NCBI RefSeq assembly: GCF_000473265.1
Contig: NZ_KI421511.1
Span: forward strand, 3,695,560-3,759,559
Length of the DNA stretch: 64,000 nt
DNA from: Amycolatopsis thermoflava N1165
Lineage (GTDB): Bacteria > Actinomycetota > Actinomycetes > Mycobacteriales > Pseudonocardiaceae
Reading direction: 5' to 3'
The notes under the pieces are model-generated. The model was not told where the DNA came from. It did no database searches and saw nothing but the letters and a program-made list of their open reading frames with translations. Shown one piece after another: positions 1-64,000 of the stretch. The position numbers and the translations under genes were made by a program. The stretch's first letter is position 1. Each line of letters starts with the position of its first letter.

Positions 1-758
1 GGCTGCTGCGCAACCCGCTCGCCAGCCCGGACGTCATCGGCGTGACCGCGGGCTCGTCGCTGGCCGCGGTGCTGTGCCTGATCACCCTCGGCGTGTCCGG
101 GCTGGTCGTGCCCGCGGCCGCGCTCACCGGCGGTCTCGCCACGTCGGTCCTGATCTACGCGCTGGCCTGGCGGCGCGGGGTCACCGGGCACCGGCTCGTG
201 CTGGTCGGCATCGGGGTCGCCGCGCTGGCCGCGAGCGCCATGTCCTACCTGCTGACCCGCGCGGACGTGCGGATCGCCGCGCAGGCCCTGGTGTGGATCA
301 CCGGCAGTTTCAACCGCGTCGCCTGGGGCGAGGTCCGGATGGCCGCGGTGTTCCTGGTCGTGCTCGTGCCGGCCGCGTTGCTGCTCGGCCGCACGCTGAC
401 GGTGCTGGAGCTCGGCGACGACGCCGCCAAGGGGCTGGGCCTGCGGGTGGACCGGGTGCGGCTCGCGCTGCTGGCGCTCGCGGCCGCGCTGTGCGGGGTG
501 GCGACGTCGGTCGGCGGGCCGATCGCGTTCGTGGCGTTCCTGTCCGGGCCGATCGCGACCCGCGTCCTGCGCACCGGCCGTCCCGGGCTGGTCCCGTCCG
601 CGCTGGTCGGCGCGCTGGTCACGCTCCTCGCGGACTTCGCCGCGCAGCACCTGCTCAGCGGCGCCCACCAGCTGCCGGTGGGGGTCGTCACCGGGGCCGT
701 CGGCGCGCCCTACCTGCTGTACCTGCTGGCCACCGCGAACCGAGGAGCACGTTCATGA
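1..758 (+). CDS. FecCD-family siderophore ABC transporter permease (5' truncated by window)
   Basis: Inner-membrane permease subunit of an iron-siderophore (BtuC/FecCD) ABC importer. The frame is open from base 3, before any start codon, and opens with the family hallmark NPLASPDVIGVTAGSS, so the gene begins upstream of the window. About 250 residues remain with repeated hydrophobic helices, and the segment LELGDDAAKGLGLRVDRVR is the cytoplasmic loop that docks the ATPase. GPIAFVAFLSGPIATR is the conserved penultimate loop. It overlaps the next gene by ATGA. The N-terminal third and partner genes lie outside the window. The family call is secure; the siderophore is unknown. Confidence 0.93.
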   Translation, partial: LLRNPLASPDVIGVTAGSSLAAVLCLITLGVSGLVVPAAALTGGLATSVLIYALAWRRGVTGHRLVLVGIGVAALAASAMSYLLTRADVRIAAQALVWITGSFNRVAWGEVRMAAVFLVVLVPAALLLGRTLTVLELGDDAAKGLGLRVDRVRLALLALAAALCGVATSVGGPIAFVAFLSGPIATRVLRTGRPGLVPSALVGALVTLLADFAAQHLLSGAHQLPVGVVTGAVGAPYLLYLLATANRGARS

Positions 759-1354
759 CCGCCTGGCGCCCCGAGGACGCCGAAGTCGTCACCAGCGAGG
801 CCGAACTGCGCGAGGTGATCAGCCCGCCCGCGCCGGTGATCGCCGCCAAGGGCCTGGCCGGGATCGACGAGCTGAGCCGGAAGTTCATCGACGCCGCCAC
901 GCTGTACTTCGTCGCGACGACCGCGCCCGACGGCAGCCTCGACCTGTCCCCGCGCGGCGACCCGGCAGGCAGCGTCCTCGTCTTCGACGACAACCGCGCG
1001 CTGGCCTTCGCCGACCGCCCCGGCAACCGGCGGCTGGACACCATGCGGAACCTGCTGCGGCACCCGCGGGTGGGGATGCTGTTCGTGGTGCCCGGCAAGG
1101 AAGACGTGCTGCGGGTCAACGGCCGCGCCACGATCGTGCGCTCGGCCCCGTTCTTCGGCGAGCTCGCCGAGGGCGGGGTGAAACCGGCGCTGGCCGTGGT
1201 GGTCGAGGTCGAGGAGCTGTTCGTGCACTGCGCCAACGCCTTTCGCCGCTCGGGCGTGTGGGACCCGGCGACCTGGCCGGACCAGGCGGACCTGCCCACC
1301 GGCGGTCAGCTGCTGAAGAACCAGCTGGAGACGGCGAAGCTCAAGGGCTGGTGA
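755..1354 (+). CDS. Pyridoxamine 5'-phosphate oxidase (PPOX) family flavoprotein
   Basis: A 199-residue protein of the FMN-binding split-barrel family. Visible features are the barrel strand with DLSPRGDPAGSVLVFDD, a FADRPGNRR turn, and LRHPRVGMLFVVPG, all typical of the MSMEG_1061-type PPOX subfamily. The ATG start overlaps the stop of the permease gene by four bases, so the two are translationally coupled. That position suggests a siderophore- or heme-linked reductase role, but this is context inference only. Its 3' end overlaps the convergent gene at 1341 by 14 bases. Confidence 0.85.
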   Translation: MTAWRPEDAEVVTSEAELREVISPPAPVIAAKGLAGIDELSRKFIDAATLYFVATTAPDGSLDLSPRGDPAGSVLVFDDNRALAFADRPGNRRLDTMRNLLRHPRVGMLFVVPGKEDVLRVNGRATIVRSAPFFGELAEGGVKPALAVVVEVEELFVHCANAFRRSGVWDPATWPDQADLPTGGQLLKNQLETAKLKGW

Positions 1355-1970
1355 GCGGCGCGGCGTACCAGCGCCATTCGCCGAGGCGAGCCCGTCCCGG
1401 CAGCTCGCCCCGGCCGGTCGCCCACAGCAGCGTCGGCCACGGCTCGTCCGGGGCGACGTGCGGGAAGAGCCGTCGCAGCACGGGCTCGCACAGCTCCCCC
1501 GGCGGCTCCCAGGCCAGGCCGAGCCCGGCCGCCAGGTCGTGGGTGTGCACCAGGGTCTCCACGATCCCCATCGCGGCGAACCCGGCCGGGTCGGCCTCGC
1601 CCCAGACGTGCCAGGCCCGCACGTGCGCCGGGGTGGTGCGCACCATCGCGGTCAGCAGCGCCGCGCTCGCCTCCACGACGCGCAGCAGGCCGGCCGGGCC
1701 CGCGGAGCGGTCCGCGTGCACGGCGTTCGACGGGCCGCCCGGCCGCAGCCGCTGCCACAAGTAGGGCACCTCCCCGTGCCGGGGCGGGGTGCGCGGCCCG
1801 AGCCGGACCGCATAGCCGAAGAAGTCGTCGGAGAGGTGCTCGGCGGTTTCCCAGCAGCTCCAGTCGAGATCGCCCGCGGGAACGTCCCAGTCGGCGTCGA
1901 GTGCGGTGCGCAGCGTGCCCAGCGCGAGCTGAACGGCGTCGTCGAGGTGGTCGGTGCTCACGTCAGCCAT
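1341..1970 (-). CDS. Mycothiol-dependent maleylpyruvate isomerase / DinB-fold protein
   Basis: A 209-residue protein starting MADVSTDHLDDAVQLALG, with the four-helix arrangement of the mycothiol-dependent maleylpyruvate isomerase N-terminal family. WSCWETAEHLSDD contains the first metal-ligand-type histidine, and VETLVHTHDLAAGLG contains the conserved H-x-x-D pair. The enzymes use the actinobacterial thiol mycothiol or bind a divalent metal; the actual reaction is unknown. The start codon lies 8 bases inside the upstream sensor gene, so it is probably translated with that gene. Confidence 0.75.
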   Translation of the reverse strand: MADVSTDHLDDAVQLALGTLRTALDADWDVPAGDLDWSCWETAEHLSDDFFGYAVRLGPRTPPRHGEVPYLWQRLRPGGPSNAVHADRSAGPAGLLRVVEASAALLTAMVRTTPAHVRAWHVWGEADPAGFAAMGIVETLVHTHDLAAGLGLAWEPPGELCEPVLRRLFPHVAPDEPWPTLLWATGRGELPGRARLGEWRWYAAPLTSP

Positions 1971-3471
1971 GATCCCCCGCGAGCGGCATCTGCCAGGTGA
2001 AATGCCGTTCCCCGTCACCGGTGTCGAGCGTCAGCGACCCGCCGAGCTGCTCCGCGCGCCGGGCCAGCGCGGTCAGGCCCAGTTCGGCGATGCCGGCGGG
2101 CAGGTCGAGCCCACGGACCGTCACCTCGCCGACCACGCGGTCCGGCCGGACGCCCACCGACACCGTCACCTGCGCCGTCCGGTCCCGCACCTCGCCGATC
2201 AGCACCTCCGACAGGACGGCGATCAGGTGCTGTTCGGCCAGTTCGCCGAGCACGCCGTTGAGGCGGGGATCGATCCGGGAGGTGGTGGCGAACCCCTGCG
2301 ACTCGGCGGCGTGGTCGATGAGGTCCTGCAGCCGCTCGCGGAAGGTCCGGCCGTCCGGGCGCACTCCCCCGGTGCGGAACACCGCGGTATGCAGGTCCTG
2401 CACCACGCCGTCCAGCGCGACGACCACGCCGCGCACACGCCGCGCCTGCTCCGCCCGGATGATCAGCTCGGCCGCGGAGCTCAGCTCCAGCCCGAGCTGG
2501 AACAACCGGCTCACCACCGACCGGTGCAGGTCGCGGGCGATCCGGTCGCGGTCCTCCAGCAGCAGCAGGCGGGCGGTGTCGCGCCGCCGGTCGCCCAGTT
2601 CCAGCGCCAGCTCGGCCTGCGTGGCGAACGGCTCCAGCGGCAGGATGGCCGGGCTGCCCAGCCCGCTCCGGCCCGGCGGGCTCGTGACGACCAGGACGCC
2701 GCGGACCTCCTCCTCGTGGCGCAGCGGCACGGCCACCGCGACGCCGTCGCCGGTCACCCGCACCCCGGGCCTGCCGGTCCGGCGGACCTCCGCGGCCAGC
2801 GCGGCCGGGTCCACGGCGGCATCCCCGGCCTCCGCGGCGACGACGAACCCGTCGCCTTCGCGCAGGAGCACGCACCCGCTCGTGGCGCCGGCGATCTCCT
2901 TGGCCCGGAACGCGATCAACCGCAGCACCACGTCCGCCGGCGCGTCGGCGAGCATCGCCGTGGTGATGTCCGTGGCGGTGGCCAGGCGCTGGTTGGTGCG
3001 CTCCAGTTCCTTGCTGCGGGCGTAGACCTCCGCCTGCCCGGCCTGCATCTCGGCCGCGTCCTGCCGCGGCAGGCCCAGTTCGCGGAGGACCTCGGTGACC
3101 TCCTCGACGCGGTGCAGGATCATCCGGACGCTGCCGTCGTCGTCCAGGACCGGCACGTTGACCGGGCTCCAGAACCGGTGCTCGACCTCGTTCCGGCCGC
3201 CGGGCACGGCCACGTCGAACTTGAGCAGCGCCATCACGTTCCGCTCGGCGGTGGCCAGCACGCGGTCCAGCGAGACGCGCAGCGCGCGGGCGGCCTCCGG
3301 GTCGTCCGGGAACGCCTCGAACACGTCGTGTCCGACGAGTTCGGCACGCTGGCGCCCGGAAACCTTCTCGTACGCGTCGTTGACCGCGACGATCACGAAG
3401 TCCCTGGACAGCAACGCACTCGGCGTCGCACCCGCGCGGAACACCGCCTCGAAATCGACACGGTCCGACAT
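1963..3471 (-). CDS. PAS-GAF sensor histidine-kinase-like protein with degenerate ATPase domain
   Basis: A 502-residue cytoplasmic sensor protein. Residues about 5-125 form a PAS domain (FEAVFRAGATPSALLSRDF, FEAFPDDPEA). A short coiled coil follows, then a GAF domain at about 160-300. The segment DRDRIARDLHRSVVSRLFQ is a HisKA_3/DevS-type dimerisation helix with its phospho-acceptor His. The C-terminal ATPase-like domain is unusual: the N-box asparagine is replaced (LSEVLIGEVRDRTAQ) and no D-x-G-x-G box is visible (VTVRGLDLPAG). It may therefore bind no ATP and act as a sensor scaffold. No response regulator is adjacent. The start MSDRVDFEAV was chosen over an upstream ATG because it begins right at the PAS domain. 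Confidence 0.8.
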   Translation of the reverse strand: MSDRVDFEAVFRAGATPSALLSRDFVIVAVNDAYEKVSGRQRAELVGHDVFEAFPDDPEAARALRVSLDRVLATAERNVMALLKFDVAVPGGRNEVEHRFWSPVNVPVLDDDGSVRMILHRVEEVTEVLRELGLPRQDAAEMQAGQAEVYARSKELERTNQRLATATDITTAMLADAPADVVLRLIAFRAKEIAGATSGCVLLREGDGFVVAAEAGDAAVDPAALAAEVRRTGRPGVRVTGDGVAVAVPLRHEEEVRGVLVVTSPPGRSGLGSPAILPLEPFATQAELALELGDRRRDTARLLLLEDRDRIARDLHRSVVSRLFQLGLELSSAAELIIRAEQARRVRGVVVALDGVVQDLHTAVFRTGGVRPDGRTFRERLQDLIDHAAESQGFATTSRIDPRLNGVLGELAEQHLIAVLSEVLIGEVRDRTAQVTVSVGVRPDRVVGEVTVRGLDLPAGIAELGLTALARRAEQLGGSLTLDTGDGERHFTWQMPLAGDHG

Positions 3472-3505
3472 CTCCACATTCCAGCTCACGCGACGCCGGG
3501 CGGGT

Positions 3506-3539
3506 AGGTAGCGGCGCAATCTAGGTGGCTCTGCTACCT
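3506..3539. promoter_or_regulatory. Inverted repeat, candidate PadR operator in divergent promoter region
   Basis: The 75-bp gap between the leftward sensor gene and the rightward PadR gene holds AGGTAGC (3506-3512) and its exact complement GCTACCT (3533-3539). A second half-site, AGGTGGC (3523-3529), lies three bases before the last arm. The repeat ends 7 bases before the PadR start codon. PadR proteins bind short palindromes in their own promoters, so this is the best operator candidate here. Confidence 0.5.
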
Positions 3540-3546
3540 TGTCGGC

Positions 3547-3885
3547 GTGGATCAGGAGCGGCGGGCCCAGTGGTTGCGCGGCGTGCTGGACCCGTGCGTG
3601 CTGGCGCTGGTCGAGCGGCGCGAGTCCTATGGGTACGAGCTGGCGCAGGCGCTGGACGCGGCCGGGCTCGGCCCGATCCAGGGCGGCACCCTGTATCCGG
3701 TGCTGCTGCGGTTGCAGCGGACCGGGCTGCTCACCGCGAGCTGGCGGGAGGGTTCGGCCGGACCGGCGCGCAAGTACTACCGGATCACCGCCGCCGGCGC
3801 CGAGAAGCTGCGCCTGACCAGGGCGGACTGGCGCGAGTTCACCGCCGGCGTCGCCGCGGTGCTGGGGGAAGGAGCGACGCGATGA
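3547..3885 (+). CDS. PadR-family transcriptional regulator
   Basis: A 112-residue winged-helix regulator. LALVERRESYGYELAQALD is the recognition region and GGTLYPVLLRLQRTGLL the classical PadR motif, followed by ARKYYRITAAGAEKL in the wing. A short C-terminal helix places it in the small PadR subfamily that forms dimers and senses small molecules or drugs. It starts with GTG and overlaps the following ABC ATPase gene (ATGA), so it very probably controls the 3547-5371 operon. Confidence 0.93.
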   Translation: MDQERRAQWLRGVLDPCVLALVERRESYGYELAQALDAAGLGPIQGGTLYPVLLRLQRTGLLTASWREGSAGPARKYYRITAAGAEKLRLTRADWREFTAGVAAVLGEGATR

Positions 3886-4682
3886 ACGTCGACAGCTGGC
3901 TGACGGCGCTGGCCGGGGAGCTGCACCGGCACGGTGTCAGCCCGGAGGTGGGCCGCAACGTGGTCGCCGAGGCGGCCACGCACCTGCGCGACAGCGGCGA
4001 GCACCCGCTGCGGGTGTTCGGCCCGCCCGCGGCCTACGCGGCGGCGGTCGTGGACAGCGTCGGCCGCGTGCCGCGCCGGGGCGGGCGGGTGCTGCTGGAA
4101 GCCGTGGGGATCACGAAGAAGTACGGCAAGCGGGTCGTCTTGTCCGATGTGGACCTGACGGTGCGGTCCGGGCAGATCGCGGCGGTGGTGGGCGCCAACG
4201 GCTGCGGCAAGAGCACGTTCCTGCGGATCTGCGCGGGCATGACCGGCGCGGACGGCGGCGAGGTGCGGGTGCACGGGTCGCTGGGCTACTGCCCGCAGGC
4301 CGGTGGCACGGCGGACTTCCTGACGCCGGACGAGCACTTCGTGCTGATCGGCGCGGGCCGCGGCCTGACGCGGGAGGAGGCACGCTCGTCCGGCCGGTCG
4401 CGGGCGGCGGTGCTGGACTGGCCCGCCGAGCCGGCGCAGGCGCGGCACCTGTCCGGCGGGACGCGGCAGAAGCTGAACCTGGTCCTGGCCGGGCTGGGCG
4501 ATCCGGACGTGCTGCTGCTGGACGAGCCGTACCAGGGGTTCGACCGCGGGACCTACCTCGACTTCTGGGAGCAGGCGTGGCGGTGGCGCGACGCCGGGAA
4601 GGCCGTCGTCGTGGTCACGCACCTGCTCAACCAGGCCGACCGCGTCGACCTGGTGCTCGACCTGACCGGGAGGGACCGATGA
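3882..4682 (+). CDS. ABC transporter ATPase with N-terminal HAAS-like helical domain
   Basis: A 266-residue ATP-binding subunit. Residues 1-65 (LAGELHRHGVSPEVGRNVVAE, then LRVFGPPAAYAAAV) resemble the HAAS/DUF1700 helical domain often encoded next to PadR regulators, here fused to the ATPase. From about residue 67 come Walker A GANGCGKST, a signature region LSGGTRQKLNL, Walker B DVLLLDEP and the H-loop VVTH. It is translationally coupled to PadR upstream and to the permease downstream. It likely energises an ABC-2-type exporter. The fusion could let PadR or a partner protein contact the ATPase directly; that is inference. Confidence 0.9.
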   Translation: MNVDSWLTALAGELHRHGVSPEVGRNVVAEAATHLRDSGEHPLRVFGPPAAYAAAVVDSVGRVPRRGGRVLLEAVGITKKYGKRVVLSDVDLTVRSGQIAAVVGANGCGKSTFLRICAGMTGADGGEVRVHGSLGYCPQAGGTADFLTPDEHFVLIGAGRGLTREEARSSGRSRAAVLDWPAEPAQARHLSGGTRQKLNLVLAGLGDPDVLLLDEPYQGFDRGTYLDFWEQAWRWRDAGKAVVVVTHLLNQADRVDLVLDLTGRDR

Positions 4683-5371
4683 CCAGGTTCGCCACCGTGG
4701 CCGAAATGGCGCTGCGCGAGATGCTGCGGCGCCGGTCGGTGCTCGTCATCCTGGCGGCGCTGCCGCTGGCGTTCTACCTCAGCAGGCGGGGTGACCACCT
4801 GGGCCAGTCCGTGCGGTTCGTGTGCCTCGGCCTGGGGTGGGCGCTGAGCACGGCGGCGTTGTTCGCGGGGAGCGCGGCGCGGGAGATCGAGCCGCGCCTG
4901 CGGTTGTCCGGGTACCGCAGCCACCACCTGTACGTCGGACGGCTGGCGGCGCTGTGGGCGGTGGGGGTCGCGCTGGCGGTGCCGTATTTCCTGTTGATCC
5001 TGGTGGACCAGGACGGCGTGCGGCACGGGCCGGTGGCGCTGATGATGGCGATCATGGTGGCCGTCTCGGCGCCCTTCGGGCTCGCCCTGAGCGCCATCCT
5101 GCCCCGCGAACTCGAGGGGACGCTGGTGCTGCTGGTGGTGGTCGGGCTGCAGATGATGACCGACCCGGGCAGCGCCCTGGCGCGGGCGCTGCCGTTCTGG
5201 TTCAGCCGGGAGATCGGCACGTACGCGATCGACGGCGTGGACAGCGGATACCTGGTGCGCGGGGTGCTGCACGGGACAGTGTGCGCGGTTGTCCTGCTGG
5301 CCGGGGTGGCGGTGGCGGCGTCCCTCCGGCTGCGGCAGCGGTCGCACCTGAAGTTCGTCACGCCCCGGTGA
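4679..5371 (+). CDS. ABC-2-type transporter permease
   Basis: A 230-residue membrane protein starting MTRFATVAEMALREML, with about six hydrophobic segments (VLVILAALPLAFYL, VRFVCLGLGWALSTAALFAG, LWAVGVALAVPYFLLILV, MAIMVAVSAPFGLALSAIL, LVLLVVVGLQMM, VCAVVLLAGVAVAAS). The start overlaps the ATPase stop by four bases. It is the membrane partner of the ATPase at 3882. The substrate is unknown; PadR control suggests drug or lipid export. Confidence 0.85.
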   Translation: MTRFATVAEMALREMLRRRSVLVILAALPLAFYLSRRGDHLGQSVRFVCLGLGWALSTAALFAGSAAREIEPRLRLSGYRSHHLYVGRLAALWAVGVALAVPYFLLILVDQDGVRHGPVALMMAIMVAVSAPFGLALSAILPRELEGTLVLLVVVGLQMMTDPGSALARALPFWFSREIGTYAIDGVDSGYLVRGVLHGTVCAVVLLAGVAVAASLRLRQRSHLKFVTPR

Positions 5372-5976
5372 CGGCCTGAGCCCGGGCGCGGCCCATCCCG
5401 GGTGACGCCGGGGCCGCCCGGGGTGGGCGCGGTACGCCCTGCGACCAGCCCACCGCCCGCTCATCCCCCGCAAAGCCGGGGGGGTACACCACCCGCCCCG
5501 CCCCAGCGCCCACTCCCCCTCGCCGCCGGCCCGCCCGCGAAAGAGGACTGTCCACCCAGCCGGCCGGCCCCTCGGCGGCATGCCCACCGCCTGCCCATCC
5601 GGCGTACGCCCCGAGCCGCCCGGACCGCTCCCGCGCGCCGGCGCGGCCGTCCGGGCCGCCCACTCATCCCGCCCGAGGCAGAGGCCACCCGGGGAACCCG
5701 GGTCGCCGCCCGGCCCAGTCCGCCCCTCGCCACCGGTCCCGCCGCGAAAGCGGTCTGAACCAGCTCGCCCGTCGGCCCCTCGAAAGTTGTGGTCCGAACG
5801 GAGTCACTTCTTCCTGTTTGCGACCTTCCAGTGGCCAGTTCGCGACAGACATCTTCCTACCGTGCGCAGAAGTGGTTAGTTTCCCAGAGCATCAGTAGCC
5901 CGCTGCTGGGAGGGCAGAGATCAATGTCGATCCGACCCCGAATCACGCTGCCGGCCGGTCTCCGGGCGGACGTGAA
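5372..5976. other. Long intergenic region, no gene recognised
   Basis: 605 bases without a supportable gene. Bases about 5400-5780 are very GC-rich low-complexity sequence with a loosely repeated block (cgcgaaag followed about 30-40 bases later by cggcccctcg, seen near 5536 and near 5743). Bases about 5785-5900 are more AT-rich and probably hold the promoter for the HTH gene at 5977. I see no clear terminator, riboswitch or RNA gene. Confidence 0.5.
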
Positions 5977-6195
5977 GTGACCGCGACGCTCGACCAACCC
6001 CTCAGAGTCCTGACCGGCGAGGAGCTGGCCGTCCTCGCCCTGCTCGCCGACGGCCTGCCGATCGACGCGGTCGCGCGGCGGCTCAACCTGTCCAAACGCA
6101 CGGTGCAGCGCCGGATCCGGCGGATCTGCGACCGGCTGGACGTGCACGCCCCGATCCAGGCCGTGGTCTGGGCCGCGCGGCACAAGCTCATCTGA
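5977..6195 (+). CDS. Stand-alone LuxR/GerE-type HTH protein
   Basis: A 72-residue protein that is almost only a LuxR_C helix-turn-helix: LTGEELAVLALLADGLPIDAV, then RLNLSKRTVQRRIRRICDRL, then APIQAVVWAARHKLI. There is no receiver or ligand domain. It starts with GTG. It is a paralogue of the HTH protein at 13488-13691 (shared pattern RTVxRRIRxxCDRL and PIxAVVWAxR). It is encoded 42 bases upstream of the exported multidomain protein and probably controls the 6.2-13.3 kb group. GerE is a known stand-alone precedent for this architecture. Confidence 0.8.
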   Translation: MTATLDQPLRVLTGEELAVLALLADGLPIDAVARRLNLSKRTVQRRIRRICDRLDVHAPIQAVVWAARHKLI

Positions 6196-6237
6196 ACCCG
6201 AGCGGGGAAACCCCGCGCAGTCCGAGCGAGGGATGGT

Positions 6238-9200
6238 ATGCGCTACCGACGTGTCCACGAACCGAACCGGTCCAGACGCCGGTTCCACCGGGTGCTGGCC
6301 CAGTTGTGCGGGCTGGTCCTGCTCACCGCCGTGCCCGTGCTGCCCGCACTCGCGGCGCCGGCACCCGCACCGCAGCAACAACAACAGGCCCCCGACCCCA
6401 TCCGGGTCCTGGTCTTCCACGGCCCGTCCGACCGCCAGGCCGACCCCGTGAACACCGCAGCCGCGGCCGTCCAGGAACTCGGCCGCACCGGCGGGTTCCA
6501 GGCCGACGTGGCCGCCGATCCCGCCGTCTTCACCCCGGCCAACCTGGCCCGCTACCGCGGGATCGTGTTCCTGTCCGCCAACTCCGTCACGCTCAGCGCC
6601 GCGCAGGAGGACGCGCTCAAGGCGTTCGTCGCCGCGGGCAACGGGTTCGTCGGCGTCCACGACGCCGCCCGCGCGCAGTCCACATCGGACTGGTTCACCG
6701 GCCTGATCGGCACCCGGCCCGCCACCAGCCCCGATTCGGTGCAGCAGGCCGTGGTCGACGTGACCGACCGGCAGCACCCCGCCAACGCCGGCCTGCCGCT
6801 GAACTGGACCCGCTCCGACCAGTGGCTGAACTGGAGCCCGAACCCGGTCGGCCAGGTGCACACGATCGCGCAGGTCGAGGAGTGGAAGTACCAGCCGGGC
6901 CAGGGCGGCAACGGCGCGTTCCACCCGGTTTCCTGGTGCCGCGACTACTCCGGCGGCCGCTCCTTCTACACCGGCATGGGCCGCACCGTCGAGAGCTGGA
7001 CCACCGACCAGCTCTTCCGCGGCCACCTGCTCGGCGCGATCCGCTGGACCACCGGCATGGTGCGCGGCGACTGCAAGGCCACGATCGCCTCGAACTACAC
7101 CGTCGAGCGGCTCACCAAGCCGAACCAGTCCGGCCAGCTCGACCAGATCGGCGAACCGCACGGCCTGACCATCGCCCCCGACGGCAAGGTGTTCTACATC
7201 GGCAAGGCCGCCTGCCCCTCCGGTCCGATCGTGGACTGGAACGATCCGAACGTCGGCCTCGGCTGCGGCACCATCCACCAGTGGGACCCGAAGACCAAGC
7301 AGGTCAAGCTGCTCACCACGCTGCCCGTGATGGGCAACCGCGGCAGCGGTGACGAGCTGGTCAAGAACGAGGAAGGCCTGATCGGCATGACGCTCGACCC
7401 GGACTTCGCGCGCAACGGCTGGTTCTACGTCTACTGGATGCCGCACGAGTCCATCGACCGGGAGAAGCGGATCGGCCAGCGCACGGTGTCCCGCTTCACC
7501 TACGACGCCGCGCGGCAGACCATCGACCAGGCCACCCGCAAGGACCTGCTGCAGTGGCCGGCCCAGATCCACAGCTGCTGCCACGCGGGTGGCGGCATGG
7601 CCTTCGACGACGCGGGCAACCTCTACATCGGTGTCGGCGACAACAACTCCTCCGGCGGCTCCGACGGCTACTCCGGCAACAACTGGACCGCCGAGTACCA
7701 GGGCACGTCGTTCCAGGACGCGCGCCGCACCTCGGGCAACACCAACGACCTCAACGGCAAGATCCTGCGCATCCACCCGGAGCCGGACGGCACCTACACG
7801 ATCCCGCAGGGCAACCTGTTCACCGGCGCCGAGGAGGGCGGCGGCAAGACCCGGCCGGAGATCTACGTGATGGGCGTGCGCAACATCGCCCGCCTGGCGA
7901 TCGACCGGCAGCACGACTGGCTCACCGCGGGCTGGGTCGGCCCGGACGCCGGCGCGCCGAACCCCGAACTGGGCCCGGCCAAGTACGAGACGGCGACCGT
8001 CATCACCTCGGCGGGCAACCAGGGCTGGCCGTACTGCATGGGCAACCGGCAGCCCTACCGTGACCGCAGCAACACCGACGCGAGTGTGCTCACCGGCTGG
8101 TACGACTGCGACAACCTGAAGAACACCTCGCCGCGCAACACCGGCCTGGTGGACATCCCGCCCGCGCGGGACAACGCGATCTGGTACTCGCCGCAGGGCG
8201 GCGGGCCGGTCTACCCGGCGCGCGCGGACGGCAGCGGCATTCCGTCCTATGTGGAGTCCGAGGCGACCTACACCGAGCCCTACCTCAAGGGCGGCGGGCA
8301 GGCCGTGATGTCCGGCCCGACCTACCACCGCGCCGAGGTGAACACCGCCAGCGGCGTCGCGTGGCCGGCGTACTGGGAGGACAAGTGGTTCATCGGTGAC
8401 GAGTCCAACGGCAACAACCGGATCGCGGTGACGCTGGACCCGGCGCGCGTGCCTGCGCAGGGTGCGCCCGCGTTCGCCGAGGACCTGCGGCAGATCATCA
8501 AGGGCGGCGGTGGCGACACCGGCCTGCAGAGCTGGATGGACGCCAAGTTCGGCCCGGACGGCGCGCTGTACCTGCTGGACTACGCGGGCGGCTTCTTCAG
8601 CCTCGACCCGAACCAGAAGCTGCTGCGCATCACCTATCACGGCGGCGCGGCGACCCCGGCCCCGGAGTCGGCGACCGTCGGGACCACCACCCAGGCCGGC
8701 CCGATGACGATGGCGTTCAACAGCGCCAAGGCCGGTGGCGTCGCGTGGCGCTGGGACTTCGGGGACGGCACCACGTCCACCGAGGCCAACCCCCAGCACA
8801 CCTATCTGCGCGGCGGCACCTACTACGCGACCCTGGAGGTCACCTACGCCGACGGGACGAAGGCCACCGCGAACCTGCCGGTGACCGTCAGCTGCCCGGC
8901 GCCGGACGCCCGGCAGAAGGTGTGGTTCCTGGACAGCGAAACCGCGGTGCCCAACCGCAACATCGGCCTCGGCTGCACGATCAACGACCTGGTCGACGAC
9001 GAGCGGCCGTGGGCGAGCCACGACGCGTTCACCACGTACGCCACCGATGTGGTCACGAAGCTGCGTGGCTTCGGGCTGCTGTCCGACAAGGAGGCCAACC
9101 AGCTGATCCGGGCCGCCTCGGCGTCGCAGGTGGGCCGGTCCACCGCCTACGAGTGGCTTTTCGACGGCACCTCGATGAACGGCTGGACCCAGGCGCCGGA

Positions 9201-9792
9201 CGGCCGGTTCGATCTGCAACCGGACGGCACCCTGCACAGCGCCGGTGGCATGGGCATGCTGTGGTACTCCGGCAAGGCGTTCGGCGACTTCTCGGTGCGG
9301 CTGCAGTTCCGCGACGTGGCGCCCGCCGGCGACCGGGCCAACAGCGGCGTGTTCACCCGGTTCCCCGACGTGCGGACACCGCTGGAGCAACGCCCGCCGG
9401 GCAGCTGCGGCACGGTCGGCTCGGCGCGGACGTCGCAGGCGTGGGTCGCGATCTACTGTGGACAGGAGATCCAGATCAACGACAACACCGCCGGTGACGC
9501 GCAGAAGACCGGTTCCGTCTACAACTTCTCCCAGGTGGGACTGGACCGGGCGATGCCGACGCCGAAGGGCGTGTGGAACGACTACGAGGTGCGGGTGACC
9601 GGCCAGCACTACACGATCATCCGCAACGGCGTGGTGATCAACGAGTTCGACAACACGCCGGGCAAGCAGTCCTCGCGCGCCGGTGACCCGCCGACCGATC
9701 TGCGGCAGTTCTTCAGCGGGTTCATCGGGCTGCAGAACCACAGCGACCGCGACGTGATCGAGTTCCGCAACATCCGGGTGCGGCAGCTCTAG
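6238..9792 (+). CDS. Secreted ThuA + glucose/sorbosone dehydrogenase-like + PKD + DUF1080 protein
   Basis: An 1184-residue exported protein. Residues about 1-40 are a signal peptide (basic start, LCGLVLLTAVPVLPALAA). A ThuA-like amidotransferase-fold domain spans about 54-275 (IRVLVFHGPSD, GFVGVHDAARA, RSFYTGMGRT). A glucose/sorbosone dehydrogenase-type beta-propeller spans about 285-800 (EPHGLTIAPDGKVFYIG, GLIGMTLDPDFARNGWFYV, GPDGALYLLDYAGG). A PKD domain follows at about 820-888 (WRWDFGDGTTS). A DUF1080 / 3-keto-disaccharide hydrolase-type domain closes it at about 970-1184 (LFDGTSMNGW, NSGVFTRFPD, EIQINDN). Together these suggest oxidative or hydrolytic attack on a glycoside outside the cell. 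Whether the propeller carries PQQ is unproven. Confidence 0.9.
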   Translation: MRYRRVHEPNRSRRRFHRVLAQLCGLVLLTAVPVLPALAAPAPAPQQQQQAPDPIRVLVFHGPSDRQADPVNTAAAAVQELGRTGGFQADVAADPAVFTPANLARYRGIVFLSANSVTLSAAQEDALKAFVAAGNGFVGVHDAARAQSTSDWFTGLIGTRPATSPDSVQQAVVDVTDRQHPANAGLPLNWTRSDQWLNWSPNPVGQVHTIAQVEEWKYQPGQGGNGAFHPVSWCRDYSGGRSFYTGMGRTVESWTTDQLFRGHLLGAIRWTTGMVRGDCKATIASNYTVERLTKPNQSGQLDQIGEPHGLTIAPDGKVFYIGKAACPSGPIVDWNDPNVGLGCGTIHQWDPKTKQVKLLTTLPVMGNRGSGDELVKNEEGLIGMTLDPDFARNGWFYVYWMPHESIDREKRIGQRTVSRFTYDAARQTIDQATRKDLLQWPAQIHSCCHAGGGMAFDDAGNLYIGVGDNNSSGGSDGYSGNNWTAEYQGTSFQDARRTSGNTNDLNGKILRIHPEPDGTYTIPQGNLFTGAEEGGGKTRPEIYVMGVRNIARLAIDRQHDWLTAGWVGPDAGAPNPELGPAKYETATVITSAGNQGWPYCMGNRQPYRDRSNTDASVLTGWYDCDNLKNTSPRNTGLVDIPPARDNAIWYSPQGGGPVYPARADGSGIPSYVESEATYTEPYLKGGGQAVMSGPTYHRAEVNTASGVAWPAYWEDKWFIGDESNGNNRIAVTLDPARVPAQGAPAFAEDLRQIIKGGGGDTGLQSWMDAKFGPDGALYLLDYAGGFFSLDPNQKLLRITYHGGAATPAPESATVGTTTQAGPMTMAFNSAKAGGVAWRWDFGDGTTSTEANPQHTYLRGGTYYATLEVTYADGTKATANLPVTVSCPAPDARQKVWFLDSETAVPNRNIGLGCTINDLVDDERPWASHDAFTTYATDVVTKLRGFGLLSDKEANQLIRAASASQVGRSTAYEWLFDGTSMNGWTQAPDGRFDLQPDGTLHSAGGMGMLWYSGKAFGDFSVRLQFRDVAPAGDRANSGVFTRFPDVRTPLEQRPPGSCGTVGSARTSQAWVAIYCGQEIQINDNTAGDAQKTGSVYNFSQVGLDRAMPTPKGVWNDYEVRVTGQHYTIIRNGVVINEFDNTPGKQSSRAGDPPTDLRQFFSGFIGLQNHSDRDVIEFRNIRVRQL

Positions 9793-9805
9793 CAATCCCG
9801 ATCCC

Positions 9806-9835
9806 CCGGTGGCGCCGCCGCGGCGGCGCCACCGG
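9806..9835. terminator. Perfect GC-rich hairpin between two exported-protein genes
   Basis: A 30-base perfect palindrome (15-bp arms, CCGGTGGCGCCGCCG and its complement) lies 14 bases after the stop at 9792 and 22 bases before the next ATG. There is no T-run, so it may act as an mRNA processing or attenuation hairpin rather than a full intrinsic terminator. Confidence 0.5.
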
Positions 9836-9856
9836 CTCCACCCTGCGAGGAATCCC

Positions 9857-11452
9857 ATGAGAATTCTGCGTGGCGCGCTGGTGGCCGCGACGGCGGGACT
9901 GTGCCTGCTCACCGGCACGACCACCGCCGCGATCGCCGAGCCCGTGCCGATCACCGCGGCGGCGGAACAGGTGCTGACCTGGACCGCCGACGACAGCATG
10001 ACCGAGTACGCCTCGGCGCCTGCCACAGCGGTCGCGGGCACGGCGACCATCGTGTTCGAGAACAGCACCGAGACCGGCAACACCACCGGCATGACCCACA
10101 CGCTGACCTTCGACACCTCGACGCCGGGCTACAACCACGACGTCGACCTCAACATCACCGCCAGCCCGCTGGACGCCGAGCACGGGCTGCACCAGGCGCA
10201 GGTGACCCTCACGCCGGGCAAGTACCGCTACTACTGTGCGATGCCCGGGCACACGATGAGCGGCGAGCTGATCGTCACCGAGAGCGGCGAGCAGGACACC
10301 ACGCCGCCGGAGGTGACCGCGACCGTCGACGGCACCACCGACCCCGACGGCAACTACGTCGGCACCGCCACCCTCACCCTCACCGCGACCGACGACAGCT
10401 CCGGCGTCGGCAGCGTGGAGTACACGCTCGACGACGACACCTACCGCCCCTACAGCGGCCCGGTCACCATCACCGCGCCCGGCGCGCACACCGTGCACTA
10501 CCGCGCCACCGACAAGGCGGGCAACGCCAGCGACCCCAAGACGCTGGTGATCAACGTCGTGCAGCCGAACGAGGACGCCACCGCGCCGACGGTGAACGCC
10601 AGCGTCGCGGGCGAGCGCAACGACGCCGGGAACTACGCGGGCAGCGCCACCGTGACGCTCACCGCGACCGACAGCGAGTCCGGCGTCGCGAAGATCGAGT
10701 ACACAATGGACGGCGGGGCCTACGCGACGTACAGCCAGCCGGTCGTGCTGGGAACGGGCACGCACACGCTGACCTACCGCGCCACCGACAAGGCAGGCAA
10801 CACCAGCGAGCCGAAAACCCTGACGGTGCAGGTGGATCCGCTCGGTGACGTCGTCGCGCCGTTCGTGACCGCCGATCTGGACGGGGAGCTGAACACCGAG
10901 GGCTCCTACGCCGGCAAGGTCACGCTCGTCCTGGCGGCCACCGACACCGAGTCCGGGATCGCCTCGATCGAGTACGACCTGGACGGCGCCGGGTTCGTCC
11001 GCTACGGCCAGCCGGTGACCATCACCGCGGTCGGCACGCACATGCTGCACTACCGCGCGACCGACCGGGCCGGCAACACCAGCGCCGTGCAAATGCTGTC
11101 GTTCACCATCGCCGAAGCGGGCGACCTGACCCCGCCGGTGGTCACCGTGCAGCTGGCCGGGCCGCAGAACTGGTCGTGGGACTACGTCGGCCCGGTGACG
11201 GTCACGCTGGCCGCGACGGACGAGGCCTCCGGCGTCGCGCGCATCCAGTACTCGCTGGACGGCAACGTGTTCACCCGCTACCACAAGCCGTTCGTCGTCG
11301 ACCACGTCGGCACCCACACGATCCGCTACCGCGCGACCGACGAGGCGGGCAACACCAGCGAGACCGGCAGCGTCACGTTCACCGTCGTGTCGTCGAGCGG
11401 CCCCTCGAAGCAGGAGCGGCAGCCGAACCCGGCGTTCGAACGCATGGTGTGA
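9857..11452 (+). CDS. Secreted cupredoxin with four OmpL47-like repeats
   Basis: A 531-residue exported protein starting [18 protein letters not shown], with a Sec signal to about residue 30. Residues about 32-145 form a plastocyanin-like domain with a complete type-1 copper set: His in GMTHTLTF, then Cys, His and Met in [10 protein letters not shown]. Four repeats of about 92 residues follow, each with a D-x-x-SGV-x-x-IEY core and a YRATDKAGN or YRATDxAGN turn, matching the OmpL47-type beta-sandwich used as extracellular scaffold. GC-rich direct repeats in the DNA reflect these units. It sits between the ThuA/dehydrogenase gene and the laccase gene, so an electron-transfer role is plausible but inferred. 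Confidence 0.85.
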
Positions 11453-11477
11453 CTCCTCTCCACGAAAGGACCTTTCC

Positions 11478-12398
11478 ATGGCCAAGATGACGCGGCGTGC
11501 CGTGCTCGGCACCGCGGCGGCCGGGCTGGCCGCGTCGGTGCCCGGCGTCGCGGCGGCCGCCCCGCTGCGGGCGGCGGGCACGACCCGGCGGATCACGATG
11601 TACGCCGAGAAGATCTCCGACGAGTTGTACGGCTACGGCCTCGCGCCCGGCGGGGCGACGGTGCCCGGGCCGGTGCTGGAGATGTGGGAGGGCGACACCC
11701 TCGAAATCGACCTGGTCAACACGACCGACCGGGTGTTGTCGCTGCACCCGCACGGCGTCGACTACGACGTGAACTCCGACGGCACCCTGATGAACGGCTC
11801 CGCGGTGATGCCCGGCCAGACGCGGCGCTACACCTGGCGCAGCCACGTGGGTTACCGGCGGGCGGACGGGTCGTGGGCCGAGGGCACGGCGGGCTACTGG
11901 CACTACCACGACCACGCGATGGGCACCGAGCACGGCACCGAGGGTGTGCTCAAGGGCCTGTACGGGGCGCTGGTGGTGCGGCGGCAGGGCGATCTGCTGC
12001 CGAAGCGGCAGTTCACCGTGGTGTTCAACGACATGACGATCAACAACCGGGCGCACCACGACGCGCCGACGTTCGAGGCGAACCTCGGCGAGCGGGTGGA
12101 GTGGATCGCGATCGGGCACGGCAGCAACTTCCACACCTTCCACCTGCACGGGCACCGCTGGCTGGACAACCGCACCGGGATGCGAACCAGCGAGTACGAC
12201 CCCAGCCCGCTGATCGACATCAAGGACCTCAACCCCGGGGTGTCGTTCGGGTTCCAGGTGATCGCCGGTGAAGGGGTCGGGCCCGGCATGTGGATGTACC
12301 ACTGCCACGTCCAGAACCACTCGGACATGGGGATGGCCGGGATGTTCCTGGTCCGCAACGCCGACGGCACCATGCCGGCCGGTGTCCACGAGCACTGA
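11478..12398 (+). CDS. Two-domain small laccase (multicopper oxidase)
   Basis: A 306-residue Tat-exported oxidase ([11 protein letters not shown] leader, cleavage near AAAAP). All copper-ligand blocks are present: [32 protein letters not shown], and the T1/T3 block [14 protein letters not shown]. Length and motif spacing match the two-domain SLAC type known from Streptomyces, which works as a trimer and reduces O2 to water while oxidising phenols or protein donors. A GGA-type Shine-Dalgarno (gaaagga) precedes the ATG. It is 25 bases after the cupredoxin gene, so probably co-transcribed. Confidence 0.95.
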
Positions 12399-12419
12399 TT
12401 TTCTGGGAAGGAGAGCGGC

Positions 12420-13322
12420 ATGTGTGGTGGTGTTCCGGTCGTCTTCGACCGGCGCAAGTTCCTGGCGGGTGTGGCGGCGACGGCGGCCGGGGTGGCGGCG
12501 GTGGCGGCGGCGCCGGTGGCGGCCGCGTCGCCGGGGCGGCGGATCCCGAACAGCCGGATCGGGTTGCAGATGTACTCGGTGCGGGACGCGTTCATGTCCC
12601 AGCCGGAGGCGGTGCTGCGGGCGCTGGCGCGCGCCGGGTACCGGAACCTGGAGTTCGCCGGTTTCCCCGGTGGCACGGACCCGGCGCACGCGCGGGAGGT
12701 CCGGCCGCTGCTGGACAAGTACGGCCTGCGGGCGGTGTCCAGCCACCACGGGTACGCGGAGTTCCTGGACGACGCGCGGCTCGGTGAGCTGATCGAGATG
12801 GCGCGGATCCTGGGGCAACGCTACATCGTGTGCCCCGGCGGGGTGCCGGACACGGCGGAGGGTTTCGCCGAGGCCGGGCCCGCGTTCAACCGGGCCGGGG
12901 AGCGGATCCGCCGGGCGGGGATGAAACTGGGGTACCACAACCACACCAGCGAGTTCACCGGGCACGGCCCCGACGGGCGGACCTTCTACCAGATCCTGCT
13001 GGACGGCTCCGATCCCGAGTTGCTGTACCTGGAGCTGGACATGGGGTGGTCGTCCGCGGCGGGGCTGAGCGCGCAGGAGAACGTCGAGCTGATCCGCGCC
13101 AACCGGGGGCGGATGCTGCTGGCGCACGTGAAGGACCTGGACTCCACCGGCAACCTGGCGGACCTGGGCACCGGGGTCGTGGACTACCGCACGATCCTCA
13201 GCGGAGCGACCCGGCTGGGCATGCGCGAGTTCATCATCGAGAACGACGACCAGAGCAACCCGCTGACCGATTCCAGGGCCGACCGGATGCACGACTACCT
13301 GGCCGCGCTGCGCCTCCGGTAG
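12420..13322 (+). CDS. Tat-exported sugar phosphate isomerase/epimerase-family TIM barrel
   Basis: A 300-residue xylose-isomerase-like TIM-barrel protein. The leader contains FDRRKFLAG, a twin-arginine motif followed by an Ala-rich hydrophobic stretch, so it is exported folded. Barrel motifs include GLQMYSVRD, NLEFAGFPG, KLGYHNHTSEF, LYLELDMGW and LLAHVKDLD. The His, Glu and Asp residues at strand ends fit a metal site. Relatives act as isomerases, epimerases or 3-keto-glycoside lyases. Paired with the DUF1080/ThuA protein upstream, a role on an oxidised extracellular sugar is likely. Strong ribosome site aaggag 9 bases before the ATG. Confidence 0.88.
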   Translation: MCGGVPVVFDRRKFLAGVAATAAGVAAVAAAPVAAASPGRRIPNSRIGLQMYSVRDAFMSQPEAVLRALARAGYRNLEFAGFPGGTDPAHAREVRPLLDKYGLRAVSSHHGYAEFLDDARLGELIEMARILGQRYIVCPGGVPDTAEGFAEAGPAFNRAGERIRRAGMKLGYHNHTSEFTGHGPDGRTFYQILLDGSDPELLYLELDMGWSSAAGLSAQENVELIRANRGRMLLAHVKDLDSTGNLADLGTGVVDYRTILSGATRLGMREFIIENDDQSNPLTDSRADRMHDYLAALRLR

Positions 13323-13487
13323 GGCCAGTTGCGGTTGCGGTGGCTGCGGCTGGGGGTGGCTGCAGTTGCGGTAGCTGCGGTGGCCGCAGCTGTGGCTGCG
13401 GCTGCGTGGCCGCGGTTGGGGTTCCGGCTCCGGTGGGGTTTGGCAGGCCCGCCGGAGCCGGGCCGCGCGGTGCGCGGGCCGGCGCGG
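13323..13487. repeat. Degenerate hexamer-like GGTTGC/GGTGGC repeat
   Basis: The gap between the convergent isomerase-like and HTH genes holds about 100 bases (13330-13430) built from imperfect units such as ggttgc, ggtggc and tgcggc. It is simple-sequence DNA with no coding signal. It separates two convergent genes and could form G-rich secondary structure. Confidence 0.5.
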
Positions 13488-13691
13488 TCAAATCATCTCC
13501 CGCCGCACCGCCCACACCACCGCCTCGATGGGCGTCGCCACGCCGAGGCGGTCGCAGACGGCCCTGATGCGGCGCCGCACGGTCCGGCCGGACAGGCCAA
13601 CCCGCCCGGCCACCTCCTCCGGCGACAGCCCCTCCGCCAGCAGCCCCAGCAGCACCAGGTCACCGCGGGGCAGGTCGGTCACCTCTGCCAC
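13488..13691 (-). CDS. Stand-alone LuxR/GerE-type HTH protein (second copy)
   Basis: A 67-residue protein beginning at GTG (VAEVTDLPRGDLVLLGLL) and ending EAVVWAVRREMI. The core is a LuxR-type HTH: LSPEEVAGRVGLSGRTVRRR, then IRAVCDRLGVATPI. It is clearly homologous to the 5977 protein; both lack any sensory domain. The reading frame stays open upstream, but the extra residues do not look coding and overlap the DUF3841-like gene. It faces the exported-protein group from the other side. Confidence 0.72.
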   Translation of the reverse strand: MAEVTDLPRGDLVLLGLLAEGLSPEEVAGRVGLSGRTVRRRIRAVCDRLGVATPIEAVVWAVRREMI

Positions 13692-13747
13692 CCCGCGATC
13701 GTCATCGCCCGGACCGTGCCGGGTCAATGACAGAACAGGACAAGACG

Positions 13748-14218
13748 TCACACCGCCGCGGCCGGATCGAGCCGGTCCCACCCGCCGGTCGGCAGCGGCC
13801 GCACGTCCCGCACCCACGAAGCCCGCACGTACGGCAGGCACACCTGAACCGGCTCGCGCGCCGCCGGCCCCAGCTCCCAGGCGCACTCCCGCCCCTCCAG
13901 CGACGCGGCGAGGAAGTCGTTCCACCGCCCGTAGTCCGACTCCACGACCAGCCCCGCCGGCGCGTCGAACTCGACCGTCGCGAACCCGCGGCTCAGCTCG
14001 TGCTCGGCGTCGAACAGCAGCATCGCGTCGATCAGCCGCAGCTCCCCGTGCCACGCCCACACCGGCGGCCGCCCACCCGTGCCGACCCCGGCTCGCTCCA
14101 TCGCCGCCACCATCGCCCGGTACGGCGCCACCAGCCCGGCCGGCACGCGGTCCCAGTCGCCGACGAGGTCGCCGGTCACCCGGGTCAGCGGCTGAAAGGT
14201 ACGCAACAACACGATCAC
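13748..14218 (-). CDS. DUF3841-like protein
   Basis: A 156-residue soluble protein starting at GTG (VIVLLRTFQPLTRVTGD). The pattern PPVWAWHGE, then VEFDAPAGLVVESDYGRWND, then PVQVCLPYVRASWVRDVRPL matches the order of conserved blocks of DUF3841 as I recall it. Function unknown. It begins 5 bases after the end of the decayed ligase frame upstream and reads in the same direction. Confidence 0.6.
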   Translation of the reverse strand: MIVLLRTFQPLTRVTGDLVGDWDRVPAGLVAPYRAMVAAMERAGVGTGGRPPVWAWHGELRLIDAMLLFDAEHELSRGFATVEFDAPAGLVVESDYGRWNDFLAASLEGRECAWELGPAAREPVQVCLPYVRASWVRDVRPLPTGGWDRLDPAAAV

Positions 14219-14223
14219 CGAGG

Positions 14224-15265
14224 CTAACGACGGCCGCCCCGCGCCACCTCCGGGTAATTCCCGGAACCGGTGAGCAGCTCGACCACCGCGCCGACGCCAC
14301 CCCGCTCGAAGGCCGCCCGCTGCCGGGACGCCCCGCCACCGGCCGCCACCAGCGACGGCAAGGCTTGCTCGGCGAACTCCTTCGCCCCGCCGTCCAGGTG
14401 CGGCCGCACCTCGTCCAGCAGCCGCGCGAGCACCACCGGTCCACGGGGTCGACGCAGGTCCCGTCCAGGCCGTCCCGCGCCGCGCGCCAGAGGTCGGCCC
14501 GCGCCACCTCCTGCGGCACCCGCGGCGCGTCCACCCTGTCCCCGATCCGGGCGAACGCCGCGGCGGCGAGGCCCTGCGCGAGCACCGCCGCCTCCCGTTC
14601 CGTCGCCGCCACGTCGCACACGCGGATCTCGACCGTCGGGTGGCGCGGCGACAGGCGCCTGTCCCAGTACAGTTCCCGGGGTCCATGATCGCCCCCGACC
14701 GCGCCATCTCCTCGTACCGCCCGGCCGATTCGGCATACGGCGGCGGGTCACCGCTGGGCCGGCGGGACATCGCCAGGTACCGCCAGCTCGCGTACCCGGT
14801 GTCGGCCCCCTCGGCGAACGGCGAGTTGGCACTGACCGCCGGCAGCCACGGCCGCACGTGGTTGATCACCTCCACGCCGGTGTCCGAGTCCGGGACGCCG
14901 AGGTGGATGTGGCACCCGCACACGTGGGCGGTGCTCATCAACCCGCGGAAGTGGTCCGCGATCCGCTCGTCCACCACGTCCGGGAACGCGGCGGTCAAGC
15001 ACGCGGCGGCGTCCTCGCCGTCGCGCAGGCCGACGATCCGGCGGTAGTGGGCGTGCTCCGCCTCCGCCCAGATCAGCGGTTCGACCTCGGCCGCGAAGTC
15101 CAGTTTGGTGCTGCCGTGCTCGGGGCGGTGCACCTGGGCACACGCCAGGAAGGGCAGGTCGCTGCGGGAACCGGCGACGATCAGCAGCTCGTCGCCGCCC
15201 GGCCGGTACCGGAGCTGCCCGTCATCGCGGGTGAAGCGGCCGCCGCGCCCGAGGGGCAGCGACCG
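14224..15265 (-). pseudogene. Decayed YbdK-type carboxylate-amine ligase (glutamate-cysteine ligase 2 family)
   Basis: Family motifs are split over three frames. One frame has CGCHIHLGV, RPWLPAVSANSPF and DTGYASWR up to IMDPG near 14678. There a missing G in a G-run shifts the frame; restoring it reads ELYWDRRLSPRHPTVEIRVCD, the family's catalytic-core signature. A second shift near 14440 moves to the frame ARLLDEVRPHLDGGAKEF. Internal residues are also lost in the helix after RPWLP. The usual N-terminal G-x-E-E-E-F region is absent; instead about 330 bases (14931-15265) stay open with sequence I do not recognise. It is probably non-functional. Confidence 0.75.
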
Positions 15266-15269
15266 GGCG

Positions 15270-16577
15270 TCAGCCGACGACCTCGGTCCGGACCACCGGC
15301 GCCTCCTCGCCCGCCGTCCCGCGGATCTTGCGCGACCGCAGGATGACCGTGGTGCAGACCGTGGAGATGATGCTCATCGACAGCATGTACCAGCCCAGCG
15401 AGGCCGTGCCCCACGCCGCGACCAGGCTCGCGGCGACCATCGGGGCGATGGCGCTGCCCGCGATCATCCCGATCGTGTACCCGATGGACAGCCCCGAATA
15501 GCGCACCTTCGCCGGGAACACCTCGGCGTAGAACACCCCGGCGACGCCCTGCCCGGCGGCGTGCGGCACGCAGAACAGCACGTACCCGGCGAAGACGATC
15601 CACGGGTCGCCGCTGTCCAGCAGCCAGATCCATGGGAAGGCGAGCACCGCCTTGCCGATCATGCCGAACATCATCACCTTCGGCCGCCCGACCCGGTCCG
15701 AGATCATGCCGGACGCCAGCACGAACAGGCAGTCCAGCACCATCGACACCATCACGATGAGCAGGATCGTGCCCCGGCTCAGGCCGAGTTCCTTGGTGGC
15801 GTAGGACAACCCGAACACCGACATCATGTAGAACGCGACGCCGCCGCTGAGAGTCGTGCCCGCCACGAGCAGCGCCCGCGCCGGGTACCGCCGCAGGATG
15901 GTCAGCGCCGGCGCCCGCTCGACGCGGCCGGAGCGCTTGATCTCGGCGAACGTCGGGCTCTCGTCGATCGTGCGGCGCAGCACGTATCCCACGACCACGA
16001 GGATCGCGCTGAGCAGGAACGGGATCCGCCAGCCCCAGGACAGGAAGTCCTCCTGCGGCAGCGCGTTGAGCGGCAGGAACACCAGCGTGGCGACGACCAG
16101 GCCGAGCGGGCCGCCGATCTGCACGAAGCTGCCGTAGAAGCCGCGCTTCTCGGGCCGGCTGTGCTCCATCGTCAGCAGCACCGCGCCACCCAGCTCGCCG
16201 CCCATCGCGAAGCCCTGCACGATCCGCAACACGATCAGCAGGACCGGGGCCAGCACCCCGAGCGTCGAATAGCCGGGCAACAGTCCGATGAGGAGGGTCG
16301 CACCGCCCATCAGGATCAGCGTCAGCACCAGCATCGGGCGGCGACCGACCTTGTCGCCGAGGTGGCCGATGATCACCCCGCCGACGGGCCGGATCAGGAA
16401 CGCCACGGCGAAGGTCGACAGCGACACGAGCGTGCCGGCCAGGCCGGACAGGTTGGGGAAGAACACCTTGTTGAACACCAGGGCGGCGGCGGTGGCGTAG
16501 ATGAAGAAGTCGTAGTACTCGATCGTCGTGCCGATCACGCTGGCCGCGGCCGCGCGCTTGGGCTGCAGTGCAGTCAT
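15270..16577 (-). CDS. MFS metabolite:H+ symporter (MHS family), copy 2
   Basis: A 435-residue 12-helix transporter. IGTTIEYYDFFIYATAAALV at the N-terminus and the loop GHLGDKVGRRPMLV are hallmarks of the metabolite:H+ symporter family (shikimate, benzoate, citrate or proline-betaine type). It is a close tandem paralogue of the next gene upstream (start 17889) along its whole length. It lies at the distal end of the leftward catabolic operon, so it likely imports an acidic substrate or related compound. Confidence 0.92.
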   Translation of the reverse strand: MTALQPKRAAAASVIGTTIEYYDFFIYATAAALVFNKVFFPNLSGLAGTLVSLSTFAVAFLIRPVGGVIIGHLGDKVGRRPMLVLTLILMGGATLLIGLLPGYSTLGVLAPVLLIVLRIVQGFAMGGELGGAVLLTMEHSRPEKRGFYGSFVQIGGPLGLVVATLVFLPLNALPQEDFLSWGWRIPFLLSAILVVVGYVLRRTIDESPTFAEIKRSGRVERAPALTILRRYPARALLVAGTTLSGGVAFYMMSVFGLSYATKELGLSRGTILLIVMVSMVLDCLFVLASGMISDRVGRPKVMMFGMIGKAVLAFPWIWLLDSGDPWIVFAGYVLFCVPHAAGQGVAGVFYAEVFPAKVRYSGLSIGYTIGMIAGSAIAPMVAASLVAAWGTASLGWYMLSMSIISTVCTTVILRSRKIRGTAGEEAPVVRTEVVG

Positions 16578-16590
16578 CAGGCTCTCCTCG

Positions 16591-17889
16591 TCAGGGGGTC
16601 AGCGGGCTCGTCACGGGCGCCTGTTCGCGGCCGGTCACCGTGTGGGAGCGCACGATCACCACGGTGGACACCAGCGAGATCGCGGCCATCGCGAGCATGT
16701 ACCAGCCCAGCGCGGCGGACCCGAACGCGCTCACCAGGCTTTCGGCCACCACCGGGGCGATCGCGCTTCCCGCGATCATGCCGATCGTGTAGCCGATGGA
16801 CAGTCCGGAATACCGCACCGCGGGCGGGAACGCCTCCGCGTAGAACACGCCCGCCACGCCCTGCACCGCGCCGTGCGGCACGCACAGCAGCACGTACCCG
16901 GCGAAGATCACCCACGGGTTCCCGGTGTCCAGCATCCAGATCCAGGGGAACGACAGCACCGCGAGACCGATCATCCCCGCGATCATCACCTTCGGGCGGC
17001 CCAGCCGATCCGACAGCGTGCCCGCGGCGAACACGAACAGGCAGTCCAGCACCATCGACGCCATCACGACGAGCAGGATCGTTCCGCGCGGCAGGCCGAG
17101 GTCCTTGGTGGCGTAGGACAGGCCGAACACGGCCATCATGTAGAACGCGATGCCGCCGATCAGGGTGGTGCCCGCGATCAGCAGTGTCCGGAGTGGATAC
17201 TGCCGGACGATGGTCAGCGCGGGCGCCCGGTCCACCCGGCCGGCACGCTTGATCTCGGTGAACGTGGGGCTCTCGTCGATCCGCCGCCGCAGGAAGTAGC
17301 CGACGGCGATGAGGGCCACGCTGAGCAGGAACGGGATCCGCCAGCCCCAGTTCAGGAAGTCCTGCTGCGGCATGGCGCCCAGCGGCAGGTAGACCAGTGT
17401 CGCCAGCACGAGCGCGAGCGGGCCGCCGATCTGCACGAAACTGCCGTAGAACCCGCGTTTGCCCGGCTGGCTGTGCTCCATCGTCAGCAGCACCGCGCCG
17501 CCGAGTTCGCCGCCCATCGCGAACCCCTGCAGCACCCGCAGGAGGATCAGCAGGACCGGCGCGGCGACGCCGATGGTCGAGTACCCGGGCAATAGTCCGA
17601 TGAGGAGGGTCGCGCCGCCCATCATGGTCAGCGTGAGCACCAGCATCGGCCGTCGCCCGACCTTGTCGCCGAGATGCCCGATGATCACGCCGCCGAGCGG
17701 GCGGACCAGGAAGGCCACCGCGAAGGTCGACAGCGACACCAGTGTCCCGGCCAGGCCGGTCAGCGTCGGGAAGAACACCTTGTTGAACACCAGCGCGGCG
17801 GCGGTGGCGTAGATGAAGAAGTCGTAGTACTCGATGGTGGTGCCGATGACGCTCGCCGCGGCGGCGCGTCGGGGCTGCAGAGTGGACAT
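16591..17889 (-). CDS. MFS metabolite:H+ symporter (MHS family), copy 1
   Basis: A 432-residue transporter with the same opening motif as its neighbour and the same GHLGDKVGRRPMLV loop. Only 13 bases separate the two genes, with a ribosome site (gagagc region) before each ATG. Divergence is concentrated in the termini and a few loops, such as the last 15 residues (REQAPVTSPLTP against EEAPVVRTEVVG). Duplication within an operon often serves two related substrates or a dosage need. Confidence 0.92.
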   Translation of the reverse strand: MSTLQPRRAAAASVIGTTIEYYDFFIYATAAALVFNKVFFPTLTGLAGTLVSLSTFAVAFLVRPLGGVIIGHLGDKVGRRPMLVLTLTMMGGATLLIGLLPGYSTIGVAAPVLLILLRVLQGFAMGGELGGAVLLTMEHSQPGKRGFYGSFVQIGGPLALVLATLVYLPLGAMPQQDFLNWGWRIPFLLSVALIAVGYFLRRRIDESPTFTEIKRAGRVDRAPALTIVRQYPLRTLLIAGTTLIGGIAFYMMAVFGLSYATKDLGLPRGTILLVVMASMVLDCLFVFAAGTLSDRLGRPKVMIAGMIGLAVLSFPWIWMLDTGNPWVIFAGYVLLCVPHGAVQGVAGVFYAEAFPPAVRYSGLSIGYTIGMIAGSAIAPVVAESLVSAFGSAALGWYMLAMAAISLVSTVVIVRSHTVTGREQAPVTSPLTP

Positions 17890-17928
17890 GATCGCGCTCT
17901 CTTCGTTGAGAGGGACATGGGGGATTTT

Positions 17929-18393
17929 TCAGGAGGCGAGGTAGGCCCCACGGTGGAAGAGCAACGGCTCACCGGGTGCGGCGGCCAGCGCGCGGACCTC
18001 GCCGACGACGATGGTGTGGTCGCCGCCGTCGTACTCGGCCCAGATCTCGCAGTCGATCCAGGCGAGCACGCCGTCGAGGACGGGCGAGCCCAGCTCGCTC
18101 GGCGACCAGCGGACGCCGGCGAACTTGTCGGTGCCGGACCGCGCGAACGCGTCCGACAGATGCCGCTGGTCGGCGGCGAGGATGTTGACGCAGAACGAGC
18201 CGATTTCGCGGATCCTCGGCCAGGTGCGCGACCCGCGGCCGGGCGCGAACGTGACCAGTGGCGGGTCGAGGGACAGGGAGGCGAACGACTGGCAGGTGAA
18301 GCCGACCGGCTCGGGACCGGCGGCGGTGACCACCACGACCCCGGAGCAGAAGGAGCCGAGCACGTCCCGCATCAGGCGACCGGGCACGGTCAT
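17929..18393 (-). CDS. Flavin reductase (FMN-binding split-barrel, HpaC type)
   Basis: A 154-residue protein starting MTVPGRLMRDVLGSFCSGV. The motif GFTCQSFASLSLDPPLVTF binds the flavin, and GSFCVNILAADQRHLSDAFA is the second family block. These enzymes reduce free FMN or FAD with NAD(P)H and hand it to a partner monooxygenase. The LLM monooxygenase at the head of this operon is the obvious partner. A good ribosome site (aaggag) lies 6 bases before the ATG. Confidence 0.93.
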   Translation of the reverse strand: MTVPGRLMRDVLGSFCSGVVVVTAAGPEPVGFTCQSFASLSLDPPLVTFAPGRGSRTWPRIREIGSFCVNILAADQRHLSDAFARSGTDKFAGVRWSPSELGSPVLDGVLAWIDCEIWAEYDGGDHTIVVGEVRALAAAPGEPLLFHRGAYLAS

Positions 18394-18410
18394 GGTGTTC
18401 TCCTTCCGGG

Positions 18411-19334
18411 TCAGAGCACGGCGACCGCGTTGCCGGGCGATCCGAGGCCGCCGACCAGGGCCAGCGGCACGGAGACGAACAGGAAGTCCGGCCGGGAGCT
18501 CTCGTGGAGCCGGGCGGCCAGGGTGTCGAAGTCGAACAGCTCGCCGAGCGGGATGCCGAGCATCCCCAGCAGCCGCCGGTGCAGGCTGCCGACCGCCGCG
18601 TCGCCGGGGGTCACCTCGACGGCCGGGTTGTCGGCGCTGATCGCGGCGACGTGCCAGTCCCACAGCAGTTCCGCCGTGCTCTCGTCGGCGGCCAGCCCGG
18701 CGGAGCTGAACGACGACTTCTGCGCGGAGATCGCCGCGCGGCCCTCGGCGTCCAGTCCCCGGTAGGCGGACAGCCAGCCGGTGCGCACGCACAGGATGTC
18801 GCCGGGCCGGATCTCCGCGCCCTGCGCCTCCGCGACCGCACGCAGGTCGTCGGCGGTGATCGACCGCTCGGCCAGCGCGTCCAGGTCGCCGAAGTGCCGG
18901 GCGACGTCGAGCAGCACACCGCGCCCGATGATCCCGGAGCTCGCCCAGTGGTGGATGCTCAACCGGGGGTTGCCCGGCGCGGGATCGTCCTGGACGCCGC
19001 CGTAGAAACCGTGCTGGCGGACCCGGTGGTGGCGGAACCCGTCCCACTGCGTGGAACCCTGCGGGAAGAACGAGTCCAGCCGGTCGTCCCACATGCTGCC
19101 GATCCGCTTGACGGTGTGCCGGAACGGCTCCCGGCGGAACAGCGGCGGATCGGGCTGGTCCAGCGGGAGGCTGAGGCCGACCCGCTCACCGGTGCGCACC
19201 AGGGCGGTGGCCGCGCGCACCGCGTCGGCGTCGATCAGGTTGAGGGTGCCGAGTTCGTCGTCCTGGCCGAACACGCCCCAGGAGTGGTTGCCGTAGTCGT
19301 CCAGGCGCGGCAGCTCGGCGTACTTGGGGAGCAT
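18411..19334 (-). CDS. Cyclase-family metal hydrolase (kynurenine formamidase-like fold)
   Basis: A 307-residue protein starting MLPKYAELPRLDDYGNHSWG. The block GSTQWDGFRHHRV is this subfamily's version of the H-x-G-T-H-x-D metal motif, with IIGRGVLLDVARHFG downstream and a C-terminal PLALVGGLGSPGNAVAVL. Members hydrolyse cyclic amides, lactones or formamides using Mn or Zn. The gene overlaps the dehydrogenase gene upstream (TGATG). It may open a ring or lactone formed by the monooxygenase; this overlaps in role with the phosphotriesterase-type gene at 22535. Confidence 0.85.
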   Translation of the reverse strand: MLPKYAELPRLDDYGNHSWGVFGQDDELGTLNLIDADAVRAATALVRTGERVGLSLPLDQPDPPLFRREPFRHTVKRIGSMWDDRLDSFFPQGSTQWDGFRHHRVRQHGFYGGVQDDPAPGNPRLSIHHWASSGIIGRGVLLDVARHFGDLDALAERSITADDLRAVAEAQGAEIRPGDILCVRTGWLSAYRGLDAEGRAAISAQKSSFSSAGLAADESTAELLWDWHVAAISADNPAVEVTPGDAAVGSLHRRLLGMLGIPLGELFDFDTLAARLHESSRPDFLFVSVPLALVGGLGSPGNAVAVL

Positions 19335-20566
19335 CACAGCTCCGTGTCGCCGGCGAGCAGGCGCCCGGCGATCGTGCGGCGCTGGATCTCCGACGTGCCG
19401 TCCGGGATCCGCAGCGTGCGCGCGTGCCGCCAGACCTCCTCCAGCCGCATCTCGTTGGTCAGGCCCATCGCGCCGTGCACCTGCATCGCGGCGTCGGACA
19501 CCCGGCCGAGCATCTCGGTGCACAGGGCCTTGGCGATGGAGGTCTCCTTGATCGCCCGCTGCTTGCTCTCCACCAGCGCGGCGGTCCGCCCGACCACCGA
19601 CTTGGCCGCGTAGATGTCCATCGCCATTTCGGCGAGCTTGATCTGGATGGCCTGGTGGTCGCCGATCACGCTGTCGAACGTCTCACGCTGCCGGGCGTAG
19701 TCCAGTGCCCGCTCCAGCGACCAGCGGGCCAGCCCCACGCACATCGCGGACATCGACAGCCGCCCCTTGCTGATCCCGAGCAGCGCCAGGGAAAGTCCCT
19801 TGTGGAGGGTGCCGATCACGTGGTCGTCGGGCACCCGCAGGTTGTCCACGGTCACGATGCCGATGTGCGAGCCGACGTGCCCGAGGATGGGGATGGTGCT
19901 GCTGCACTCGAAACCCTCGCTGGCGGTGTCGACGAAGAACGCGGTGATGCCGCCGCGCCGCTCGCGGTTGGCCTCGGGATCGGTGACCGCGAACAGGATG
20001 CAGTAGTCGGCGTAGGGCGCGTTGGTGATCCACTGCTTGGAACCGTTGATCACCCACTCGTCGCCGTCGCGCACCGCGCGGGTGCGGATCCGCTGGACGT
20101 CGGAGCCCGCGCCGGGTTCGGACAGTCCGAAGCAGAGGGTCTTCTCCCCCGACGCGATCCCGGCGACGTACCGCTCGCGGACGTCGGGCTTGAGTTCGGA
20201 GAGGATCGGGCTCAAGCCGTTGGTGAACACCGACGGGATCACGTTCTCGTGGACGAGCGGCCGGTGCGGTCCGCAGACGCGGTTCAGCTCCTCCTGGATG
20301 TGGACGAGCGCGACCTCGCCGAGCCCGCCCCCGCCGAGCGCCTCGTCGCCGAACATCGTGTAGAACCCGGCCTCGGCGGAGGCCATCCGCACCTGCTTCT
20401 TCAGCGCCCTGATCTCGGGCTTGAGCAGGCCGTTGTCGTCGTAGCGGTGCCGTTCCTCCGCCAGCAGGTCCGCGTGCTTCCGCTCGAGGGGCTCGACGTA
20501 CCGCTCGATGAAGCCGAGCACCCCCTTCGCGGTCTCCCTGGCTTCGTCCGGGACGGTGAAATCCAT
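19334..20566 (-). CDS. Acyl-CoA dehydrogenase
   Basis: A 410-residue flavoenzyme. CFGLSEPGAGSDVQRIRTRA and EWVINGSKQWITNAPYADY are the FAD and substrate signatures; the C-terminal block MHGAMGLTNEMRLEEVWRH and LRIPDGTSEIQRRTIA completes the fold. The usual catalytic glutamate position falls in the region MRLEEVWRHAR. It introduces an alpha-beta double bond in an acyl-CoA. Cytoplasmic. It is translationally linked to the cyclase gene downstream and 5 bases after the regulator gene. Confidence 0.95.
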   Translation of the reverse strand: MDFTVPDEARETAKGVLGFIERYVEPLERKHADLLAEERHRYDDNGLLKPEIRALKKQVRMASAEAGFYTMFGDEALGGGGLGEVALVHIQEELNRVCGPHRPLVHENVIPSVFTNGLSPILSELKPDVRERYVAGIASGEKTLCFGLSEPGAGSDVQRIRTRAVRDGDEWVINGSKQWITNAPYADYCILFAVTDPEANRERRGGITAFFVDTASEGFECSSTIPILGHVGSHIGIVTVDNLRVPDDHVIGTLHKGLSLALLGISKGRLSMSAMCVGLARWSLERALDYARQRETFDSVIGDHQAIQIKLAEMAMDIYAAKSVVGRTAALVESKQRAIKETSIAKALCTEMLGRVSDAAMQVHGAMGLTNEMRLEEVWRHARTLRIPDGTSEIQRRTIAGRLLAGDTEL

Positions 20567-20571
20567 GCGCT

Positions 20572-21327
20572 TCAGGTCTTCCTCTTCTTGGGCGCGCGCT
20601 TGAGGTCGTTGGCGTTGGCCTTCTCCAGGTCCAGCGCCAGCGAGCGCGCCCAGATGCTGGTCAGGGTGGCGACGACCTGCTCGATGTCCAGGTCGTCGCG
20701 TTCGCCGAGGATGAGGTTGATGTACGCGAAGTTGTTGATCATCGCGACGATGGCCTCGGCGGTCAGTTCGGCTGAGATGTCCGGGTCGGCGGCGCCCTGC
20801 TGCTGCAGGCGCTCGATGCCGTGCTGGATGCGTTCGCGGAACTTGCGGCGGATCTCCATGCGGTTCTCGCGCATGTGCTCGTCGAAGGTCACGACCTGCT
20901 CGACGATGCGGCTCAGGCGCTTGGACCGCTGGATCTCCTCGAAGTACTGCCGCAGGGTGTAGGCGAACCGGTCGACGACGGTCCCTTCGAAGTCCTCCGG
21001 CACGGCGGTCAGCAGGTAGCGGTCGGCGACGACCGAGTCGACCAGCGTGTAGAAGATCTCTTCCTTGTCCGGGAAGTAGATGTAGAAGGTGCCGTGCGCC
21101 AGCCCGGCCTCGTCGCAGATGTCGGAGACGCGCGTGTCCAGGAAGCCCTTGTTCTCGAACACCGTGCGCGCCGCGGCGAGCAGCCGTTCCCGGGTCTTCT
21201 GGCCGCGCGCCGTGCGTGGCTGCGCGTCCGCGCGCTCGCGCGACGCCTTCGACCCGGTCCGCTTGTTGCCCGTCGTGCCGCCGCTCGTCATCTTCACCCC
21301 AAGTGGTCCGCCGTCAGTTCGCGCCAT
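20572..21327 (-). CDS. TetR-family regulator, probable controller of the catabolic locus
   Basis: A 251-residue regulator. After a charged N-terminal tail comes a TetR HTH: RERLLAAARTVFENKGFLD, VSDICDEAGLAHGTFYIYF, PDKEEIFYTLVDSVV. The C-terminal ligand domain is all helical. It is embedded in the leftward operon between the monooxygenase and the acyl-CoA dehydrogenase, which supports local control. The palindromes at 22474 and 30713 are its most likely sites. An alternative start (MTSGGTTGNKR) lies 36 bases downstream. KstR-type TetR repressors, which sense CoA esters, are the nearest functional model. Confidence 0.88.
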   Translation of the reverse strand: MARTDGGPLGVKMTSGGTTGNKRTGSKASRERADAQPRTARGQKTRERLLAAARTVFENKGFLDTRVSDICDEAGLAHGTFYIYFPDKEEIFYTLVDSVVADRYLLTAVPEDFEGTVVDRFAYTLRQYFEEIQRSKRLSRIVEQVVTFDEHMRENRMEIRRKFRERIQHGIERLQQQGAADPDISAELTAEAIVAMINNFAYINLILGERDDLDIEQVVATLTSIWARSLALDLEKANANDLKRAPKKRKT

Positions 21328-21336
21328 TGTCGCGAT

Positions 21337-22389
21337 TCACAGCTGCGGGCGCACCTTCTCCGCGAACATCGTCATGGAACGGAGAACCTGCTCCTGCGGC
21401 TGGCTGCCGGCGTCGAACCAGGCCACCAGGCCACCGAGGCCGGTGTGGCTGTGGAAGGAGGCCAGCTCCTCCGCGACCTGGTCCGGGCTGCCCAGGATCA
21501 GGGTCTTGCGGTCGATGTACTCGTCGTAGGTGAGCTCGTCGATGCCGAGGCCGACCTTGGCGCGGTTGCTCAGGATGTTGACGTACCACATGTAGCCGTG
21601 CTCGTACTCGCGACGCGCCTGCTCGTGGCTGTCGGCCACGTGGATGGCCTTGAGCTGGGACGCGCGGGCGATGTTCTCGTCGATCGCGTCGAACGAGTGC
21701 CCGGCCGCGCGGGCCTCCTCGCGGTAAACCCCGACCAGCCTGCGCACGTCGTCGCGGGTCGGGCGCTGCCCGAGCACGAACGAGAACCCGCGGCGGGCGG
21801 CCGAGCGCAGCGACTCCTCGCTGGACGAGACCATCACGAACACCGGCGGCGTCGGCTTCTGCGCGACCTCGGGGAACAGCTCGATCTCGTCGGCCACCTC
21901 CCCCTCGGCGGGGACCCGGTAGTGCTTGCCCGCGAACTTGACCTTGCCGGTCCGCCACGCCTGCATGACGATCTCGAAGACCTCTTCGTAGCGCTCGTCC
22001 CGCTCGGCCTCCGGGATGCCGTAGGCCTGGAACTCGAGCCGGTCGTAGGCCTTGCCGATGCCGAAGTTGAGCCGTCCGCCGGAGAGCTGGTCGACGTAGG
22101 CGTAGTCCTCGGCCAGGCGCAGCGGGTGGTGCATCGGCAGCCGGGAAACCCCGGAGCCGAGCCGGATCCGGCTGGTCGCGGCCGCGGCGGCGGCGAGCAG
22201 CAGCTGCGCGGAGGCGACGATGCCGTAGCGGCGTCCGTTGTGCTCGGCGACCCAGGCCTCTTCGAAGCCCAGCTTGTCCGCGTGGACGATCTGCTCGATC
22301 GCCTTGTTCACGACCTCGTTGTGGGTGTTCCACGGCGGAACGTTGGACAGGCTGAAGATCCCGTAGTGCGGTGTGGCGACGTTGCTCAT
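21337..22389 (-). CDS. LLM-class flavin-dependent monooxygenase (bacterial luciferase family)
   Basis: A 350-residue TIM-barrel monooxygenase. Motifs include FEEAWVAEHNGRRYGIV, RIRLGSGVSRLPMHHPLRLAE, QLSGGRLNFGIGKAYD and the C-terminal LILGSPDQVAEELASFH, typical of the luciferase-like clan using FMN rather than F420. It is first in the leftward operon, and the operon also carries a flavin reductase, so a two-component monooxygenase is likely. Candidate reactions are Baeyer-Villiger oxidation or hydroxylation of the pathway substrate. Confidence 0.92.
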   Translation of the reverse strand: MSNVATPHYGIFSLSNVPPWNTHNEVVNKAIEQIVHADKLGFEEAWVAEHNGRRYGIVASAQLLLAAAAAATSRIRLGSGVSRLPMHHPLRLAEDYAYVDQLSGGRLNFGIGKAYDRLEFQAYGIPEAERDERYEEVFEIVMQAWRTGKVKFAGKHYRVPAEGEVADEIELFPEVAQKPTPPVFVMVSSSEESLRSAARRGFSFVLGQRPTRDDVRRLVGVYREEARAAGHSFDAIDENIARASQLKAIHVADSHEQARREYEHGYMWYVNILSNRAKVGLGIDELTYDEYIDRKTLILGSPDQVAEELASFHSHTGLGGLVAWFDAGSQPQEQVLRSMTMFAEKVRPQL

Positions 22390-22463
22390 GGCACTCCAAT
22401 ACGACCCGGTGAACGAGACACTGCGCTGAACGAAAACCCTTGCAGCGCCGGGTGAAGACTCAC

Positions 22464-22495
22464 TTGACTAAACATGACACGCGCGTCATTGTCAA
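22464..22495. promoter_or_regulatory. Divergent promoter with TetR-type operator (site 1)
   Basis: ATGAC and GTCAT arms flank a 6-base centre at 22474-22489, inside a 25-base stretch (22471-22495) that differs by one base from the one at 30710-30734. TTGACT (22464-22469) and CATTGT (22487-22492) are spaced by 17 bases and could serve as the -35 and -10 of the rightward promoter, which would put the operator across the polymerase site. It lies between the leftward LLM gene and the rightward phosphotriesterase-family gene. Confidence 0.72.
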
Positions 22496-22534
22496 CGGGC
22501 AGACACCGCCGTCGCCCGAGGGAGAACCACTTCG

Positions 22535-23494
22535 ATGGCCACCGTCCAGACCGTGACCGGCGCGCTCGACACCGGCGACCTCGGACGCGTGCTCATGCAC
22601 GAGCACGTGTTCGTCATCAACCACGAGTACGCGGTCAACTACCCCGAGACCTGGGACGACGAACAGCGCATCGCCGACGCGGTCGCCAAGCTCGTCGCGT
22701 TGAAGGAAGCCGGGATCGACACCATCGTCGACCTCACCGTGCTGGGCCTGGGCCGGGACATCCGGCGCGTGCGCGCGGTGGCCGAACGGTCACCGGTGCG
22801 GATCATCGCCGCCACCGGGTTCTACACGTTCGCCGAACTGCCCAACTACCTCAAGTTCCGCGGCCCGGGACGGCTGATCGGCGGTGACGAGCCGATGACC
22901 GGCATGTTCGTCCGCGACATCACCGAGGGCATCGCGGGCACCGGCATCCGCGCCGGGATCCTCAAGTGCGCCACCGACGTTCCCGGTGTGACGCCCGATG
23001 TCGAGCGGGTGCTGCGCTCGGTCGCCCGTGCGCACCTGGAGACCGGGGTGCCGATCTCCACGCACACCGACGTGTCCACGCAGCGCGGCCTCGACCAGCA
23101 GAAGATCTTCGCCGAGGAGGGTGTCGACCTGGGCGCGGTGATCGTCGGGCACAGCGGCGACTCCGACGACCTGGACTACCTGCAACGGTTGCTGGACAAC
23201 GGTTCCTACCTCGGGATGGACCGGTTCGGCCTGGACACCAAGCTGGCCTTCGACAAGCGCGTCGCGACCGTCGCCGCCCTGGCCGAGCGCGGGTACGCCT
23301 CCCGCATGGTGCTCTCGCACGACGCGTCCTGCCACAGCCACAACTTCCCGGACGACTTCCGCACCAAGCACCTGCCGGACTGGCGGTTCACCCACATCAC
23401 CGAGGACGTGGTGCCCGCGCTGCTGGGGGCCGGGGTGTCGCAACGCGACATCGACGTGATGCTGATCGACAACCCGCGGGAGATATTCTCGTGA
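22535..23494 (+). CDS. Phosphotriesterase-family metallohydrolase (lactonase-like)
   Basis: A 319-residue TIM-barrel amidohydrolase. Metal ligands are visible: the H-x-H pair in LMHEHVFV, the carbamylated-lysine candidate in GILKCATD, histidines in PISTHTDVS and VIVGHSGDSDD, and the Asp in VLSHDASC. The family hydrolyses phosphotriesters, but many environmental members are lactonases, which fits a monooxygenase pathway. It heads the rightward operon and overlaps the next gene (GTGA). A Shine-Dalgarno (gggaga) lies about 10 bases before the ATG. Confidence 0.9.
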   Translation: MATVQTVTGALDTGDLGRVLMHEHVFVINHEYAVNYPETWDDEQRIADAVAKLVALKEAGIDTIVDLTVLGLGRDIRRVRAVAERSPVRIIAATGFYTFAELPNYLKFRGPGRLIGGDEPMTGMFVRDITEGIAGTGIRAGILKCATDVPGVTPDVERVLRSVARAHLETGVPISTHTDVSTQRGLDQQKIFAEEGVDLGAVIVGHSGDSDDLDYLQRLLDNGSYLGMDRFGLDTKLAFDKRVATVAALAERGYASRMVLSHDASCHSHNFPDDFRTKHLPDWRFTHITEDVVPALLGAGVSQRDIDVMLIDNPREIFS

Positions 23495-24060
23495 CCGTCC
23501 TGCAGGAGTCCACAACGGACACCGCGATCGGCGCGCTGCGCGCGGGGCGGCCGGTCGTGCTGCTCGACGACCTGGGGCCGCACCCGGAACGCGAGCTCGT
23601 GTTCGCCGCGCGGTCCGCGACCACCGCGCTGGTGGCGGGCGTGGTCCGGTGCACGTCGGGCTTCCTGGTCGTCACGCTGCCGGAACCGGAAGCCGACCGG
23701 CTGCGGCTCGCCGCCCAGTCCCCCGCCGACCGCGGCGCGCCGGCCTACGGCGTGTCCGTGGACGCCGAGGGCGTCGGCACCGGCATTTCCGCCGCCGACC
23801 GCGCCCGCACCATCTCGCTGCTGGGCACGCCCGGCACCGCGCCGGACGTCTTCACCCGGCCCGGGCACGTGATCACCTACCGCGCGCACCCCGACGGCGT
23901 GCTCGGCCGCGCCACGGGCCGGGAAGCGGCCTTCGACCTGGTCCGGCTCGCCGGTGCCGGGTTCGCCGTCGCCGGCGCCGCCCTCACCTCCGACGAGCCG
24001 CTGCCCGGGTTGCCGGTGGTCACCGCGTCCGGCGTGCTCGCCCACCGCCTCTCCCACTGA
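23491..24060 (+). CDS. RibB-like protein with altered active site
   Basis: A 189-residue relative of 3,4-dihydroxy-2-butanone 4-phosphate synthase. The fold is recognisable from GALRAGRPVVLLDD, YGVSVDAEGVGTGISAADRA and PGHVITYRAHPDGVLGR. The acidic loop that in RibB reads D-E-D-R-E-N-E-G-D is here DDLGPHPEREL, and the H-T-E-A block is TGREAA, so the catalytic histidine and most loop residues are lost. It is therefore unlikely to make riboflavin precursor and probably has another pathway role. Starts with GTG overlapping the upstream stop. Its own stop codon is the target duplication of the IS element that follows. Confidence 0.75.
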   Translation: MTVLQESTTDTAIGALRAGRPVVLLDDLGPHPERELVFAARSATTALVAGVVRCTSGFLVVTLPEPEADRLRLAAQSPADRGAPAYGVSVDAEGVGTGISAADRARTISLLGTPGTAPDVFTRPGHVITYRAHPDGVLGRATGREAAFDLVRLAGAGFAVAGAALTSDEPLPGLPVVTASGVLAHRLSH

Positions 24061-24078
24061 CAACTCGTTTCATAATGA
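24061..24078 (+). repeat. Left terminal inverted repeat of the IS5-family element
   Basis: 18-base end that pairs with the inverted copy at 24928-24945 with a single mismatch. The left target duplication TGA is also the stop codon of the RibB-like gene. Confidence 0.9.
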
Positions 24079-24477
24079 AGTCGGCAGCTTGCGGTAGCAG
24101 ATGAGGACGCAGGCCAGGTGCATGAGGCCAAGGTGGATGTCGGCTCGGCGTTCCCAGCGGATCCGTAAACGCTTGAACTGGTGCAGCCAGGCGAACATCC
24201 GCTCAACTACCCATCTGATCTTGCCGAGACCGGAGCCGTGAGCGGTGTTCTTGCGAGCGATTCGCGGGACGATGCCCTTGTCTCGCAGGGTCTTGCGGTG
24301 ATGGTCGTAGTCATAGCCGCGGTCGCCGTAGAGCCAGCGCGGGCGCTGACGAGGCCGGCCGCGTTTCCCGCGGATCACTGGAAGCGCCTCGACCAGCGGT
24401 ATGAGCTGCGTGCTGTCGTGCCGGTTGCCACCAGTAACAGACACCACGAGCGGAATACCGTTGCCGTCGGTGATCAC
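24070..24477 (-). CDS. IS5-family transposase, orfB part (catalytic DDE)
   Basis: 135 residues giving the second and third acidic catalytic regions: SVTGGNRHDSTQLIPL, LYGDRGYDYDHHRK with the second Asp, and KIRWVVERMFAWLHQFKRLR with the catalytic Glu. Its ATG overlaps the orfA stop (ATGA), but the conserved upstream residues (ATGPSPVDRARLGSKHH) are read in this frame before that ATG. It is therefore most likely made as a frameshift fusion with orfA. Confidence 0.88.
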   Translation of the reverse strand: MITDGNGIPLVVSVTGGNRHDSTQLIPLVEALPVIRGKRGRPRQRPRWLYGDRGYDYDHHRKTLRDKGIVPRIARKNTAHGSGLGKIRWVVERMFAWLHQFKRLRIRWERRADIHLGLMHLACVLICYRKLPTSL

Positions 24478-24905
24478 ATGGTGCTTGGAACCGAGCCGAG
24501 CCCGATCGACGGGCGAGGGGCCCGTCGCTTCCCCCCTTTCAACGCCCGTACATGCGACCCATCCACCACCGCCACATCCAGATCGAGCCGATCCAGCGCT
24601 CGCAGCTGGTCAAGCAAGAGCTTGTGCACCGCGTCGAACACCCCGGCCTCGGTCCAGGCCCGCAACCGACGCCAACAGGTCACCCCGGAGCAGCCGAACA
24701 CCTCACGCGGCAGCTCCCGCCACGAGATCCCGGTCTTGAGCACGAACACGATCCCCGCCAACGCCGCCCGGTCATCCACCGGCAACCGACCCGGATACCG
24801 ACTCCGCCGCACAGGCCTCGGCGGCAGCAACGGCTCCACCCGCTGCCACAGACTGTCGGGAACCAACTTCTCAATCACCACATCAGCATGCCCACACTTG
24901 ATCAA
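24474..24905 (-). CDS. IS5-family transposase, orfA part
   Basis: 143 residues from a TTG start, with the N-terminal DUF4096-like region (LVPDSLWQRVEPLLPPRPV, GISWRELPREVFG) and the first catalytic Asp in VAVVDGSHVRALKGG. The run AAAGGGGGG at about 24531-24539 (minus strand) lies just after this Asp. Slipping back one base there joins the frame to orfB and restores the family-typical sequence, so programmed -1 frameshifting is likely. Confidence 0.85.
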   Translation of the reverse strand: MIKCGHADVVIEKLVPDSLWQRVEPLLPPRPVRRSRYPGRLPVDDRAALAGIVFVLKTGISWRELPREVFGCSGVTCWRRLRAWTEAGVFDAVHKLLLDQLRALDRLDLDVAVVDGSHVRALKGGKRRAPRPSIGLGSVPSTM

Positions 24906-24927
24906 CTACGGCCAGCAGACGCGCCGA

Positions 24928-24945
24928 TCATTTTGAAACGAGTTG
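24928..24945 (-). repeat. Right terminal inverted repeat of the IS5-family element
   Basis: Inverted copy of the left end, 17 of 18 bases identical. Immediately followed by the second TGA target duplication and then the ribosome site (aagga) of the crotonase gene. Confidence 0.9.
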
Positions 24946-24959
24946 TGAAAGGAAAACCC

Positions 24960-25775
24960 ATGAGCGTCGTCCGCACCGAGCGGAACGGGAAGATCGCCGA
25001 GGTGGTCCTGAACCGCCCGGACAAGCTCAACGCGTTCAACGACGAGCTGTTCACCACCTACGAGGAGGCGCTGGCCGAGCTGGGCGCCGACGACAGCGTG
25101 TCGGTGATCATCGTGCGTGGTGAGGGCCGCGCGTTCAGCGTCGGCTGGGACGTGAGCAAACCGCCGTCCGGCAACGGGTATGCCCACCGCACCGCGCACG
25201 AAGACTGGCTGCGCCTGCGCGGGCACATCCGGGCGTTCTCGGCGGTGTTCGACGTGCCCAAGCCGGTGGTCGCGGCCGTGCACGGCTACTGCATGGGCGG
25301 CGCGACACTGATCCCGGCGTGCGCCGACCTCGCCGTCGTCGGCGACGACACCAAGATCGCGTGGCCGGTCCTGCCGATCGGCGGCGGGATGCTCGGGCCG
25401 ATGGCGATGTACGCGATCGGCCCGAAGAAGGCGAAGGAACTGTCCTACACCGCGGGCAGCCACATGATGGGCCCGGAGGCGGCCCGCCGCGGCTGGGCCA
25501 ACTACTCGGTGCCCGAGACCGCGGTGCTGGACAAGGCACGCGAGGTCGCGACCGAGATCGCCAAGACCCCGTTGGACATGCTGGAGATCAAGAAGCGCGC
25601 GGCGAACGACGTCCTGGTCCGCCAGGGCTTCCGCGAAACGCTGGACAACTGCGCGGGCTGGGACGCGCTCATCCACACCTCCGCGGGCAACCGCTGGATG
25701 TCCGGGCAGCTGTCCGAGATGGGCATCTCCGCCGCCCGTGCCTGGTACGCCGAGGGCGGCTCGCTCACCCGCTGA
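24960..25775 (+). CDS. Crotonase-fold protein lacking both hydratase glutamates
   Basis: A 271-residue enoyl-CoA hydratase/isomerase-family protein. The oxyanion-hole regions are intact (EGRAFSVGWD and VHGYCMGGA). The two positions that carry the catalytic glutamates in true hydratases are Leu (GGATLIPACAD) and Val (IAWPVLPIG). It is thus likely to do another crotonase reaction, such as isomerisation, C-C hydrolysis or dehalogenation. Without the IS element its start would lie 12 bases after the RibB-like stop, so it belongs to the rightward operon. Confidence 0.88.
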   Translation: MSVVRTERNGKIAEVVLNRPDKLNAFNDELFTTYEEALAELGADDSVSVIIVRGEGRAFSVGWDVSKPPSGNGYAHRTAHEDWLRLRGHIRAFSAVFDVPKPVVAAVHGYCMGGATLIPACADLAVVGDDTKIAWPVLPIGGGMLGPMAMYAIGPKKAKELSYTAGSHMMGPEAARRGWANYSVPETAVLDKAREVATEIAKTPLDMLEIKKRAANDVLVRQGFRETLDNCAGWDALIHTSAGNRWMSGQLSEMGISAARAWYAEGGSLTR

Positions 25776-25799
25776 CCCACTTCCACGACAAGGAGACCC

Positions 25800-27809
25800 A
25801 TGTCCCTGGTAGCCGTCGTCGGCGCCTCGCCCCGCAACTTCTGGACCACCTGCGCCATCCACAACCTGCGCACGCTCGACCCCGCGCTCGAGGTCGTGCC
25901 GGTGACGCCCAACCACCAAACCATCGCCGGGCTGCCGACCGTTCCGGACGTGTCCGCGCTTCCGGAAACGCCCCGCGCCGCCGTCATCGCGATCCGCCGG
26001 GAAGCCTCGGTGGAAGCCGTCCGTCAGCTGACCGCCGCGGGAACCCGGGACATCGTGCTGGTGACCGACGGTTTCGGGGAGCGCGACGACACCGGCCGGG
26101 CGTTGCAGGCCGAGCTGGTGGACATCGTCGCCGGCACCGGAACCCGGCTGTGGGGGCCGAACTGCGTCGGTTTCGCGGACTTCGCCGAGAAGGTGTGCGC
26201 GGTCGCGGAACCTGCCTGGCTGGACGCCAAACCCGGGCCGGTGTCGATCGTGTCGCAGAGCGGCGCGCTGCTGTCTGCGTTCCTCGCCGCGGCGACCGAG
26301 GAGAACCTCGGCGTCGACTTCTGCGCCTCGACCGGCAACGGCGCCGTGCTGGGCGTGCCGCAGGCGCTGAACCTGGCGCTGCGCCGGGACACCACGCGCG
26401 TGGTCTGCGTGTACCTGGAGGGCGTTTCGGAGCAGCAGCTGCCCGTGTTCCTCGACGCCTTCGAGTACGCGCGGCAGGCAGGCAAGCAGATCATCGTCCT
26501 GAAGTCCGGGGTGTCCGAACGCGGAGCGCGTGCGGTCATGTCGCACACCGCGAGTATCTCGGGCACCGACTCGGTGTTCTCCGAGCTGCTGCGTGAGCAC
26601 GGGGTCCTGCGGGCGGATGGCGCCGACGAGCTGGTGCGGCTGGCCACGTTGTGCCTGCTCGGAGTGAAGGCGGGCCGGCCGCGGGCGGTGTCGGTGCTCG
26701 GCGGCTCCGGTGGCGCGGCGGCGTTGTGCAGCGACCTGGCCGACCGGCACGGGGTCAACCTGACGGTGTTCGCCGATTCGACGGTGGCGAAGATCCGGGA
26801 GCTGGCCGGGCCGGGGTCGTTCATCGACAACCCGCTCGACGTGATCGGGGTGAAGCGCCGCGAGGGCGACGACAGCATCAACGGGACCGTGTTCAAGGAC
26901 CCGAACACCGGCCTGGTCCTGCTGCCGTGGAGCGTCCAGTTCCCGTCGGCGACCGAGCACGAATCGGTGCACACGTGGAACTGGGGTGATCTCTCCCGGC
27001 TGTCCGCGGAGAACGAGATGCCGCTGATCATCAACTCGATGGCGCCGGTGCCGGACACGGAGTTCGTGCGCGCGTACGGGGAGGCGCACCCGCACGTCGC
27101 GGTGCTGCACAACCTGCGGCTCACGTTCTCCGCGCTGGGCAAGCTGTTCCCCGCCCAGCCGGCGCCGGCCACGCACGCGGTCGCGGCGGAGGCACGGGTG
27201 CTGAGCGAGGCCGACTCGCGTGACCTGGTCGCCGCGGCCGGACTGCCCGTGGTGCGCGGGGTCCGGGCCGGCCGGGGCGAGGACATCGCGGCGCTGGCCG
27301 CGGACCTGCGGCCGCCGTTCGCGGTGAAGGTGATCGCGCCGGTCAGCCACAAGTCGCGGATCGGCGGCGTCGCCCTGGGCGTCGCGCAGGCCGCCGACCT
27401 GCCCGCCTGCGCGAAGGAGATCGAGTCCAACGTGGTCGCCGCCGGGTTGTCGCCGGAGGACGTCGAGGGCTTCCTGGTCGAGGAGATGGTGTTCGGGCGG
27501 GAGGTCCTGGTCGGGTTGAACACCGATCCGGTGCTGGGCCGGTACGTCGTGGTCGGGCTCGGCGGCACGGCGACCGAGCTGGCCAACCGGGCGCTGACCC
27601 GGCGGCTGCCACTGCGGCCGGGCGACGCCGAGCACCTTCTCGCCGAGGTGGGGGTGACCGGGCACGACGCCGCCGTGTCGGCGCTGGCCGGGCTGTGCGA
27701 GGCGTTCGACGGCGGCAGCCTGGGCGGCTACCAGACGGTCGAGATCAACCCGCTGATCGTGACGCCGACCGAGTGCTGGGCGGCCGACGCCGTCGTGACG
27801 GAGTTCTGA
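25800..27809 (+). CDS. NDP-forming acyl-CoA synthetase (fused alpha-beta type)
   Basis: A 669-residue ligase. Residues about 1-130 form a CoA-binding Rossmann domain (VAVVGASPRNF, RLWGPNCVGFADF). About 130-450 are succinyl-CoA-synthetase-like domains with VSIVSQSGALLSAFLA and the phospho-histidine loop AVMSHTASISG. About 460-669 are an ATP-grasp domain (AVKVIAPVSHKSRIGGV, GREVLVGLNTDPVLG, GGYQTVEINPLIV). Such enzymes activate an acid to its CoA ester with ATP or GTP, giving ADP or GDP and phosphate. It is 24 bases after the crotonase gene with ribosome site aaggag. Confidence 0.93.
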   Translation: MSLVAVVGASPRNFWTTCAIHNLRTLDPALEVVPVTPNHQTIAGLPTVPDVSALPETPRAAVIAIRREASVEAVRQLTAAGTRDIVLVTDGFGERDDTGRALQAELVDIVAGTGTRLWGPNCVGFADFAEKVCAVAEPAWLDAKPGPVSIVSQSGALLSAFLAAATEENLGVDFCASTGNGAVLGVPQALNLALRRDTTRVVCVYLEGVSEQQLPVFLDAFEYARQAGKQIIVLKSGVSERGARAVMSHTASISGTDSVFSELLREHGVLRADGADELVRLATLCLLGVKAGRPRAVSVLGGSGGAAALCSDLADRHGVNLTVFADSTVAKIRELAGPGSFIDNPLDVIGVKRREGDDSINGTVFKDPNTGLVLLPWSVQFPSATEHESVHTWNWGDLSRLSAENEMPLIINSMAPVPDTEFVRAYGEAHPHVAVLHNLRLTFSALGKLFPAQPAPATHAVAAEARVLSEADSRDLVAAAGLPVVRGVRAGRGEDIAALAADLRPPFAVKVIAPVSHKSRIGGVALGVAQAADLPACAKEIESNVVAAGLSPEDVEGFLVEEMVFGREVLVGLNTDPVLGRYVVVGLGGTATELANRALTRRLPLRPGDAEHLLAEVGVTGHDAAVSALAGLCEAFDGGSLGGYQTVEINPLIVTPTECWAADAVVTEF

Positions 27810-29230
27810 TGCGCTGCTACGTCGACGGGGAGTGGATCTCCGCGGACTCGGGCGACACGCTCGAAGTCCTGGATCCGGCCACCGGCGAACTGGTCGGCAC
27901 CGTGCCCGCGCTGGGTGCGAAGGAGACCCGGCGGGCCATCGAGGCGGCCGCGGCCGCGTTGCCGTCGTGGCGGTCGCTGACGGCCGCGGACCGGGCTGCG
28001 GTGATGATGCGCCTGCACGGGCTCATGCGGTCCCGGACCGACGAGCTGGCCCGGCTGCTCACCCGTGAGCAGGGCAAACCGCTGGCCGAGGCCCGTGCGG
28101 AGATCCTGTCCGGGGCGGATTTCCTCGAGTTCTACGCCGAAGAGGCCAAGCGGATCACCGGGGACGTGATCCCGGCCGACCGGGCGGGCCGCCGGCTCGT
28201 GGTGATCCGGCAGCCGGTCGGGGTGGTCGCCGCGATCACGCCGTGGAACTTCCCCAGCTCGATGATCCTGCGCAAGATCGCTCCCGCGCTGGCGGCGGGC
28301 TGCACGGTGGTCGTGAAACCCGCCGAGCTGACTCCCCTGTCCGCGCTGGCGCTGGGCGGGCTGGCCGAGGAGGCCGGCGTGCCCGCGGGGGTGCTGAACA
28401 TCGTGACCGGCGAGCCCTCGGTGATCGGCCGTGAGCTGCTGGAGAGCCCGGTGGTGCGCAAGCTGTCGTTCACCGGGTCGACCGAGGTCGGCAGGCACCT
28501 GACGCGGGGCAGCGCGGACACGCTGAAACGGGTGTCGATGGAGCTGGGCGGCAACGCGCCGTTCCTGGTGTTCGACGACGCCGACCTGGACCTCGCGGTG
28601 CGGGGCGCGGTCGCGGCGAAGTTCCGCAACGCCGGGCAGACGTGCATCTCGGCCAACCGGATCTACGTGCAGGACCGGGTGCACGACGAGTTCGTGCGCC
28701 GCCTCGCCGACGCCGCGTCGTCGCTGCGGCTCGGGCACGGCCTGGACCCGGCGACGGACGTCGGGCCGCTGATCTCGTCGGCGGCGGTGACCAAAGCGGA
28801 GGGGCTGCTCGCCGGAGCGGTGGCCGCCGGAGCACGCGTGGTGACCGGCGGCCGCTCCCCCGGCGGGCGGTTCTTCGAGCCGACGGTGCTGACCGGCGTC
28901 CGGGAGGACCTGGCGCTCGGGTGCGAGGAGATCTTCGGGCCGGTCGCGCCGGTGTACTCGTTCACCGACGAGGATTCGGTGGTCGCGCGCGCCAACGCCA
29001 CGGAGTTCGGCCTGGCGGCGTATGTGTACACAGAGGACTACCGGCGGGCCTGGCGGGTCGGCGAAGCCCTCGAATACGGCATGGTGGGCGTGAACGACAG
29101 CGCGATCGCGACCGCGGCCGCTCCGTTCGGCGGGATCAAGGCGTCCGGGTCCGGCCGGGAGGGCTCGCGGTACGGGATCGAGGACTACACCGAGCTGAAG
29201 TACCTCTGTCTGGGCGGACTGGGTTCCTGA
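27809..29230 (+). CDS. NAD(P)-dependent aldehyde dehydrogenase
   Basis: A 473-residue ALDH. ITPWNFPSSMILRKIAPALA is the cofactor motif, SMELGGNAPFLVFDDADLD holds the general-base Glu, and FRNAGQTCISANRIYVQD holds the catalytic Cys. FGGIKASGSGREGSRYGIEDY at the end is typical of succinate-semialdehyde-type members. It overlaps the synthetase stop by one base (TGATG). Likely oxidises a ring-opened semialdehyde to the acid that the synthetase then activates. Confidence 0.95.
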   Translation: MRCYVDGEWISADSGDTLEVLDPATGELVGTVPALGAKETRRAIEAAAAALPSWRSLTAADRAAVMMRLHGLMRSRTDELARLLTREQGKPLAEARAEILSGADFLEFYAEEAKRITGDVIPADRAGRRLVVIRQPVGVVAAITPWNFPSSMILRKIAPALAAGCTVVVKPAELTPLSALALGGLAEEAGVPAGVLNIVTGEPSVIGRELLESPVVRKLSFTGSTEVGRHLTRGSADTLKRVSMELGGNAPFLVFDDADLDLAVRGAVAAKFRNAGQTCISANRIYVQDRVHDEFVRRLADAASSLRLGHGLDPATDVGPLISSAAVTKAEGLLAGAVAAGARVVTGGRSPGGRFFEPTVLTGVREDLALGCEEIFGPVAPVYSFTDEDSVVARANATEFGLAAYVYTEDYRRAWRVGEALEYGMVGVNDSAIATAAAPFGGIKASGSGREGSRYGIEDYTELKYLCLGGLGS

Positions 29231-29238
29231 GGCGTCGG

Positions 29239-29268
29239 CGGTGGCTTCACACGGCCGTGAAGCCACCG
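29239..29268. terminator. Bidirectional hairpin between convergent operons
   Basis: Perfect 12-bp stem CGGTGGCTTCAC / GTGAAGCCACCG with a 6-base loop. It starts 9 bases after the aldehyde dehydrogenase stop and overlaps the last codons of the convergent SDR gene. It can end transcription from both sides. Confidence 0.65.
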
Positions 29269-29951
29269 TCGATGACCAGTTCGGCGCCGGTGGTGTACCG
29301 CGACTCGTCCGACGCCAGGTACAGCACCCCGTACGCGACGTCCAGCGGCTCACCACGCCTGCCCAGCGGGATGCTCGCGAGCGTGCGGGCGTTGTACTCC
29401 CGCGCGGCCTCGTCCTGGCGGATCGAACCGGCCGAACCGGTTTCGATCGATCCCGGGTGGACGGAGTTGACGCGGATCCCACGCGGGGCGTAGGTGGCGG
29501 CGTCCGCCTTGGTCATCAGCCGCACCGCGCCCTTGGTGGCGTGGTAGACCGGCAGCATCGAGTTGCCGACCAGGCCGTACATCGACGACATGTTGACGAT
29601 GCTGCCGCCGTCCGGCATGTGCGGGACCGCGTGTTTGGTGCACAGCCAGGTGCCGCGGACGTTGACCGCGAAGGCGTTGTCGAACTCCTCGACGGTCACC
29701 TCGTGTGACGGCTTGCGCGGCCCGGCGATGCCGGCGTTGTTGACCAGGACGTCGATGCGCCCATGCTCCTCGACGACGCTTCGCATGGCCTGGGCCACCT
29801 GGGTTTCGTCGCGGATGTCCACACTCTGCTCACCGGTCACGTCGAACCCGGTGACGCTCGCGCCGTTCTCGGTCAGCAGCCGCGCGATCGCGGCGCCGAG
29901 GCCGCGGGCCGCGCCGGTGACCACGCAGACCTTGCCCGCGACCCGGTTCAC
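29247..29951 (-). CDS. SDR-family oxidoreductase (second of pair)
   Basis: A 234-residue classical short-chain dehydrogenase starting at GTG ([17 protein letters not shown]). [12 protein letters not shown] is the nucleotide loop, [11 protein letters not shown] the structural motif, and Ser in IVNMSSMYG with YHATK gives the catalytic Ser-Tyr-Lys. The C-terminus [15 protein letters not shown] is typical. It overlaps the upstream SDR by GTGA. Substrate unknown; in this locus probably an alcohol intermediate. Confidence 0.92.
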
Positions 29952-30673
29952 GCGGGCCTCGCCGAGATCGCCGAGCCGCCGCCGTCGACGCGGATCACCT
30001 GTCCCGTCAGGTAACTCGCCTGGGGCGAGGCCAGGAAGCAGACCACCGCGGCGACCTCCTCCGGCCGTCCCATCCGTCCCAACGGGATGGTCGTCTCCCA
30101 GCGCGCCCTCGCTTCGTCGTCGGACCAGGCGTCGTCGTTGATGGCTGTGCGGACGAAACCGGGGTTGACGACGTTGACCGTGACCCCGCGCGGCGCGAGC
30201 TCGGCGGCGAGTTCCTTGGTGAGCGCGACAACGCCGCCCTTGGACGCGGTGTAGGCAGGGTAGGCGTAGCCGCGGTCGGCGGCGCCGGAGCCGATGTTGA
30301 CGATCCGCTTGTCCGACCCGGTCGTCAGGTGGGGCAGGGCGGCGCGCACGACGCGGAAGGTGCCGGACAGGTTGACGTCCAGGACGTTGTGCCACGTTTC
30401 CCAGGTGGTGTCCCGGATTCCCGCGCGGGCGAGCACACCGGCGGCGTTGACCACGATGTCGATCCGGCCGTGCTCGTGCACGGTCTGCTCCACCGCGGCC
30501 GCGACCTGCTCGTCGCTGGTGACGTCACAGGTGATCTGGAGAGTGCCGGGCGGGGCGGTGCCGGCGCGGTCGAGTGCCGCGACCCGAACGCCCTCGTCGA
30601 CGAACTGCCGCGCGATGGAAGCGCCGATCCCCGAAGCGGCGCCCGTCACGAGAGCGACCCTTTTCCCAGTCAT
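29948..30673 (-). CDS. SDR-family oxidoreductase (first of pair)
   Basis: A 241-residue short-chain dehydrogenase. [15 protein letters not shown] binds the cofactor, [12 protein letters not shown] (with Ala in place of the second Asn of NNAG), Ser in [10 protein letters not shown] and YTASK are the catalytic set. It reads leftward from the second shared operator and drives the SDR pair. It is only moderately similar to its neighbour, so the pair likely handles different steps. Confidence 0.93.
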
Positions 30674-30701
30674 GGCAACGACCTCTCTGTCGAACCTGCC
30701 C

Positions 30702-30734
30702 TTGACTGGAACATGACACGTGCGTCATTGTCAA
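30702..30734. promoter_or_regulatory. Divergent promoter with TetR-type operator (site 2)
   Basis: ATGAC and GTCAT arms at 30713-30728 within a 25-base stretch (30710-30734) that matches site 1 except for one base. TTGACT (30702-30707) and CATTGT (30726-30731) are also conserved, with an 18-base spacer. The rightward gene starts at GTG 30738, so its transcript would be leaderless or nearly so. The leftward SDR pair starts at 30673. Confidence 0.72.
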
Positions 30735-30737
30735 TGC

Positions 30738-31229
30738 GTGATCGACGAACTCGTTGCCAGAGCGGAAATCACGGACGTGCTGTGCCGGTACGCGCACGCC
30801 ATCGACCGCGGGGACCGCGCGCTGGCGCGGACGTGCTACCACCCCGACGCGACGGACGACCACGGCCGGTTCAGCGGGACCGTGGACGAGTTGTTCGCGT
30901 TCTTCGAGTCGTACGGCGCGAGCCTGGCCGGCACGTGGCACTTCCTCGGCACGCCGACGATCGTGGTGGACGGCGACCGAGCGGAGGCGGAGACGTACTG
31001 CCTGTACCGCAAGGACCCGCTCGAGGGCGAGCCGCTGTTCCAGGGGCTGCGGTACCACGACGTGTTCTCCCGCCGCGAGGACCACTGGCGAATCGCGCGG
31101 CGGACGGTGATCCTGGACTGGGAGCACACGTCACCAGAGCCACCCGCCGCGCCAAGCCCACCCACCTGGAAGCGCGGCGCGCGGGGCGACGCCGACCCGG
31201 CCGCCTCCCTCACCCGGCTGTTGCGCTGA
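30738..31229 (+). CDS. SnoaL-like (NTF2-fold) protein
   Basis: A 163-residue protein starting at GTG (VIDELVARAEITDVLCRYAHAID). The pattern ALARTCYHPDATDDHGRF followed by GTWHFLGTPTIVVDGDRAEAE is the SnoaL_4 fold, used by dehydratases, isomerases and ring hydrolases or as a non-catalytic partner. His-Asp pairs in the pocket region (YHPDATDDHG) could be catalytic. It is under the second shared operator and so belongs to the catabolic regulon. The last 25 residues are Pro-rich and likely disordered. Confidence 0.8.
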   Translation: MIDELVARAEITDVLCRYAHAIDRGDRALARTCYHPDATDDHGRFSGTVDELFAFFESYGASLAGTWHFLGTPTIVVDGDRAEAETYCLYRKDPLEGEPLFQGLRYHDVFSRREDHWRIARRTVILDWEHTSPEPPAAPSPPTWKRGARGDADPAASLTRLLR

Positions 31230-31318
31230 GCCGTCGCCAGCTTGGCGATTGGTCACCTGGTGGATCCGGCTCGTCCCGTCGTACAGCCGCACGTCCCATC
31301 GTCCGGTAGGGCTCACCG

Positions 31319-31576
31319 GTGGTCAGCCCCGGCGTCCCGCCGAACCGTCCACCCCGCGATTCCGCAGCTCGCATCGATCGCAGTCGTGTGCATGACTTGC
31401 GCCACACTCCTGGAGGATGGGCGACCATCCGCGAGGTGATGGAGCACCTGGGCCACGCCTCGATCGCGGCCAACCTCTACGGTCACGTGCTGGACCAGGC
31501 GAAGCGTCAGATGGCCGAGCGGACGAACCAGCTGGCGACTGATGTCACCCCTGGATGCCAACAGGGCCCCGGATGA
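31319..31576 (+). pseudogene. Tyrosine-recombinase (phage-type integrase) C-terminal remnant
   Basis: The frame contains VHDLRHT (the H-x-x-R box) and VMEHLGHASIAANLYGHVLD (the second His and the catalytic Tyr region), ending 24 bases before a tRNA-Asn gene. Between the two boxes about 8-10 residues are missing compared with normal integrases, and the N-terminal two thirds are absent. It is a dead relic of an element that used this tRNA region. Confidence 0.8.
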
Positions 31577-31591
31577 TCTCCGGGGCCCTGT
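31561..31591. terminator. Strong hairpin next to tRNA-Asn
   Basis: Perfect 13-bp stem ACAGGGCCCCGGA / TCCGGGGCCCTGT around a TGATC loop. It lies 8 bases beyond the 3' end of the leftward tRNA-Asn gene and is followed on the plus strand by TTT. It probably terminates the tRNA transcript. Confidence 0.75.
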
Positions 31592-31599
31592 TTGCGCTG

Positions 31600-31672
<73 letters not shown>

Positions 31673-31815
31673 ACGCTCTGGCCTGCCCGGATCGCTCCGG
31701 GCTGACGGGAGAGAACTCTAGCTCATGGGCGATCGCGCTCTGCAAGCACCCCCCGGCAGTTTCGCGCGCGTTGGGGGACAATGAGTGATCGAGCCGGAGA
31801 CACCAGGAGGCGGGC

Positions 31816-32058
31816 ATGAAGACTTTCCTGCTCGGCGCGGCCGTCGGGTACGTGCTCGGGGCGCGGGCGGGGCGTGCGAGGTACGAGCAGATCGTGCGGA
31901 CCTACCGGGCGGTCGCCGACCACCCCGCGGTCCAGGGCGCCGCCGGCGTCGTGCGCGCCAAGGTCGGCGAGAAGGTGGGTGACAAGCTGCCGTTCGCGCG
32001 CTCCCACAGCGGTCCGAACGGCCACCGGGCCCGCGAACCGAAGGCGACCCAGGCCTGA
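31816..32058 (+). CDS. Small YtxH-like membrane-anchored protein
   Basis: An 80-residue protein starting MKTFLLGAAVGYVLGARAGR with one glycine-rich hydrophobic segment and then a basic helix (RYEQIVRTYRAVADH). This matches the short YtxH-type proteins common in actinobacteria. A ribosome site (caggaggcg) precedes the ATG by about 6 bases. Function unknown; stress-related roles are reported for YtxH relatives. Confidence 0.75.
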   Translation: MKTFLLGAAVGYVLGARAGRARYEQIVRTYRAVADHPAVQGAAGVVRAKVGEKVGDKLPFARSHSGPNGHRAREPKATQA

Positions 32059-32089
32059 CCGCCGCCAGGCGGCCGGCTCCGCGGGATCA

Positions 32090-32340
32090 GGTGAGCTCAG
32101 GGCTGCAGGAACGCCCGGGCGGCTGGGACAGTTCCCCCTGGCGGTGGAACATCACGACACGGTGGGTGACCGTCGGCGTCAGTGGGCGGACCACGCCACC
32201 CCCGGCGGGCGGCGTCGCTCGCGTGCGGCTCGGGAGCACCGTGGCGCCGACCCCGAACAGCTCCACGATCCCGTCCCGGTGCGCGATCCGCGCGGCGACC
32301 TCGGTGCGCACCCCGGCAGCCTGGCGTTCACACTCCTGAA
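32090..32340 (-). pseudogene. LysR-type regulator C-terminal remnant
   Basis: The frame reads VAARIAHRDGIVELFGVGAT, then VLPSRTRATPP, then VVRPLTPTVTHRVVMFHRQG, the layout of the end of a LysR effector domain. After GELS the frame shifts by one base; restoring it would read LSPAARAFLQP and stop, a usual LysR ending. No N-terminal HTH is present. The rest of the 32059-32421 gap shows nothing else. Confidence 0.5.
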
Positions 32341-32421
32341 ATGCGGGCCGACAGCACCAGCCGAAGCGGCAAGATGCAAACAGAGGCGTTCCTCCGGCTG
32401 GCCGGCACCACCGACGTGACC

Positions 32422-33078
32422 TCAAACGCTCCGCAGCACCGACACCACGGCGCCCAGGATCACGGCCCGGTCGCCGTCGATTACTTCGTACGCTGGGTTT
32501 CGCGGCTCCAGGTACACGTGTCCGTTGCGGCGCCGGTAGACCTTCACCGTCGCCTCTTCGTCGATCATCGCCGCGACGATTTGGCCCGAGTGGGCCTCCG
32601 ACTGCTGCCGCACGACCACGATGTCGCCGTCGCAGATCGCGGCGTCGATCATCGAGTCGCCGCGGACCCGCAGGCCGAACACCGTGCCGCGTCCGGTCAG
32701 TTCCCTCGGCAGGGTCAGCGTGTCGTCCAGCTGCTCGATCGCCGAGATCGGCGTGCCCGCCGCGATGTCGCCCACCACGGGCACCGGCACCGAATCGTCC
32801 GAATCCGTCCGCGACGACGAACCGGACAGGAACGCCCGCACGTCGATCGGCCGGGACATCGTCGCGCTGCGGCGCAGGAAACCCTTCTCCTCCAAGGCCG
32901 CCAGGTGCTTCGACACCGACGACGAGGACCGCAGCCCGACCGCCTCCCCGATCTCCCGCGTGTTCGGCGCGTACCCGTACCGGTTCACCCAATCGCGGAT
33001 CGCGACCAGGATCCGCTGCTGCCGCTCGGGCAGTGACGCCACGTCCAGGTGCTCGAAAAGATCGTCGTAGGAGGTCAC
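32422..33078 (-). CDS. LexA-family repressor (self-cleaving; probable paralogue)
   Basis: A 218-residue repressor-protease. HTH residues about 15-75 (LPERQQRILVAIRDWVNR, TREIGEAVGLRSSSSVSKHL). The Ala-Gly cleavage site is in GDIAAGTPI, the catalytic Ser in VRGDSMIDAAI, the Lys in EEATVKVYRR. All parts of a working LexA are present. It is encoded 17 bases downstream of the methyltransferase gene in a dnaG-led gene string, and no SOS box is visible directly upstream, unlike typical actinobacterial lexA. It may therefore be a second LexA. Confidence 0.88.
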   Translation of the reverse strand: MTSYDDLFEHLDVASLPERQQRILVAIRDWVNRYGYAPNTREIGEAVGLRSSSSVSKHLAALEEKGFLRRSATMSRPIDVRAFLSGSSSRTDSDDSVPVPVVGDIAAGTPISAIEQLDDTLTLPRELTGRGTVFGLRVRGDSMIDAAICDGDIVVVRQQSEAHSGQIVAAMIDEEATVKVYRRRNGHVYLEPRNPAYEVIDGDRAVILGAVVSVLRSV

Positions 33079-33095
33079 CCGCGGATGTTAGACGC

Positions 33096-33851
33096 TCACA
33101 CCCGCGCCACCGCGAACACCCGCCGGAACGGGAACCACGTCGTCCCGTCCGCGCGCGGCGGGTAGGCCTCGTTCAGCAACGGCGCCAGCTCGGCCCGGAA
33201 CCGCTGCCACCCCTCGTCGTCCAGCGCCGCCCGCACCGGCCGCAACGCGGTCCCGGTGATCCACTCCAGCACCGCGTCCGGCCCGCTCAGCCGCTGCACG
33301 TACGTGGTCTCCCAGGCGTCCACCGAGCACCCCGCGTCGGCGAACAACTCCGCGTACTCCACCGGCGAGTCGACCGCTTCGACGCCCCGCAGCCCGCCCA
33401 GCCGCGCCGACCACTCCGGCCGGGCCGCCACCTCCCGCACCAGCGTGTGCGACGGCGAGTCCATGTTCCCCGGCACCTGCATCGCGAACCACGCGCCCGA
33501 CGGCAGCTCCCCCACCCAGCGCCGCAGCAACGCACGATGCTCCGGCACCCACTGCAACACCGCGTTGGTGACCACCACGTCCGTGTCCGGCTCCGGCGAC
33601 CACTCGCGCACGTCGGCCACCCGCGCGTCGACACCCGCCGCGCGCGCCGCCTCGACCATCTCCGGCGAGCTGTCCAGCGCCTCCAGCTTCGCCCCCGGCC
33701 AGCGCGAAGCGAGCGACACCGTCAGGTTCCCGGGCCCGCAGCCCAGGTCCACGACCCGCCGTGGTTCAGCCGCGGCGATCCGGCCGATCAGGTCGTAGAA
33801 CGGGCGTCCCCGCAGGTCCGCGTAGTCGAGGTACTTCGCAGGATCCCACAC
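33096..33851 (-). CDS. tam: Trans-aconitate 2-methyltransferase-like SAM enzyme
   Basis: A 251-residue methyltransferase starting at GTG ([20 protein letters not shown]). [14 protein letters not shown] is SAM motif [16 protein letters not shown] motif II, and [15 protein letters not shown] motif IV. The opening W-x-P-x-x-Y-L and ending [10 protein letters not shown] are typical of the Tam family, which methylates trans-aconitate to relieve aconitase inhibition. It lies 15 bases after the dnaG-linked hypothetical gene. Confidence 0.88.
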
Positions 33852-33866
33852 AGTACGAGCGTACTG

Positions 33867-34388
33867 CTAAGCCTGGGGCGGCGCCAGCTTCTCCGCGGCC
33901 TCCCGCGCGATCGCCGCGACGATCTCGAGGTCGACGCCGGGATCCGGCCGCGCCTGCAGCACCACACCGTCGCGCCCGGGCAGTTTCCGCTGCACGAACC
34001 ACACCCCGCCGCTGGTCAGCTCCGCCCGGTGGCGCGCCCGGATCGAGCCGTCCACGCGCTGCCGGACCAGCCACGGCACCTTGCCCGGCCGCGGCAGCTC
34101 GAACCGCACCGGCTCGCGGTCGCGCAGCACCACCGCGGCGCCGGCCGTGCCGGTCTCGTCGGCCTCGGTGACCGTCAGCGCGCCGTCACCCCAGGTCGCC
34201 TTGCTGATCAGGTGCCAGCCGATCCGCCGGGCGCCCTCGGGCACCGGAACCCACAGCCCCAGCTCGGTGACCACCAGGTGCCCGCCACCGCGGATCGGCG
34301 CCGACCCGATCGCGTTCTCCCCCTCGGCCAGCCGTCCGGGGAAGTCCTCCGGCAGCGGGTCGCCGATCAGCCGTCGCAGCCACCGCAC
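33867..34388 (-). CDS. Conserved hypothetical protein downstream of dnaG
   Basis: A 173-residue soluble protein starting at GTG (MRWLRRLIGDPLPEDFPGRL). It is mainly beta-strand in character (GGGHLVVTELGLWVPVPEGA, FELPRPGKVPWLVRQRVDGS). I do not recognise a named domain. It starts 3 bases after the dnaG stop, so it is almost certainly co-translated with primase, a linkage I recall from related actinobacteria. Confidence 0.75.
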   Translation of the reverse strand: MRWLRRLIGDPLPEDFPGRLAEGENAIGSAPIRGGGHLVVTELGLWVPVPEGARRIGWHLISKATWGDGALTVTEADETGTAGAAVVLRDREPVRFELPRPGKVPWLVRQRVDGSIRARHRAELTSGGVWFVQRKLPGRDGVVLQARPDPGVDLEIVAAIAREAAEKLAPPQA

Positions 34389-34391
34389 GGC

Positions 34392-36278
34392 CTACCCCAG
34401 CCCGCCGATGGCCTGCGCCTTGAGCGCCTTGCGGTACTCCTCCAGCGCGACGAGGTCCCCGAACAACGCGCGGTAGTCGTCGGCCGCCTCGATCGGCGAC
34501 AGCCGCTGCAGTCGCGACTTGATCTCCGCGATCTGCCGTCCGACCAGGTTCTCCTGCACCGCGGCGATCATGCTGCCGATGTAGTGCCCGTCGGCCTCCC
34601 CCTTGGCGCGCAGCGGTTCCACGGCCAGCTCGGACAGCAGCGAGCGCACCGGCCCGTCGGGCGTGTACGGGGTCGCCGCGTCGATCAGCGCCGGCCCGGC
34701 CAGCCCGCTGCCCGTGCCGCCGGCCTTGAGCACCGCGCGGTGCACCGCGACGTACGCGGGGTGGGTGAAGGCCTCCTCGGGCAGCGCGTCGTACTCCGGG
34801 CCCGCGTACGCCGGCTCCTGCAGCGCCGCCTTGAGCACCTCGCGCTGCGCCATCAGCCGCGGGTCGTTCGGGTCCGGGCGCGGCACGTCCGCCGCCGGGG
34901 CGCCGTTGACCCGCTGCACCGGCTTGCGCCCGTTGGTCCGGACCGCGCCGCCCGCGCTCTCCCGCACTCGCCGCACGACCATGGCCTCGTCCTGCCAGCC
35001 GACCCACCACGACAGCTTGGTGGCGTAGCCGTCCCGCTTCGCGCGGTCCTTGATCTGCGCGACCAGCGGCACGGTGCGCTGCAGCGCGGCGACCTGCCCG
35101 TCGACCGAGTCGAGGTCGTACTCCTTGAGGATGCTGCGGATCGCGAACTCGAACAGCGGCGTGCGGCGGGCGACCAGGTCGCGCACCGAGGCCTCGCCCT
35201 TGGCGAGCCGCAGGTCGCACGGGTCCATGCCGTCGGGCGCTACCGCGATGTAGGTCTGGCCGGCGAAGGTCTGCTCACCCTCGAACGCCTTCAGCGCCGC
35301 CTTCTGGCCCGCCTCGTCGCCGTCGAAGGTGAAGATGATCTCGCCGCGGAACGCGTCGTCGTCCATCAGCAGGCGGCGCAGCACCTTCATGTGGTCCTCG
35401 CCGAACGCCGTGCCGCAGGACGCGACCGCGGTCGGCACGCCGGACGCGTGCATCGCCATCACGTCGGTGTAGCCCTCGACGACGACCACCTGGTGGCGCT
35501 TGGCGATCTCCCGCTTGGCCAGGTCGAGCCCGAACAGCACCTGCGACTTCTTGTAGATCGGGCTCTCGCTGGTGTTGAGGTACTTGGCCTGGATCGGGTC
35601 GTCGTCGTGCAGCCGCCGCGCGCCGAACCCGACGACGTCGCCGGACAGGTCGCGGATCGGCCACACCAGCCGGCGGTGGAACCGGTCGATCGGGCCCTGG
35701 CGGCCCTCCTTGACCAGCTGCGCCTTGAGCAGCTCGCTGAACTCGAACCCGCGGTTGAGCAGGTACTTCGTCAGCTTGTCCCAGCCGGCCGGGGCGTAGC
35801 CGCAGCTGAACGTGCGGGCCGCGGTCTCGTCGAAGCCACGCTCGGCCAGGAAGTCGCGGGCGATCTGGGCCTCCGGCGTGCGCAGCTGCTCGGCGTAGAA
35901 CTCCGCGGCGGCCTTGTGCGCCTCGACCATGCGGGTGCGCGTGCCGCGGTCGCGCTGGACGCTGCCGCCGCCACCCTCGTAGGTGAGCCGGAACCCGACG
36001 CGGTCGGCCAGCCGCTCGACCGCCTCGACGAACGGGAGGTGGTCGATCTTCATCAGGAACTTGATGACGTCGCCACCCTCACCGCAGCCGAAGCAGTGGA
36101 AGGTGCCGTGCGTTGGCCGGACGTTGAACGACGGGGTCTTCTCGTCGTGGAACGGGCACAGCCCCTTCAGCGCTCCCCCGCCGGCGTTGCGCAGGGCCAC
36201 GTAATCGCCCACGACCTCGTCGATCCGGTTGCGCTGGCGCACCTCCGCGATGTCACTTTCCCGGATCCGGCCTGCCAC
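34392..36278 (-). CDS. dnaG: DNA primase DnaG
   Basis: A 628-residue primase that makes RNA primers for replication. Start taken at GTG for VAGRIRESDIAEVRQRNRID. The zinc finger CPFHDEKTPSF ... FHCFGCGEGGDVI is intact. The TOPRIM catalytic core shows VVVVEGYTDVMAMH and IIFTFDGDEAGQKAA. The C-terminal helicase-interaction domain ends ALKAQAIGGLG. A divergent promoter region of 52 bases separates it from the sigma factor gene. Confidence 0.97.
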   Translation of the reverse strand: MAGRIRESDIAEVRQRNRIDEVVGDYVALRNAGGGALKGLCPFHDEKTPSFNVRPTHGTFHCFGCGEGGDVIKFLMKIDHLPFVEAVERLADRVGFRLTYEGGGGSVQRDRGTRTRMVEAHKAAAEFYAEQLRTPEAQIARDFLAERGFDETAARTFSCGYAPAGWDKLTKYLLNRGFEFSELLKAQLVKEGRQGPIDRFHRRLVWPIRDLSGDVVGFGARRLHDDDPIQAKYLNTSESPIYKKSQVLFGLDLAKREIAKRHQVVVVEGYTDVMAMHASGVPTAVASCGTAFGEDHMKVLRRLLMDDDAFRGEIIFTFDGDEAGQKAALKAFEGEQTFAGQTYIAVAPDGMDPCDLRLAKGEASVRDLVARRTPLFEFAIRSILKEYDLDSVDGQVAALQRTVPLVAQIKDRAKRDGYATKLSWWVGWQDEAMVVRRVRESAGGAVRTNGRKPVQRVNGAPAADVPRPDPNDPRLMAQREVLKAALQEPAYAGPEYDALPEEAFTHPAYVAVHRAVLKAGGTGSGLAGPALIDAATPYTPDGPVRSLLSELAVEPLRAKGEADGHYIGSMIAAVQENLVGRQIAEIKSRLQRLSPIEAADDYRALFGDLVALEEYRKALKAQAIGGLG

Positions 36279-36330
36279 GACGACCAGTCTAGTGACCGGC
36301 GGGGCCGGGTCGTACGGCACACTCGGGTGT

Positions 36331-37275
36331 GTGAGCACGCTGGATGGGGTCGCCGCGGAGTTCGCCGCGCTGCGCCCGCACCTGACCGCCGTCGCCTACC
36401 GGCTGACCGGTTCGGTGAGCGACGCCGAGGACGCGGTGCAGGAGTCGTGGCTGCGCCTGGCCGCGCTGGACGAGGACAAGCGTGCGGAGATCCACGAGCT
36501 GCGCGCCTGGCTGACCACGGTGGTCGGGCGGATCTGCCTGGACCGGCTCCGCTCGGCGACCGCGCGCCGGGAGAAGTACGTCGGCCAGTGGCTGCCGGAA
36601 CCGATCGTCACGCCGCTGGGCGCGCCGTCCGCGGACGATCCGCTGGAGGCCGCCGTCCGCGACGAGGGCGTGCGCATGGCGGCGATGATCGTGCTCGACA
36701 AGCTCACGCCCGAGCAGCGGGTGGCGTTCGTGCTGCACGACGCGTTCGCCGTGCCGTTCGACGAGATCGCGGAGATCCTGGGCGTCACCACGGCGACGGC
36801 GCGGCAGCACGCGTCGCGCGGACGCCGGGCGCTGGACGACGCGCAGCCGCCGCCGCGCGCGGAGCTGGCCGAGCAGCAGGAGATCCTCGACCGGTTCATG
36901 ACGGCGCTGGCGAAGGGCGACGTGCGGGCGGTGGCCGAGGTGCTGCACCCGGACGTCGTGCTCATCGGCGACAGCGACGGCAAAGCGAAGACCACGGTGC
37001 AGGTCATGGTGGGCGCGGACAAGATCATCCGCTTCTTCCTCGGCCTGCTGCGGTTCTACCGGCCGGAGGCGCTGGCCGGCGGCCGCCCGTTGCTGGTCAA
37101 CGGCGATCTCGGGATCTACCTGCCGCCCGCCCCCGGCGGCGACGGCTACCGGCCGCTGGACGCGCACCTGGAGACGTTCACCGTCCGGGACGGGCTGATC
37201 ACCGCGATCTACGACCAGGCGAACCCCGACAAGCTCAGCCGGCTTGTGGAACCCGGCACGCGTCCCCGGACGTGA
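36331..37275 (+). CDS. ECF41-type sigma factor with SnoaL-like C-terminal domain
   Basis: A 314-residue extracytoplasmic-function sigma factor starting at GTG (VSTLDGVAAEFAALRPH). Region 2 is YRLTGSVSDAEDAVQESWLR, region 4 is AFAVPFDEIAEILGVTTATA. From about residue 190 comes an NTF2/SnoaL-like domain (LDRFMTALAKGDVRAVAEVL), with D-G-K and late NPDKL motifs as in ECF41. No anti-sigma factor is adjacent; in ECF41 the C-terminal domain modulates activity. The convergent gene is the typical ECF41 partner. Confidence 0.92.
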   Translation: MSTLDGVAAEFAALRPHLTAVAYRLTGSVSDAEDAVQESWLRLAALDEDKRAEIHELRAWLTTVVGRICLDRLRSATARREKYVGQWLPEPIVTPLGAPSADDPLEAAVRDEGVRMAAMIVLDKLTPEQRVAFVLHDAFAVPFDEIAEILGVTTATARQHASRGRRALDDAQPPPRAELAEQQEILDRFMTALAKGDVRAVAEVLHPDVVLIGDSDGKAKTTVQVMVGADKIIRFFLGLLRFYRPEALAGGRPLLVNGDLGIYLPPAPGGDGYRPLDAHLETFTVRDGLITAIYDQANPDKLSRLVEPGTRPRT

Positions 37276-37804
37276 AGCCCTGGTCGGTGATGTCGAGGGC
37301 GCTGTTGACGCGGGCGCGCTGGTTCTCCAGGCCGATCAGGTAGGTCAGCTCGATGAGCCCGGGCCGGCCGAACTCGCGCTCCAGCTCGGCGACCTGCTCG
37401 TCGGTGACCGCGACCGGAGTCTCGGACATCGCGTCGGCGTAGGCGAGGGCGAGGCGTTCCTGGCGGGTGAACAGCTCCGACGTGGCGTAGTCGTCGATGT
37501 TCTTCAGACGGTCGATGTCCAGGCCGTGGTGCTTCTGCAGCATGGTGCCGAAGTCGACGCACCACGAGCAGCCCAGCCGCACGGCCGTCCGGTACTGGGC
37601 GAGCTCGGCCACGTTCACCGGCAGGTGCTTGATCGCCTTCTCGACGAGCATCTCGTGGATGCCGCTGGCGCGCATCAGGGCGGGCCGGTGCGCGACGACG
37701 GCGAACGGCTCCGGCACGGCGCCGAAACGCTTGCGCGCGTAGCGGTAGACGAGCTTGGTGAGCGGGCCGGCGTCCTTTTCGGACACCACTGGGATGCGTG
37801 GCAT
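37235..37804 (-). CDS. Carboxymuconolactone decarboxylase-family protein (ECF41 partner)
   Basis: A 189-residue AhpD-like protein. The redox motif GCSWCVDFGTMLQKHHGLD (C-x-x-C and distal His) marks the family. Such CMD proteins are the common target genes of ECF41 sigma factors. Its 3' end overlaps the sigma gene's 3' end by 41 bases, and its promoter carries an exact ECF41 signature. Likely a thiol-peroxidase- or disulfide-type activity; substrate unknown. A ribosome site (aggagga) precedes the ATG. Confidence 0.93.
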   Translation of the reverse strand: MPRIPVVSEKDAGPLTKLVYRYARKRFGAVPEPFAVVAHRPALMRASGIHEMLVEKAIKHLPVNVAELAQYRTAVRLGCSWCVDFGTMLQKHHGLDIDRLKNIDDYATSELFTRQERLALAYADAMSETPVAVTDEQVAELEREFGRPGLIELTYLIGLENQRARVNSALDITDQGFTSGDACRVPQAG

Positions 37805-37833
37805 GTCGTCCTCCTTCGTGGTCCTGCCGTGGG

Positions 37834-37860
37834 GACGAGACGGCCGCGCGAGATGTGACA
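37834..37860 (-). promoter_or_regulatory. ECF41-type promoter of the CMD gene
   Basis: On the minus strand TGTCACA (37854-37860) is followed by exactly 16 bases and CGTC (37834-37837), 30 bases before the CMD start codon. This is the published ECF41 target consensus as I know it (TGTCACA-N16-CGTC). Confidence 0.85.
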
Positions 37861-37879
37861 GCGAGCGGGTGGCGCCGGG

Positions 37880-38014
37880 TCACCGCGCCGCGACGGCTGC
37901 GGCACAGGCCTCGGGATCGTCGGCCACCGCCGGCGCCGTGGCGGCGATGATGGCGTCCAGCCTGGCGCGTGCGGCCAGCAAACCGGCCACGGCCTCGTCG
38001 ATGCGTTCGCGCCT
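37880..38014 (-). pseudogene. MerR-family regulator C-terminal remnant
   Basis: 44 codons read RRERIDEAVAGLLAARARLD, then AIIAATAPAVADDPEAC and a stop, the coiled-coil tail typical of MerR proteins. The HTH half is missing; upstream sequence switches at once into a fragment of an oxidoreductase on the other strand. A deletion joining a divergent regulator/enzyme pair explains this. Confidence 0.5.
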
Positions 38015-38417
38015 CGGTCCCATGGGCCTCGCCCTCGCCGAGACGCTGCACAGCCACGGCCACCCCACGACCGTGTGGGCCGCCGCGCGCGCTTCCTCGG
38101 GGATGCCGGAGTTGAGGTTCACCAGCACCCGGCCGCGCAAGGCGTCGCCGGCGGAGCCGAAGACCTCGTACATGGTCTCGTAGTCCTTGAGGCACATGAT
38201 CGTGGCCGGGTGGGCGGCCGAGCGGGCATGTCCTACCTGGACGGTGCGATCATGGTGCCCCCGCCCATGGTCGGACAACCCGGATCCGTCTTCCTCTACA
38301 GCGGTTCCCGGGAGGTTTTCGACGAGCACCGGCGACGCCGCGCGGGCGATCGCGGACGGCCACGGCGGCAAGAGCTACCTGGCCGTGTTCGAGGTCTTCA
38401 AGAAAGCGGCGAGCTAG
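38015..38417 (+). pseudogene. Imine-reductase-like NAD(P)-dependent oxidoreductase, destroyed by an internal inversion
   Basis: Three pieces of one 6-phosphogluconate-dehydrogenase-fold gene are visible. Plus strand, about 38016-38085: LGPMGLALAETLHSHGHPTT. Minus strand, about 38085-38215: TIMCLKDYETMYEVFGSAGD and ALRGRVLVNLNSGIPEEA. Plus strand, about 38228-38330: SYLDGAIMVPPPMVGQPGSV and FLYSGSREVFDEHR, then the C-terminal tail ADGHGGKSYLAVFEVFKKAA. The middle piece is inverted, the helical C-terminal domain is mostly deleted, and a base is missing before SYLDG. The gene is dead. Confidence 0.75.
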
Positions 38418-39568
38418 CCGGCGGCTTCCCGGGGTGTGACAGCGAGCGCCACGGCCATCGCGAGAGCGGCGCACGCGAACGCGATCGTCAACCCCGGGCT
38501 GCCGAAACCGCCGGTGCACAGCACCGCGACCGTGCCGAGGCCCGCGGTGCCGACGACGCCTCCGGCCTGGCGCGCGAAGGCCAGCACGCCCATGCTCGCG
38601 CCCAGCACGTCCTTCGCCGCGGTGGTCTGCAGGAGCAGCGTGTACGCCGACGCGGTGAGCCCGAACGCGGCACCGGCCAGGAACAGCCCCGGCACGAGCA
38701 CGGCCACACCGGCGTGCGGTGCGAGGGCCAGCAGGACGAGACCCACCGCGCCGCTGGTGCAACCGAGCCGTCCCCACGCCGCCAGGTCCGGCCACCGGCG
38801 CGCCCACGCCGCGAAGGACGCCGAGGTGACCAGCTGACCGGCCGTCATCGCGGTGAGCAGCGCGGACGTGGCGCCGATCAGCCCGATGACCAGGGAGACG
38901 TAGGTGAAGGTCCCGAACAACGCGAGCCCGGACAACGCGGTGACGACGACCGCGCGACGGGTGGTGCGGTCGGCGAACATCGCGCGGACGGCGGGTCGCA
39001 GCGGCGGGGTCCGGCCGGTTCCGGTGGGCATGCCACGGAAACCGATCGCGAGGGCGATCAGGCACAGCGGGAGGTTGAGCAGAAAGATCCACCGCCAGCC
39101 CGGTCCGGCGACGAGCAGCGCGCCGAGCGGCGGGCCGCCGACGGAGGCGAGCGCGAAGACCGCCGTCTGCCACCCCGCGCGGCGGATCAGCTGGTCGCGG
39201 TCGAACATCTCGCCGAGCGCGCTCATCGCGGTGACGACGAGCCCGCTGCCGCCGATGCCCTGGACGGCTCGCGCGGCGACGAGCGTGGCGATGTCCGGTG
39301 CGGCGGCGCAGGCGGCCGACGCGGCGGCGAAGACGAGGACGGACCCGGTGAAGACGGCGCGCCGGCCGTGGCGGTCGCCGAGCCTGCCGAGCACGAGCGT
39401 GGCGAACGTGACCGTGACCAGGTAGGCGGTGGTGACCCCGGCGACGGCCGTCCCCGCGGCGAGGTCGGCCTGCAGGGCGGGCAGTGCTGCGACGACGACG
39501 GTGGTGTCGAGCTGTGCCATCAGCATGCCGAGCAGCAGCGCGGCGAAGGCCTGGTCTTTTGCGTGCAT
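38414..39568 (-). CDS. MFS drug-resistance-type transporter (DHA family)
   Basis: A 384-residue transporter if started at ATG 39568 (MHAKDQAFAALLLGMLMAQL). LGRLGDRHGRRAVFTGSVLV is the MFS loop motif, and VQGIGGSGLVVTAMSALGE is the antiporter motif C region of proton-driven drug exporters. About 12 hydrophobic segments. The frame is open to 39601, but the promoter elements at 39578-39605 fall there, so I prefer 39568. Divergent from a MarR regulator, which is the usual arrangement. Confidence 0.88.
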   Translation of the reverse strand: MHAKDQAFAALLLGMLMAQLDTTVVVAALPALQADLAAGTAVAGVTTAYLVTVTFATLVLGRLGDRHGRRAVFTGSVLVFAAASAACAAAPDIATLVAARAVQGIGGSGLVVTAMSALGEMFDRDQLIRRAGWQTAVFALASVGGPPLGALLVAGPGWRWIFLLNLPLCLIALAIGFRGMPTGTGRTPPLRPAVRAMFADRTTRRAVVVTALSGLALFGTFTYVSLVIGLIGATSALLTAMTAGQLVTSASFAAWARRWPDLAAWGRLGCTSGAVGLVLLALAPHAGVAVLVPGLFLAGAAFGLTASAYTLLLQTTAAKDVLGASMGVLAFARQAGGVVGTAGLGTVAVLCTGGFGSPGLTIAFACAALAMAVALAVTPREAAG

Positions 39569-39577
39569 TTCGCACAT

Positions 39578-39605
39578 ATTATGCGTGCGTTTTGCACGCA
39601 TGCAA
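39578..39605 (-). promoter_or_regulatory. MFS promoter with overlapping MarR-type palindrome
   Basis: On the minus strand TTGCAT (39600-39605), 16 bases, CATAAT (39578-39583). A perfect 8-bp inverted repeat ATGCGTGC / GCACGCAT with a 5-base centre occupies 39581-39601, exactly between the two elements. A weaker half-site follows at about 39561-39575. It lies between the divergent MFS and MarR genes. Confidence 0.7.
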
Positions 39606-39633
39606 GGATGTCGGCTGACGGAGGGAGTTTTCG

Positions 39634-40077
39634 ATGGCCGCGGGGCGCGCGTTGTTCCGGCTGGTGCGGTTCTGGTCCCGGCGCTGGGCGCCGGAAGTGG
39701 CGCAGCGGCTGGACGAGGACGCCCCGCGCACCGCGACCGTGCAGAACCTGTACGTCGTGGAAGCCGTGCACAGCGCCGCGCCGCGCGGGGAGGTCACCGT
39801 CGCCGACGTGGCGCGCCAGCTGGGCCTGGACCGGTCGGTCGCGAGCCGGATGATCGCCGACGCCGTGCGCGACGGCTACCTGCGGCGCGACACGTCCGCC
39901 GAGGACGCCCGCCGCGCGCGGCTGTCACTCACCGAAGCGGGCGCGGAGTTCCTCGCGGTGTCGCACGCGCACCAAGAGCAGGTGTTCGAGGCGCTGGTGG
40001 CGCACTGGCCGGCCGAGGACCGGCGCCGCTTCGCGAGCTACCTCGACCGGCTGGCACGTGAGGTGCTGGACTCCTAG
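39634..40077 (+). CDS. MarR-family transcriptional regulator
   Basis: A 147-residue winged-helix regulator: VTVADVARQLGLDRSVASRM is the recognition helix region, and LRRDTSAEDARRARLSLTEA is the wing with the family's D-x-R-R-x-R motif. Dimerisation helices flank the core. It is divergent from the MFS exporter and probably represses it through the palindrome at 39581-39601. Its 3' end overlaps the convergent membrane-protein gene by four bases. Confidence 0.92.
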   Translation: MAAGRALFRLVRFWSRRWAPEVAQRLDEDAPRTATVQNLYVVEAVHSAAPRGEVTVADVARQLGLDRSVASRMIADAVRDGYLRRDTSAEDARRARLSLTEAGAEFLAVSHAHQEQVFEALVAHWPAEDRRRFASYLDRLAREVLDS

Positions 40078-41858
40078 CCACGGAGGGCGCGGACGTCCCA
40101 GACCCACACGCCGTCCACGTAGACGGCCTGTCCGCCGAGCAGCTGGTCCACCGTCTGGTGCAGCGCGTTGCCGTTGGTCACGGGGGCGAGCACGACCGCG
40201 TCGGCCTTCCAGTACTTCAGGTCCTCGACCGCCTGGGCGCGCTGCTGGACCGTCACGTTCGGCACCTCGCCGCTGTCCCGCACCTCGGCCAGTAGGTCGG
40301 CCGTCGGGCGGTTCACCGCGCCGTACCGGCCGCGCTTGTCGTCCGGGCCGCTCGGGCCGACGAAGTACCCGTCGGCGAGCGGGAAGCCCAGGTCGGCCTC
40401 CACCTGCCAGTGCAGCGCCCGCGCGTCGCCGCCGTTGGGCAGCGGCACGACGACCACCGAACCGGACCCGACGTACTGGCGCCACGCCCCGTCGGCGAAG
40501 AAGGCCGGGGTCTCGGGGCGGATGTAGGTCTTGTAGGGCGTCGGCGCGATCGGCAGCAGCACCGCGGCCAGCGCGCCCAGCCACAGGAACCGCACCGGCA
40601 GGTTCCGGTCGCGGAAGCCGGGCGCCGCCTCGAACACGCGGTCCGTGGCGATCGCGAGCAGCGCCGCGACCGCCGGGATGCACCCGATCGCCAGCCGCGA
40701 TTCGAGCAGCGAGTCGAACAGCGGCAGCTCGGCCAGCAGCCGCCACGGGCCGGGGACCCCGGTCTCCTCGTGGTTGACGATCATTTCGACGCCCAGCGAC
40801 AGCCAAGCCATCAGGAACATCGAGATCGCGATGGCACGGGCCACGACGTTGCGCCACAGCCACACGGTCAGCACGACCATGAGGATGATCAGCGGCCAGC
40901 CGAAGAACGCGTTCTCCTCGGTGCGGTTCATCGACACGTCGGCGGCGGCCTCGGGGGTGCCCGCGATCGACTCGGTCGCGAACCGGGTGAACGCCGCGGT
41001 GTCGTTGCCGACCGGGCCGTGCTCCAGGGTGCGGTAGCTCTGCGGGCCGAAGAACTGCCACCACAGCGGGAAGATCGCGATCGCGATGGCGACGACCGCG
41101 GCGACGGTAAGGCCGCCCGCCATCGGCTTGACCATCCGCAGGGCCTCGCGCGGCCGGGACACCGCGTAGCCCGCGGCGAACAGCACGAACGCCATCATCA
41201 TGATCAGCAGCGGTTCCTCGCCCAGGAACACCTGGTAGGCGAGCATCAGGCCGAGGACGATGCCGTCGCGGACGGGCCGGTGCCCCTGCGCGAGCCGGAT
41301 CAGCCGCATCACGATGAACGGGATCAGGAACAGCACCACGAAGTTCGGGTGCGCGTTGCCGTGCGAGATCATCGCCGGCGCGAAACCGCAGAACGCGCCG
41401 CCGATCGCGGCAGCCGTGCGCGAGGTGACCAGGTGCCGCGAGAACACCCAGTACCAGGCGATCGACGTGCCCGCCAGGCCGCCGGTGAGCGCGATCGCCC
41501 AGGTCACGGTGGGGCCGAACAGCTGCGTGATCGGCGACAGCGGGATGCCGAGCCCGAACATGGCCGTGTTGGCCATGAGGTTCACGCCGTCCGGGTAGTT
41601 CTGCAGGGTGCTGCCGAGCGGGCTCTCCCAGTTGAACACCGCGTGGGCGGTGACCGCGAAGAACCACTCCCACATGTTCTGGTCCTGGCCGCTGTTGTAC
41701 ATGTAGCCGCCGCTGCCCAGGTTGACCCACAACCCGGCGTAGAGGATGAACGCGGCGACGATGTAGATGCCGATGACCAGTGCGTCGGCGCGGCCGAACC
41801 GGCGCCGTTCCTCTCCGACCTCGGGCACGGTCTCGGGCGCCTGCAGCAAAGCGGTCAC
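40074..41858 (-). CDS. Large integral membrane protein, glycosyltransferase-like (GT-C topology)
   Basis: A 594-residue protein with about ten transmembrane helices and a C-terminal extracytoplasmic domain of about 150 residues (SGSVVVVPLPNGGDARALHW, VTVQQRAQAVEDLKYWKADA). The first loop has NSGQDQNMWEWFFAVTAHAV and NYPDGVNLMANTAMFGLGIP, a pattern of actinobacterial GT-C-like lipid-linked sugar transferases. No catalytic assignment is possible. It lies 10 bases after the serpin gene. Confidence 0.7.
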   Translation of the reverse strand: MTALLQAPETVPEVGEERRRFGRADALVIGIYIVAAFILYAGLWVNLGSGGYMYNSGQDQNMWEWFFAVTAHAVFNWESPLGSTLQNYPDGVNLMANTAMFGLGIPLSPITQLFGPTVTWAIALTGGLAGTSIAWYWVFSRHLVTSRTAAAIGGAFCGFAPAMISHGNAHPNFVVLFLIPFIVMRLIRLAQGHRPVRDGIVLGLMLAYQVFLGEEPLLIMMMAFVLFAAGYAVSRPREALRMVKPMAGGLTVAAVVAIAIAIFPLWWQFFGPQSYRTLEHGPVGNDTAAFTRFATESIAGTPEAAADVSMNRTEENAFFGWPLIILMVVLTVWLWRNVVARAIAISMFLMAWLSLGVEMIVNHEETGVPGPWRLLAELPLFDSLLESRLAIGCIPAVAALLAIATDRVFEAAPGFRDRNLPVRFLWLGALAAVLLPIAPTPYKTYIRPETPAFFADGAWRQYVGSGSVVVVPLPNGGDARALHWQVEADLGFPLADGYFVGPSGPDDKRGRYGAVNRPTADLLAEVRDSGEVPNVTVQQRAQAVEDLKYWKADAVVLAPVTNGNALHQTVDQLLGGQAVYVDGVWVWDVRALRG

Positions 41859-41868
41859 TCTTTCACCC

Positions 41869-42981
41869 TCAGGGCTCGACTACGCGGGCGAAAAAGTAGA
41901 CCACACCCGTCCGGGCGTGCCGCACGAGGAGCAGGAAAGGCCGGTCGACGCGCACCTCGACCGGGTCGGCCGGGGTGACCGCCGCCAGGGTGCGGATCAT
42001 GACCGCAGTGGCCGCCGCGCCCTCGAGACCCTGCTCGTCGAGCTTGAGAACCGCTTGGTGCTGGACGGCCGAGACGAACGCGCGCGGGTCCGGGGTGAGG
42101 CGGCCGAGCGGGGCCTCGCCGGGCTCGAACAGGGTGCGCACGCCAAGGTGCTTGAGCGCGCCGGTGAGGTCGGCGGGGCGGTCGAGGTCGATCTTCGGCA
42201 GGCGCAGGTCGACCTGGACGCGCTTGGGGGCGGCGAGCAGGGTGGCCAGCCGGGTGTCGTCGAGGTCCGGCTCCTGGGCGGCGAGGTCGCCGTCGGGCAG
42301 CAGGACGGTCGCGGTGACGCCTGCCCCGGGCAGCTCGACGACCTGCCAGCCGTCCTGGTGCGCGTACCCGAGGCGTTCGGTCTGGCGCATCATCCGGACG
42401 CGGCGCGGGCCGCCGGGGCTGTGGAACTGCTCGTCGCGGGTGGTGGCCTCGCGGAACGGGTGCTGCCAGGCGGCCTTGAGGTAGAGGGCGTTGACGAGGC
42501 TGGCGACGGTGTCCGCGCCGACCGAGTCCGGGGGCAGCAGTTCGGGGATGAGGTCGCGGGTGGTCTCGGCGACGTCGGCGTTGATGGCTCGGCGGGCGCC
42601 GTCGGGGTCCGTGACGAACGGGGCGGTCTTCGCGCTCGCGCCCGGCCAGCCCGCGAGGTCGGCGAGGAAGGTGTCGCGGACCGGCAGCTCGTCCCAGGCC
42701 CAGAGCGTGTTGGCGACGGCGAGGACCGGGTCCTCCTGGCGGGTGGTGTTGTCGAGCGTGGCGGCGGCGCGGAGGAGGTCGGCCTGCTTGGCGATGTCCG
42801 GGTCGCCCCCGGTGAGCAGGTGGAGCAGCTCCTCGGCGGCGGGGCCGTCGGCCGCCTGGCTCGCGAGGCCGAGCGCGCTGGCGATGGAGTACGGCGAGAC
42901 CACCGAGTCGCCACTGGCGCCGGCGACGACCCGGTGAACCGCGAGGCTGAATCGCAGATGGTCACTTTCGGGCGTGGTCAC
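41869..42981 (-). CDS. Serpin-family protease inhibitor
   Basis: A 370-residue serpin. The opening FSLAVHRVVAGASGDSVVSP, VNALYLKAAWQHPF and the end VDRPFLLLVRHARTGVVYFF are family signatures. The hinge before the reactive loop (about residues 316-324) has EQGLEGAAAT, close to the inhibitory consensus of small Ala-rich residues, so a mobile loop is expected. Counting from the hinge puts P1 near Leu in IRTLAAV, which would fit a chymotrypsin- or elastase-like protease. No signal peptide is visible, so it may act in the cytoplasm. Confidence 0.92.
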   Translation of the reverse strand: MTTPESDHLRFSLAVHRVVAGASGDSVVSPYSIASALGLASQAADGPAAEELLHLLTGGDPDIAKQADLLRAAATLDNTTRQEDPVLAVANTLWAWDELPVRDTFLADLAGWPGASAKTAPFVTDPDGARRAINADVAETTRDLIPELLPPDSVGADTVASLVNALYLKAAWQHPFREATTRDEQFHSPGGPRRVRMMRQTERLGYAHQDGWQVVELPGAGVTATVLLPDGDLAAQEPDLDDTRLATLLAAPKRVQVDLRLPKIDLDRPADLTGALKHLGVRTLFEPGEAPLGRLTPDPRAFVSAVQHQAVLKLDEQGLEGAAATAVMIRTLAAVTPADPVEVRVDRPFLLLVRHARTGVVYFFARVVEP

Positions 42982-43074
42982 GCCCCCGACGCTACCGGAC
43001 CGGAGCGCGGCGCCGGGGCCTGTGCTGGGGCGGGTGCGAGGTGCTGGGACGGGGAGGCGCAGGTGGGTGACAAC

Positions 43075-43694
43075 TCATCCGCACTGCCAGGTGAAGGACG
43101 CCGCGTCGAACCGCCCGGCCGCGAGGTCTGCGGCACGGATGAGCCAGTGCAGCCGGCCCGCGTCGCCCCACATCATGCCGGTCTCGTCGTCCGAGTCGAT
43201 CTGGGCGAGCGCGACCCACCGCCGGGCTTCCTCCTGCACGGCGGGCCAGATAGCGACGTCCTGTTCGACGGCGTGCTGGATCGGGAACGCGTAGCCGCCG
43301 ATCTGGTGCGCCGAGCTCGGCACGGTCGCGGCCAGTGCGGTCATGAAGGCGTCACCTGTTGGCGTGCTCGTCGAAGAAGGCATCACCGTCACGTGGTCGC
43401 CGGGAAGGAATCCAGCGTGCCGTCGGCGGGCAGGGCGAGGTCGATCGACTCGCGGGGCAGCTTCGCGCAGTCGACGGACGCGACGAAGCTCAGCGAGCCC
43501 TCCCCCGGCCACACCGGCCACTCGAAGTCGTGCGGCACGGCGGGACAGCCGCCGAGCCGGCCGACCACCCGGTCGCCCCGGCGTGCCGGGCGCAGGCGCA
43601 CGGCGGGTCGGATCAACGAGATCCAGCGCTCGGCGATGGGCGGCGGCAGTGTCCGGCGCGCGACGGCGCGCAGTCGCGCCTCGTGGGTGGGCAT
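43075..43694 (-). pseudogene. DUF1963 (YwqG-like) gene with frameshift
   Basis: The N-terminal half ([20 protein letters not shown], then GGCPAVPHDFEWPVWPGEGS) runs from 43694 to a premature stop near 43389. The C-terminal half (WVALAQIDSDDETGMMWGDA, GRLHWLIRAADLAAGRFD) is in another frame and ends at 43075. Between them, about 43330-43400, the central part of the domain is short and scrambled. At least one frameshift plus lost sequence is needed. The start overlaps the dgt stop (TGATG), so it was part of the dgt operon. Confidence 0.75.
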
Positions 43695-44944
43695 CAGTGG
43701 CGTCCGGTGTGCCAGCGGTGCCAGGCGTGCGCCTGCGCGTCCGTCAGGGAGGCGACCTGGTCGATGACCACGCGGAGCCTCGCGGCATCGTCCGGGGCCG
43801 CGTGCCACGCCGGGTGGAACGCGGTCTCCAGTGGCTCCGGGGCGCGCTCGGCGAGGACCGTCACCAGCTCGGCCAGCAGTTCACGCTGGCCGGCCTGCAT
43901 GGCGAGCCGCCGGGGGTCGCTCATCACGTAGCGCAGCGCGAGCGCCTTCAGCAGCGCCACCTCGGCCGCCACGCGTTCCGGCATCACCAGGCTCGCGGCG
44001 TAGCGGGTGAGGGGGCCGTCGCCGTACTCGGCGCGCGTTCCGGTGACCGCGGCGGACGCGAACCGGCCGACCAGTTCGCTCGTCATCCGCTTCAGGGCGA
44101 TCTGCCCGTGCGGCGTGGAGTCGACCCCGGGGCGCGCCAGCTCCGCCACCACGGGCAGGTCCAGCAGGTCCCGCGCGGCGCCCTCCAGCGCGGACACCGA
44201 CAGCCGCGAGAAGTGCTTGGCCGCCAGCTCCGCCACGGCCGCCCGCTCCCCGGGGTCGGCCAGCACCGACAGCGACAACCGTCCTGACAGCACACCGTCC
44301 TCGACGTCGTGCACCGAGTACGCCACGTCGTCGGCCCAGTCCATGATCTGCGCCTCCAGGCAGGTGCGGCCCTCCGGCGCGCCTGCCCGCATCCAGTCGA
44401 ACACCTCCCGGTCGTCGGCGTACACCCCGAACTTCGCCGTGCCCGCCCGCCGCGGCCACGGGTACTTCGTCGACGCGTCCAGGCACGCGCGCGTCAGGTT
44501 CAGCCCGGCCGAGTCGACCTTCGGCTCCAGCCGGGTGAGGATTCGCAGCGTCTGCGCGTTGGCCTCGAACCCGCCGCACGACTGCGCCACCTCGTCGAGC
44601 GCCCGTTCGCCGTTGTGCCCGAACGGCGGGTGCCCGATGTCGTGCGCCAGCCCCGCCGTGTCCACCAGGTCCGGATCGGCCCCCAGCTCCTCGGCGATGC
44701 CGCGCCCGATCTGCGCGACCTCCAGCGAGTGCGTCAACCGCGTGCGGGGCACGCCGCTGACCTCGGCGCCCTCCCCCGGCCCGACCACCTGGGTCTTGCC
44801 GGCCAGCCGGCGCAGCGCCGCGGAGTGCAGCACGCGGGCCCGGTCCCGCGCGAACGCACTCCGGCCGTCCGGCCGCGACCCGGGAAGCGCCGCCCGCTTC
44901 GGCGCTTCGCCGAGCCACCGCTGTTGATCGTGCTCGCTGTACAC
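43694..44944 (-). CDS. dgt: Deoxyguanosinetriphosphate triphosphohydrolase-like protein (dGTPase)
   Basis: A 416-residue HD-domain enzyme that hydrolyses dNTPs to nucleoside and triphosphate. Motifs: [20 protein letters not shown] with the first His, [20 protein letters not shown] with the H-D metal pair, and [17 protein letters not shown] with the last Asp. It is usually placed near dnaG and glycyl-tRNA synthetase in actinobacteria, as seen here. Confidence 0.95.
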
Positions 44945-45081
44945 CCCGCAACTCTACGGGCACCCACCGACATTTCCTGGGGGTTCTGACCAGGACACAC
45001 GAGATGCCCACTCGTGCGGGCGCGAGTGGAAAGCGCGACGAAACGTCTGACGCCTGCAGGCGCCGGCAGCCCGCGCGAACC

Positions 45082-45723
45082 TCAGCCCAGCCCGGTACCG
45101 CCGATGTTGTCGGCCGGGGTCTTGGTCAGCCGGTAGAACAACAACGCACCCGTCTCGCGGTAGATGTAGGCGAACTGTGTCTCCCGCGTCTGCACGATCG
45201 GCCCGCGGTGCGTCGGCGAGGTCCAGGTGTCCAGGCCGGCGTCGTTGGCCATCGTGCGGGCCCGTAGGGAGTGCCACGGGTCGCTCACCAGGACCGCGGT
45301 CCGCCACCCCCGCTCGCCGAACGCGCCGGCCACCGCGCGCAGGCTGCCGAGCGTGTCGCTGCCCTCACCGACCGCCAGCGTCGCCTCGCGGGGGACCCCC
45401 TGCTCGATCAGCCAGTTCGCCCCTGCCGAAGCCTCGGTGTACGCGTCGCCCGCCCGGTTGCCGCCCGCGGTGACGATTCGGTCGGCGACCCCCTCCTCGT
45501 ACAGGTCCATCGCGTGCCGCAGCCGCGCCTGGAAGATCGGCGACGGCTTCCCGTTGTACTGCGCCGCGCCGAGCACCACGATCGCGTCGGCGTGCGTGCG
45601 GTCGTCCTCGCGCGCGACCTGCCACACCCGGAACGCCGTCCCGGCGACCACCATCAGCAGCACCAGCACCGTGCCCAGCACGGCCCGGCGCACCCAGCTC
45701 ACCCGCTCACCCATCCCGGTCAT
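45082..45723 (-). CDS. DUF218 / SanA-like (ElyC-type) membrane protein
   Basis: A 213-residue protein with one N-terminal transmembrane helix (AVLGTVLVLLMVVAGTAF) and an extracytoplasmic DUF218 domain (DAIVVLGAAQYNGKPSPIFQ, RIVTAGGNRAGDAYTEASAG, TAVLVSDPWHSLRARTMAND). The family is linked to envelope-barrier and cell-wall-precursor functions. Reaction unknown. Confidence 0.88.
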   Translation of the reverse strand: MTGMGERVSWVRRAVLGTVLVLLMVVAGTAFRVWQVAREDDRTHADAIVVLGAAQYNGKPSPIFQARLRHAMDLYEEGVADRIVTAGGNRAGDAYTEASAGANWLIEQGVPREATLAVGEGSDTLGSLRAVAGAFGERGWRTAVLVSDPWHSLRARTMANDAGLDTWTSPTHRGPIVQTRETQFAYIYRETGALLFYRLTKTPADNIGGTGLG

Positions 45724-45739
45724 CCTCCCAGACGGGTCC

Positions 45740-46345
45740 TCACAGCCAGCCGCGCTCCTCCGCCAACCGGACGGCCTCGGCCCTGGTGCGGGCGCCGGTC
45801 TTGCCGATCGCGGCGGACAGGTGGTTGCGCACGGTCCCCTCGGACAGGTGCAGCCGCCGCGCGACGTCCGACACCGTGCCGCCGTCGCTGGCCGCGCGCA
45901 GCACCTCGTGCTCGCGCGGCGTGAGCGGGCTCGCCCCCGTCGCCAGCGATTCCGCGGCCAGTGCCGGGTCGACCACGCGCAGTCCGTTGTGGACCCGCCG
46001 GACCGCGTCGACGAGCTGTTCCGGCGGCGAGTCCTTCACCACGAACCCCGCCGCCCCCGCGGCCATCGCCCGCGCCAGGTAACCGGGCCTGCCGAACGTG
46101 GTGCACACGATGATCCGGCACGACGGCAACGCCGCATGCAGCTCGGCGGCCGCAGTCAGGCCGTCTGTGCCGGGCATCTGGACGTCGAGCAGCGCCACAT
46201 CCGGCGTGGTCTCCTTCGCCGCGGCGAGCACCTCGTCGCCGGACCCGACCTGCCCGACCACCTCGATGTCCGGCTCCAGCCCGAGCACGGTCGCCAGCGC
46301 GCCCCGCACCATCGCCTGGTCGTCGGCCAGCAGGACCCGGATCAC
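45740..46345 (-). CDS. NarL/DesR-type response regulator
   Basis: A 201-residue regulator. The receiver has DD in RVLLADDQAMV, the phospho-acceptor Asp in VALLDVQMPGTDGL, and the conserved Lys in GFVVKDSPPEQ. The LuxR HTH is SPLTPREHEVLRAASDGGTV plus ARRLHLSEGTVRNHLSAAIG. It is the last gene of the 48-45 kb operon and overlaps the kinase gene by four bases. Likely regulates the upstream ABC genes. Confidence 0.95.
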   Translation of the reverse strand: MIRVLLADDQAMVRGALATVLGLEPDIEVVGQVGSGDEVLAAAKETTPDVALLDVQMPGTDGLTAAAELHAALPSCRIIVCTTFGRPGYLARAMAAGAAGFVVKDSPPEQLVDAVRRVHNGLRVVDPALAAESLATGASPLTPREHEVLRAASDGGTVSDVARRLHLSEGTVRNHLSAAIGKTGARTRAEAVRLAEERGWL

Positions 46346-47475
46346 GAAACCTCCACCGGCTTCGCCGCGGGCACCTCGGCCCGCAGCTGGAACCCCTCCC
46401 CGGGCCGCGCCCGGACCTGCAGCGTGCCACCCAGCTGGGCCAGCCGCTCCGCCAGCCCGCGCAACCCGTTGCCGGCCGCGGCCGGTTCGGTGCCGCGGCC
46501 GTCATCGGAGATCTCCAGCCAGTTCCGCCCCAGCCGCACCTTCACCCGGCCGGCGCCGGAGTGCCGCAGCACGTTCGTCACCGCCTCCCGCAGCACGTAC
46601 CCGAAGGCGCTCTGCAGCTCCGGCCGCACGTTGTCGACCGCGCTCGGCAGTTCCGCGTCGATCTCGGCGGCCCGCAGCGCCGCCCGCGCGCCCACCAGCT
46701 CCGCGGACAGCGACACCTCGCGGTACTCCGACACCGTCGCGCGCACGTCGGTCAACGCACTGCGCGCCAGCGCCTCGACCTCGCGGATCTCGGTGACCGC
46801 GCGCTCCTCGTCGGACGCGGTCTCGATCAGCCGCCGCGCCAGACCGGCCTTGACCGCGATGGTGGTGAGGCTGTGGCCGAGGATGTCGTGCAGGTCCCGC
46901 GCCAGCCGTTCCCGCTCCGCGCTCACCGCCAGCGCGGCGATCTCCTCGTTGGCCCGCCGGAGTCGTCGCACGGTCTGGGCGAGCCGTCCCATGAAGAACA
47001 TCGCCGTGGTGATGCCGACGACCGTGCCGATGTCGGACGGGGTGCCGCGCACGTCGTTGTGGACGAGCAGCAGCAGCCCGCACCCGGCGACCGCGGCGCC
47101 GTCGAACACCAGCACCCACCCCGCCGGCATGCTCATCGCGATCGCCAGCGTGGCGTACAGGAGCATGTAGATGCTGGCGCCCTGGAGCAGCACCGCCCAC
47201 CCGAGCACGAGCATCAGCAGCGCGAACGGCAGCCGGACCCGCATCCGCCGGTGCGACAGCAGGAAGTACGGGAAGGTCACGTAGCACAAGCCGTAGGCGA
47301 CGAGCAGCACGATGAGCTGCGGGTCGAGTCGCTGGCCGACCGGCACGGCGCTGGCCAGGTAGAAGATTGTGCCGGCGAGCGGCCAGCGGCGCGCGAACCG
47401 CGGGCGGGGCCGTCCGGCGGCGTGCTCGTTCCACCACTGCGTCCTGTCCTCGGCCACCGTGCTTCTCCCCATCAC
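46342..47475 (-). CDS. DesK-type sensor histidine kinase
   Basis: A 377-residue kinase. Residues about 25-165 hold about six hydrophobic segments without a large sensor domain. ERERLARDLHDILGHSLTTI is the HisKA_3 region with the phospho-His; VLREAVTNVLRHSGA and EISDDGRGTEPAAAGNGLRG are intact N and G boxes. Signal is likely at the membrane, for example membrane state or a cell-wall-active compound. Overlaps both neighbours by four bases. Confidence 0.95.
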   Translation of the reverse strand: MMGRSTVAEDRTQWWNEHAAGRPRPRFARRWPLAGTIFYLASAVPVGQRLDPQLIVLLVAYGLCYVTFPYFLLSHRRMRVRLPFALLMLVLGWAVLLQGASIYMLLYATLAIAMSMPAGWVLVFDGAAVAGCGLLLLVHNDVRGTPSDIGTVVGITTAMFFMGRLAQTVRRLRRANEEIAALAVSAERERLARDLHDILGHSLTTIAVKAGLARRLIETASDEERAVTEIREVEALARSALTDVRATVSEYREVSLSAELVGARAALRAAEIDAELPSAVDNVRPELQSAFGYVLREAVTNVLRHSGAGRVKVRLGRNWLEISDDGRGTEPAAAGNGLRGLAERLAQLGGTLQVRARPGEGFQLRAEVPAAKPVEVS

Positions 47476-48200
47476 ACCCGCGCGGAGTCCTTACGGTAAC
47501 GCCGGACCACCGCGATCCCGACCGCCGCGGTCCACACGGCCAGCCACAGCACGTCCTGCCCGAGGCTCGTGCTCAGGTCGGTGGTCACCGCGCCGCGCCC
47601 GACCTGCGCCATCCAGTAGCTGGGCAGCACGTGCGAGATCTGCAGCAGCCAGTGCGGCATCGCCTCGACCGGGATGAAGATGCCGCCGAGCAGGGCCATC
47701 GGGAGCATGACCAGCTGCGTGATCGGCTGGACCGAGTCGGCCGCGCCGACCTGGCCGATGAGCAGCCCGATCAACGCGAACGGGATCGCCGCGAGCCACA
47801 CCCCCAGGGTGACCCGCAGCCAGCTGCCCGCCCCGAGGGACACGCCCTGCGTCAGCGCGCCGACCAGCGGCACGAGGACCACCGGCGCGAGCGCGAGCGT
47901 CAGGCCGGTCGCGGCCTTCGCGCTCAGGTAACCGGCGCCGGACAGCGGGGTGAGCCGCAGCTGCCGCTGCCAGCCGGCTTTGCGTTCGACCGCCACCCGG
48001 GTGCCCACGAACAGCGCCGCCGACATGGCGCCGAAGGAGGTCATGCCGACCATCAGCGGCGCGACGGCGTCCTGGTCGCCGCGCGCGAAGATGCCGACGT
48101 AGAGCAGGAACATCAGGACGGGGAACGCCACGGTGAAGATGAGGAACCGCGGGGCGCGCAGCACGCGGCGGATCTCCAGGGTCAGGAACTTCAGGCTCAT
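47472..48200 (-). CDS. ABC-2-type transporter permease
   Basis: A 242-residue membrane protein with six hydrophobic segments, including FLIFTVAFPVLMFLLYVGI and LVMLPMALLGGIFIPVEAMP (the ABC2_membrane signature region). It partners with the ATPase encoded immediately upstream. Four-base overlaps on both sides show tight coupling. Confidence 0.93.
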   Translation of the reverse strand: MSLKFLTLEIRRVLRAPRFLIFTVAFPVLMFLLYVGIFARGDQDAVAPLMVGMTSFGAMSAALFVGTRVAVERKAGWQRQLRLTPLSGAGYLSAKAATGLTLALAPVVLVPLVGALTQGVSLGAGSWLRVTLGVWLAAIPFALIGLLIGQVGAADSVQPITQLVMLPMALLGGIFIPVEAMPHWLLQISHVLPSYWMAQVGRGAVTTDLSTSLGQDVLWLAVWTAAVGIAVVRRYRKDSARV

Positions 48201-49114
48201 CGGTGGTTCTCCTCGTCGGCGGTGAGGGTCAGGAAGGCGCCTTCCAGCCCGATCGCGGTGATCTCGACGTCGTGCGCGCCGGGGAAGCGGGTCAGCAGCG
48301 CCCGCAGGGTGGCGTCGGAGTCCGAAGTGGACACGGCGATCCGGCCGCCGCGCACCTCGTACTCGGTGACGCCAGGCAGTTCCGCGACCGCCGCCGAGGT
48401 GGCCTCCGGCACGGCGGCCCGCAGTGTCCGCCCGCTCGCCAGCGCGCGGACCTCGGCGACCGTGCCGTCCGCGACGATCCGCCCGCCGCGCATGAGCACG
48501 ACCCGGTCGGCGAACTCCTCGGCCTCCTCCAGGTAGTGCGTCGCGAACAACACGGTGCGGCCGGTGTTCGTGTAGGCGTGCATGGATTTCCAGAACTCGC
48601 GGCGGCTGCCGACGTCCATCGCGGCGGTCGGCTCGTCGAGCACCAGCAGGTCCGGGTCGCTGACCAGGGCGACGGCGAACCGCACGCGCTGCTTCTGGCC
48701 GCCGGAGAGCTTGGTGCCGCGCCGGTTCGCCAGGTCCTCGATGCCGGCGCGGCGCAGGGCCTCGGCGACCGGCATCGGCTTGCGGTGCAGCGACGCGATC
48801 ATGCCGACCATCTCGCCGACGGTCGCGTCCTCCAGCAGCGCGGCGCCTTGCAGCATGGCGCCGATCGCGCCACGCGCCACCGCCTCGGCGGGGGTTGTGC
48901 CGAAGATCGCGACCTCGCCGGCGTCGGGCGTGGTCAAGCCGAGCAGCATGTCGACGGTCGTCGACTTGCCCGCGCCGTTCGGGCCGAGCAGCGCGACCAC
49001 CTCGCCGGGCGCGATGGTGAGGTCGACGCCGTCGACGGCGCGCACCTCGCCGTAGTGTTTGCGCAGGCCCGTCAGCCGCACCGCGGCCCGGGTCAGGGTC
49101 TGGGTTCCGTCCAT
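48197..49114 (-). CDS. ABC transporter ATP-binding protein (drug/lantibiotic exporter type)
   Basis: A 305-residue ATPase. Walker A LLGPNGAGKSTTVD, signature KLSGGQKQRVRFAVALV, Walker B DLLVLDEPTAAMDVG and the H-loop VLFATHYLEEAEEF are intact. The C-terminal extension (about 80 residues) is typical of DrrA/BcrA-like exporter subunits. First gene of the ATPase-permease-kinase-regulator operon. Confidence 0.95.
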   Translation of the reverse strand: MDGTQTLTRAAVRLTGLRKHYGEVRAVDGVDLTIAPGEVVALLGPNGAGKSTTVDMLLGLTTPDAGEVAIFGTTPAEAVARGAIGAMLQGAALLEDATVGEMVGMIASLHRKPMPVAEALRRAGIEDLANRRGTKLSGGQKQRVRFAVALVSDPDLLVLDEPTAAMDVGSRREFWKSMHAYTNTGRTVLFATHYLEEAEEFADRVVLMRGGRIVADGTVAEVRALASGRTLRAAVPEATSAAVAELPGVTEYEVRGGRIAVSTSDSDATLRALLTRFPGAHDVEITAIGLEGAFLTLTADEENHR

Positions 49115-49173
49115 GCTCTTAGCGTGCCGCCGCGGAGGCCCCGGTTCGCAGGCCGAGCGTCATGATCCGGCCG

Positions 49174-49185
49174 TGACAAGTGTCA
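49174..49185. promoter_or_regulatory. Inverted repeat TGACA-N2-TGTCA upstream of ABC/two-component operon
   Basis: Perfect 5-base arms separated by two bases, 60 bases upstream of the ATPase start and 41 bases upstream of the XRE-cupin start. Size and symmetry fit a NarL-type response-regulator site, so feedback by the adjacent regulator is a fair guess. Confidence 0.4.
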
Positions 49186-49225
49186 GGGGCCGACTCACTC
49201 TCAAATCTGGGATACAATCTCTGAT

Positions 49226-49783
49226 GTGAGAACCATGGAGGATCGCCTGGCCGCGCGCCTGGCCGAACTGCGGGCCGAACGCGGCTGGTCGCTCGACGAC
49301 CTCGCCGACCGCTCGGGGATCAGCCGCTCGACGCTGTCCCGTGTGGAACGCGGCGAGATCAGCCCGACCGCGTCCCTGCTGGGCAAGTTGTGCACCGTCT
49401 ACGAGCGCCCGATGTCGCGCCTGCTGACCGAGGTGGAGGCCGAGGGCGCGCAGGTGGTGCGGGCGTCCGCGCAGAGCGTGTGGACCGACGAGGACAGCGG
49501 GTTCGTGCGGCGGTCGGTGTCGCCGCCGCACCCGGCGCTGCGCGCGGAGGTCGTCGAGGGCAGGCTGCGCCCCGGCGCCGACATCCGGTACGACGCGCCG
49601 TCCGTGCCGGGACTGGAGCAGCACCTGTGGCTGCTCGACGGGAGCCTGGAGCTGACGGTCGACGGCGAGACCCACGTGCTCGAACCCGGCGACTGCCTGC
49701 GGTTCCGGCTGTGGGGACCGACGCGGTTCGTGTGTTCCGGCCCGGAACCGGCCCGCTACCTGCTGGTACTGGTGATGCCGTGA
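49226..49783 (+). CDS. XRE-family regulator with C-terminal cupin domain
   Basis: A 185-residue protein. HTH: AERGWSLDDLADRSGISRST and LSRVERGEISPTASLLGKL. The cupin is about residues 110-185 (HLWLLDGSLELTVDGETHVL, EPGDCLRFRLWGP). Such regulators often control amine, amino-acid or acetyltransferase genes. A -10-like TACAAT lies at 49213-49218; from GTG 49226 the mRNA would be leaderless. ATG at 49235 is an alternative start. It is coupled to the GNAT gene. Confidence 0.88.
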   Translation: MRTMEDRLAARLAELRAERGWSLDDLADRSGISRSTLSRVERGEISPTASLLGKLCTVYERPMSRLLTEVEAEGAQVVRASAQSVWTDEDSGFVRRSVSPPHPALRAEVVEGRLRPGADIRYDAPSVPGLEQHLWLLDGSLELTVDGETHVLEPGDCLRFRLWGPTRFVCSGPEPARYLLVLVMP

Positions 49784-50304
49784 TCACGCGACTGTCCCCC
49801 ACGGACTTCGCCGCCGCCGTGCCCGCCCTTGGTGAGGTGCTCGCGGACTGCACGAACGGCGGCGCGTCCGTCGGGTTCCTGGCCCCGCTCGACGCCGCGT
49901 CCGCCGGGGCCTGGTGGAAGGGGCTCGCGGGCGACGTGGCCGAGGGGCGCGTCCTGGTCTGGGCGGCCTGGGACGGCCCCCGTCTCGTGGGGACCGTCCA
50001 GATCCGGCCCGCCCAGCTGCCGAACGCGCCCCACCGCGCCGAGCTGGCGAAACTCCTGGTCCACCGCGACGCGCGGGGCCGCGGGCTGGGGCGCGCGCTG
50101 CTCGCGGAAGCCGAGCGCGGCGCCCGCGACGCCGGGATCACGCTGCTGGTGCTGGACACCGAGACGGGGAGCCCCGCCGCACGCCTGTACGCCGCGGCGG
50201 GGTGGACCGAGGCCGGGACGGTGCCGGACTACGCCGCCGACCCGGCCGGAGTGCTCAAAGCGACCACGTTCTTCTACAAGAAAGCCCTGGCCACCGCGGG
50301 GTGA
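49780..50304 (+). CDS. GNAT-family N-acetyltransferase
   Basis: A 174-residue acetyltransferase from GTG (MITRLSPTDFAAAVPALGEV). AELAKLLVHRDARGRGLGRA is the acetyl-CoA loop, then LLVLDTETGSPAARLYAAAG. It overlaps the regulator gene by GTGA, so the regulator probably controls it. Substrate unknown, likely an amine or an antibiotic-like molecule. Confidence 0.92.
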   Translation: MITRLSPTDFAAAVPALGEVLADCTNGGASVGFLAPLDAASAGAWWKGLAGDVAEGRVLVWAAWDGPRLVGTVQIRPAQLPNAPHRAELAKLLVHRDARGRGLGRALLAEAERGARDAGITLLVLDTETGSPAARLYAAAGWTEAGTVPDYAADPAGVLKATTFFYKKALATAG

Positions 50305-50312
50305 CCAGGGCT
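50283..50312. terminator. Hairpin at the end of the GNAT gene
   Basis: AGCCCTGG (50283-50290) and CCAGGGCT (50305-50312) form an 8-bp stem spanning the stop codon; the convergent glycyl-tRNA synthetase gene ends 15 bases further on. Likely a shared terminator. Confidence 0.55.
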
Positions 50313-50326
50313 CTTGCCGGACTGGA

Positions 50327-51712
50327 TCAGCAGCCGGGGAGGCGGGCGGCGAGGTAGGCCTCGACCTTGTCGATCGCCACGCGCTCCTGCTGCATGCTGT
50401 CGCGCTCCCGCACCGTCACGGCCTGGTCCTCCAGGGTGTCGAAGTCGACGGTGACGCAGAACGGGGTGCCGATCTCCTCCTGGCGCCGGTAGCGCTTGCC
50501 GATGGAGCCCGCGTCGTCGAAGTCGACGTTCCAGTTGCGGCGCAGCGCGGCGGCCAGGTCCTTCGCCTTCGGCGTCAGGTCGGCGTTGCGGGACAGCGGC
50601 AGCACCGCGACCTTGAACGGCGCGAGCCGCGGGTCGAGCTTGAGCACGGTCCGCTTGTCGACACCGCCCTTGGCGTTGGGCACCTCGTCCTCGTGGTAGG
50701 CGTCCAGCAGGAACGCCATCATCGGCCGGCCGACACCGGCTGCCGGCTCGATGACGAACGGGCGGTAGCGCTCCTTGGTGGCCTGGTCGAAGTAGGCCAG
50801 GTCGACGCCGGAGTGGTTGGAGTGCGTGGTGAGGTCGAAGTCGGTGCGGTTCGCGATGCCCTCCAGCTCACCCCACTCCTGGCCGGCGGAGAAGCCGAAG
50901 CGGTACTCGATGTCGACGGTGCGCTTCGAGTAGTGCGACAGCTTCTCCTTCGGGTGCTCGTAGTGGCGCAGGTTGTCGCGGTTGATGCCGAGGTCGGTGT
51001 ACCACTCGGTGCGCAGGTCGATCCAGTACTGGTGCCAGCGCTCGTCCTCACCCGGCTCGACGAAGAACTCCATCTCCATCTGCTCGAACTCGCGGGTGCG
51101 GAAGATGAAGTTGCCGGGGGTGATCTCGTTGCGGAAGGACTTGCCGATCTGGCCGATGCCGAACGGCGGCTTCTTCCGCGACGTGGTCAGCACGTTGAGG
51201 AAGTTCACGAAGATGCCCTGCGCGGTCTCCGGGCGGAGGTAGGCCAGGCCCTCCTCGGACTCGACCGGGCCCAGGTGGGTCTTGAGCATCATGTTGAACT
51301 CGCGCGGCGGCGTGTACTGGCCGCGGGTGCCGCAGTTCGGGCACGGGACGTCGGACAGGTCGTCCTCGGAGATGTCCTTGCCGGTGCGCGCGCTGTAGTC
51401 CTCGGCCAGCTGGTCCGAGCGGTAGCGGCGGTGACAGACGGTGCACTCGACCAGCGGGTCGTTGAAGGCGTTGACGTGACCGGAGGCCACCCACACCTGG
51501 CGGGGCAGGATCACGGAGGAGTCGAGGCCGACGACGTCGTCACGGCTCTGGACCATCGTGCGCCACCACTGGCGCTTGATGTTCTCCTTGAGCTCGACGC
51601 CGAGCGGTCCGTAGTCCCACGCCGACCGGGTTCCGCCGTAGATCTCCCCGCTAGGGAAGACGAAGCCACGACGCTTGCACAGGCTGACGACGGTCTCAAT
51701 GTTGGCGGGCAC
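50327..51712 (-). CDS. glyQS: Glycyl-tRNA synthetase (single-chain, dimeric type)
   Basis: A 461-residue class II synthetase charging tRNA-Gly. The start is GTG at [20 protein letters not shown]; the longer open frame upstream lacks coding character. Motifs include [20 protein letters not shown], a zinc-type Cys set ([14 protein letters not shown]), [40 protein letters not shown] and the motif 3 region [14 protein letters not shown]. Full length for the family. Confidence 0.97.
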
Positions 51713-51793
51713 TCCACGCTCTCCATCAGATGCGGGGACGGTTATCGGTTCCGTCCAGCGTATCCGGCCGTCGTCGCGGCCCGGCGCGGGGCT

Positions 51794-51823
51794 TGACATG
51801 GCCCCCGGGGAGGCGATAACGGC
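51794..51823 (+). promoter_or_regulatory. Putative housekeeping promoter of the ArsR-Zur operon
   Basis: TTGACA (51794-51799), 18-base spacer and TAACGG (51818-51823), 29 bases before the ArsR start. The -35 is consensus, the -10 is weak. Confidence 0.5.
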
Positions 51824-51852
51824 AACCACTACCGGCTGGACACTAGGATGGT

Positions 51853-52269
51853 GTGACACCGACCGACTCGAGGCTGGAGATGGCTATGCCGATGGCTCGT
51901 CCGGACGCCGCGCTGCCCGGGTTGCCCGACGACGCCGACCAGGTCCACGCCGGCGACGAGCTGAAGCCACGGACGCCGCCCCAGCCCGCGGCGACGCTGT
52001 CCGAGGCGGGCGAGCTGTTGCGGGCGCTGTCGGCTCCGGTGCGGATCGCGATCGTGCTGCAGCTGCGGGACGCCGACCGGTGCGTGCACGAACTGGTGGA
52101 CGCGCTCGACGTGGCGCAGCCGTTGATCAGCCAGCACCTGCGGGTGCTGAAGGCGGCCGGGGTGGTGCGGGGTGAACGCCGGGGCCGTGAGGTGGTCTAC
52201 CGGCTCGTCGACGATCATCTTGCGCACATCGTGATGGACGCGGTGGCCCACGTCCAGGAGGGTTCATGA
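51853..52269 (+). CDS. ArsR/SmtB-family metal-sensing repressor
   Basis: A 138-residue winged-helix repressor. [23 protein letters not shown] and [20 protein letters not shown]. The C-terminal [19 protein letters not shown] offers an alpha-5-type metal site (D-x-x-x-H and H). This pairs with Zur as in the mycobacterial smtB-zur operon, so zinc is the expected metal. Start at GTG 51853; an ATG at 51880 with a nearby GGAG is an alternative. Confidence 0.9.
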
Positions 52270-52694
52270 CGAGTAGCGACGTTCGCCGGGCCCCGGTGCC
52301 CGGCCGCCGGTCGACGAAGCAGCGCGCGGCCGTGGTCGACCTGCTGTCGGAGGTCGACGACTTCCGGTCGGCGCAGGAACTGCACGACGAGCTGCGCAAA
52401 CGTGGTGACGGCATCGGCCTGACCACGGTGTACCGGACGCTGCAGTCGCTGTCCGAGGCCGGTGAGGTCGACGTCCTGCGGACCGAGTCGGGCGAGGCGA
52501 TCTACCGCCGCTGCTCGACGCACCACCACCATCACCTGGTGTGCCGGCACTGCGGCTTCACGGTGGAGGTGGAGGGCCCTGCGGTGGAGCGCTGGGCGGA
52601 GAAGGTCGCGTCCGGCAACGGCTTCTCGGACATCCGGCACACCGTCGAGATCGTGGGCACCTGCACCGATTGCGCCAAGCGCCTGGGGAGTTAG
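52266..52694 (+). CDS. zur: Zinc uptake regulator Zur (Fur family)
   Basis: A 142-residue Fur-family repressor. HTH region RSAQELHDELRKRGDGIGLT, TVYRTLQSLSEAGEVDV. The histidine-rich THHHHHLVCRHCGFTVEVEG holds regulatory and structural metal ligands, and the C-terminal VGTCTDCAKRLGS completes the structural Cys4 site. Overlaps the ArsR gene by ATGA. Represses zinc import when zinc is plentiful. Confidence 0.95.
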   Translation: MTSSDVRRAPVPGRRSTKQRAAVVDLLSEVDDFRSAQELHDELRKRGDGIGLTTVYRTLQSLSEAGEVDVLRTESGEAIYRRCSTHHHHHLVCRHCGFTVEVEGPAVERWAEKVASGNGFSDIRHTVEIVGTCTDCAKRLGS

Positions 52695-52801
52695 GTCCGG
52701 GCCACGCCGCCGGGGACGGGTCGCGGCCTGGTGCCGGGCCTGGTCGAGGCGTAGCGTTTTTTCTTTGCGCCTCCTGATGACTCCGGTGAGGAGGGCGACG
52801 C

Positions 52802-53218
52802 ATGGCTCACGCAATCAGCGAAACCACCGCGACGACGGTCGACGACTACGACGCGATCTGCCGGGTCGTCCAGCTGTGCCTGGACGGTGAGGCGACGGGC
52901 AACGCCGACAAGGTGCGGGAGGCCTTCCACGAGGACGCCCGCATGTTCGGCTCCTTGGGCGGCGAACGCTACGACGTTCCTATCTCGGAGCTGGCCGAGA
53001 TGGTCGCGAGCGCCCCGGCGGACACCGGGCACTACCGTTCGCGGATCCTCTCGGTGCAGCAGACCGGCGACGCGGCGTTCGTGACCGTGGCCGAGGAAGG
53101 CTACTGGGGAACGGTCTCCTTCCTGGACTACCTGTCGCTGGCACGCATCGGCGGGACCTGGAAGATCGTGAACAAGCTGTTCGCGCACACCGGCGGCGAG
53201 CCGCCCGACCTGGGCTAG
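52802..53218 (+). CDS. NTF2-like (putative lumazine-binding fold) protein
   Basis: A 138-residue protein with the cone-shaped NTF2 fold: DYDAICRVVQLCLDGEATGN, AFHEDARMFGSLGGERYD, then ISELAEMVASAPADT and SLARIGGTWKIVNKLFAHTG at the end. The family includes polyketide cyclase-like and stress-linked proteins. A hairpin GAGGCG...CGCCTC around a T-rich loop precedes it at 52746-52773, possibly the terminator of the zur operon. Confidence 0.8.
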   Translation: MAHAISETTATTVDDYDAICRVVQLCLDGEATGNADKVREAFHEDARMFGSLGGERYDVPISELAEMVASAPADTGHYRSRILSVQQTGDAAFVTVAEEGYWGTVSFLDYLSLARIGGTWKIVNKLFAHTGGEPPDLG

Positions 53219-53363
53219 AGGGGTAACCCCCTCGGCACAGCCGGTGCCGGCAGCTGGCGGACGCTGAACTGCTGACGCCGGCGGTGGCGCAGGTGCTGTT
53301 CGGGGGGTGCGCTCGGAAGCCTGGTGGTTCCGGTGTGCCCCGCCGTTTGGCCCCCTCACCCGG

Positions 53364-54086
53364 CTAGTACTCATAGGCGTCCTGGGGTGCCGGGATCGGC
53401 CGGAGCGCGGTGACCGTGACGTCGGGCGTGTACCCGTTGGCGGCGACGGCCGTGCCGGGGACCACCTGGCCGGTCACCTCCAGCCAGGTGTCGTCGGGAT
53501 AGCGGGCCGCCTGGGGGCCGGCCAGGCGGACCGTCATCGGCGCCGCGTCGGCCGCGCAGCAGCGGATCACCATTCGCGCCAGCAGCACGCCCTCTTTGCC
53601 GTGCACGACGAAACCGCTCAACCGGACCGTCCGGCCGTTGAGGGAGCCGCGGGAATCCCAGCCCGCCCGCGTCACGAACTCGGTGAGGGTCAGCGGCACC
53701 ACGTCGCCGGCTGGGAGCGGCGGGAAAGCGGCGGCGTCCTGGGCGACGGCCGAACGGGGCGCGCCCGCCGAGGTGCGGATGACCGAGTCGGAACCGAGCG
53801 CGGGCGGCGCGACGAGGAACACCGCCAGCACCGGGACGACCAGCAGCCACGCCGAACGCGCCGGGTGGTGGTGGTCGTGGCCCGCGGCGACCGTCCTGGC
53901 CTGGCGCGCGGCCAGCACGTCCCGCACGATCGCGACCGCACCGAGCAGCAGGATGACCGCTCCCCCGGCGACCACCCACGGCTGCTGGGCGGGTTTGACG
54001 TAGCGCAGGTAGTCGCCGTTGACGCCGATCTTCAACAGCGCCCCGCCGAGCAGCACCAGCAGGATGTTCTGCGTTTCGCGACGCAC
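53364..54086 (-). CDS. TIGR03943-family protein (permease-associated subunit)
   Basis: A 240-residue protein with two N-terminal and one central hydrophobic segments and an extracytoplasmic domain (RLSGFVVHGKEGVLLARMVI, RCCAADAAPMTVRLAG). A His-rich loop GHDHHHPARS follows the second helix and may bind metal. The family is usually encoded beside a YraQ/DUF318 permease, as here. Proximity to Zur suggests a zinc-related role, not shown by any visible Zur box. Confidence 0.85.
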   Translation of the reverse strand: MRRETQNILLVLLGGALLKIGVNGDYLRYVKPAQQPWVVAGGAVILLLGAVAIVRDVLAARQARTVAAGHDHHHPARSAWLLVVPVLAVFLVAPPALGSDSVIRTSAGAPRSAVAQDAAAFPPLPAGDVVPLTLTEFVTRAGWDSRGSLNGRTVRLSGFVVHGKEGVLLARMVIRCCAADAAPMTVRLAGPQAARYPDDTWLEVTGQVVPGTAVAANGYTPDVTVTALRPIPAPQDAYEY

Positions 54087-54098
54087 CGGGTTCCTCCC

Positions 54099-54458
54099 CT
54101 ACCGTGCCGGGACGACGGTCAGCCAGTCGGCCGCGGACACCACGAACGCGACGGCGCCGGCCAGCGCGAGCAACGCGGCGAGCGACCCGAACACGATCCC
54201 GGCGCGCGCCAGCCCGCCCGCGGCGTCGCGGCCCAGGACGCCGAACAGGACGGCCAGCACCGCCAGCACCAGGATCAGGACCCACAGCGCGCCGAGCACC
54301 AACGTGAGCACCACGACCAGCGGTGACGGCAGCGCGTCCCCGGCCCGCGGCCGGACGAACGCCCACGTGACCCACACCGACATGGCCATCACGATCCCGA
54401 CGGCGCCGAGCGCTGCCGACGCGACGGCGAGCCCGGTTCGCGGCTGTTGCTGGATCAT
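54099..54458 (-). CDS. Small four-helix membrane protein
   Basis: A 119-residue protein starting MIQQQPRTGLAVASAALGAV with about four hydrophobic helices and no known domain that I recognise (DUF4190-like in character). It overlaps the permease gene by ATGA and lies 12 bases before the TIGR03943 gene, so it is part of the same operon. Confidence 0.75.
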   Translation of the reverse strand: MIQQQPRTGLAVASAALGAVGIVMAMSVWVTWAFVRPRAGDALPSPLVVVLTLVLGALWVLILVLAVLAVLFGVLGRDAAGGLARAGIVFGSLAALLALAGAVAFVVSAADWLTVVPAR

Positions 54459-55465
54459 CTCGCACCTCCCAGGACGAGGACCCCGACGATCACCGCGCAG
54501 GCGGTCGCCACGAGGAACGTCACCGGGGCGAACCGTACCGCGAACGACCGCCCGAAGGTGCCCGCCTGCAGGGCGAACAGCTTCACGTCGATGGCCGGGC
54601 CGACCACCAGGAACACCAGCCGCGGCAGCAGCGGCAGGGCGGTGAGCGAGGCGGCCACGAACGCATCGGCCTCGCTGCACAGGGCGAGCACCACCGCGAG
54701 GACCGCCATCACGAGCACGCCCAGCACGATCTGGTTGCTCAGGACCTCGAACCACGCCGCGGGCACCAGGACGTTCATGGCGGCGGCGATGAGGGCGCCG
54801 AGCACCAGGAACCCCGCCGACTCGACCAGGTCGGCCCGGGCGGTCTCGGTGAAGGTGCGCCACCGGTTGCCGCCGTCGGGCAGGCGCTCGAGGGCACGCT
54901 GGACGATCCAGTCGAGCTTGCCCCACTTCGCCCAGAGCAGGCCCATCACGACGGCGGTCGCGAAGGAGGCGAGGAACCGGGCGAGCACCATCTCGGGCTG
55001 CCCGGGGAACGCGACCGCGGTGGCGACGAGCACGACGGGGTTCACGGCCGGGGCGGCGAGCAGGAAGGTGAGCGCGGCGGCAGGCGCCACCCCCTGCCCG
55101 ATGAGGCGGCGCGCCACCGGGACGGACGCGCACTCGCAGCCGGGCAGGGCGACCCCGGCGAGCCCCGCGACGCCCACGGCGCCCGCCTGGTTGCGCGGGG
55201 TGACCCGGCGCAGGACGCGGGCAGGCACGAACGCCGCGATGGCCCCGCTGATCAGCACGCCGAGCACGAGGAACGGCAGGGCCTGCACGCAGACCGCGAC
55301 GAACACCGTGGAGCCGGTCCGCAGGGCCGGCACGTCGAGCACGTCGCGCAGCCAGCCCTGCCCGAGCACGGCGACGACGAGGAGGGCGCAGAGCACCTCG
55401 ATGGAGGTGATCCGCCCGCGACGCCGCGTGCCGTCGGGCTCGGTCCGGTCCAGTACTTCGCTCAC
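54455..55465 (-). CDS. Permease of the YraQ/DUF318 family
   Basis: A 336-residue permease started at GTG (VSEVLDRTEPDGTRRRG). About eight helices. The family motif GVALPGCECASVPVARRLIG, then APAAALTFLLAAPAVNPVVL is present twice in related form (LALCSEADAFVAASLTALPL). The two Cys may bind a metal or redox group. The frame runs far upstream through the repeat region, but that part is compositionally non-coding. Substrate unknown; ArsP-like relatives move organoarsenic compounds. Confidence 0.88.
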   Translation of the reverse strand: MSEVLDRTEPDGTRRRGRITSIEVLCALLVVAVLGQGWLRDVLDVPALRTGSTVFVAVCVQALPFLVLGVLISGAIAAFVPARVLRRVTPRNQAGAVGVAGLAGVALPGCECASVPVARRLIGQGVAPAAALTFLLAAPAVNPVVLVATAVAFPGQPEMVLARFLASFATAVVMGLLWAKWGKLDWIVQRALERLPDGGNRWRTFTETARADLVESAGFLVLGALIAAAMNVLVPAAWFEVLSNQIVLGVLVMAVLAVVLALCSEADAFVAASLTALPLLPRLVFLVVGPAIDVKLFALQAGTFGRSFAVRFAPVTFLVATACAVIVGVLVLGGAR

Positions 55466-55639
55466 CGGGCCGATACTGCCAGGCACCGGCGACAGGATGC
55501 GCCGGTTGGGTCGACGAGTGGGCCGTCTCGTGCGCTGAGGCACACGAAGTGACCAGTCGTGGGGTGCGAGTGGTGGGTTGGTGAGGTGACGGTGGGGCGG
55601 AGGTGGGTGGTTGGTGAGTCGCGGGTGGTGGGCGGCGGG

Positions 55640-56110
55640 GCGGTCTGGGGTTGGGACATCAGGCCCGCGGGACGGCTGGGTGGCTGGAACGCCGGGCGGC
55701 AGGTTCGCAGGAGAGCCGGGAACGCCGGGCGATGGGAATGCCGAGCGGCGGGAAGGCCGGACCGTGGGACCGCCGGGTGGCGGGGCAGTCGGGGTTGGAA
55801 CGCGGATGGCGGGAACGAGGGCGGCAGGAACGCCGGGTAGCCGAAACGCCGGGCGGCCGAAACGCCGGCGATGGGAACGCCGGAGGTTTCGGCCGGAACG
55901 CCGGGCGACCCGAACGCCGGGTAGCCGAAACGCCAGGCGGCCGGAACGCCGGGCGGCAGGAAGGCCGGACCGTGGGAACGCCGGGTGGCGGGGCCGCCCG
56001 GGGTTGGAACGCGGGTGGCGGGAACGCAGGGTGGCGGAAGCGCGGTGGGGGTGTCGGGCGGTGGAGCGCCGCAGTCTGGAGCTGCGGGCTTGGAGCACCG
56101 CAGGGTGAAA
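55640..56110. repeat. Degenerate tandem repeat array A (core aacgccgggnggc)
   Basis: About 470 bases built from imperfect units with the core aacgccgggcggc or aacgccgggtggc separated by 2-15 bases (for example near 55690, 55840, 55870, 55910, 55945, 55980). Long frames are open on both strands, as expected for such DNA, but lack starts or domains. It fills most of the gap between the permease operon and the uppS operon. The stretch 55466-55640 before it shows nothing recognisable. Confidence 0.7.
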
Positions 56111-56144
56111 CCGGGACCTATGAAAGGGCTGGCCGGGCTGCGCT

Positions 56145-56315
56145 ACCGCGCACCGCCCAGCCAGGCAACCGCGCAGCCGCGCATTCGCCCAGCCAAGCAA
56201 CCGCCGAGCCAGGCCACCCAGCCACGCATTCGCCCAGCCAAGCAACCACCCAGCCGCGCACCGCCCAGCCAGACAACCACCCAACCGCCCAGCCGGGCAA
56301 CCAAGCGCGCAGCCA
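56145..56315. repeat. Tandem repeat array B (core cgcccagccaagcaacc)
   Basis: About 170 bases of units such as cgcccagccaggcaacc, cgcccagccaagcaacc and cacccagccgcgca, different in sequence and in strand bias from array A. It ends only 8 bases before the YbjN-like stop codon. Confidence 0.75.
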
Positions 56316-56322
56316 GCTGAGC

Positions 56323-56727
56323 CTAGGTCAGCTCGGCACGCAGCTGCGAAGCCGTCGAGACCACCAGCATCAGCAGGGTCCCCAGCGCGGAGATCTCCAG
56401 CCCCTGAGCAGGGAACGCGTACCGCAGCGTCAGGTCCAGCCCGCGCTCCGCGTGCTGCACCCCGAGCGTCCCGAACAGGCCCTGTCCGGCGCGCTCGGCC
56501 GCCTTCGCGGCGAAGGCCGGGTCGTCGGGCAGGTCCCAGCCCACCACGCAGGTCAAGCTGAGCACCGTGAGGCCCTCGGCGAGCTGCGTCGACTGGATCA
56601 CGCACGGCACACCGTTGTGGGAGAACGTCAACGCACCGTCGTCGTCGACGTGGACCTCCAGGTACGTCTCCAGCGCTTCCCTGGCCCGGCTGAGCAGCTC
56701 CGCGGTGTCCGCCGCCTCCGTGTTCAC
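56323..56727 (-). CDS. YbjN-domain protein
   Basis: A 134-residue protein from GTG ([20 protein letters not shown]). The YbjN/T3SS-chaperone-like fold is suggested by [20 protein letters not shown] and [19 protein letters not shown]. It overlaps the uppS stop by GTGA. Function unknown; sensing or chaperone roles are proposed for relatives. Confidence 0.78.
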
Positions 56728-57542
56728 GACGCCCCCTTCGCCGCGTCCACCGCGGCGCCGAACCGGCGGTCCCGGCGCGCGTACTCCTCGCACGCCGCCC
56801 ACAGCTGGCGCCGGTCGAAGTCCGGGAACAGCGTGTCCTGGAAGACGAACTCCGCGTAGGCCGACTGCCAGAGCATGAAGTTCGACGTCCGCAGCTCGCC
56901 GGAGGGCCGCAGGAACAGGTCCACGTCCGGCATCTCCGGCTGGTACATGTACTTCGCGAGCATCCGCTCGTCCACCTTGTCCGGGTTGATCTTGCCCTCG
57001 GCGGCCAGCCGCGCCACCTGGCGGGCCGCGTCGGCGATCTCCGCGCGGCCGCCGTAGTTCACGCACATCGTCATGTTCAGCAGCGTGTTGTGCTTGGTCT
57101 TCTCCTCGGCCGCCTGCAGCTCCTTGATGACGCTGCGCCACAGCCGCGGCGCGCGCCCGGCCCACCGGATCCGCACACCGATCGAACCCAGGTAGTCGAC
57201 CTGGCGGCGGATGGTGTCCCGGTTGAAACCCATCAGGAACCGCACCTCGTCCGGGCTGCGCTTCCAGTTCTCCGTCGAGAACGCGTACACCGACAGCCAC
57301 TTGACGCCCAGCTCGACCGCCCCGCTGGCGACGTCGATCATCACTGCCTCGCCGCGCTTGTGCCCCTCGATCCGCGGCAGGCCACGCTGGTTGGCCCAGC
57401 GGCCGTTGCCGTCCATGACCAGTGCGACGTGGTTCGGCACCAGCTCGGCGGGGATCGCCGGCGGCTTCGCACCGGACGGGTGCGGGTCCGGGGCCCGCAG
57501 TTCCACCGCAGCCGAACTCGCCGCACGTGCCTTGAGCCGCAC
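56724..57542 (-). CDS. uppS: Isoprenyl transferase (cis-prenyl diphosphate synthase)
   Basis: A 272-residue cis-prenyltransferase making the long polyprenyl diphosphate lipid carrier for cell-wall synthesis. [20 protein letters not shown] holds the catalytic Asp, [18 protein letters not shown] the second block, and [20 protein letters not shown] the third. The start at GTG 57542 has a good ribosome site (gggagg, 6 bases away). It lies 37 bases after recO. Confidence 0.96.
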
Positions 57543-57579
57543 CTGATCCTCCCACTGCCTCGGGTTGCGGCTTCCGACC

Positions 57580-58335
57580 CTACTTGCCCGGCTGGAGCTC
57601 CTTGGCACGCCTCTCGACGAGCGGCAACGACTTCAGCTGCCGTTCGAGGTGCCACTGCAGGTGAGCGGCCACGATGCCGCTGGCGTCCCGCCGGGTCCCG
57701 GCGACCGAGGCCTCCGCGACGTCCCAGTCCCCGTGCAGCAGCGACTCCAGCAGCACCAGCACCTCGGGCGCCGGGTGCACCGACCCCGGGACGCGGCAGT
57801 TGCCGCACAGCAGGCCACCCGCCTGCACGTTGAACGCGGTGTGCGGGCCGGGCAGGCCACAACGCGCGCACTCGGTGATCGCCGGCGCCCAGCCCGCGAA
57901 CGCCATCGCCCGCAACAGGAACGCGTCCAGCACCAGCGAGGCGTCCCGCTGGCCGTCGGCCAGCGCCCGCAACGCCCCCACGACCAGCAGGTACAGCCGC
58001 ATCGCCGGCTCGCCCTCCTCGACGGTGAGCCGGTCGGCGGTCTCGGCGATCGCGCTGGCCGCCGTGTAGCGCTGGTAGTCGCCCACCAGCGGCAGCGCGA
58101 ACGCGTCGACCGTCTGGACCTGCGTGATCACGTCCAGGGTGCGGCCGGTGTAGAACTGCACGTCGACGTGCCCGAACGGCTCCAGCCGCGCCCCGAACCG
58201 CGACGTCGTGCGGCGCACCCCCTTCGCGACGGCCCGGACCTTGCCGTACCGCCGCGTGAGGAAGGTGATGATGCGGTCCGCCTCACCCAGCTTGTGGACC
58301 CGCAGCACCACGCCGGTGTCGCGATAAAGACTCAC
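57580..58335 (-). CDS. recO: DNA repair protein RecO
   Basis: A 251-residue recombination mediator that loads RecA on SSB-coated [23 protein letters not shown] and [20 protein letters not shown] form the OB-fold. The zinc motif [20 protein letters not shown] then CGNC is complete. Full length. Confidence 0.96.
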
Positions 58336-58347
58336 GTCTCCATGGTC

Positions 58348-58761
58348 TCACGCGTACGCGGACAACCCGGTGAACGGCGCGAACGGCAGGTTCCGCCCTG
58401 CCCACCACACGAGCGCGGCACCGGCGACGGACAGCGTGAGCCACCGTCCCCGCGCGCCAGGCGGCCACCACCGGCGCGCCAGCCCGGCCTCCCACCGGAC
58501 CGCCGCGACCAGCGTGGCCACCGCCAGGGGGAGGAGCACCACCAGCGCGAACGCGTTGTACGACAGGGCCCCGGCCACATCGCCGCGCAACAACGCGCCC
58601 AGCGCCCGGCTGCCGCCGCAGAACGGGCAGTCCAGGCCGGTCAGCGCGTGGAACCAGCACGGGATCCGGAGCACGCCGGTGCCGAGCGCCACCCCGGCCG
58701 CGAGACCGGCGGCGGCCACGGCGGGCGTGACCCGCACGCTCCGCCACGACCGTTCGCCCAT
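58348..58761 (-). CDS. DUF2752 membrane protein
   Basis: A 137-residue protein with three to four hydrophobic helices. The family motif ALTGLDCPFCGGSRALGALL (C-P-x-C-G-G) is present. Start at MGERSWRSVRVTP was chosen over an upstream ATG that overlaps the RDD gene. Function unknown. Confidence 0.85.
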   Translation of the reverse strand: MGERSWRSVRVTPAVAAAGLAAGVALGTGVLRIPCWFHALTGLDCPFCGGSRALGALLRGDVAGALSYNAFALVVLLPLAVATLVAAVRWEAGLARRWWPPGARGRWLTLSVAGAALVWWAGRNLPFAPFTGLSAYA

Positions 58762-58765
58762 GACC

Positions 58766-59518
58766 TCAGTACAGCGCCTTCGTCGAGATGGCGTAAGTCT
58801 TCGCGGCCTTGTCGTGCCAGCCCTGGCGCGCCTGCTCATCGAAGAACGGCGACAGCACCACCAGCAGCTCGACCAGACCGCCGATGCACGGGATCAGGCC
58901 CGGCAGCACCATCGTGGCCAGCCGGGTGAAGGCCGGCCCGCCGCCGATCCCGGCGCCCGGCTGTCCCGCCGACTGCTCGGTGACGATCCGGATGCCCGCC
59001 ACGTTCTTGCCGACCGTCGCGCCACGCGTGGCGAGCATCACGCCCTCGTAGACCAGTACCGACAACGAGGTGAGCGGCAGGAACAGGAGGAAGATCCACC
59101 ACGTGCTGGGGTCACCGGCGAGCACGGCGAGCTGCAGGATCAGCACGAGGATCGTCAGCGGCACACCGATGATCAGCCCGTCCACGACCCGGGCGAGGAA
59201 CCGGCTGCCCATCGTCGCCAGCACCAGCGGCGGCGTGTGCCGGAACTGGATCCGCGACCCCGGCACGACGATGTGCGCCTGGCCCGGCATCGGCGGGATG
59301 CCGGCGTACTGGGGCTGGCCGTACGCGGGCTGCCCGTACTGGGGCTGGCCCGGATAACCCTGCGGCGGCCCGTACGCCGGGTAACCGGGCTGCGGCTGAC
59401 CGGGCTGGCCGTACGGCTGCTGGAACCCGCCGGACGGCTGGCCGTAGGGCTGCGGACCGGTCTGCGGGTACTGCCCGTAGGGCTGCTGCCCCGGCGGCTG
59501 ACCATAGGGATTGGTCAC
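58766..59518 (-). CDS. RDD-family membrane protein with Pro/Gly/Tyr/Gln-rich N-terminus
   Basis: A 250-residue protein. Residues 1-95 are low-complexity (repeats such as [20 protein letters not shown]), likely disordered and cytoplasmic. The RDD domain follows: [20 protein letters not shown] and [13 protein letters not shown] are its signatures, with four hydrophobic segments. It lies 4 bases before the DUF2752 gene. Confidence 0.88.
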
Positions 59519-59591
59519 TGCGTCTCCCCCTCGGAGTGGATCACGTCGGGCGGCAGCGTACCCGGTGCTCCGGTGGGGGCCGCGGAACCGG

Positions 59592-60485
59592 TCAGAAACC
59601 CAGGCGGCGCAACTGCTTCGGGTCGCGCTGCCAGTCCTTGGCGACCTTCACGTGCAGGTTGAGGTAGACCTTGGTGCCCAGCAGCTTCTGGATCTGCTGC
59701 CGCGCCTGCGCCCCGACGGCCTTCATCCGCTCGCCCTGGTGGCCCAGGATGATGCCCTTCTGGCTGGGCCGCTCGACGTACACCGTGGCGTAGATGTCGA
59801 GCAGGTCGCGCTTGTCCTCGCGCGGCAGCATCTCCTCGACGGTCACCGCGATGGAGTGCGGCAGCTCGTCGCGCACGCCCTCCAGCGCCGCCTCGCGGAT
59901 CAGCTCCGCCACGAGCGTCTGCTCCGGCTCGTCGGTCAGGTCGCCGTCCGGGTAGAGCTGCGGGCCCTCGGGCAGCCGCGCGACCAGCAGGTCCTCCAGC
60001 TGCTTCACCTGGAAACCGTCCACCGCGGACACCGGGATCAGCTCTTCGAAGTCCAGCACGTCCTGCAGCGCCAGCAGCTGCTCGGCGATCTGCTCCGGCT
60101 TGGCCACGTCGGTCTTGGTGACGATCCCGATGACCGGGGTGCGCTTGGCGACCTTGCGCAGCTCGCTCGCGATGTAGCGGTCGCCGGGGCCGACCTTCTC
60201 GTCGGCGGGCACGCAGAACCCCACGACGTCCACTTCGGACCACGTCTCGCGCACGACGTCGTTGAGCCGCTGCCCAAGCAGGGTCCGCGGCTTGTGCACG
60301 CCGGGCGTGTCCACGATGACCAGCTGGGCGTCGTCGCGGTGGACGATGCCGCGGATGGCGTGCCGGGTGGTCTGCGGCTTGCTCGAGGTGATCGCGACCT
60401 TGGTGCCGACCAGCGCGTTGGTCAGGGTGGACTTGCCGGCGTTGGGACGGCCGACGAAGCAGGCGAAACCGGAGCGGTGGGTCAC
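59592..60485 (-). CDS. era: GTPase Era
   Basis: A 297-residue ribosome-assembly GTPase for the small subunit. G1 [15 protein letters not shown]3 DTPGVHKP, G4 TKTD, G5-like VSAVDG; the KH domain near the end has [20 protein letters not shown]. Ends [10 protein letters not shown] as usual. Its start overlaps the CDA-like gene stop by ATGA. Confidence 0.97.
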
Positions 60486-60814
60486 AGGACTTCCTGCACG
60501 GTTCCGGACGGATCGGCCCGCAGGATCGTCGCCGTCTTCGCCAGGTCGCGCACGGCCTGCACGGACGCCTCGGCCACGAACGGCTCGGCCGTGACGACCG
60601 CGGCCGCCTCCAGTCCCTCCGCCCCGCTGGACACCGCAGCCGCGACCGCCGCCTGCAACGCGGTGATCTTGAACGAGGGCAGGTCGACCGTGGTGGCCGC
60701 GTAGGTGCGGCCGTCGGTGTCGCGCACCGCGGCGCCCTCGGCGGCGGAGTTCCGCGCCCGCGCGGATCGGGCGAGGATGACGATCTTCTCGTCCTCCGGG
60801 TCCAGCTCAGGCAT
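60482..60814 (-). CDS. Cytidine-deaminase-like protein without zinc ligands
   Basis: A 110-residue protein with a CDA-like fold pattern (IVILARSARARNSAAEGAAV, TVDLPSFKITALQAAVAAAV). The C-A-E motif position reads A-L-Q and there is no P-C-x-x-C, so catalysis is not expected. Its place between era and the CBS gene appears conserved in actinobacteria as I recall. Overlaps both neighbours. Confidence 0.75.
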   Translation of the reverse strand: MPELDPEDEKIVILARSARARNSAAEGAAVRDTDGRTYAATTVDLPSFKITALQAAVAAAVSSGAEGLEAAAVVTAEPFVAEASVQAVRDLAKTATILRADPSGTVQEVL

Positions 60815-62144
60815 GGTCCACACTCCTGTCGGCCTCGTCGTGGTCACCGTTACCGGTACGCACCCTACGTCCGGCCAGCTCGTCGCTCTCCGCCTGCACC
60901 ACCACGGTCGTGATCCGCATCCGGCCGCGGCGGTCCTTGCCGCCCTCGGCGTGCAGCCGCAGGCCGTCCACTTCGGCCTCGGCGCCGGGCAGCGGCACCC
61001 GCCCGAGCCGCTGCGCGAGCAGACCGCCGACGGTCTCCACGTCGTGGTCCTCCAGCTCCAGTCCGAACAGCTCGCCCAGGTCGCCGACGCCGAGCCGCGC
61101 GGACACCCGGACCGTGCGGTCGTCGAGGTGCTCGACCGGCGGCCGTTCCTCCAGGTCGGACTCGTCGGTGATCTCGCCGACGATCTCCTCCAGGATGTCC
61201 TCGATGGTCAGCAGGCCCGCGGTGCCGCCGTACTCGTCGACCGCGATCGCCAGGTGGTTGTGCGACACCTGCATCTCCCGCAGCAGGTCGTCCAGGCGCT
61301 TGGAGTCGGGCACGAAGCTCGCCGGGTACATCAGGTCCGACACCGGCTTGGCCTCGCCGCCTTCGAGCTGCGCCCGGACCAGGTCCTTGATGTTGACCAC
61401 GCCGACGATCTCGTCCACCGACTCGCCGATCACCGGCAGCCGGGTGTACCCGGTACGCAGCGACAACGCGAGCGCCTGCCGGACGCTCTTGGTCTGCTCG
61501 ATCCAGATGATCTCGGTGCGCGGCACCATCACCTCGCGCGCCACCGTGTCGCCGAGCTCGAACACCGAGTGGATCATCTGCCGCTCGCCCGGCTCCACCA
61601 CGCCGCGTTCCTCGGCCAGGTCGACCAGCTCGCGCAGCTCGATTTCCGTGGTGAACGGGCCTTCCCGGAACCCCTGGCCGGGGGTGATCGCGTTGCCGAT
61701 GATGATCAGCAGCCGGGACAGCGGTCCGAGGACCGACCCGAGCACCCGCACCGGCCAGGCGATGACGGTGCCCACGCGGTAGGGGTACTGGCGGCCGATG
61801 GTGCGCGGCCCGACGCCGATGAGGACGTAGCTGACCAGCACCATCACCAGCGCGGCCACCACCAGCGCCAGCGCTTCGGGCTTGATCCAGCGCAGGAACA
61901 CGACGGTGACCAGGACCGTCGCGGTCAGCTCGCAGCCGAGCCGAAGCAGCACCAGCAGGTTGATGTGCCTGCGCCGCTCGTCGATCACCATGGCCAGCTG
62001 GCGGGCGCCGGGGCGGCCCATCCGGACCAGCCCCTCGGCGCGGGCCTTGGACACGGTGCTCACCGCCGCGTCGGCGGCCGCCAGCACCGCGCCGAGCAGC
62101 ACCAGCGCCACGGCGATCACCAGGAGAGCGGCCGAACTCGCCAT
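60807..62144 (-). CDS. CNNM/hemolysin-type membrane protein with CBS pair and CorC_HlyC domain
   Basis: A 445-residue protein. Residues about 1-190 form a CNNM (DUF21) membrane domain, followed by paired CBS domains (VMVPRTEIIWIEQTKSVRQA, LPVIGESVDEIVGVVNIKDL, HNHLAIAVDEYGGTAGLLTI, EDILEEIVGEI) and a C-terminal CorC_HlyC transporter-associated domain. Thought to act in divalent-cation (Mg, Co) movement. It is 11 bases after ybeY. Confidence 0.92.
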   Translation of the reverse strand: MASSAALLVIAVALVLLGAVLAAADAAVSTVSKARAEGLVRMGRPGARQLAMVIDERRRHINLLVLLRLGCELTATVLVTVVFLRWIKPEALALVVAALVMVLVSYVLIGVGPRTIGRQYPYRVGTVIAWPVRVLGSVLGPLSRLLIIIGNAITPGQGFREGPFTTEIELRELVDLAEERGVVEPGERQMIHSVFELGDTVAREVMVPRTEIIWIEQTKSVRQALALSLRTGYTRLPVIGESVDEIVGVVNIKDLVRAQLEGGEAKPVSDLMYPASFVPDSKRLDDLLREMQVSHNHLAIAVDEYGGTAGLLTIEDILEEIVGEITDESDLEERPPVEHLDDRTVRVSARLGVGDLGELFGLELEDHDVETVGGLLAQRLGRVPLPGAEAEVDGLRLHAEGGKDRRGRMRITTVVVQAESDELAGRRVRTGNGDHDEADRSVDHA

Positions 62145-62155
62145 CTCCGGCCGCC

Positions 62156-62704
62156 TCAGCTTTCGGCGTCGGCGGGGCCGTCCAGGCCCGCGGCCCCCAG
62201 CAGCCGGTCGTCGGCCGTGCGCTGCGCGTCGCGGCGCCGCGCCTCGGCGACCGCGGCCTGGAAGTCGGCCAGGATCCGCTTCTGCAGCCCGAACATCTCG
62301 CGCTCCTCGGCGGGCTCGGCGTGGTCGTAGCCGAGCAGGTGCAGCACGCCGTGCACGGTCAGCAGGTGCAGCTCGTCGAGCAGCGAGTGGCCGGCGGTGC
62401 GGGCCTGGTCCCTGGCGAAGGCCGGGCACAGCACGATGTCGCCGAGCAGCGCGGGCGACGGGTCACCGGCGTCGGGGCGGCGGGCGGCGTCCAGCTCGTC
62501 CATGGGGAAGGCCATGACGTCGGTGGGACCGGGCAGGTCCATCCACCGTTCGTGCAGGTCGGACATGACGTCCAGGGTCACAAGCACCACCGACAGCTCG
62601 GCGAGCGGGCTGACCTCCATGCGGTCCAGCGCGAAGCGCGCGGCCGAGACGATCGACGTCTCGTCCACCGCGACGCCGGACTCGTTCGCGATCTCGATGG
62701 TCAT
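62156..62704 (-). CDS. ybeY: Endoribonuclease YbeY
   Basis: A 182-residue rRNA maturation RNase. The metal motif [19 protein letters not shown] (H-x3-H-x5-H) is complete, and DVMAFPMDE and LLGDIVLCP precede it. Start [10 protein letters not shown] chosen because an upstream ATG would run into phoH. Three bases separate it from phoH. Confidence 0.96.
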
Positions 62705-62706
62705 GC

Positions 62707-63801
62707 TCAGTGCCGGCCCCGCCAGCCGTTCCCGGTGCCGGTGCCGCGCTCGGCGTCCTGCTCGGCCTGCCACTTCTCGTAGGCGTCCACGATGTCCCCG
62801 ACCAGCCGGTGGCGCACCACGTCGGAGCTGGTCAGCGTGGCGAAATGCAAGTCTTCCACGCCTTCCAGGATCTCACGCACCACCCGCAGGCCCGACTTCT
62901 GCCCGGTCGGCAGGTCGACCTGCGTGATGTCGCCGGTCACCACGATCTTCGAGCCGAAGCCGAGCCGAGTGAGGAACATCTTCATCTGCTCGGGCGTGGT
63001 GTTCTGCGCCTCGTCGAGGATGATGAACGCGTCGTTGAGGGTGCGGCCGCGCATGTAGGCCAGCGGCGCGATCTCGATCGTGCCCGCCTGGATCAGGCGC
63101 GGGATCGAGTCCGGGTCGACCATGTCGTGCAGCGCGTCGTACAGCGGCCGCAGGTACGGGTCGATCTTCTCGGACAGCGTGCCCGGCAGGAAGCCGAGCC
63201 GCTCCCCGGCCTCGACCGCGGGGCGGGTGAGGATGATCCGGGTGATCGCCTTGGCCTGCAGCGCCTGCACGGCCTTCGCCATCGCCAGGTACGTCTTGCC
63301 GGTGCCGGCCGGGCCGACCCCGAACACGATCGTGTGCTTGTCGATGGCGTCGACGTAGCGCTTCTGGTTCAGCGTCTTCGGACGGATGGTGCGGCCGCGC
63401 CTGGACAGGATGTCCATGCTGAGCACCTCGGCAGGCGACTCCGCGCCGCCTGCCGACAGCATGCCGACGGTACGGCGGACGGTGTCCGGGCCGACCTGCT
63501 GGCCGCGCCCGGCCAGCGCGACCAGTTCGGCGAACACGCGCTCGCCGAACGCGACGTCCGCGGGCTCCCCGGTGAGGGTGACCTCGTTGCCCCGGACGTG
63601 GACGTCGGCGGCCAGCAGTTCCTCGGCCACCCGCAGGTTCTCGTCGCGGGATCCGAGCAGCGTCAGCACCGCGCCGTCCGGAATGGGGAACCGGGACTGG
63701 GCGCTGCGCGTGCTCCGTGCGGTTCCGGTGGTCTCAGTGACGTCCCCGGCGCTCTCGGGAACGTCCGATCGGGCGGCTCCACCCTGTGCGGTTCCGGCCA
63801 A
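62707..63801 (-). CDS. phoH: PhoH-family ATPase
   Basis: A 364-residue RNA-linked P-loop ATPase usually paired with YbeY. Walker A is [15 protein letters not shown], Walker B is [17 protein letters not shown], and [20 protein letters not shown] is the family block. The first 45 residues are a low-complexity tail before [17 protein letters not shown]. Confidence 0.95.
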
Positions 63802-63891
63802 GTGTCCTCGGGCCTGCCTTCTGCGTTTCCGCTGCTCTCTTCCTGCTTACCCCATCGATGCTAGCGGGCCGGGCGGGGCGCGCGCAGTCGG

Positions 63892-64000
63892 TTACTTCGC
63901 GAGCCGCCCGAAGAACCCGAGCTGTTCCCCGCCCAGGACGTGCGCGTGCACGTGGAAGACCGTCTGGCCGGCGTCACTCTCCGTGTTGAAGACCACGCGG
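63892..64000 (-). CDS. HIT-family (histidine triad) protein, 3' end only
   Basis: The visible 35 codons read VVFNTESDAGQTVFHVHAHV and LGGEQLGFFGRLAK before the stop. HVHAH is the histidine triad of nucleotide-binding HIT hydrolases. The N-terminus is beyond the window. It precedes phoH, a common actinobacterial neighbour. Confidence 0.93.
   Translation of the reverse strand, partial: RVVFNTESDAGQTVFHVHAHVLGGEQLGFFGRLAK

Follow-up and report, generated by a model that had tools for sequence, protein, structure and literature searches.

A patchily distributed Pseudonocardiaceae gene cluster with a candidate shared operator and a possible role in the uptake and CoA-dependent degradation of an organic acid

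Gene content of the locus

The sequence analysed here (the window) is a 64,000-nt stretch of the genome of Amycolatopsis thermoflava N1165, a soil actinomycete of the Pseudonocardiaceae (GCF_000473265.1, contig NZ_KI421511.1, positions 3,695,560-3,759,559, forward strand), with the gene cluster under study located at window positions 15270-31229. Gene calls and Pfam scans identified in their places all the genes listed in the initial annotation, together with an 885-bp insertion sequence that was missing from it; no thiolase gene was found in the cluster by these means. The features, in window coordinates, are:

15270..16577, minus strand: MHS1, metabolite:H+ symporter (MFS_1/Sugar_tr; TIGR00883)
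16591..17889, minus strand: MHS2, tandem copy of MHS1 (80% identity to MHS1)
17929..18390, minus strand: flavin reductase (PF01613, 154.6 bits)
18411..19334, minus strand: cyclase-family protein, QWDG subfamily (PF04199)
19334..20566, minus strand: acyl-CoA dehydrogenase family protein (PF00441/02770)
20572..21327, minus strand: TetR-type regulator (PF00440)
21337..22389, minus strand: LLM monooxygenase (PF00296, 197.7 bits)
22463..22495, no strand: candidate operator/promoter-like element, palindrome ATGACACGCGCGTCAT
22535..23494, plus strand: phosphotriesterase-like (PTE) hydrolase, probable lactonase by sequence (PF02126, 328 bits)
23491..24060, plus strand: loop-less DHBP-synthase-like (RibB-like) protein (PF00926, 131.5 bits)
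24061..24945, minus strand: IS4/IS5-type insertion sequence (two transposase ORFs, inverted repeats, flanking TGA)
24960..25775, plus strand: crotonase without two catalytic glutamates (PF00378)
25800..27809, plus strand: NDP-forming acyl-CoA synthetase (Succ_CoA_lig, ATP-grasp_5, CoA_binding_2)
27809..29230, plus strand: aldehyde dehydrogenase (PF00171)
29247..29951, minus strand: SDR2 (PF13561)
29948..30673, minus strand: SDR1 (PF13561)
30702..30734, no strand: second operator/promoter-like copy, SDR1/SnoaL gap, CATGACACGTGCGTCATTGTCAA
30738..31229, plus strand: SnoaL_4 / NTF2-fold protein (PF13577)

The start of the SnoaL gene was set at 30738 rather than 30720, because the latter position falls within the operator-like element. 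The PF00296 gene with its co-encoded PF01613 reductase identifies a two-component LLM monooxygenase. Among the papers listed by full-text searches, we recognized none describing the cluster; the initial annotation did not recognize the gene combination. The cluster brings enzymes of known types together in a new way and looks mobile. LLM homologues detected on plasmids (4 records, E up to 1e-30) are only 31-33% identical.

Distribution among relatives and a shared operator-like element

A search for the same gene set in other genomes, as initially proposed, located orthologous clusters in five other named Pseudonocardiaceae genomes and in two more divergent genomes of the family. The LLM orthologues are 87-96% identical in the five named genomes, and 74% and 66% identical in the other two. 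Of 297 genomes of the family, six encode the NDP-forming CoA ligase, and all six belong to the eight with the LLM protein; the crotonase is at least 80% identical in these six genomes and 52% and 45% identical in the remaining two. Crotonases of 43-47% identity are also present in four genomes lacking this LLM protein. Ten crotonase-bearing genomes lie beyond the eight LLM holders, and the analysis covered four of these. Class-wide searches returned only the genome of origin for the LLM protein (1/394, E up to 1e-70) and a single match for the crotonase (1/197, E up to 1e-60); since neither search gave further LLM or crotonase sequences, all relatives identified in this work belong to the Pseudonocardiaceae. 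The acyl-CoA dehydrogenase gene is present in 8/8 loci and the flavin reductase gene in 7/8; no flavin reductase gene was found in about 33 kb surrounding the A. acidicola cluster (L012, L032), and no cyclase-family gene in 44 kb surrounding cluster L027. The five named genomes share the gene order of the core, so the grouping is not a matter of chance; in the two divergent genomes synteny persists with exchanges of genes. The cluster is a genuine unit with a patchy distribution.

The gap between the divergent LLM and PTE genes harbors the ATGACACGCGCGTCAT palindrome, which two divergently oriented -35/-10-like pairs enclose in their spacers. This element gave one match in the whole genome at up to three mismatches, and 32 nt of it are identical in 5/8 orthologous clusters; cluster L013 contains related copies, and no copy was found in clusters L024 and L027. 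The CATGACACGTGCGTCATTGTCAA copy in the SDR1/SnoaL gap carries 1 mismatch in 23, where none is expected by chance, and related copies occur at the same boundary in L009, L010 and L030. In P. halophila, TRAP genes separate the LLM gene from the PTE gene, and both upstream regions retain related copies of the element. At the sequence level, the conserved element hence precedes both arms and the SDR/SnoaL genes, as in a single regulon. We infer that the TetR protein binds this element, and that the locus would be a jointly regulated, TetR-controlled regulon with a candidate operator. Together with the co-occurrence of the genes, these copies support the initial view that the genes form one catabolic locus, and argue against the possibility that its two arms are not co-expressed.

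Enzymes of the cluster and their departures from known families

Among PDB chains, the LLM protein matches two named alkanal monooxygenase at 109.8 and 87.1 bits and 3,6-diketocamphane monooxygenase only weakly (54.6 bits); with the former outscoring the latter, assignment to the Baeyer-Villiger class is a guess. The best PDB match of the PTE-like enzyme is 4if2, named phosphotriesterase homology protein (389.8 bits), a likeness that concerns the sequence of this enzyme alone. The segments MHEH, LKC, THT/THA/THS, GHSGD/GHCGD and SHD/STD, which we take to provide the metal-site HxH, carboxylated Lys, His, His and Asp, respectively, are kept in 8/8 orthologues, and the sequence suggests that the protein is probably a lactonase.

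Three other proteins lack residues on which their namesake enzymes depend. As initially noted, the crotonase has lost both glutamates, the corresponding PaaF positions being occupied by Leu and Val, and neither Glu is present in any of 12 related crotonases aligned, which sets them apart from enoyl-CoA hydratases. PaaG, annotated as an isomerase and used as a control, also lacks both, so their loss has precedent in the superfamily. The cyclase-family protein carries QGSTQWD in place of the HxGTHxD motif of kynurenine-formamidase/cyclase metal hydrolases, with Gln at both His positions in 12/12 aligned rows, whereas a cyclase relative elsewhere in the same genome (L078) reads HCGTHVD. Because the two motif histidines are Gln, hydrolase activity is not to be assumed, and the ring- or lactone-opening role initially given to this protein is not upheld.

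The RibB-like protein is related to PF00926, as first annotated, and matches no second family, but it lacks the catalytic motifs of DHBP synthase, and a working riboflavin enzyme was accordingly discarded as an interpretation. The acidic loop RENEGD and the histidine of GHTEA are lost in the A. thermoflava protein and four orthologues, and retained in E. coli RibB and four other copies in the same genome. The TGISAxDRxxT and RPGH segments are both retained in the cluster protein; the L009 and L010 orthologues miss the Asp of the former. Loop-less DHBP-synthase relatives in other genomes often adjoin a flavin reductase gene (neighbor counts being lower bounds). They do not form one clade: parsimony requires three changes, at least two of them forced by well-supported branches, in a tree that excluded the partial row L068 and scored L060 and L073 as loop-less despite their GHTEA histidine. 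We tentatively suggest that such proteins, including that of the cluster, could be an unrecognized accessory of two-component flavin monooxygenases, in which synthesis of the riboflavin precursor was repeatedly lost and the old binding site partly kept, and which might now assist reductase and oxygenase, perhaps through binding of flavin or of some phosphorylated ligand.

A possible catabolic scheme and its alternatives

Transporter and CoA activator are exchanged between relatives. One MHS protein scores 404.5 bits against the MHS model TIGR00883, under its cut-off of 443.45. MHS1 orthologues (72-86% identity) occur in L009-L012, which carry one MHS gene each, and none was found in L013; the transporter of the relatives is MHS or TRAP (L013, L027), whereas four clusters at a greater distance have MHS or TTT. 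The CoA activator is the NDP-forming ligase in six genomes, an AMP-forming ligase in L024 and a CaiB transferase in L027. MHS, TRAP and TTT carriers usually move carboxylates. That transporters and CoA activators were swapped yet kept therefore argues for a carboxylate that enters from outside, is probably activated early and is processed as its CoA thioester, and not for the terpenoid or free cyclic ketone initially envisaged as the imported substrate. The two MHS transporters and the aldehyde dehydrogenase of the initial annotation are present, but MHS2 (unique to A. thermoflava among six close clusters) has no counterpart in the close clusters and the aldehyde dehydrogenase no close one; both are, like the insertion sequence, peculiar to this genome. 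The aldehyde dehydrogenase, whose nearest named models are succinate-semialdehyde dehydrogenases (NF008415, 666 bits, cut-off 828; TIGR01780, 635.5 bits, cut-off 646.35), was dropped from the core for want of a close copy in syntenic clusters, and the order first proposed, from oxygenation through ring opening and oxidation to CoA activation, is unsupported as written.

With moderate confidence, we interpret the locus as a patchily distributed TetR regulon whose products import an organic acid, probably a ring-containing or branched keto- or hydroxy-acid, and degrade it aerobically in a CoA-dependent manner. We infer the substrate class, the step order and each reaction as follows. An MHS symporter would bring in the carboxylate, the NDP-forming synthetase would convert it to the CoA thioester, and SDR1 and SDR2 would adjust hydroxyl or keto groups. 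The flavin reductase would supply reduced flavin to the LLM protein for oxygen insertion, most likely of the Baeyer-Villiger type, and the PTE-like enzyme would cleave the resulting ester or lactone. The acyl-CoA dehydrogenase and the glutamate-less crotonase, probably no simple hydratase, would then process the thioester. The cyclase-family, SnoaL and RibB-like proteins are assigned no step. Several observations speak against this scheme: the LLM scores with PDB chains, the missing thiolase, the loci in which reductase, cyclase or the element was not found, the crotonases outside the LLM holders and the insertion sequence.

A monoterpene-type alicyclic route, running from alcohol to ketone, lactone and hydroxy acid with late CoA activation, could also accommodate the LLM protein with its reductase, both SDRs, the lactonase, the aldehyde dehydrogenase and the CoA ligase in that order. 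Available text from two studies describes Baeyer-Villiger oxidation of progesterone by an LLM protein of Caenibius tardaugens (PMC12239570) and, for camphor degradation, diketocamphane monooxygenases that are two-component enzymes (PMC6352141). This route appears rather unlikely, however, given that neutral terpenes should not require an MHS, TRAP or TTT carrier, that carriers were kept through replacement, and that the aldehyde dehydrogenase is not conserved.

Alternatively, the cluster may be falling into disuse in A. thermoflava N1165. The insertion sequence interrupts the arm between the RibB-like and crotonase genes, parting PTE-RibB from crotonase-ligase, and may impair the genes downstream; as one of seven full-length copies genome-wide, it is probably recent. 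The catalytically dead-looking RibB-like gene also has the highest dN/dS (0.34-0.54) of twelve cluster genes tested. The other eleven (MHS1, MHS2 and the aldehyde dehydrogenase left out) show values of 0.07-0.31, however, and since the insertion is intergenic, with TGA on each side, both adjacent reading frames are whole, making decay improbable.

Sulfur compounds are frequent substrates of LLM enzymes, and the cluster might instead serve organosulfur-acid catabolism. The LLM protein would then oxygenate a thiol, a sulfide or a sulfonate carbon, and the role of CoA-thioester desulfinase would fall to the acyl-CoA dehydrogenase relative. In Rhodococcus erythropolis MI2, 4,4'-dithiodibutyrate raises an LLM protein and an acyl-CoA dehydrogenase, according to the available text (PMC5157978). 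The acyl-CoA dehydrogenase also matches the 3-sulfinopropanoyl-CoA desulfinase model at 163 bits (cut-off 600), and the LLM protein that of dimethylsulfone monooxygenase at 57.3 bits (cut-off 382.95), but both scores fall far under the cut-offs and neither is a top match. With a score of only 39.7 bits for the LLM protein against the alkanesulfonate monooxygenase model (cut-off 518.2), and no sulfite, sulfide or ABC sulfonate-transport gene recognized among the genes in 15270-31229, we regard this reading as highly improbable. A pyridine-like N-heterocycle or amide route to succinate semialdehyde, with the cyclase-family protein as formamidase and the aldehyde dehydrogenase (top-scoring with succinate-semialdehyde dehydrogenase models) acting last, would suit an LLM protein, reductase and cyclase-family amidase, but merits very little credence: syntenic relatives lack a close aldehyde dehydrogenase, the cyclase lacks its two motif histidines and the acyl-CoA genes are left unexplained.

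The type II Baeyer-Villiger route of camphor degradation (diketocamphane monooxygenase; P. putida CAM plasmid) likewise combines an LLM oxygenase, a separate flavin reductase and later CoA activation of an acid. The cluster differs in its acid carriers and NDP-forming ligase, and the LLM match, the only component compared, is weak. Clusters L033 and L034 on Rhodococcus megaplasmids unite LLM, SDR, CoA ligase, NTF2, flavin reductase, RibBA and acyl-CoA dehydrogenase genes, but the relationship does not go beyond composition: the nearest LLM protein is about 32% identical, an alpha/beta hydrolase is encoded and no PTE or cyclase match, and the RibBA of L033 has its loop intact. A scheme for carboxyl-rich alicyclic molecules, proposed from SAR202 genomes, resembles the cluster in its many FMN monooxygenases, ketone-priming SDRs, lactone opening, CaiB CoA-transferases and beta-oxidation (PMC5395668). 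The available text describes paralogue families from incomplete single-cell genomes and mentions no comparable cluster (PMC5395668), whereas the Pseudonocardiaceae genes form one cluster with a common element; both schemes are predictions. In the ipp cluster for 2-isopropylphenol of Rhodococcus sp. D-6, a 214-aa DHBP-synthase-like protein is encoded between, and co-induced with, the oxygenase ippA1 and reductase ippA2 genes (PMC12442392). There, unlike in the LLM cluster, the oxygenase belongs to Group D and the substrate is aromatic; in the portion available, the protein is tabulated only as 'Synthase' and IppA1A2 is active in vitro without it (PMC12442392). Its likeness to the RibB-like protein lies in DHBP-synthase relation and gene neighborhood.

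On the preferred reading of acid catabolism, a set of unnamed annotations becomes a testable regulon: it has a candidate operator, and its substrate class narrows to imported, CoA-activated carboxylates. Three of its proteins lack the catalytic residues of their namesake enzymes, and routine annotation would probably label them enoyl-CoA hydratase, cyclase and RibB. The recurrent pairing of stripped DHBP-synthase relatives with flavin reductases, together with the DHBP-synthase-like gene of unassigned role that is induced in the ipp pathway, raises the question of how two-component monooxygenases are supplied or assisted.

Organization of the cluster

The genes listed by the initial annotation are all encoded between positions 15270 and 31229 of the window, within a host genome of 8.69 Mb, and are arranged around a divergent promoter region.

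Near 22460: divergent promoter region, between the leftward LLM arm and the rightward PTE arm
From ~22460, leftward, in order: LLM monooxygenase (LLM), TetR, acyl-CoA dehydrogenase, cyclase-family protein, flavin reductase, and the metabolite:H+ symporters MHS2 and MHS1
From ~22460, rightward, in order: phosphotriesterase-like hydrolase (PTE), RibB-like protein (a DHBP-synthase relative, PF00926), crotonase, NDP-forming acyl-CoA synthetase, aldehyde dehydrogenase
Beyond the rightward arm: SDR2 and SDR1, leftward, then a SnoaL_4 protein, rightward
24061-24945: insertion sequence (IS) of 885 bp, with 19-nt inverted repeats (95% complementary) and TGA on either flank

The IS at 24061-24945 had gone unmentioned in the initial annotation. 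Its left flanking TGA is the stop codon of the RibB-like gene, the frame of which stays intact. Since seven full-length copies, the window copy included, are present in the host genome, the insertion is probably recent. The RibB-like and crotonase genes are separated by 14 nt in Prauserella flavalba and by some 200-360 nt in the orthologous clusters L010, L011 and L013, and were probably adjacent before the IS inserted.

Beside the cluster, the region at 13748-15133 matches glutamate-cysteine-ligase family 2 only over profile positions 120-205 of 291 and looks like a broken gene. The ThuA, sugar-dehydrogenase and 3-keto-disaccharide hydrolase domains, Ig-like repeats and multicopper oxidase encoded at 6238-12398 suggest a separate sugar-derivative locus. 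A tRNA-Asn gene at 31599-31672, ~370 bp beyond the end of the SnoaL gene, is a possible integration point for this patchily distributed cluster.

Distribution and exchange of components

A search of genome contigs with the LLM returned six loci, five of them showing 87-96% identity and synteny (P. flavalba, P. cavernicola, P. halophila, Saccharopolyspora ipomoeae and Amycolatopsis acidicola) and the sixth a 30% match with no other cluster genes around it. The search for the same gene set proposed in the initial annotation yields syntenic clusters in five other genomes. Among 297 family genomes, in raw counts that ignore kinship, the LLM is found in eight (own genome counted, E up to 1e-100) and the NDP-forming synthetase in six (E up to 1e-180), all among the eight LLM holders. 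In these six the crotonase is at least 80% identical; crotonase matches at E up to 1e-50 extend to 18 genomes, with 52% and 45% identity in the other two LLM genomes and 36-47% in ten genomes without the LLM. LLM holders span five genera, and the gene is carried by two of 19 listed same-genus genomes, which suggests that the cluster spread horizontally.

Gene presence in the eight LLM loci was scored by tblastn (E up to 1e-8). The LLM, acyl-CoA dehydrogenase, crotonase and PTE are present in all eight, the cyclase and flavin reductase in seven each, SnoaL in six and the RibB-like gene in five, no match to the last being found in the A. acidicola cluster (L012) or in the two more divergent clusters L024 and L027. 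Three features are confined to the window among the six close clusters: the SSADH-like gene beside the synthetase, the additional MHS gene and the IS. More distant aldehyde dehydrogenases (36-44%) occur in the flanks of L012, L013 (L031) and L027.

For CoA activation, six genomes encode the NDP-forming synthetase, whose place is taken by an AMP-binding ligase in L024 and by a CaiB-type CoA-transferase in L027. L013 and L027 have TRAP carriers, and the other six clusters (window, L009-L012, L024) have MHS. Four distant clusters (L074-L077), from four of the ten crotonase-bearing genomes without the LLM, all encode the cyclase (55-56%) and a crotonase without the glutamates (42-47%), together with an LLM that differs from that of the window (26-30%) and a distantly related NDP-synthetase (27-31%; the Pfam check covered L074). 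Gene calling gave an acyl-CoA dehydrogenase in L074, L075 and L077 and none in L076. L074 carries an MHS gene (38%), and L075-L077 carry TTT genes, confirmed by Pfam in L077 (TctC, TctA) and identified by eye in L075 and L076. The usual cargo of MHS, TRAP and TTT carriers is carboxylates, and the exchange of carriers and CoA activators thus argues for an imported acid processed as a CoA thioester. We infer that the cluster acts on a carboxylate, and likewise infer its substrate, step order and every reaction.

Related clusters occur elsewhere. At ~488-530 kb of the host genome (L078, L054, L079), a large sister cluster encodes RibBA, two cyclase-family proteins, crotonases, acyl-CoA dehydrogenases, LLMs and, by eye, biotin-carboxylase-like and CoA-transferase-like genes. 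In P. halophila (L030, 5966-12704), a second cluster adjoins the orthologous one, with a flavin reductase, two crotonases, another LLM (32% identical) and, by eye, AMP-ligase-, thiolase- and alpha/beta-hydrolase-like genes. Similar clusters on Rhodococcus megaplasmids (L033, L034) contain three LLMs, SDRs, a ligase, an NTF2 protein, a flavin reductase, RibBA and an acyl-CoA dehydrogenase.

A shared palindromic element

The LLM-PTE spacer holds CTTGACTAAACATGACACGCGCGTCATTGTCA, exact in five of the eight clusters (window, L009-L012), including L011 and L012, where the remaining spacer diverges. The element reads TTGACT-17 nt-CATTGT rightward and TTGACA-17 nt-TTTAGT leftward, and its palindrome may be read as lying within the spacers of two overlapping, unscored divergent promoter-like pairs. 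A second copy at 30702-30734, between SDR1 and SnoaL, has 1 mismatch in 23 (expected 0, 100 shuffles). Counted over 32 nt without gaps, this copy, which has one extra base, shows 8 mismatches, and so does each of the related elements that L009, L010 and L030 have where SnoaL meets SDR1. In P. halophila, TRAP genes separate the LLM from the PTE, and related copies with 3, 6 and 8 mismatches over 32 lie upstream of these two genes. In L011, SDR and SnoaL genes come after MHS1, oriented like the LLM arm. No element was found in L024 and L027. Across the genome, the 30-nt element pattern has one match within 3 mismatches, and its backwards reading none. The cluster genes are probably jointly regulated.

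Crotonase, cyclase-family and RibB-like proteins

The description of the crotonase as glutamate-less holds for the wider group: all 12 related proteins that were aligned have Leu/Met and Val/Thr/Ser at the positions of the two PaaF glutamates. Neither glutamate is present in the isomerase PaaG, used as a control, and the loss therefore speaks against a standard hydratase, not in favour of a new kind of enzyme. For the cyclase-family protein, every one of 12 aligned sequences has Gln in place of both His of HxGTHxD; a relative elsewhere in the host genome (L078) reads HCGTHVD, and the sole PDB match, the unnamed entry 5ibz, reads STQWD as the window protein does.

The window RibB-like protein has lost the RENEGD loop and the GHTEA His, both catalytic motifs of DHBP synthase, and retains TGISAxDRxxT and RPGH. 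Its dN/dS (0.34 against L009, 0.40 against L010, 0.54 against L011) makes it the fastest-evolving of the cluster genes tested, the other eleven ranging from 0.07 to 0.31. Four of the eight PF00926 loci in the host genome (L049-L052, L056-L058 and window 23491-24060) have the full loop and four lack it; for five of the eight, the nearest of the 97 LLM places is no more than 10 kb away, compared to 17% of random points. Three of the four loop-less copies have a flavin reductase gene at a distance of 63 bp or less, and similar pairs were observed in other family genomes.

Across the family, 60 genomes contain 98 PF00926 matches. With neighbour counts that are lower bounds (158 flavin reductase places, 8 of them used for the own genome only), a listed flavin reductase lies within 10 kb of no top-scoring copy (one per genome, 60 in all), of at least 14 of 18 further copies scoring 230 bits or more, and of at least 12 of 20 weaker copies. 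The latter comprise four from the own genome, the L010 gene and 15 that were retrieved. Both motifs are missing in 12 of these 15 and in the other three copies from the own genome, apart from the window one; the GHTEA His is kept in L060, L073 and L068, the match to L068 not covering the loop. By tblastn, of the 18 loci made up of these 15 and those three, 13 have a flavin reductase, within 70 nt in eight; it was not found at L060, L063, L065, L071 and L073. Motif loss takes at least two changes on a 28-row tree.

In the excerpted text of PMC12442392, the oxygenase and reductase genes of the ipp cluster flank a gene for a DHBP-synthase-like protein of 214 aa, induced 4.46 log2-fold on 2-isopropylphenol, yet IppA1A2 is active in vitro without this protein. 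Two findings speak against an accessory role for the RibB-like protein, its absence from three of the eight clusters and its rapid evolution.

We regard the catabolic cluster as genuine. The initial annotation had found the gene combination unfamiliar, and among the papers listed by full-text searches of open-licence literature we recognised none that describes the gene set; the arrangement appears to be new, and the constituent enzyme families are known. The nearest idea among these papers, as excerpted from PMC5395668, is a scheme for alicyclic acids in SAR202, which, like the window cluster, is a genome prediction. As judged from aligned sequences, the crotonase, cyclase-family and RibB-like proteins lack the catalytic residues implied by their family names, and these names misstate what the proteins are.
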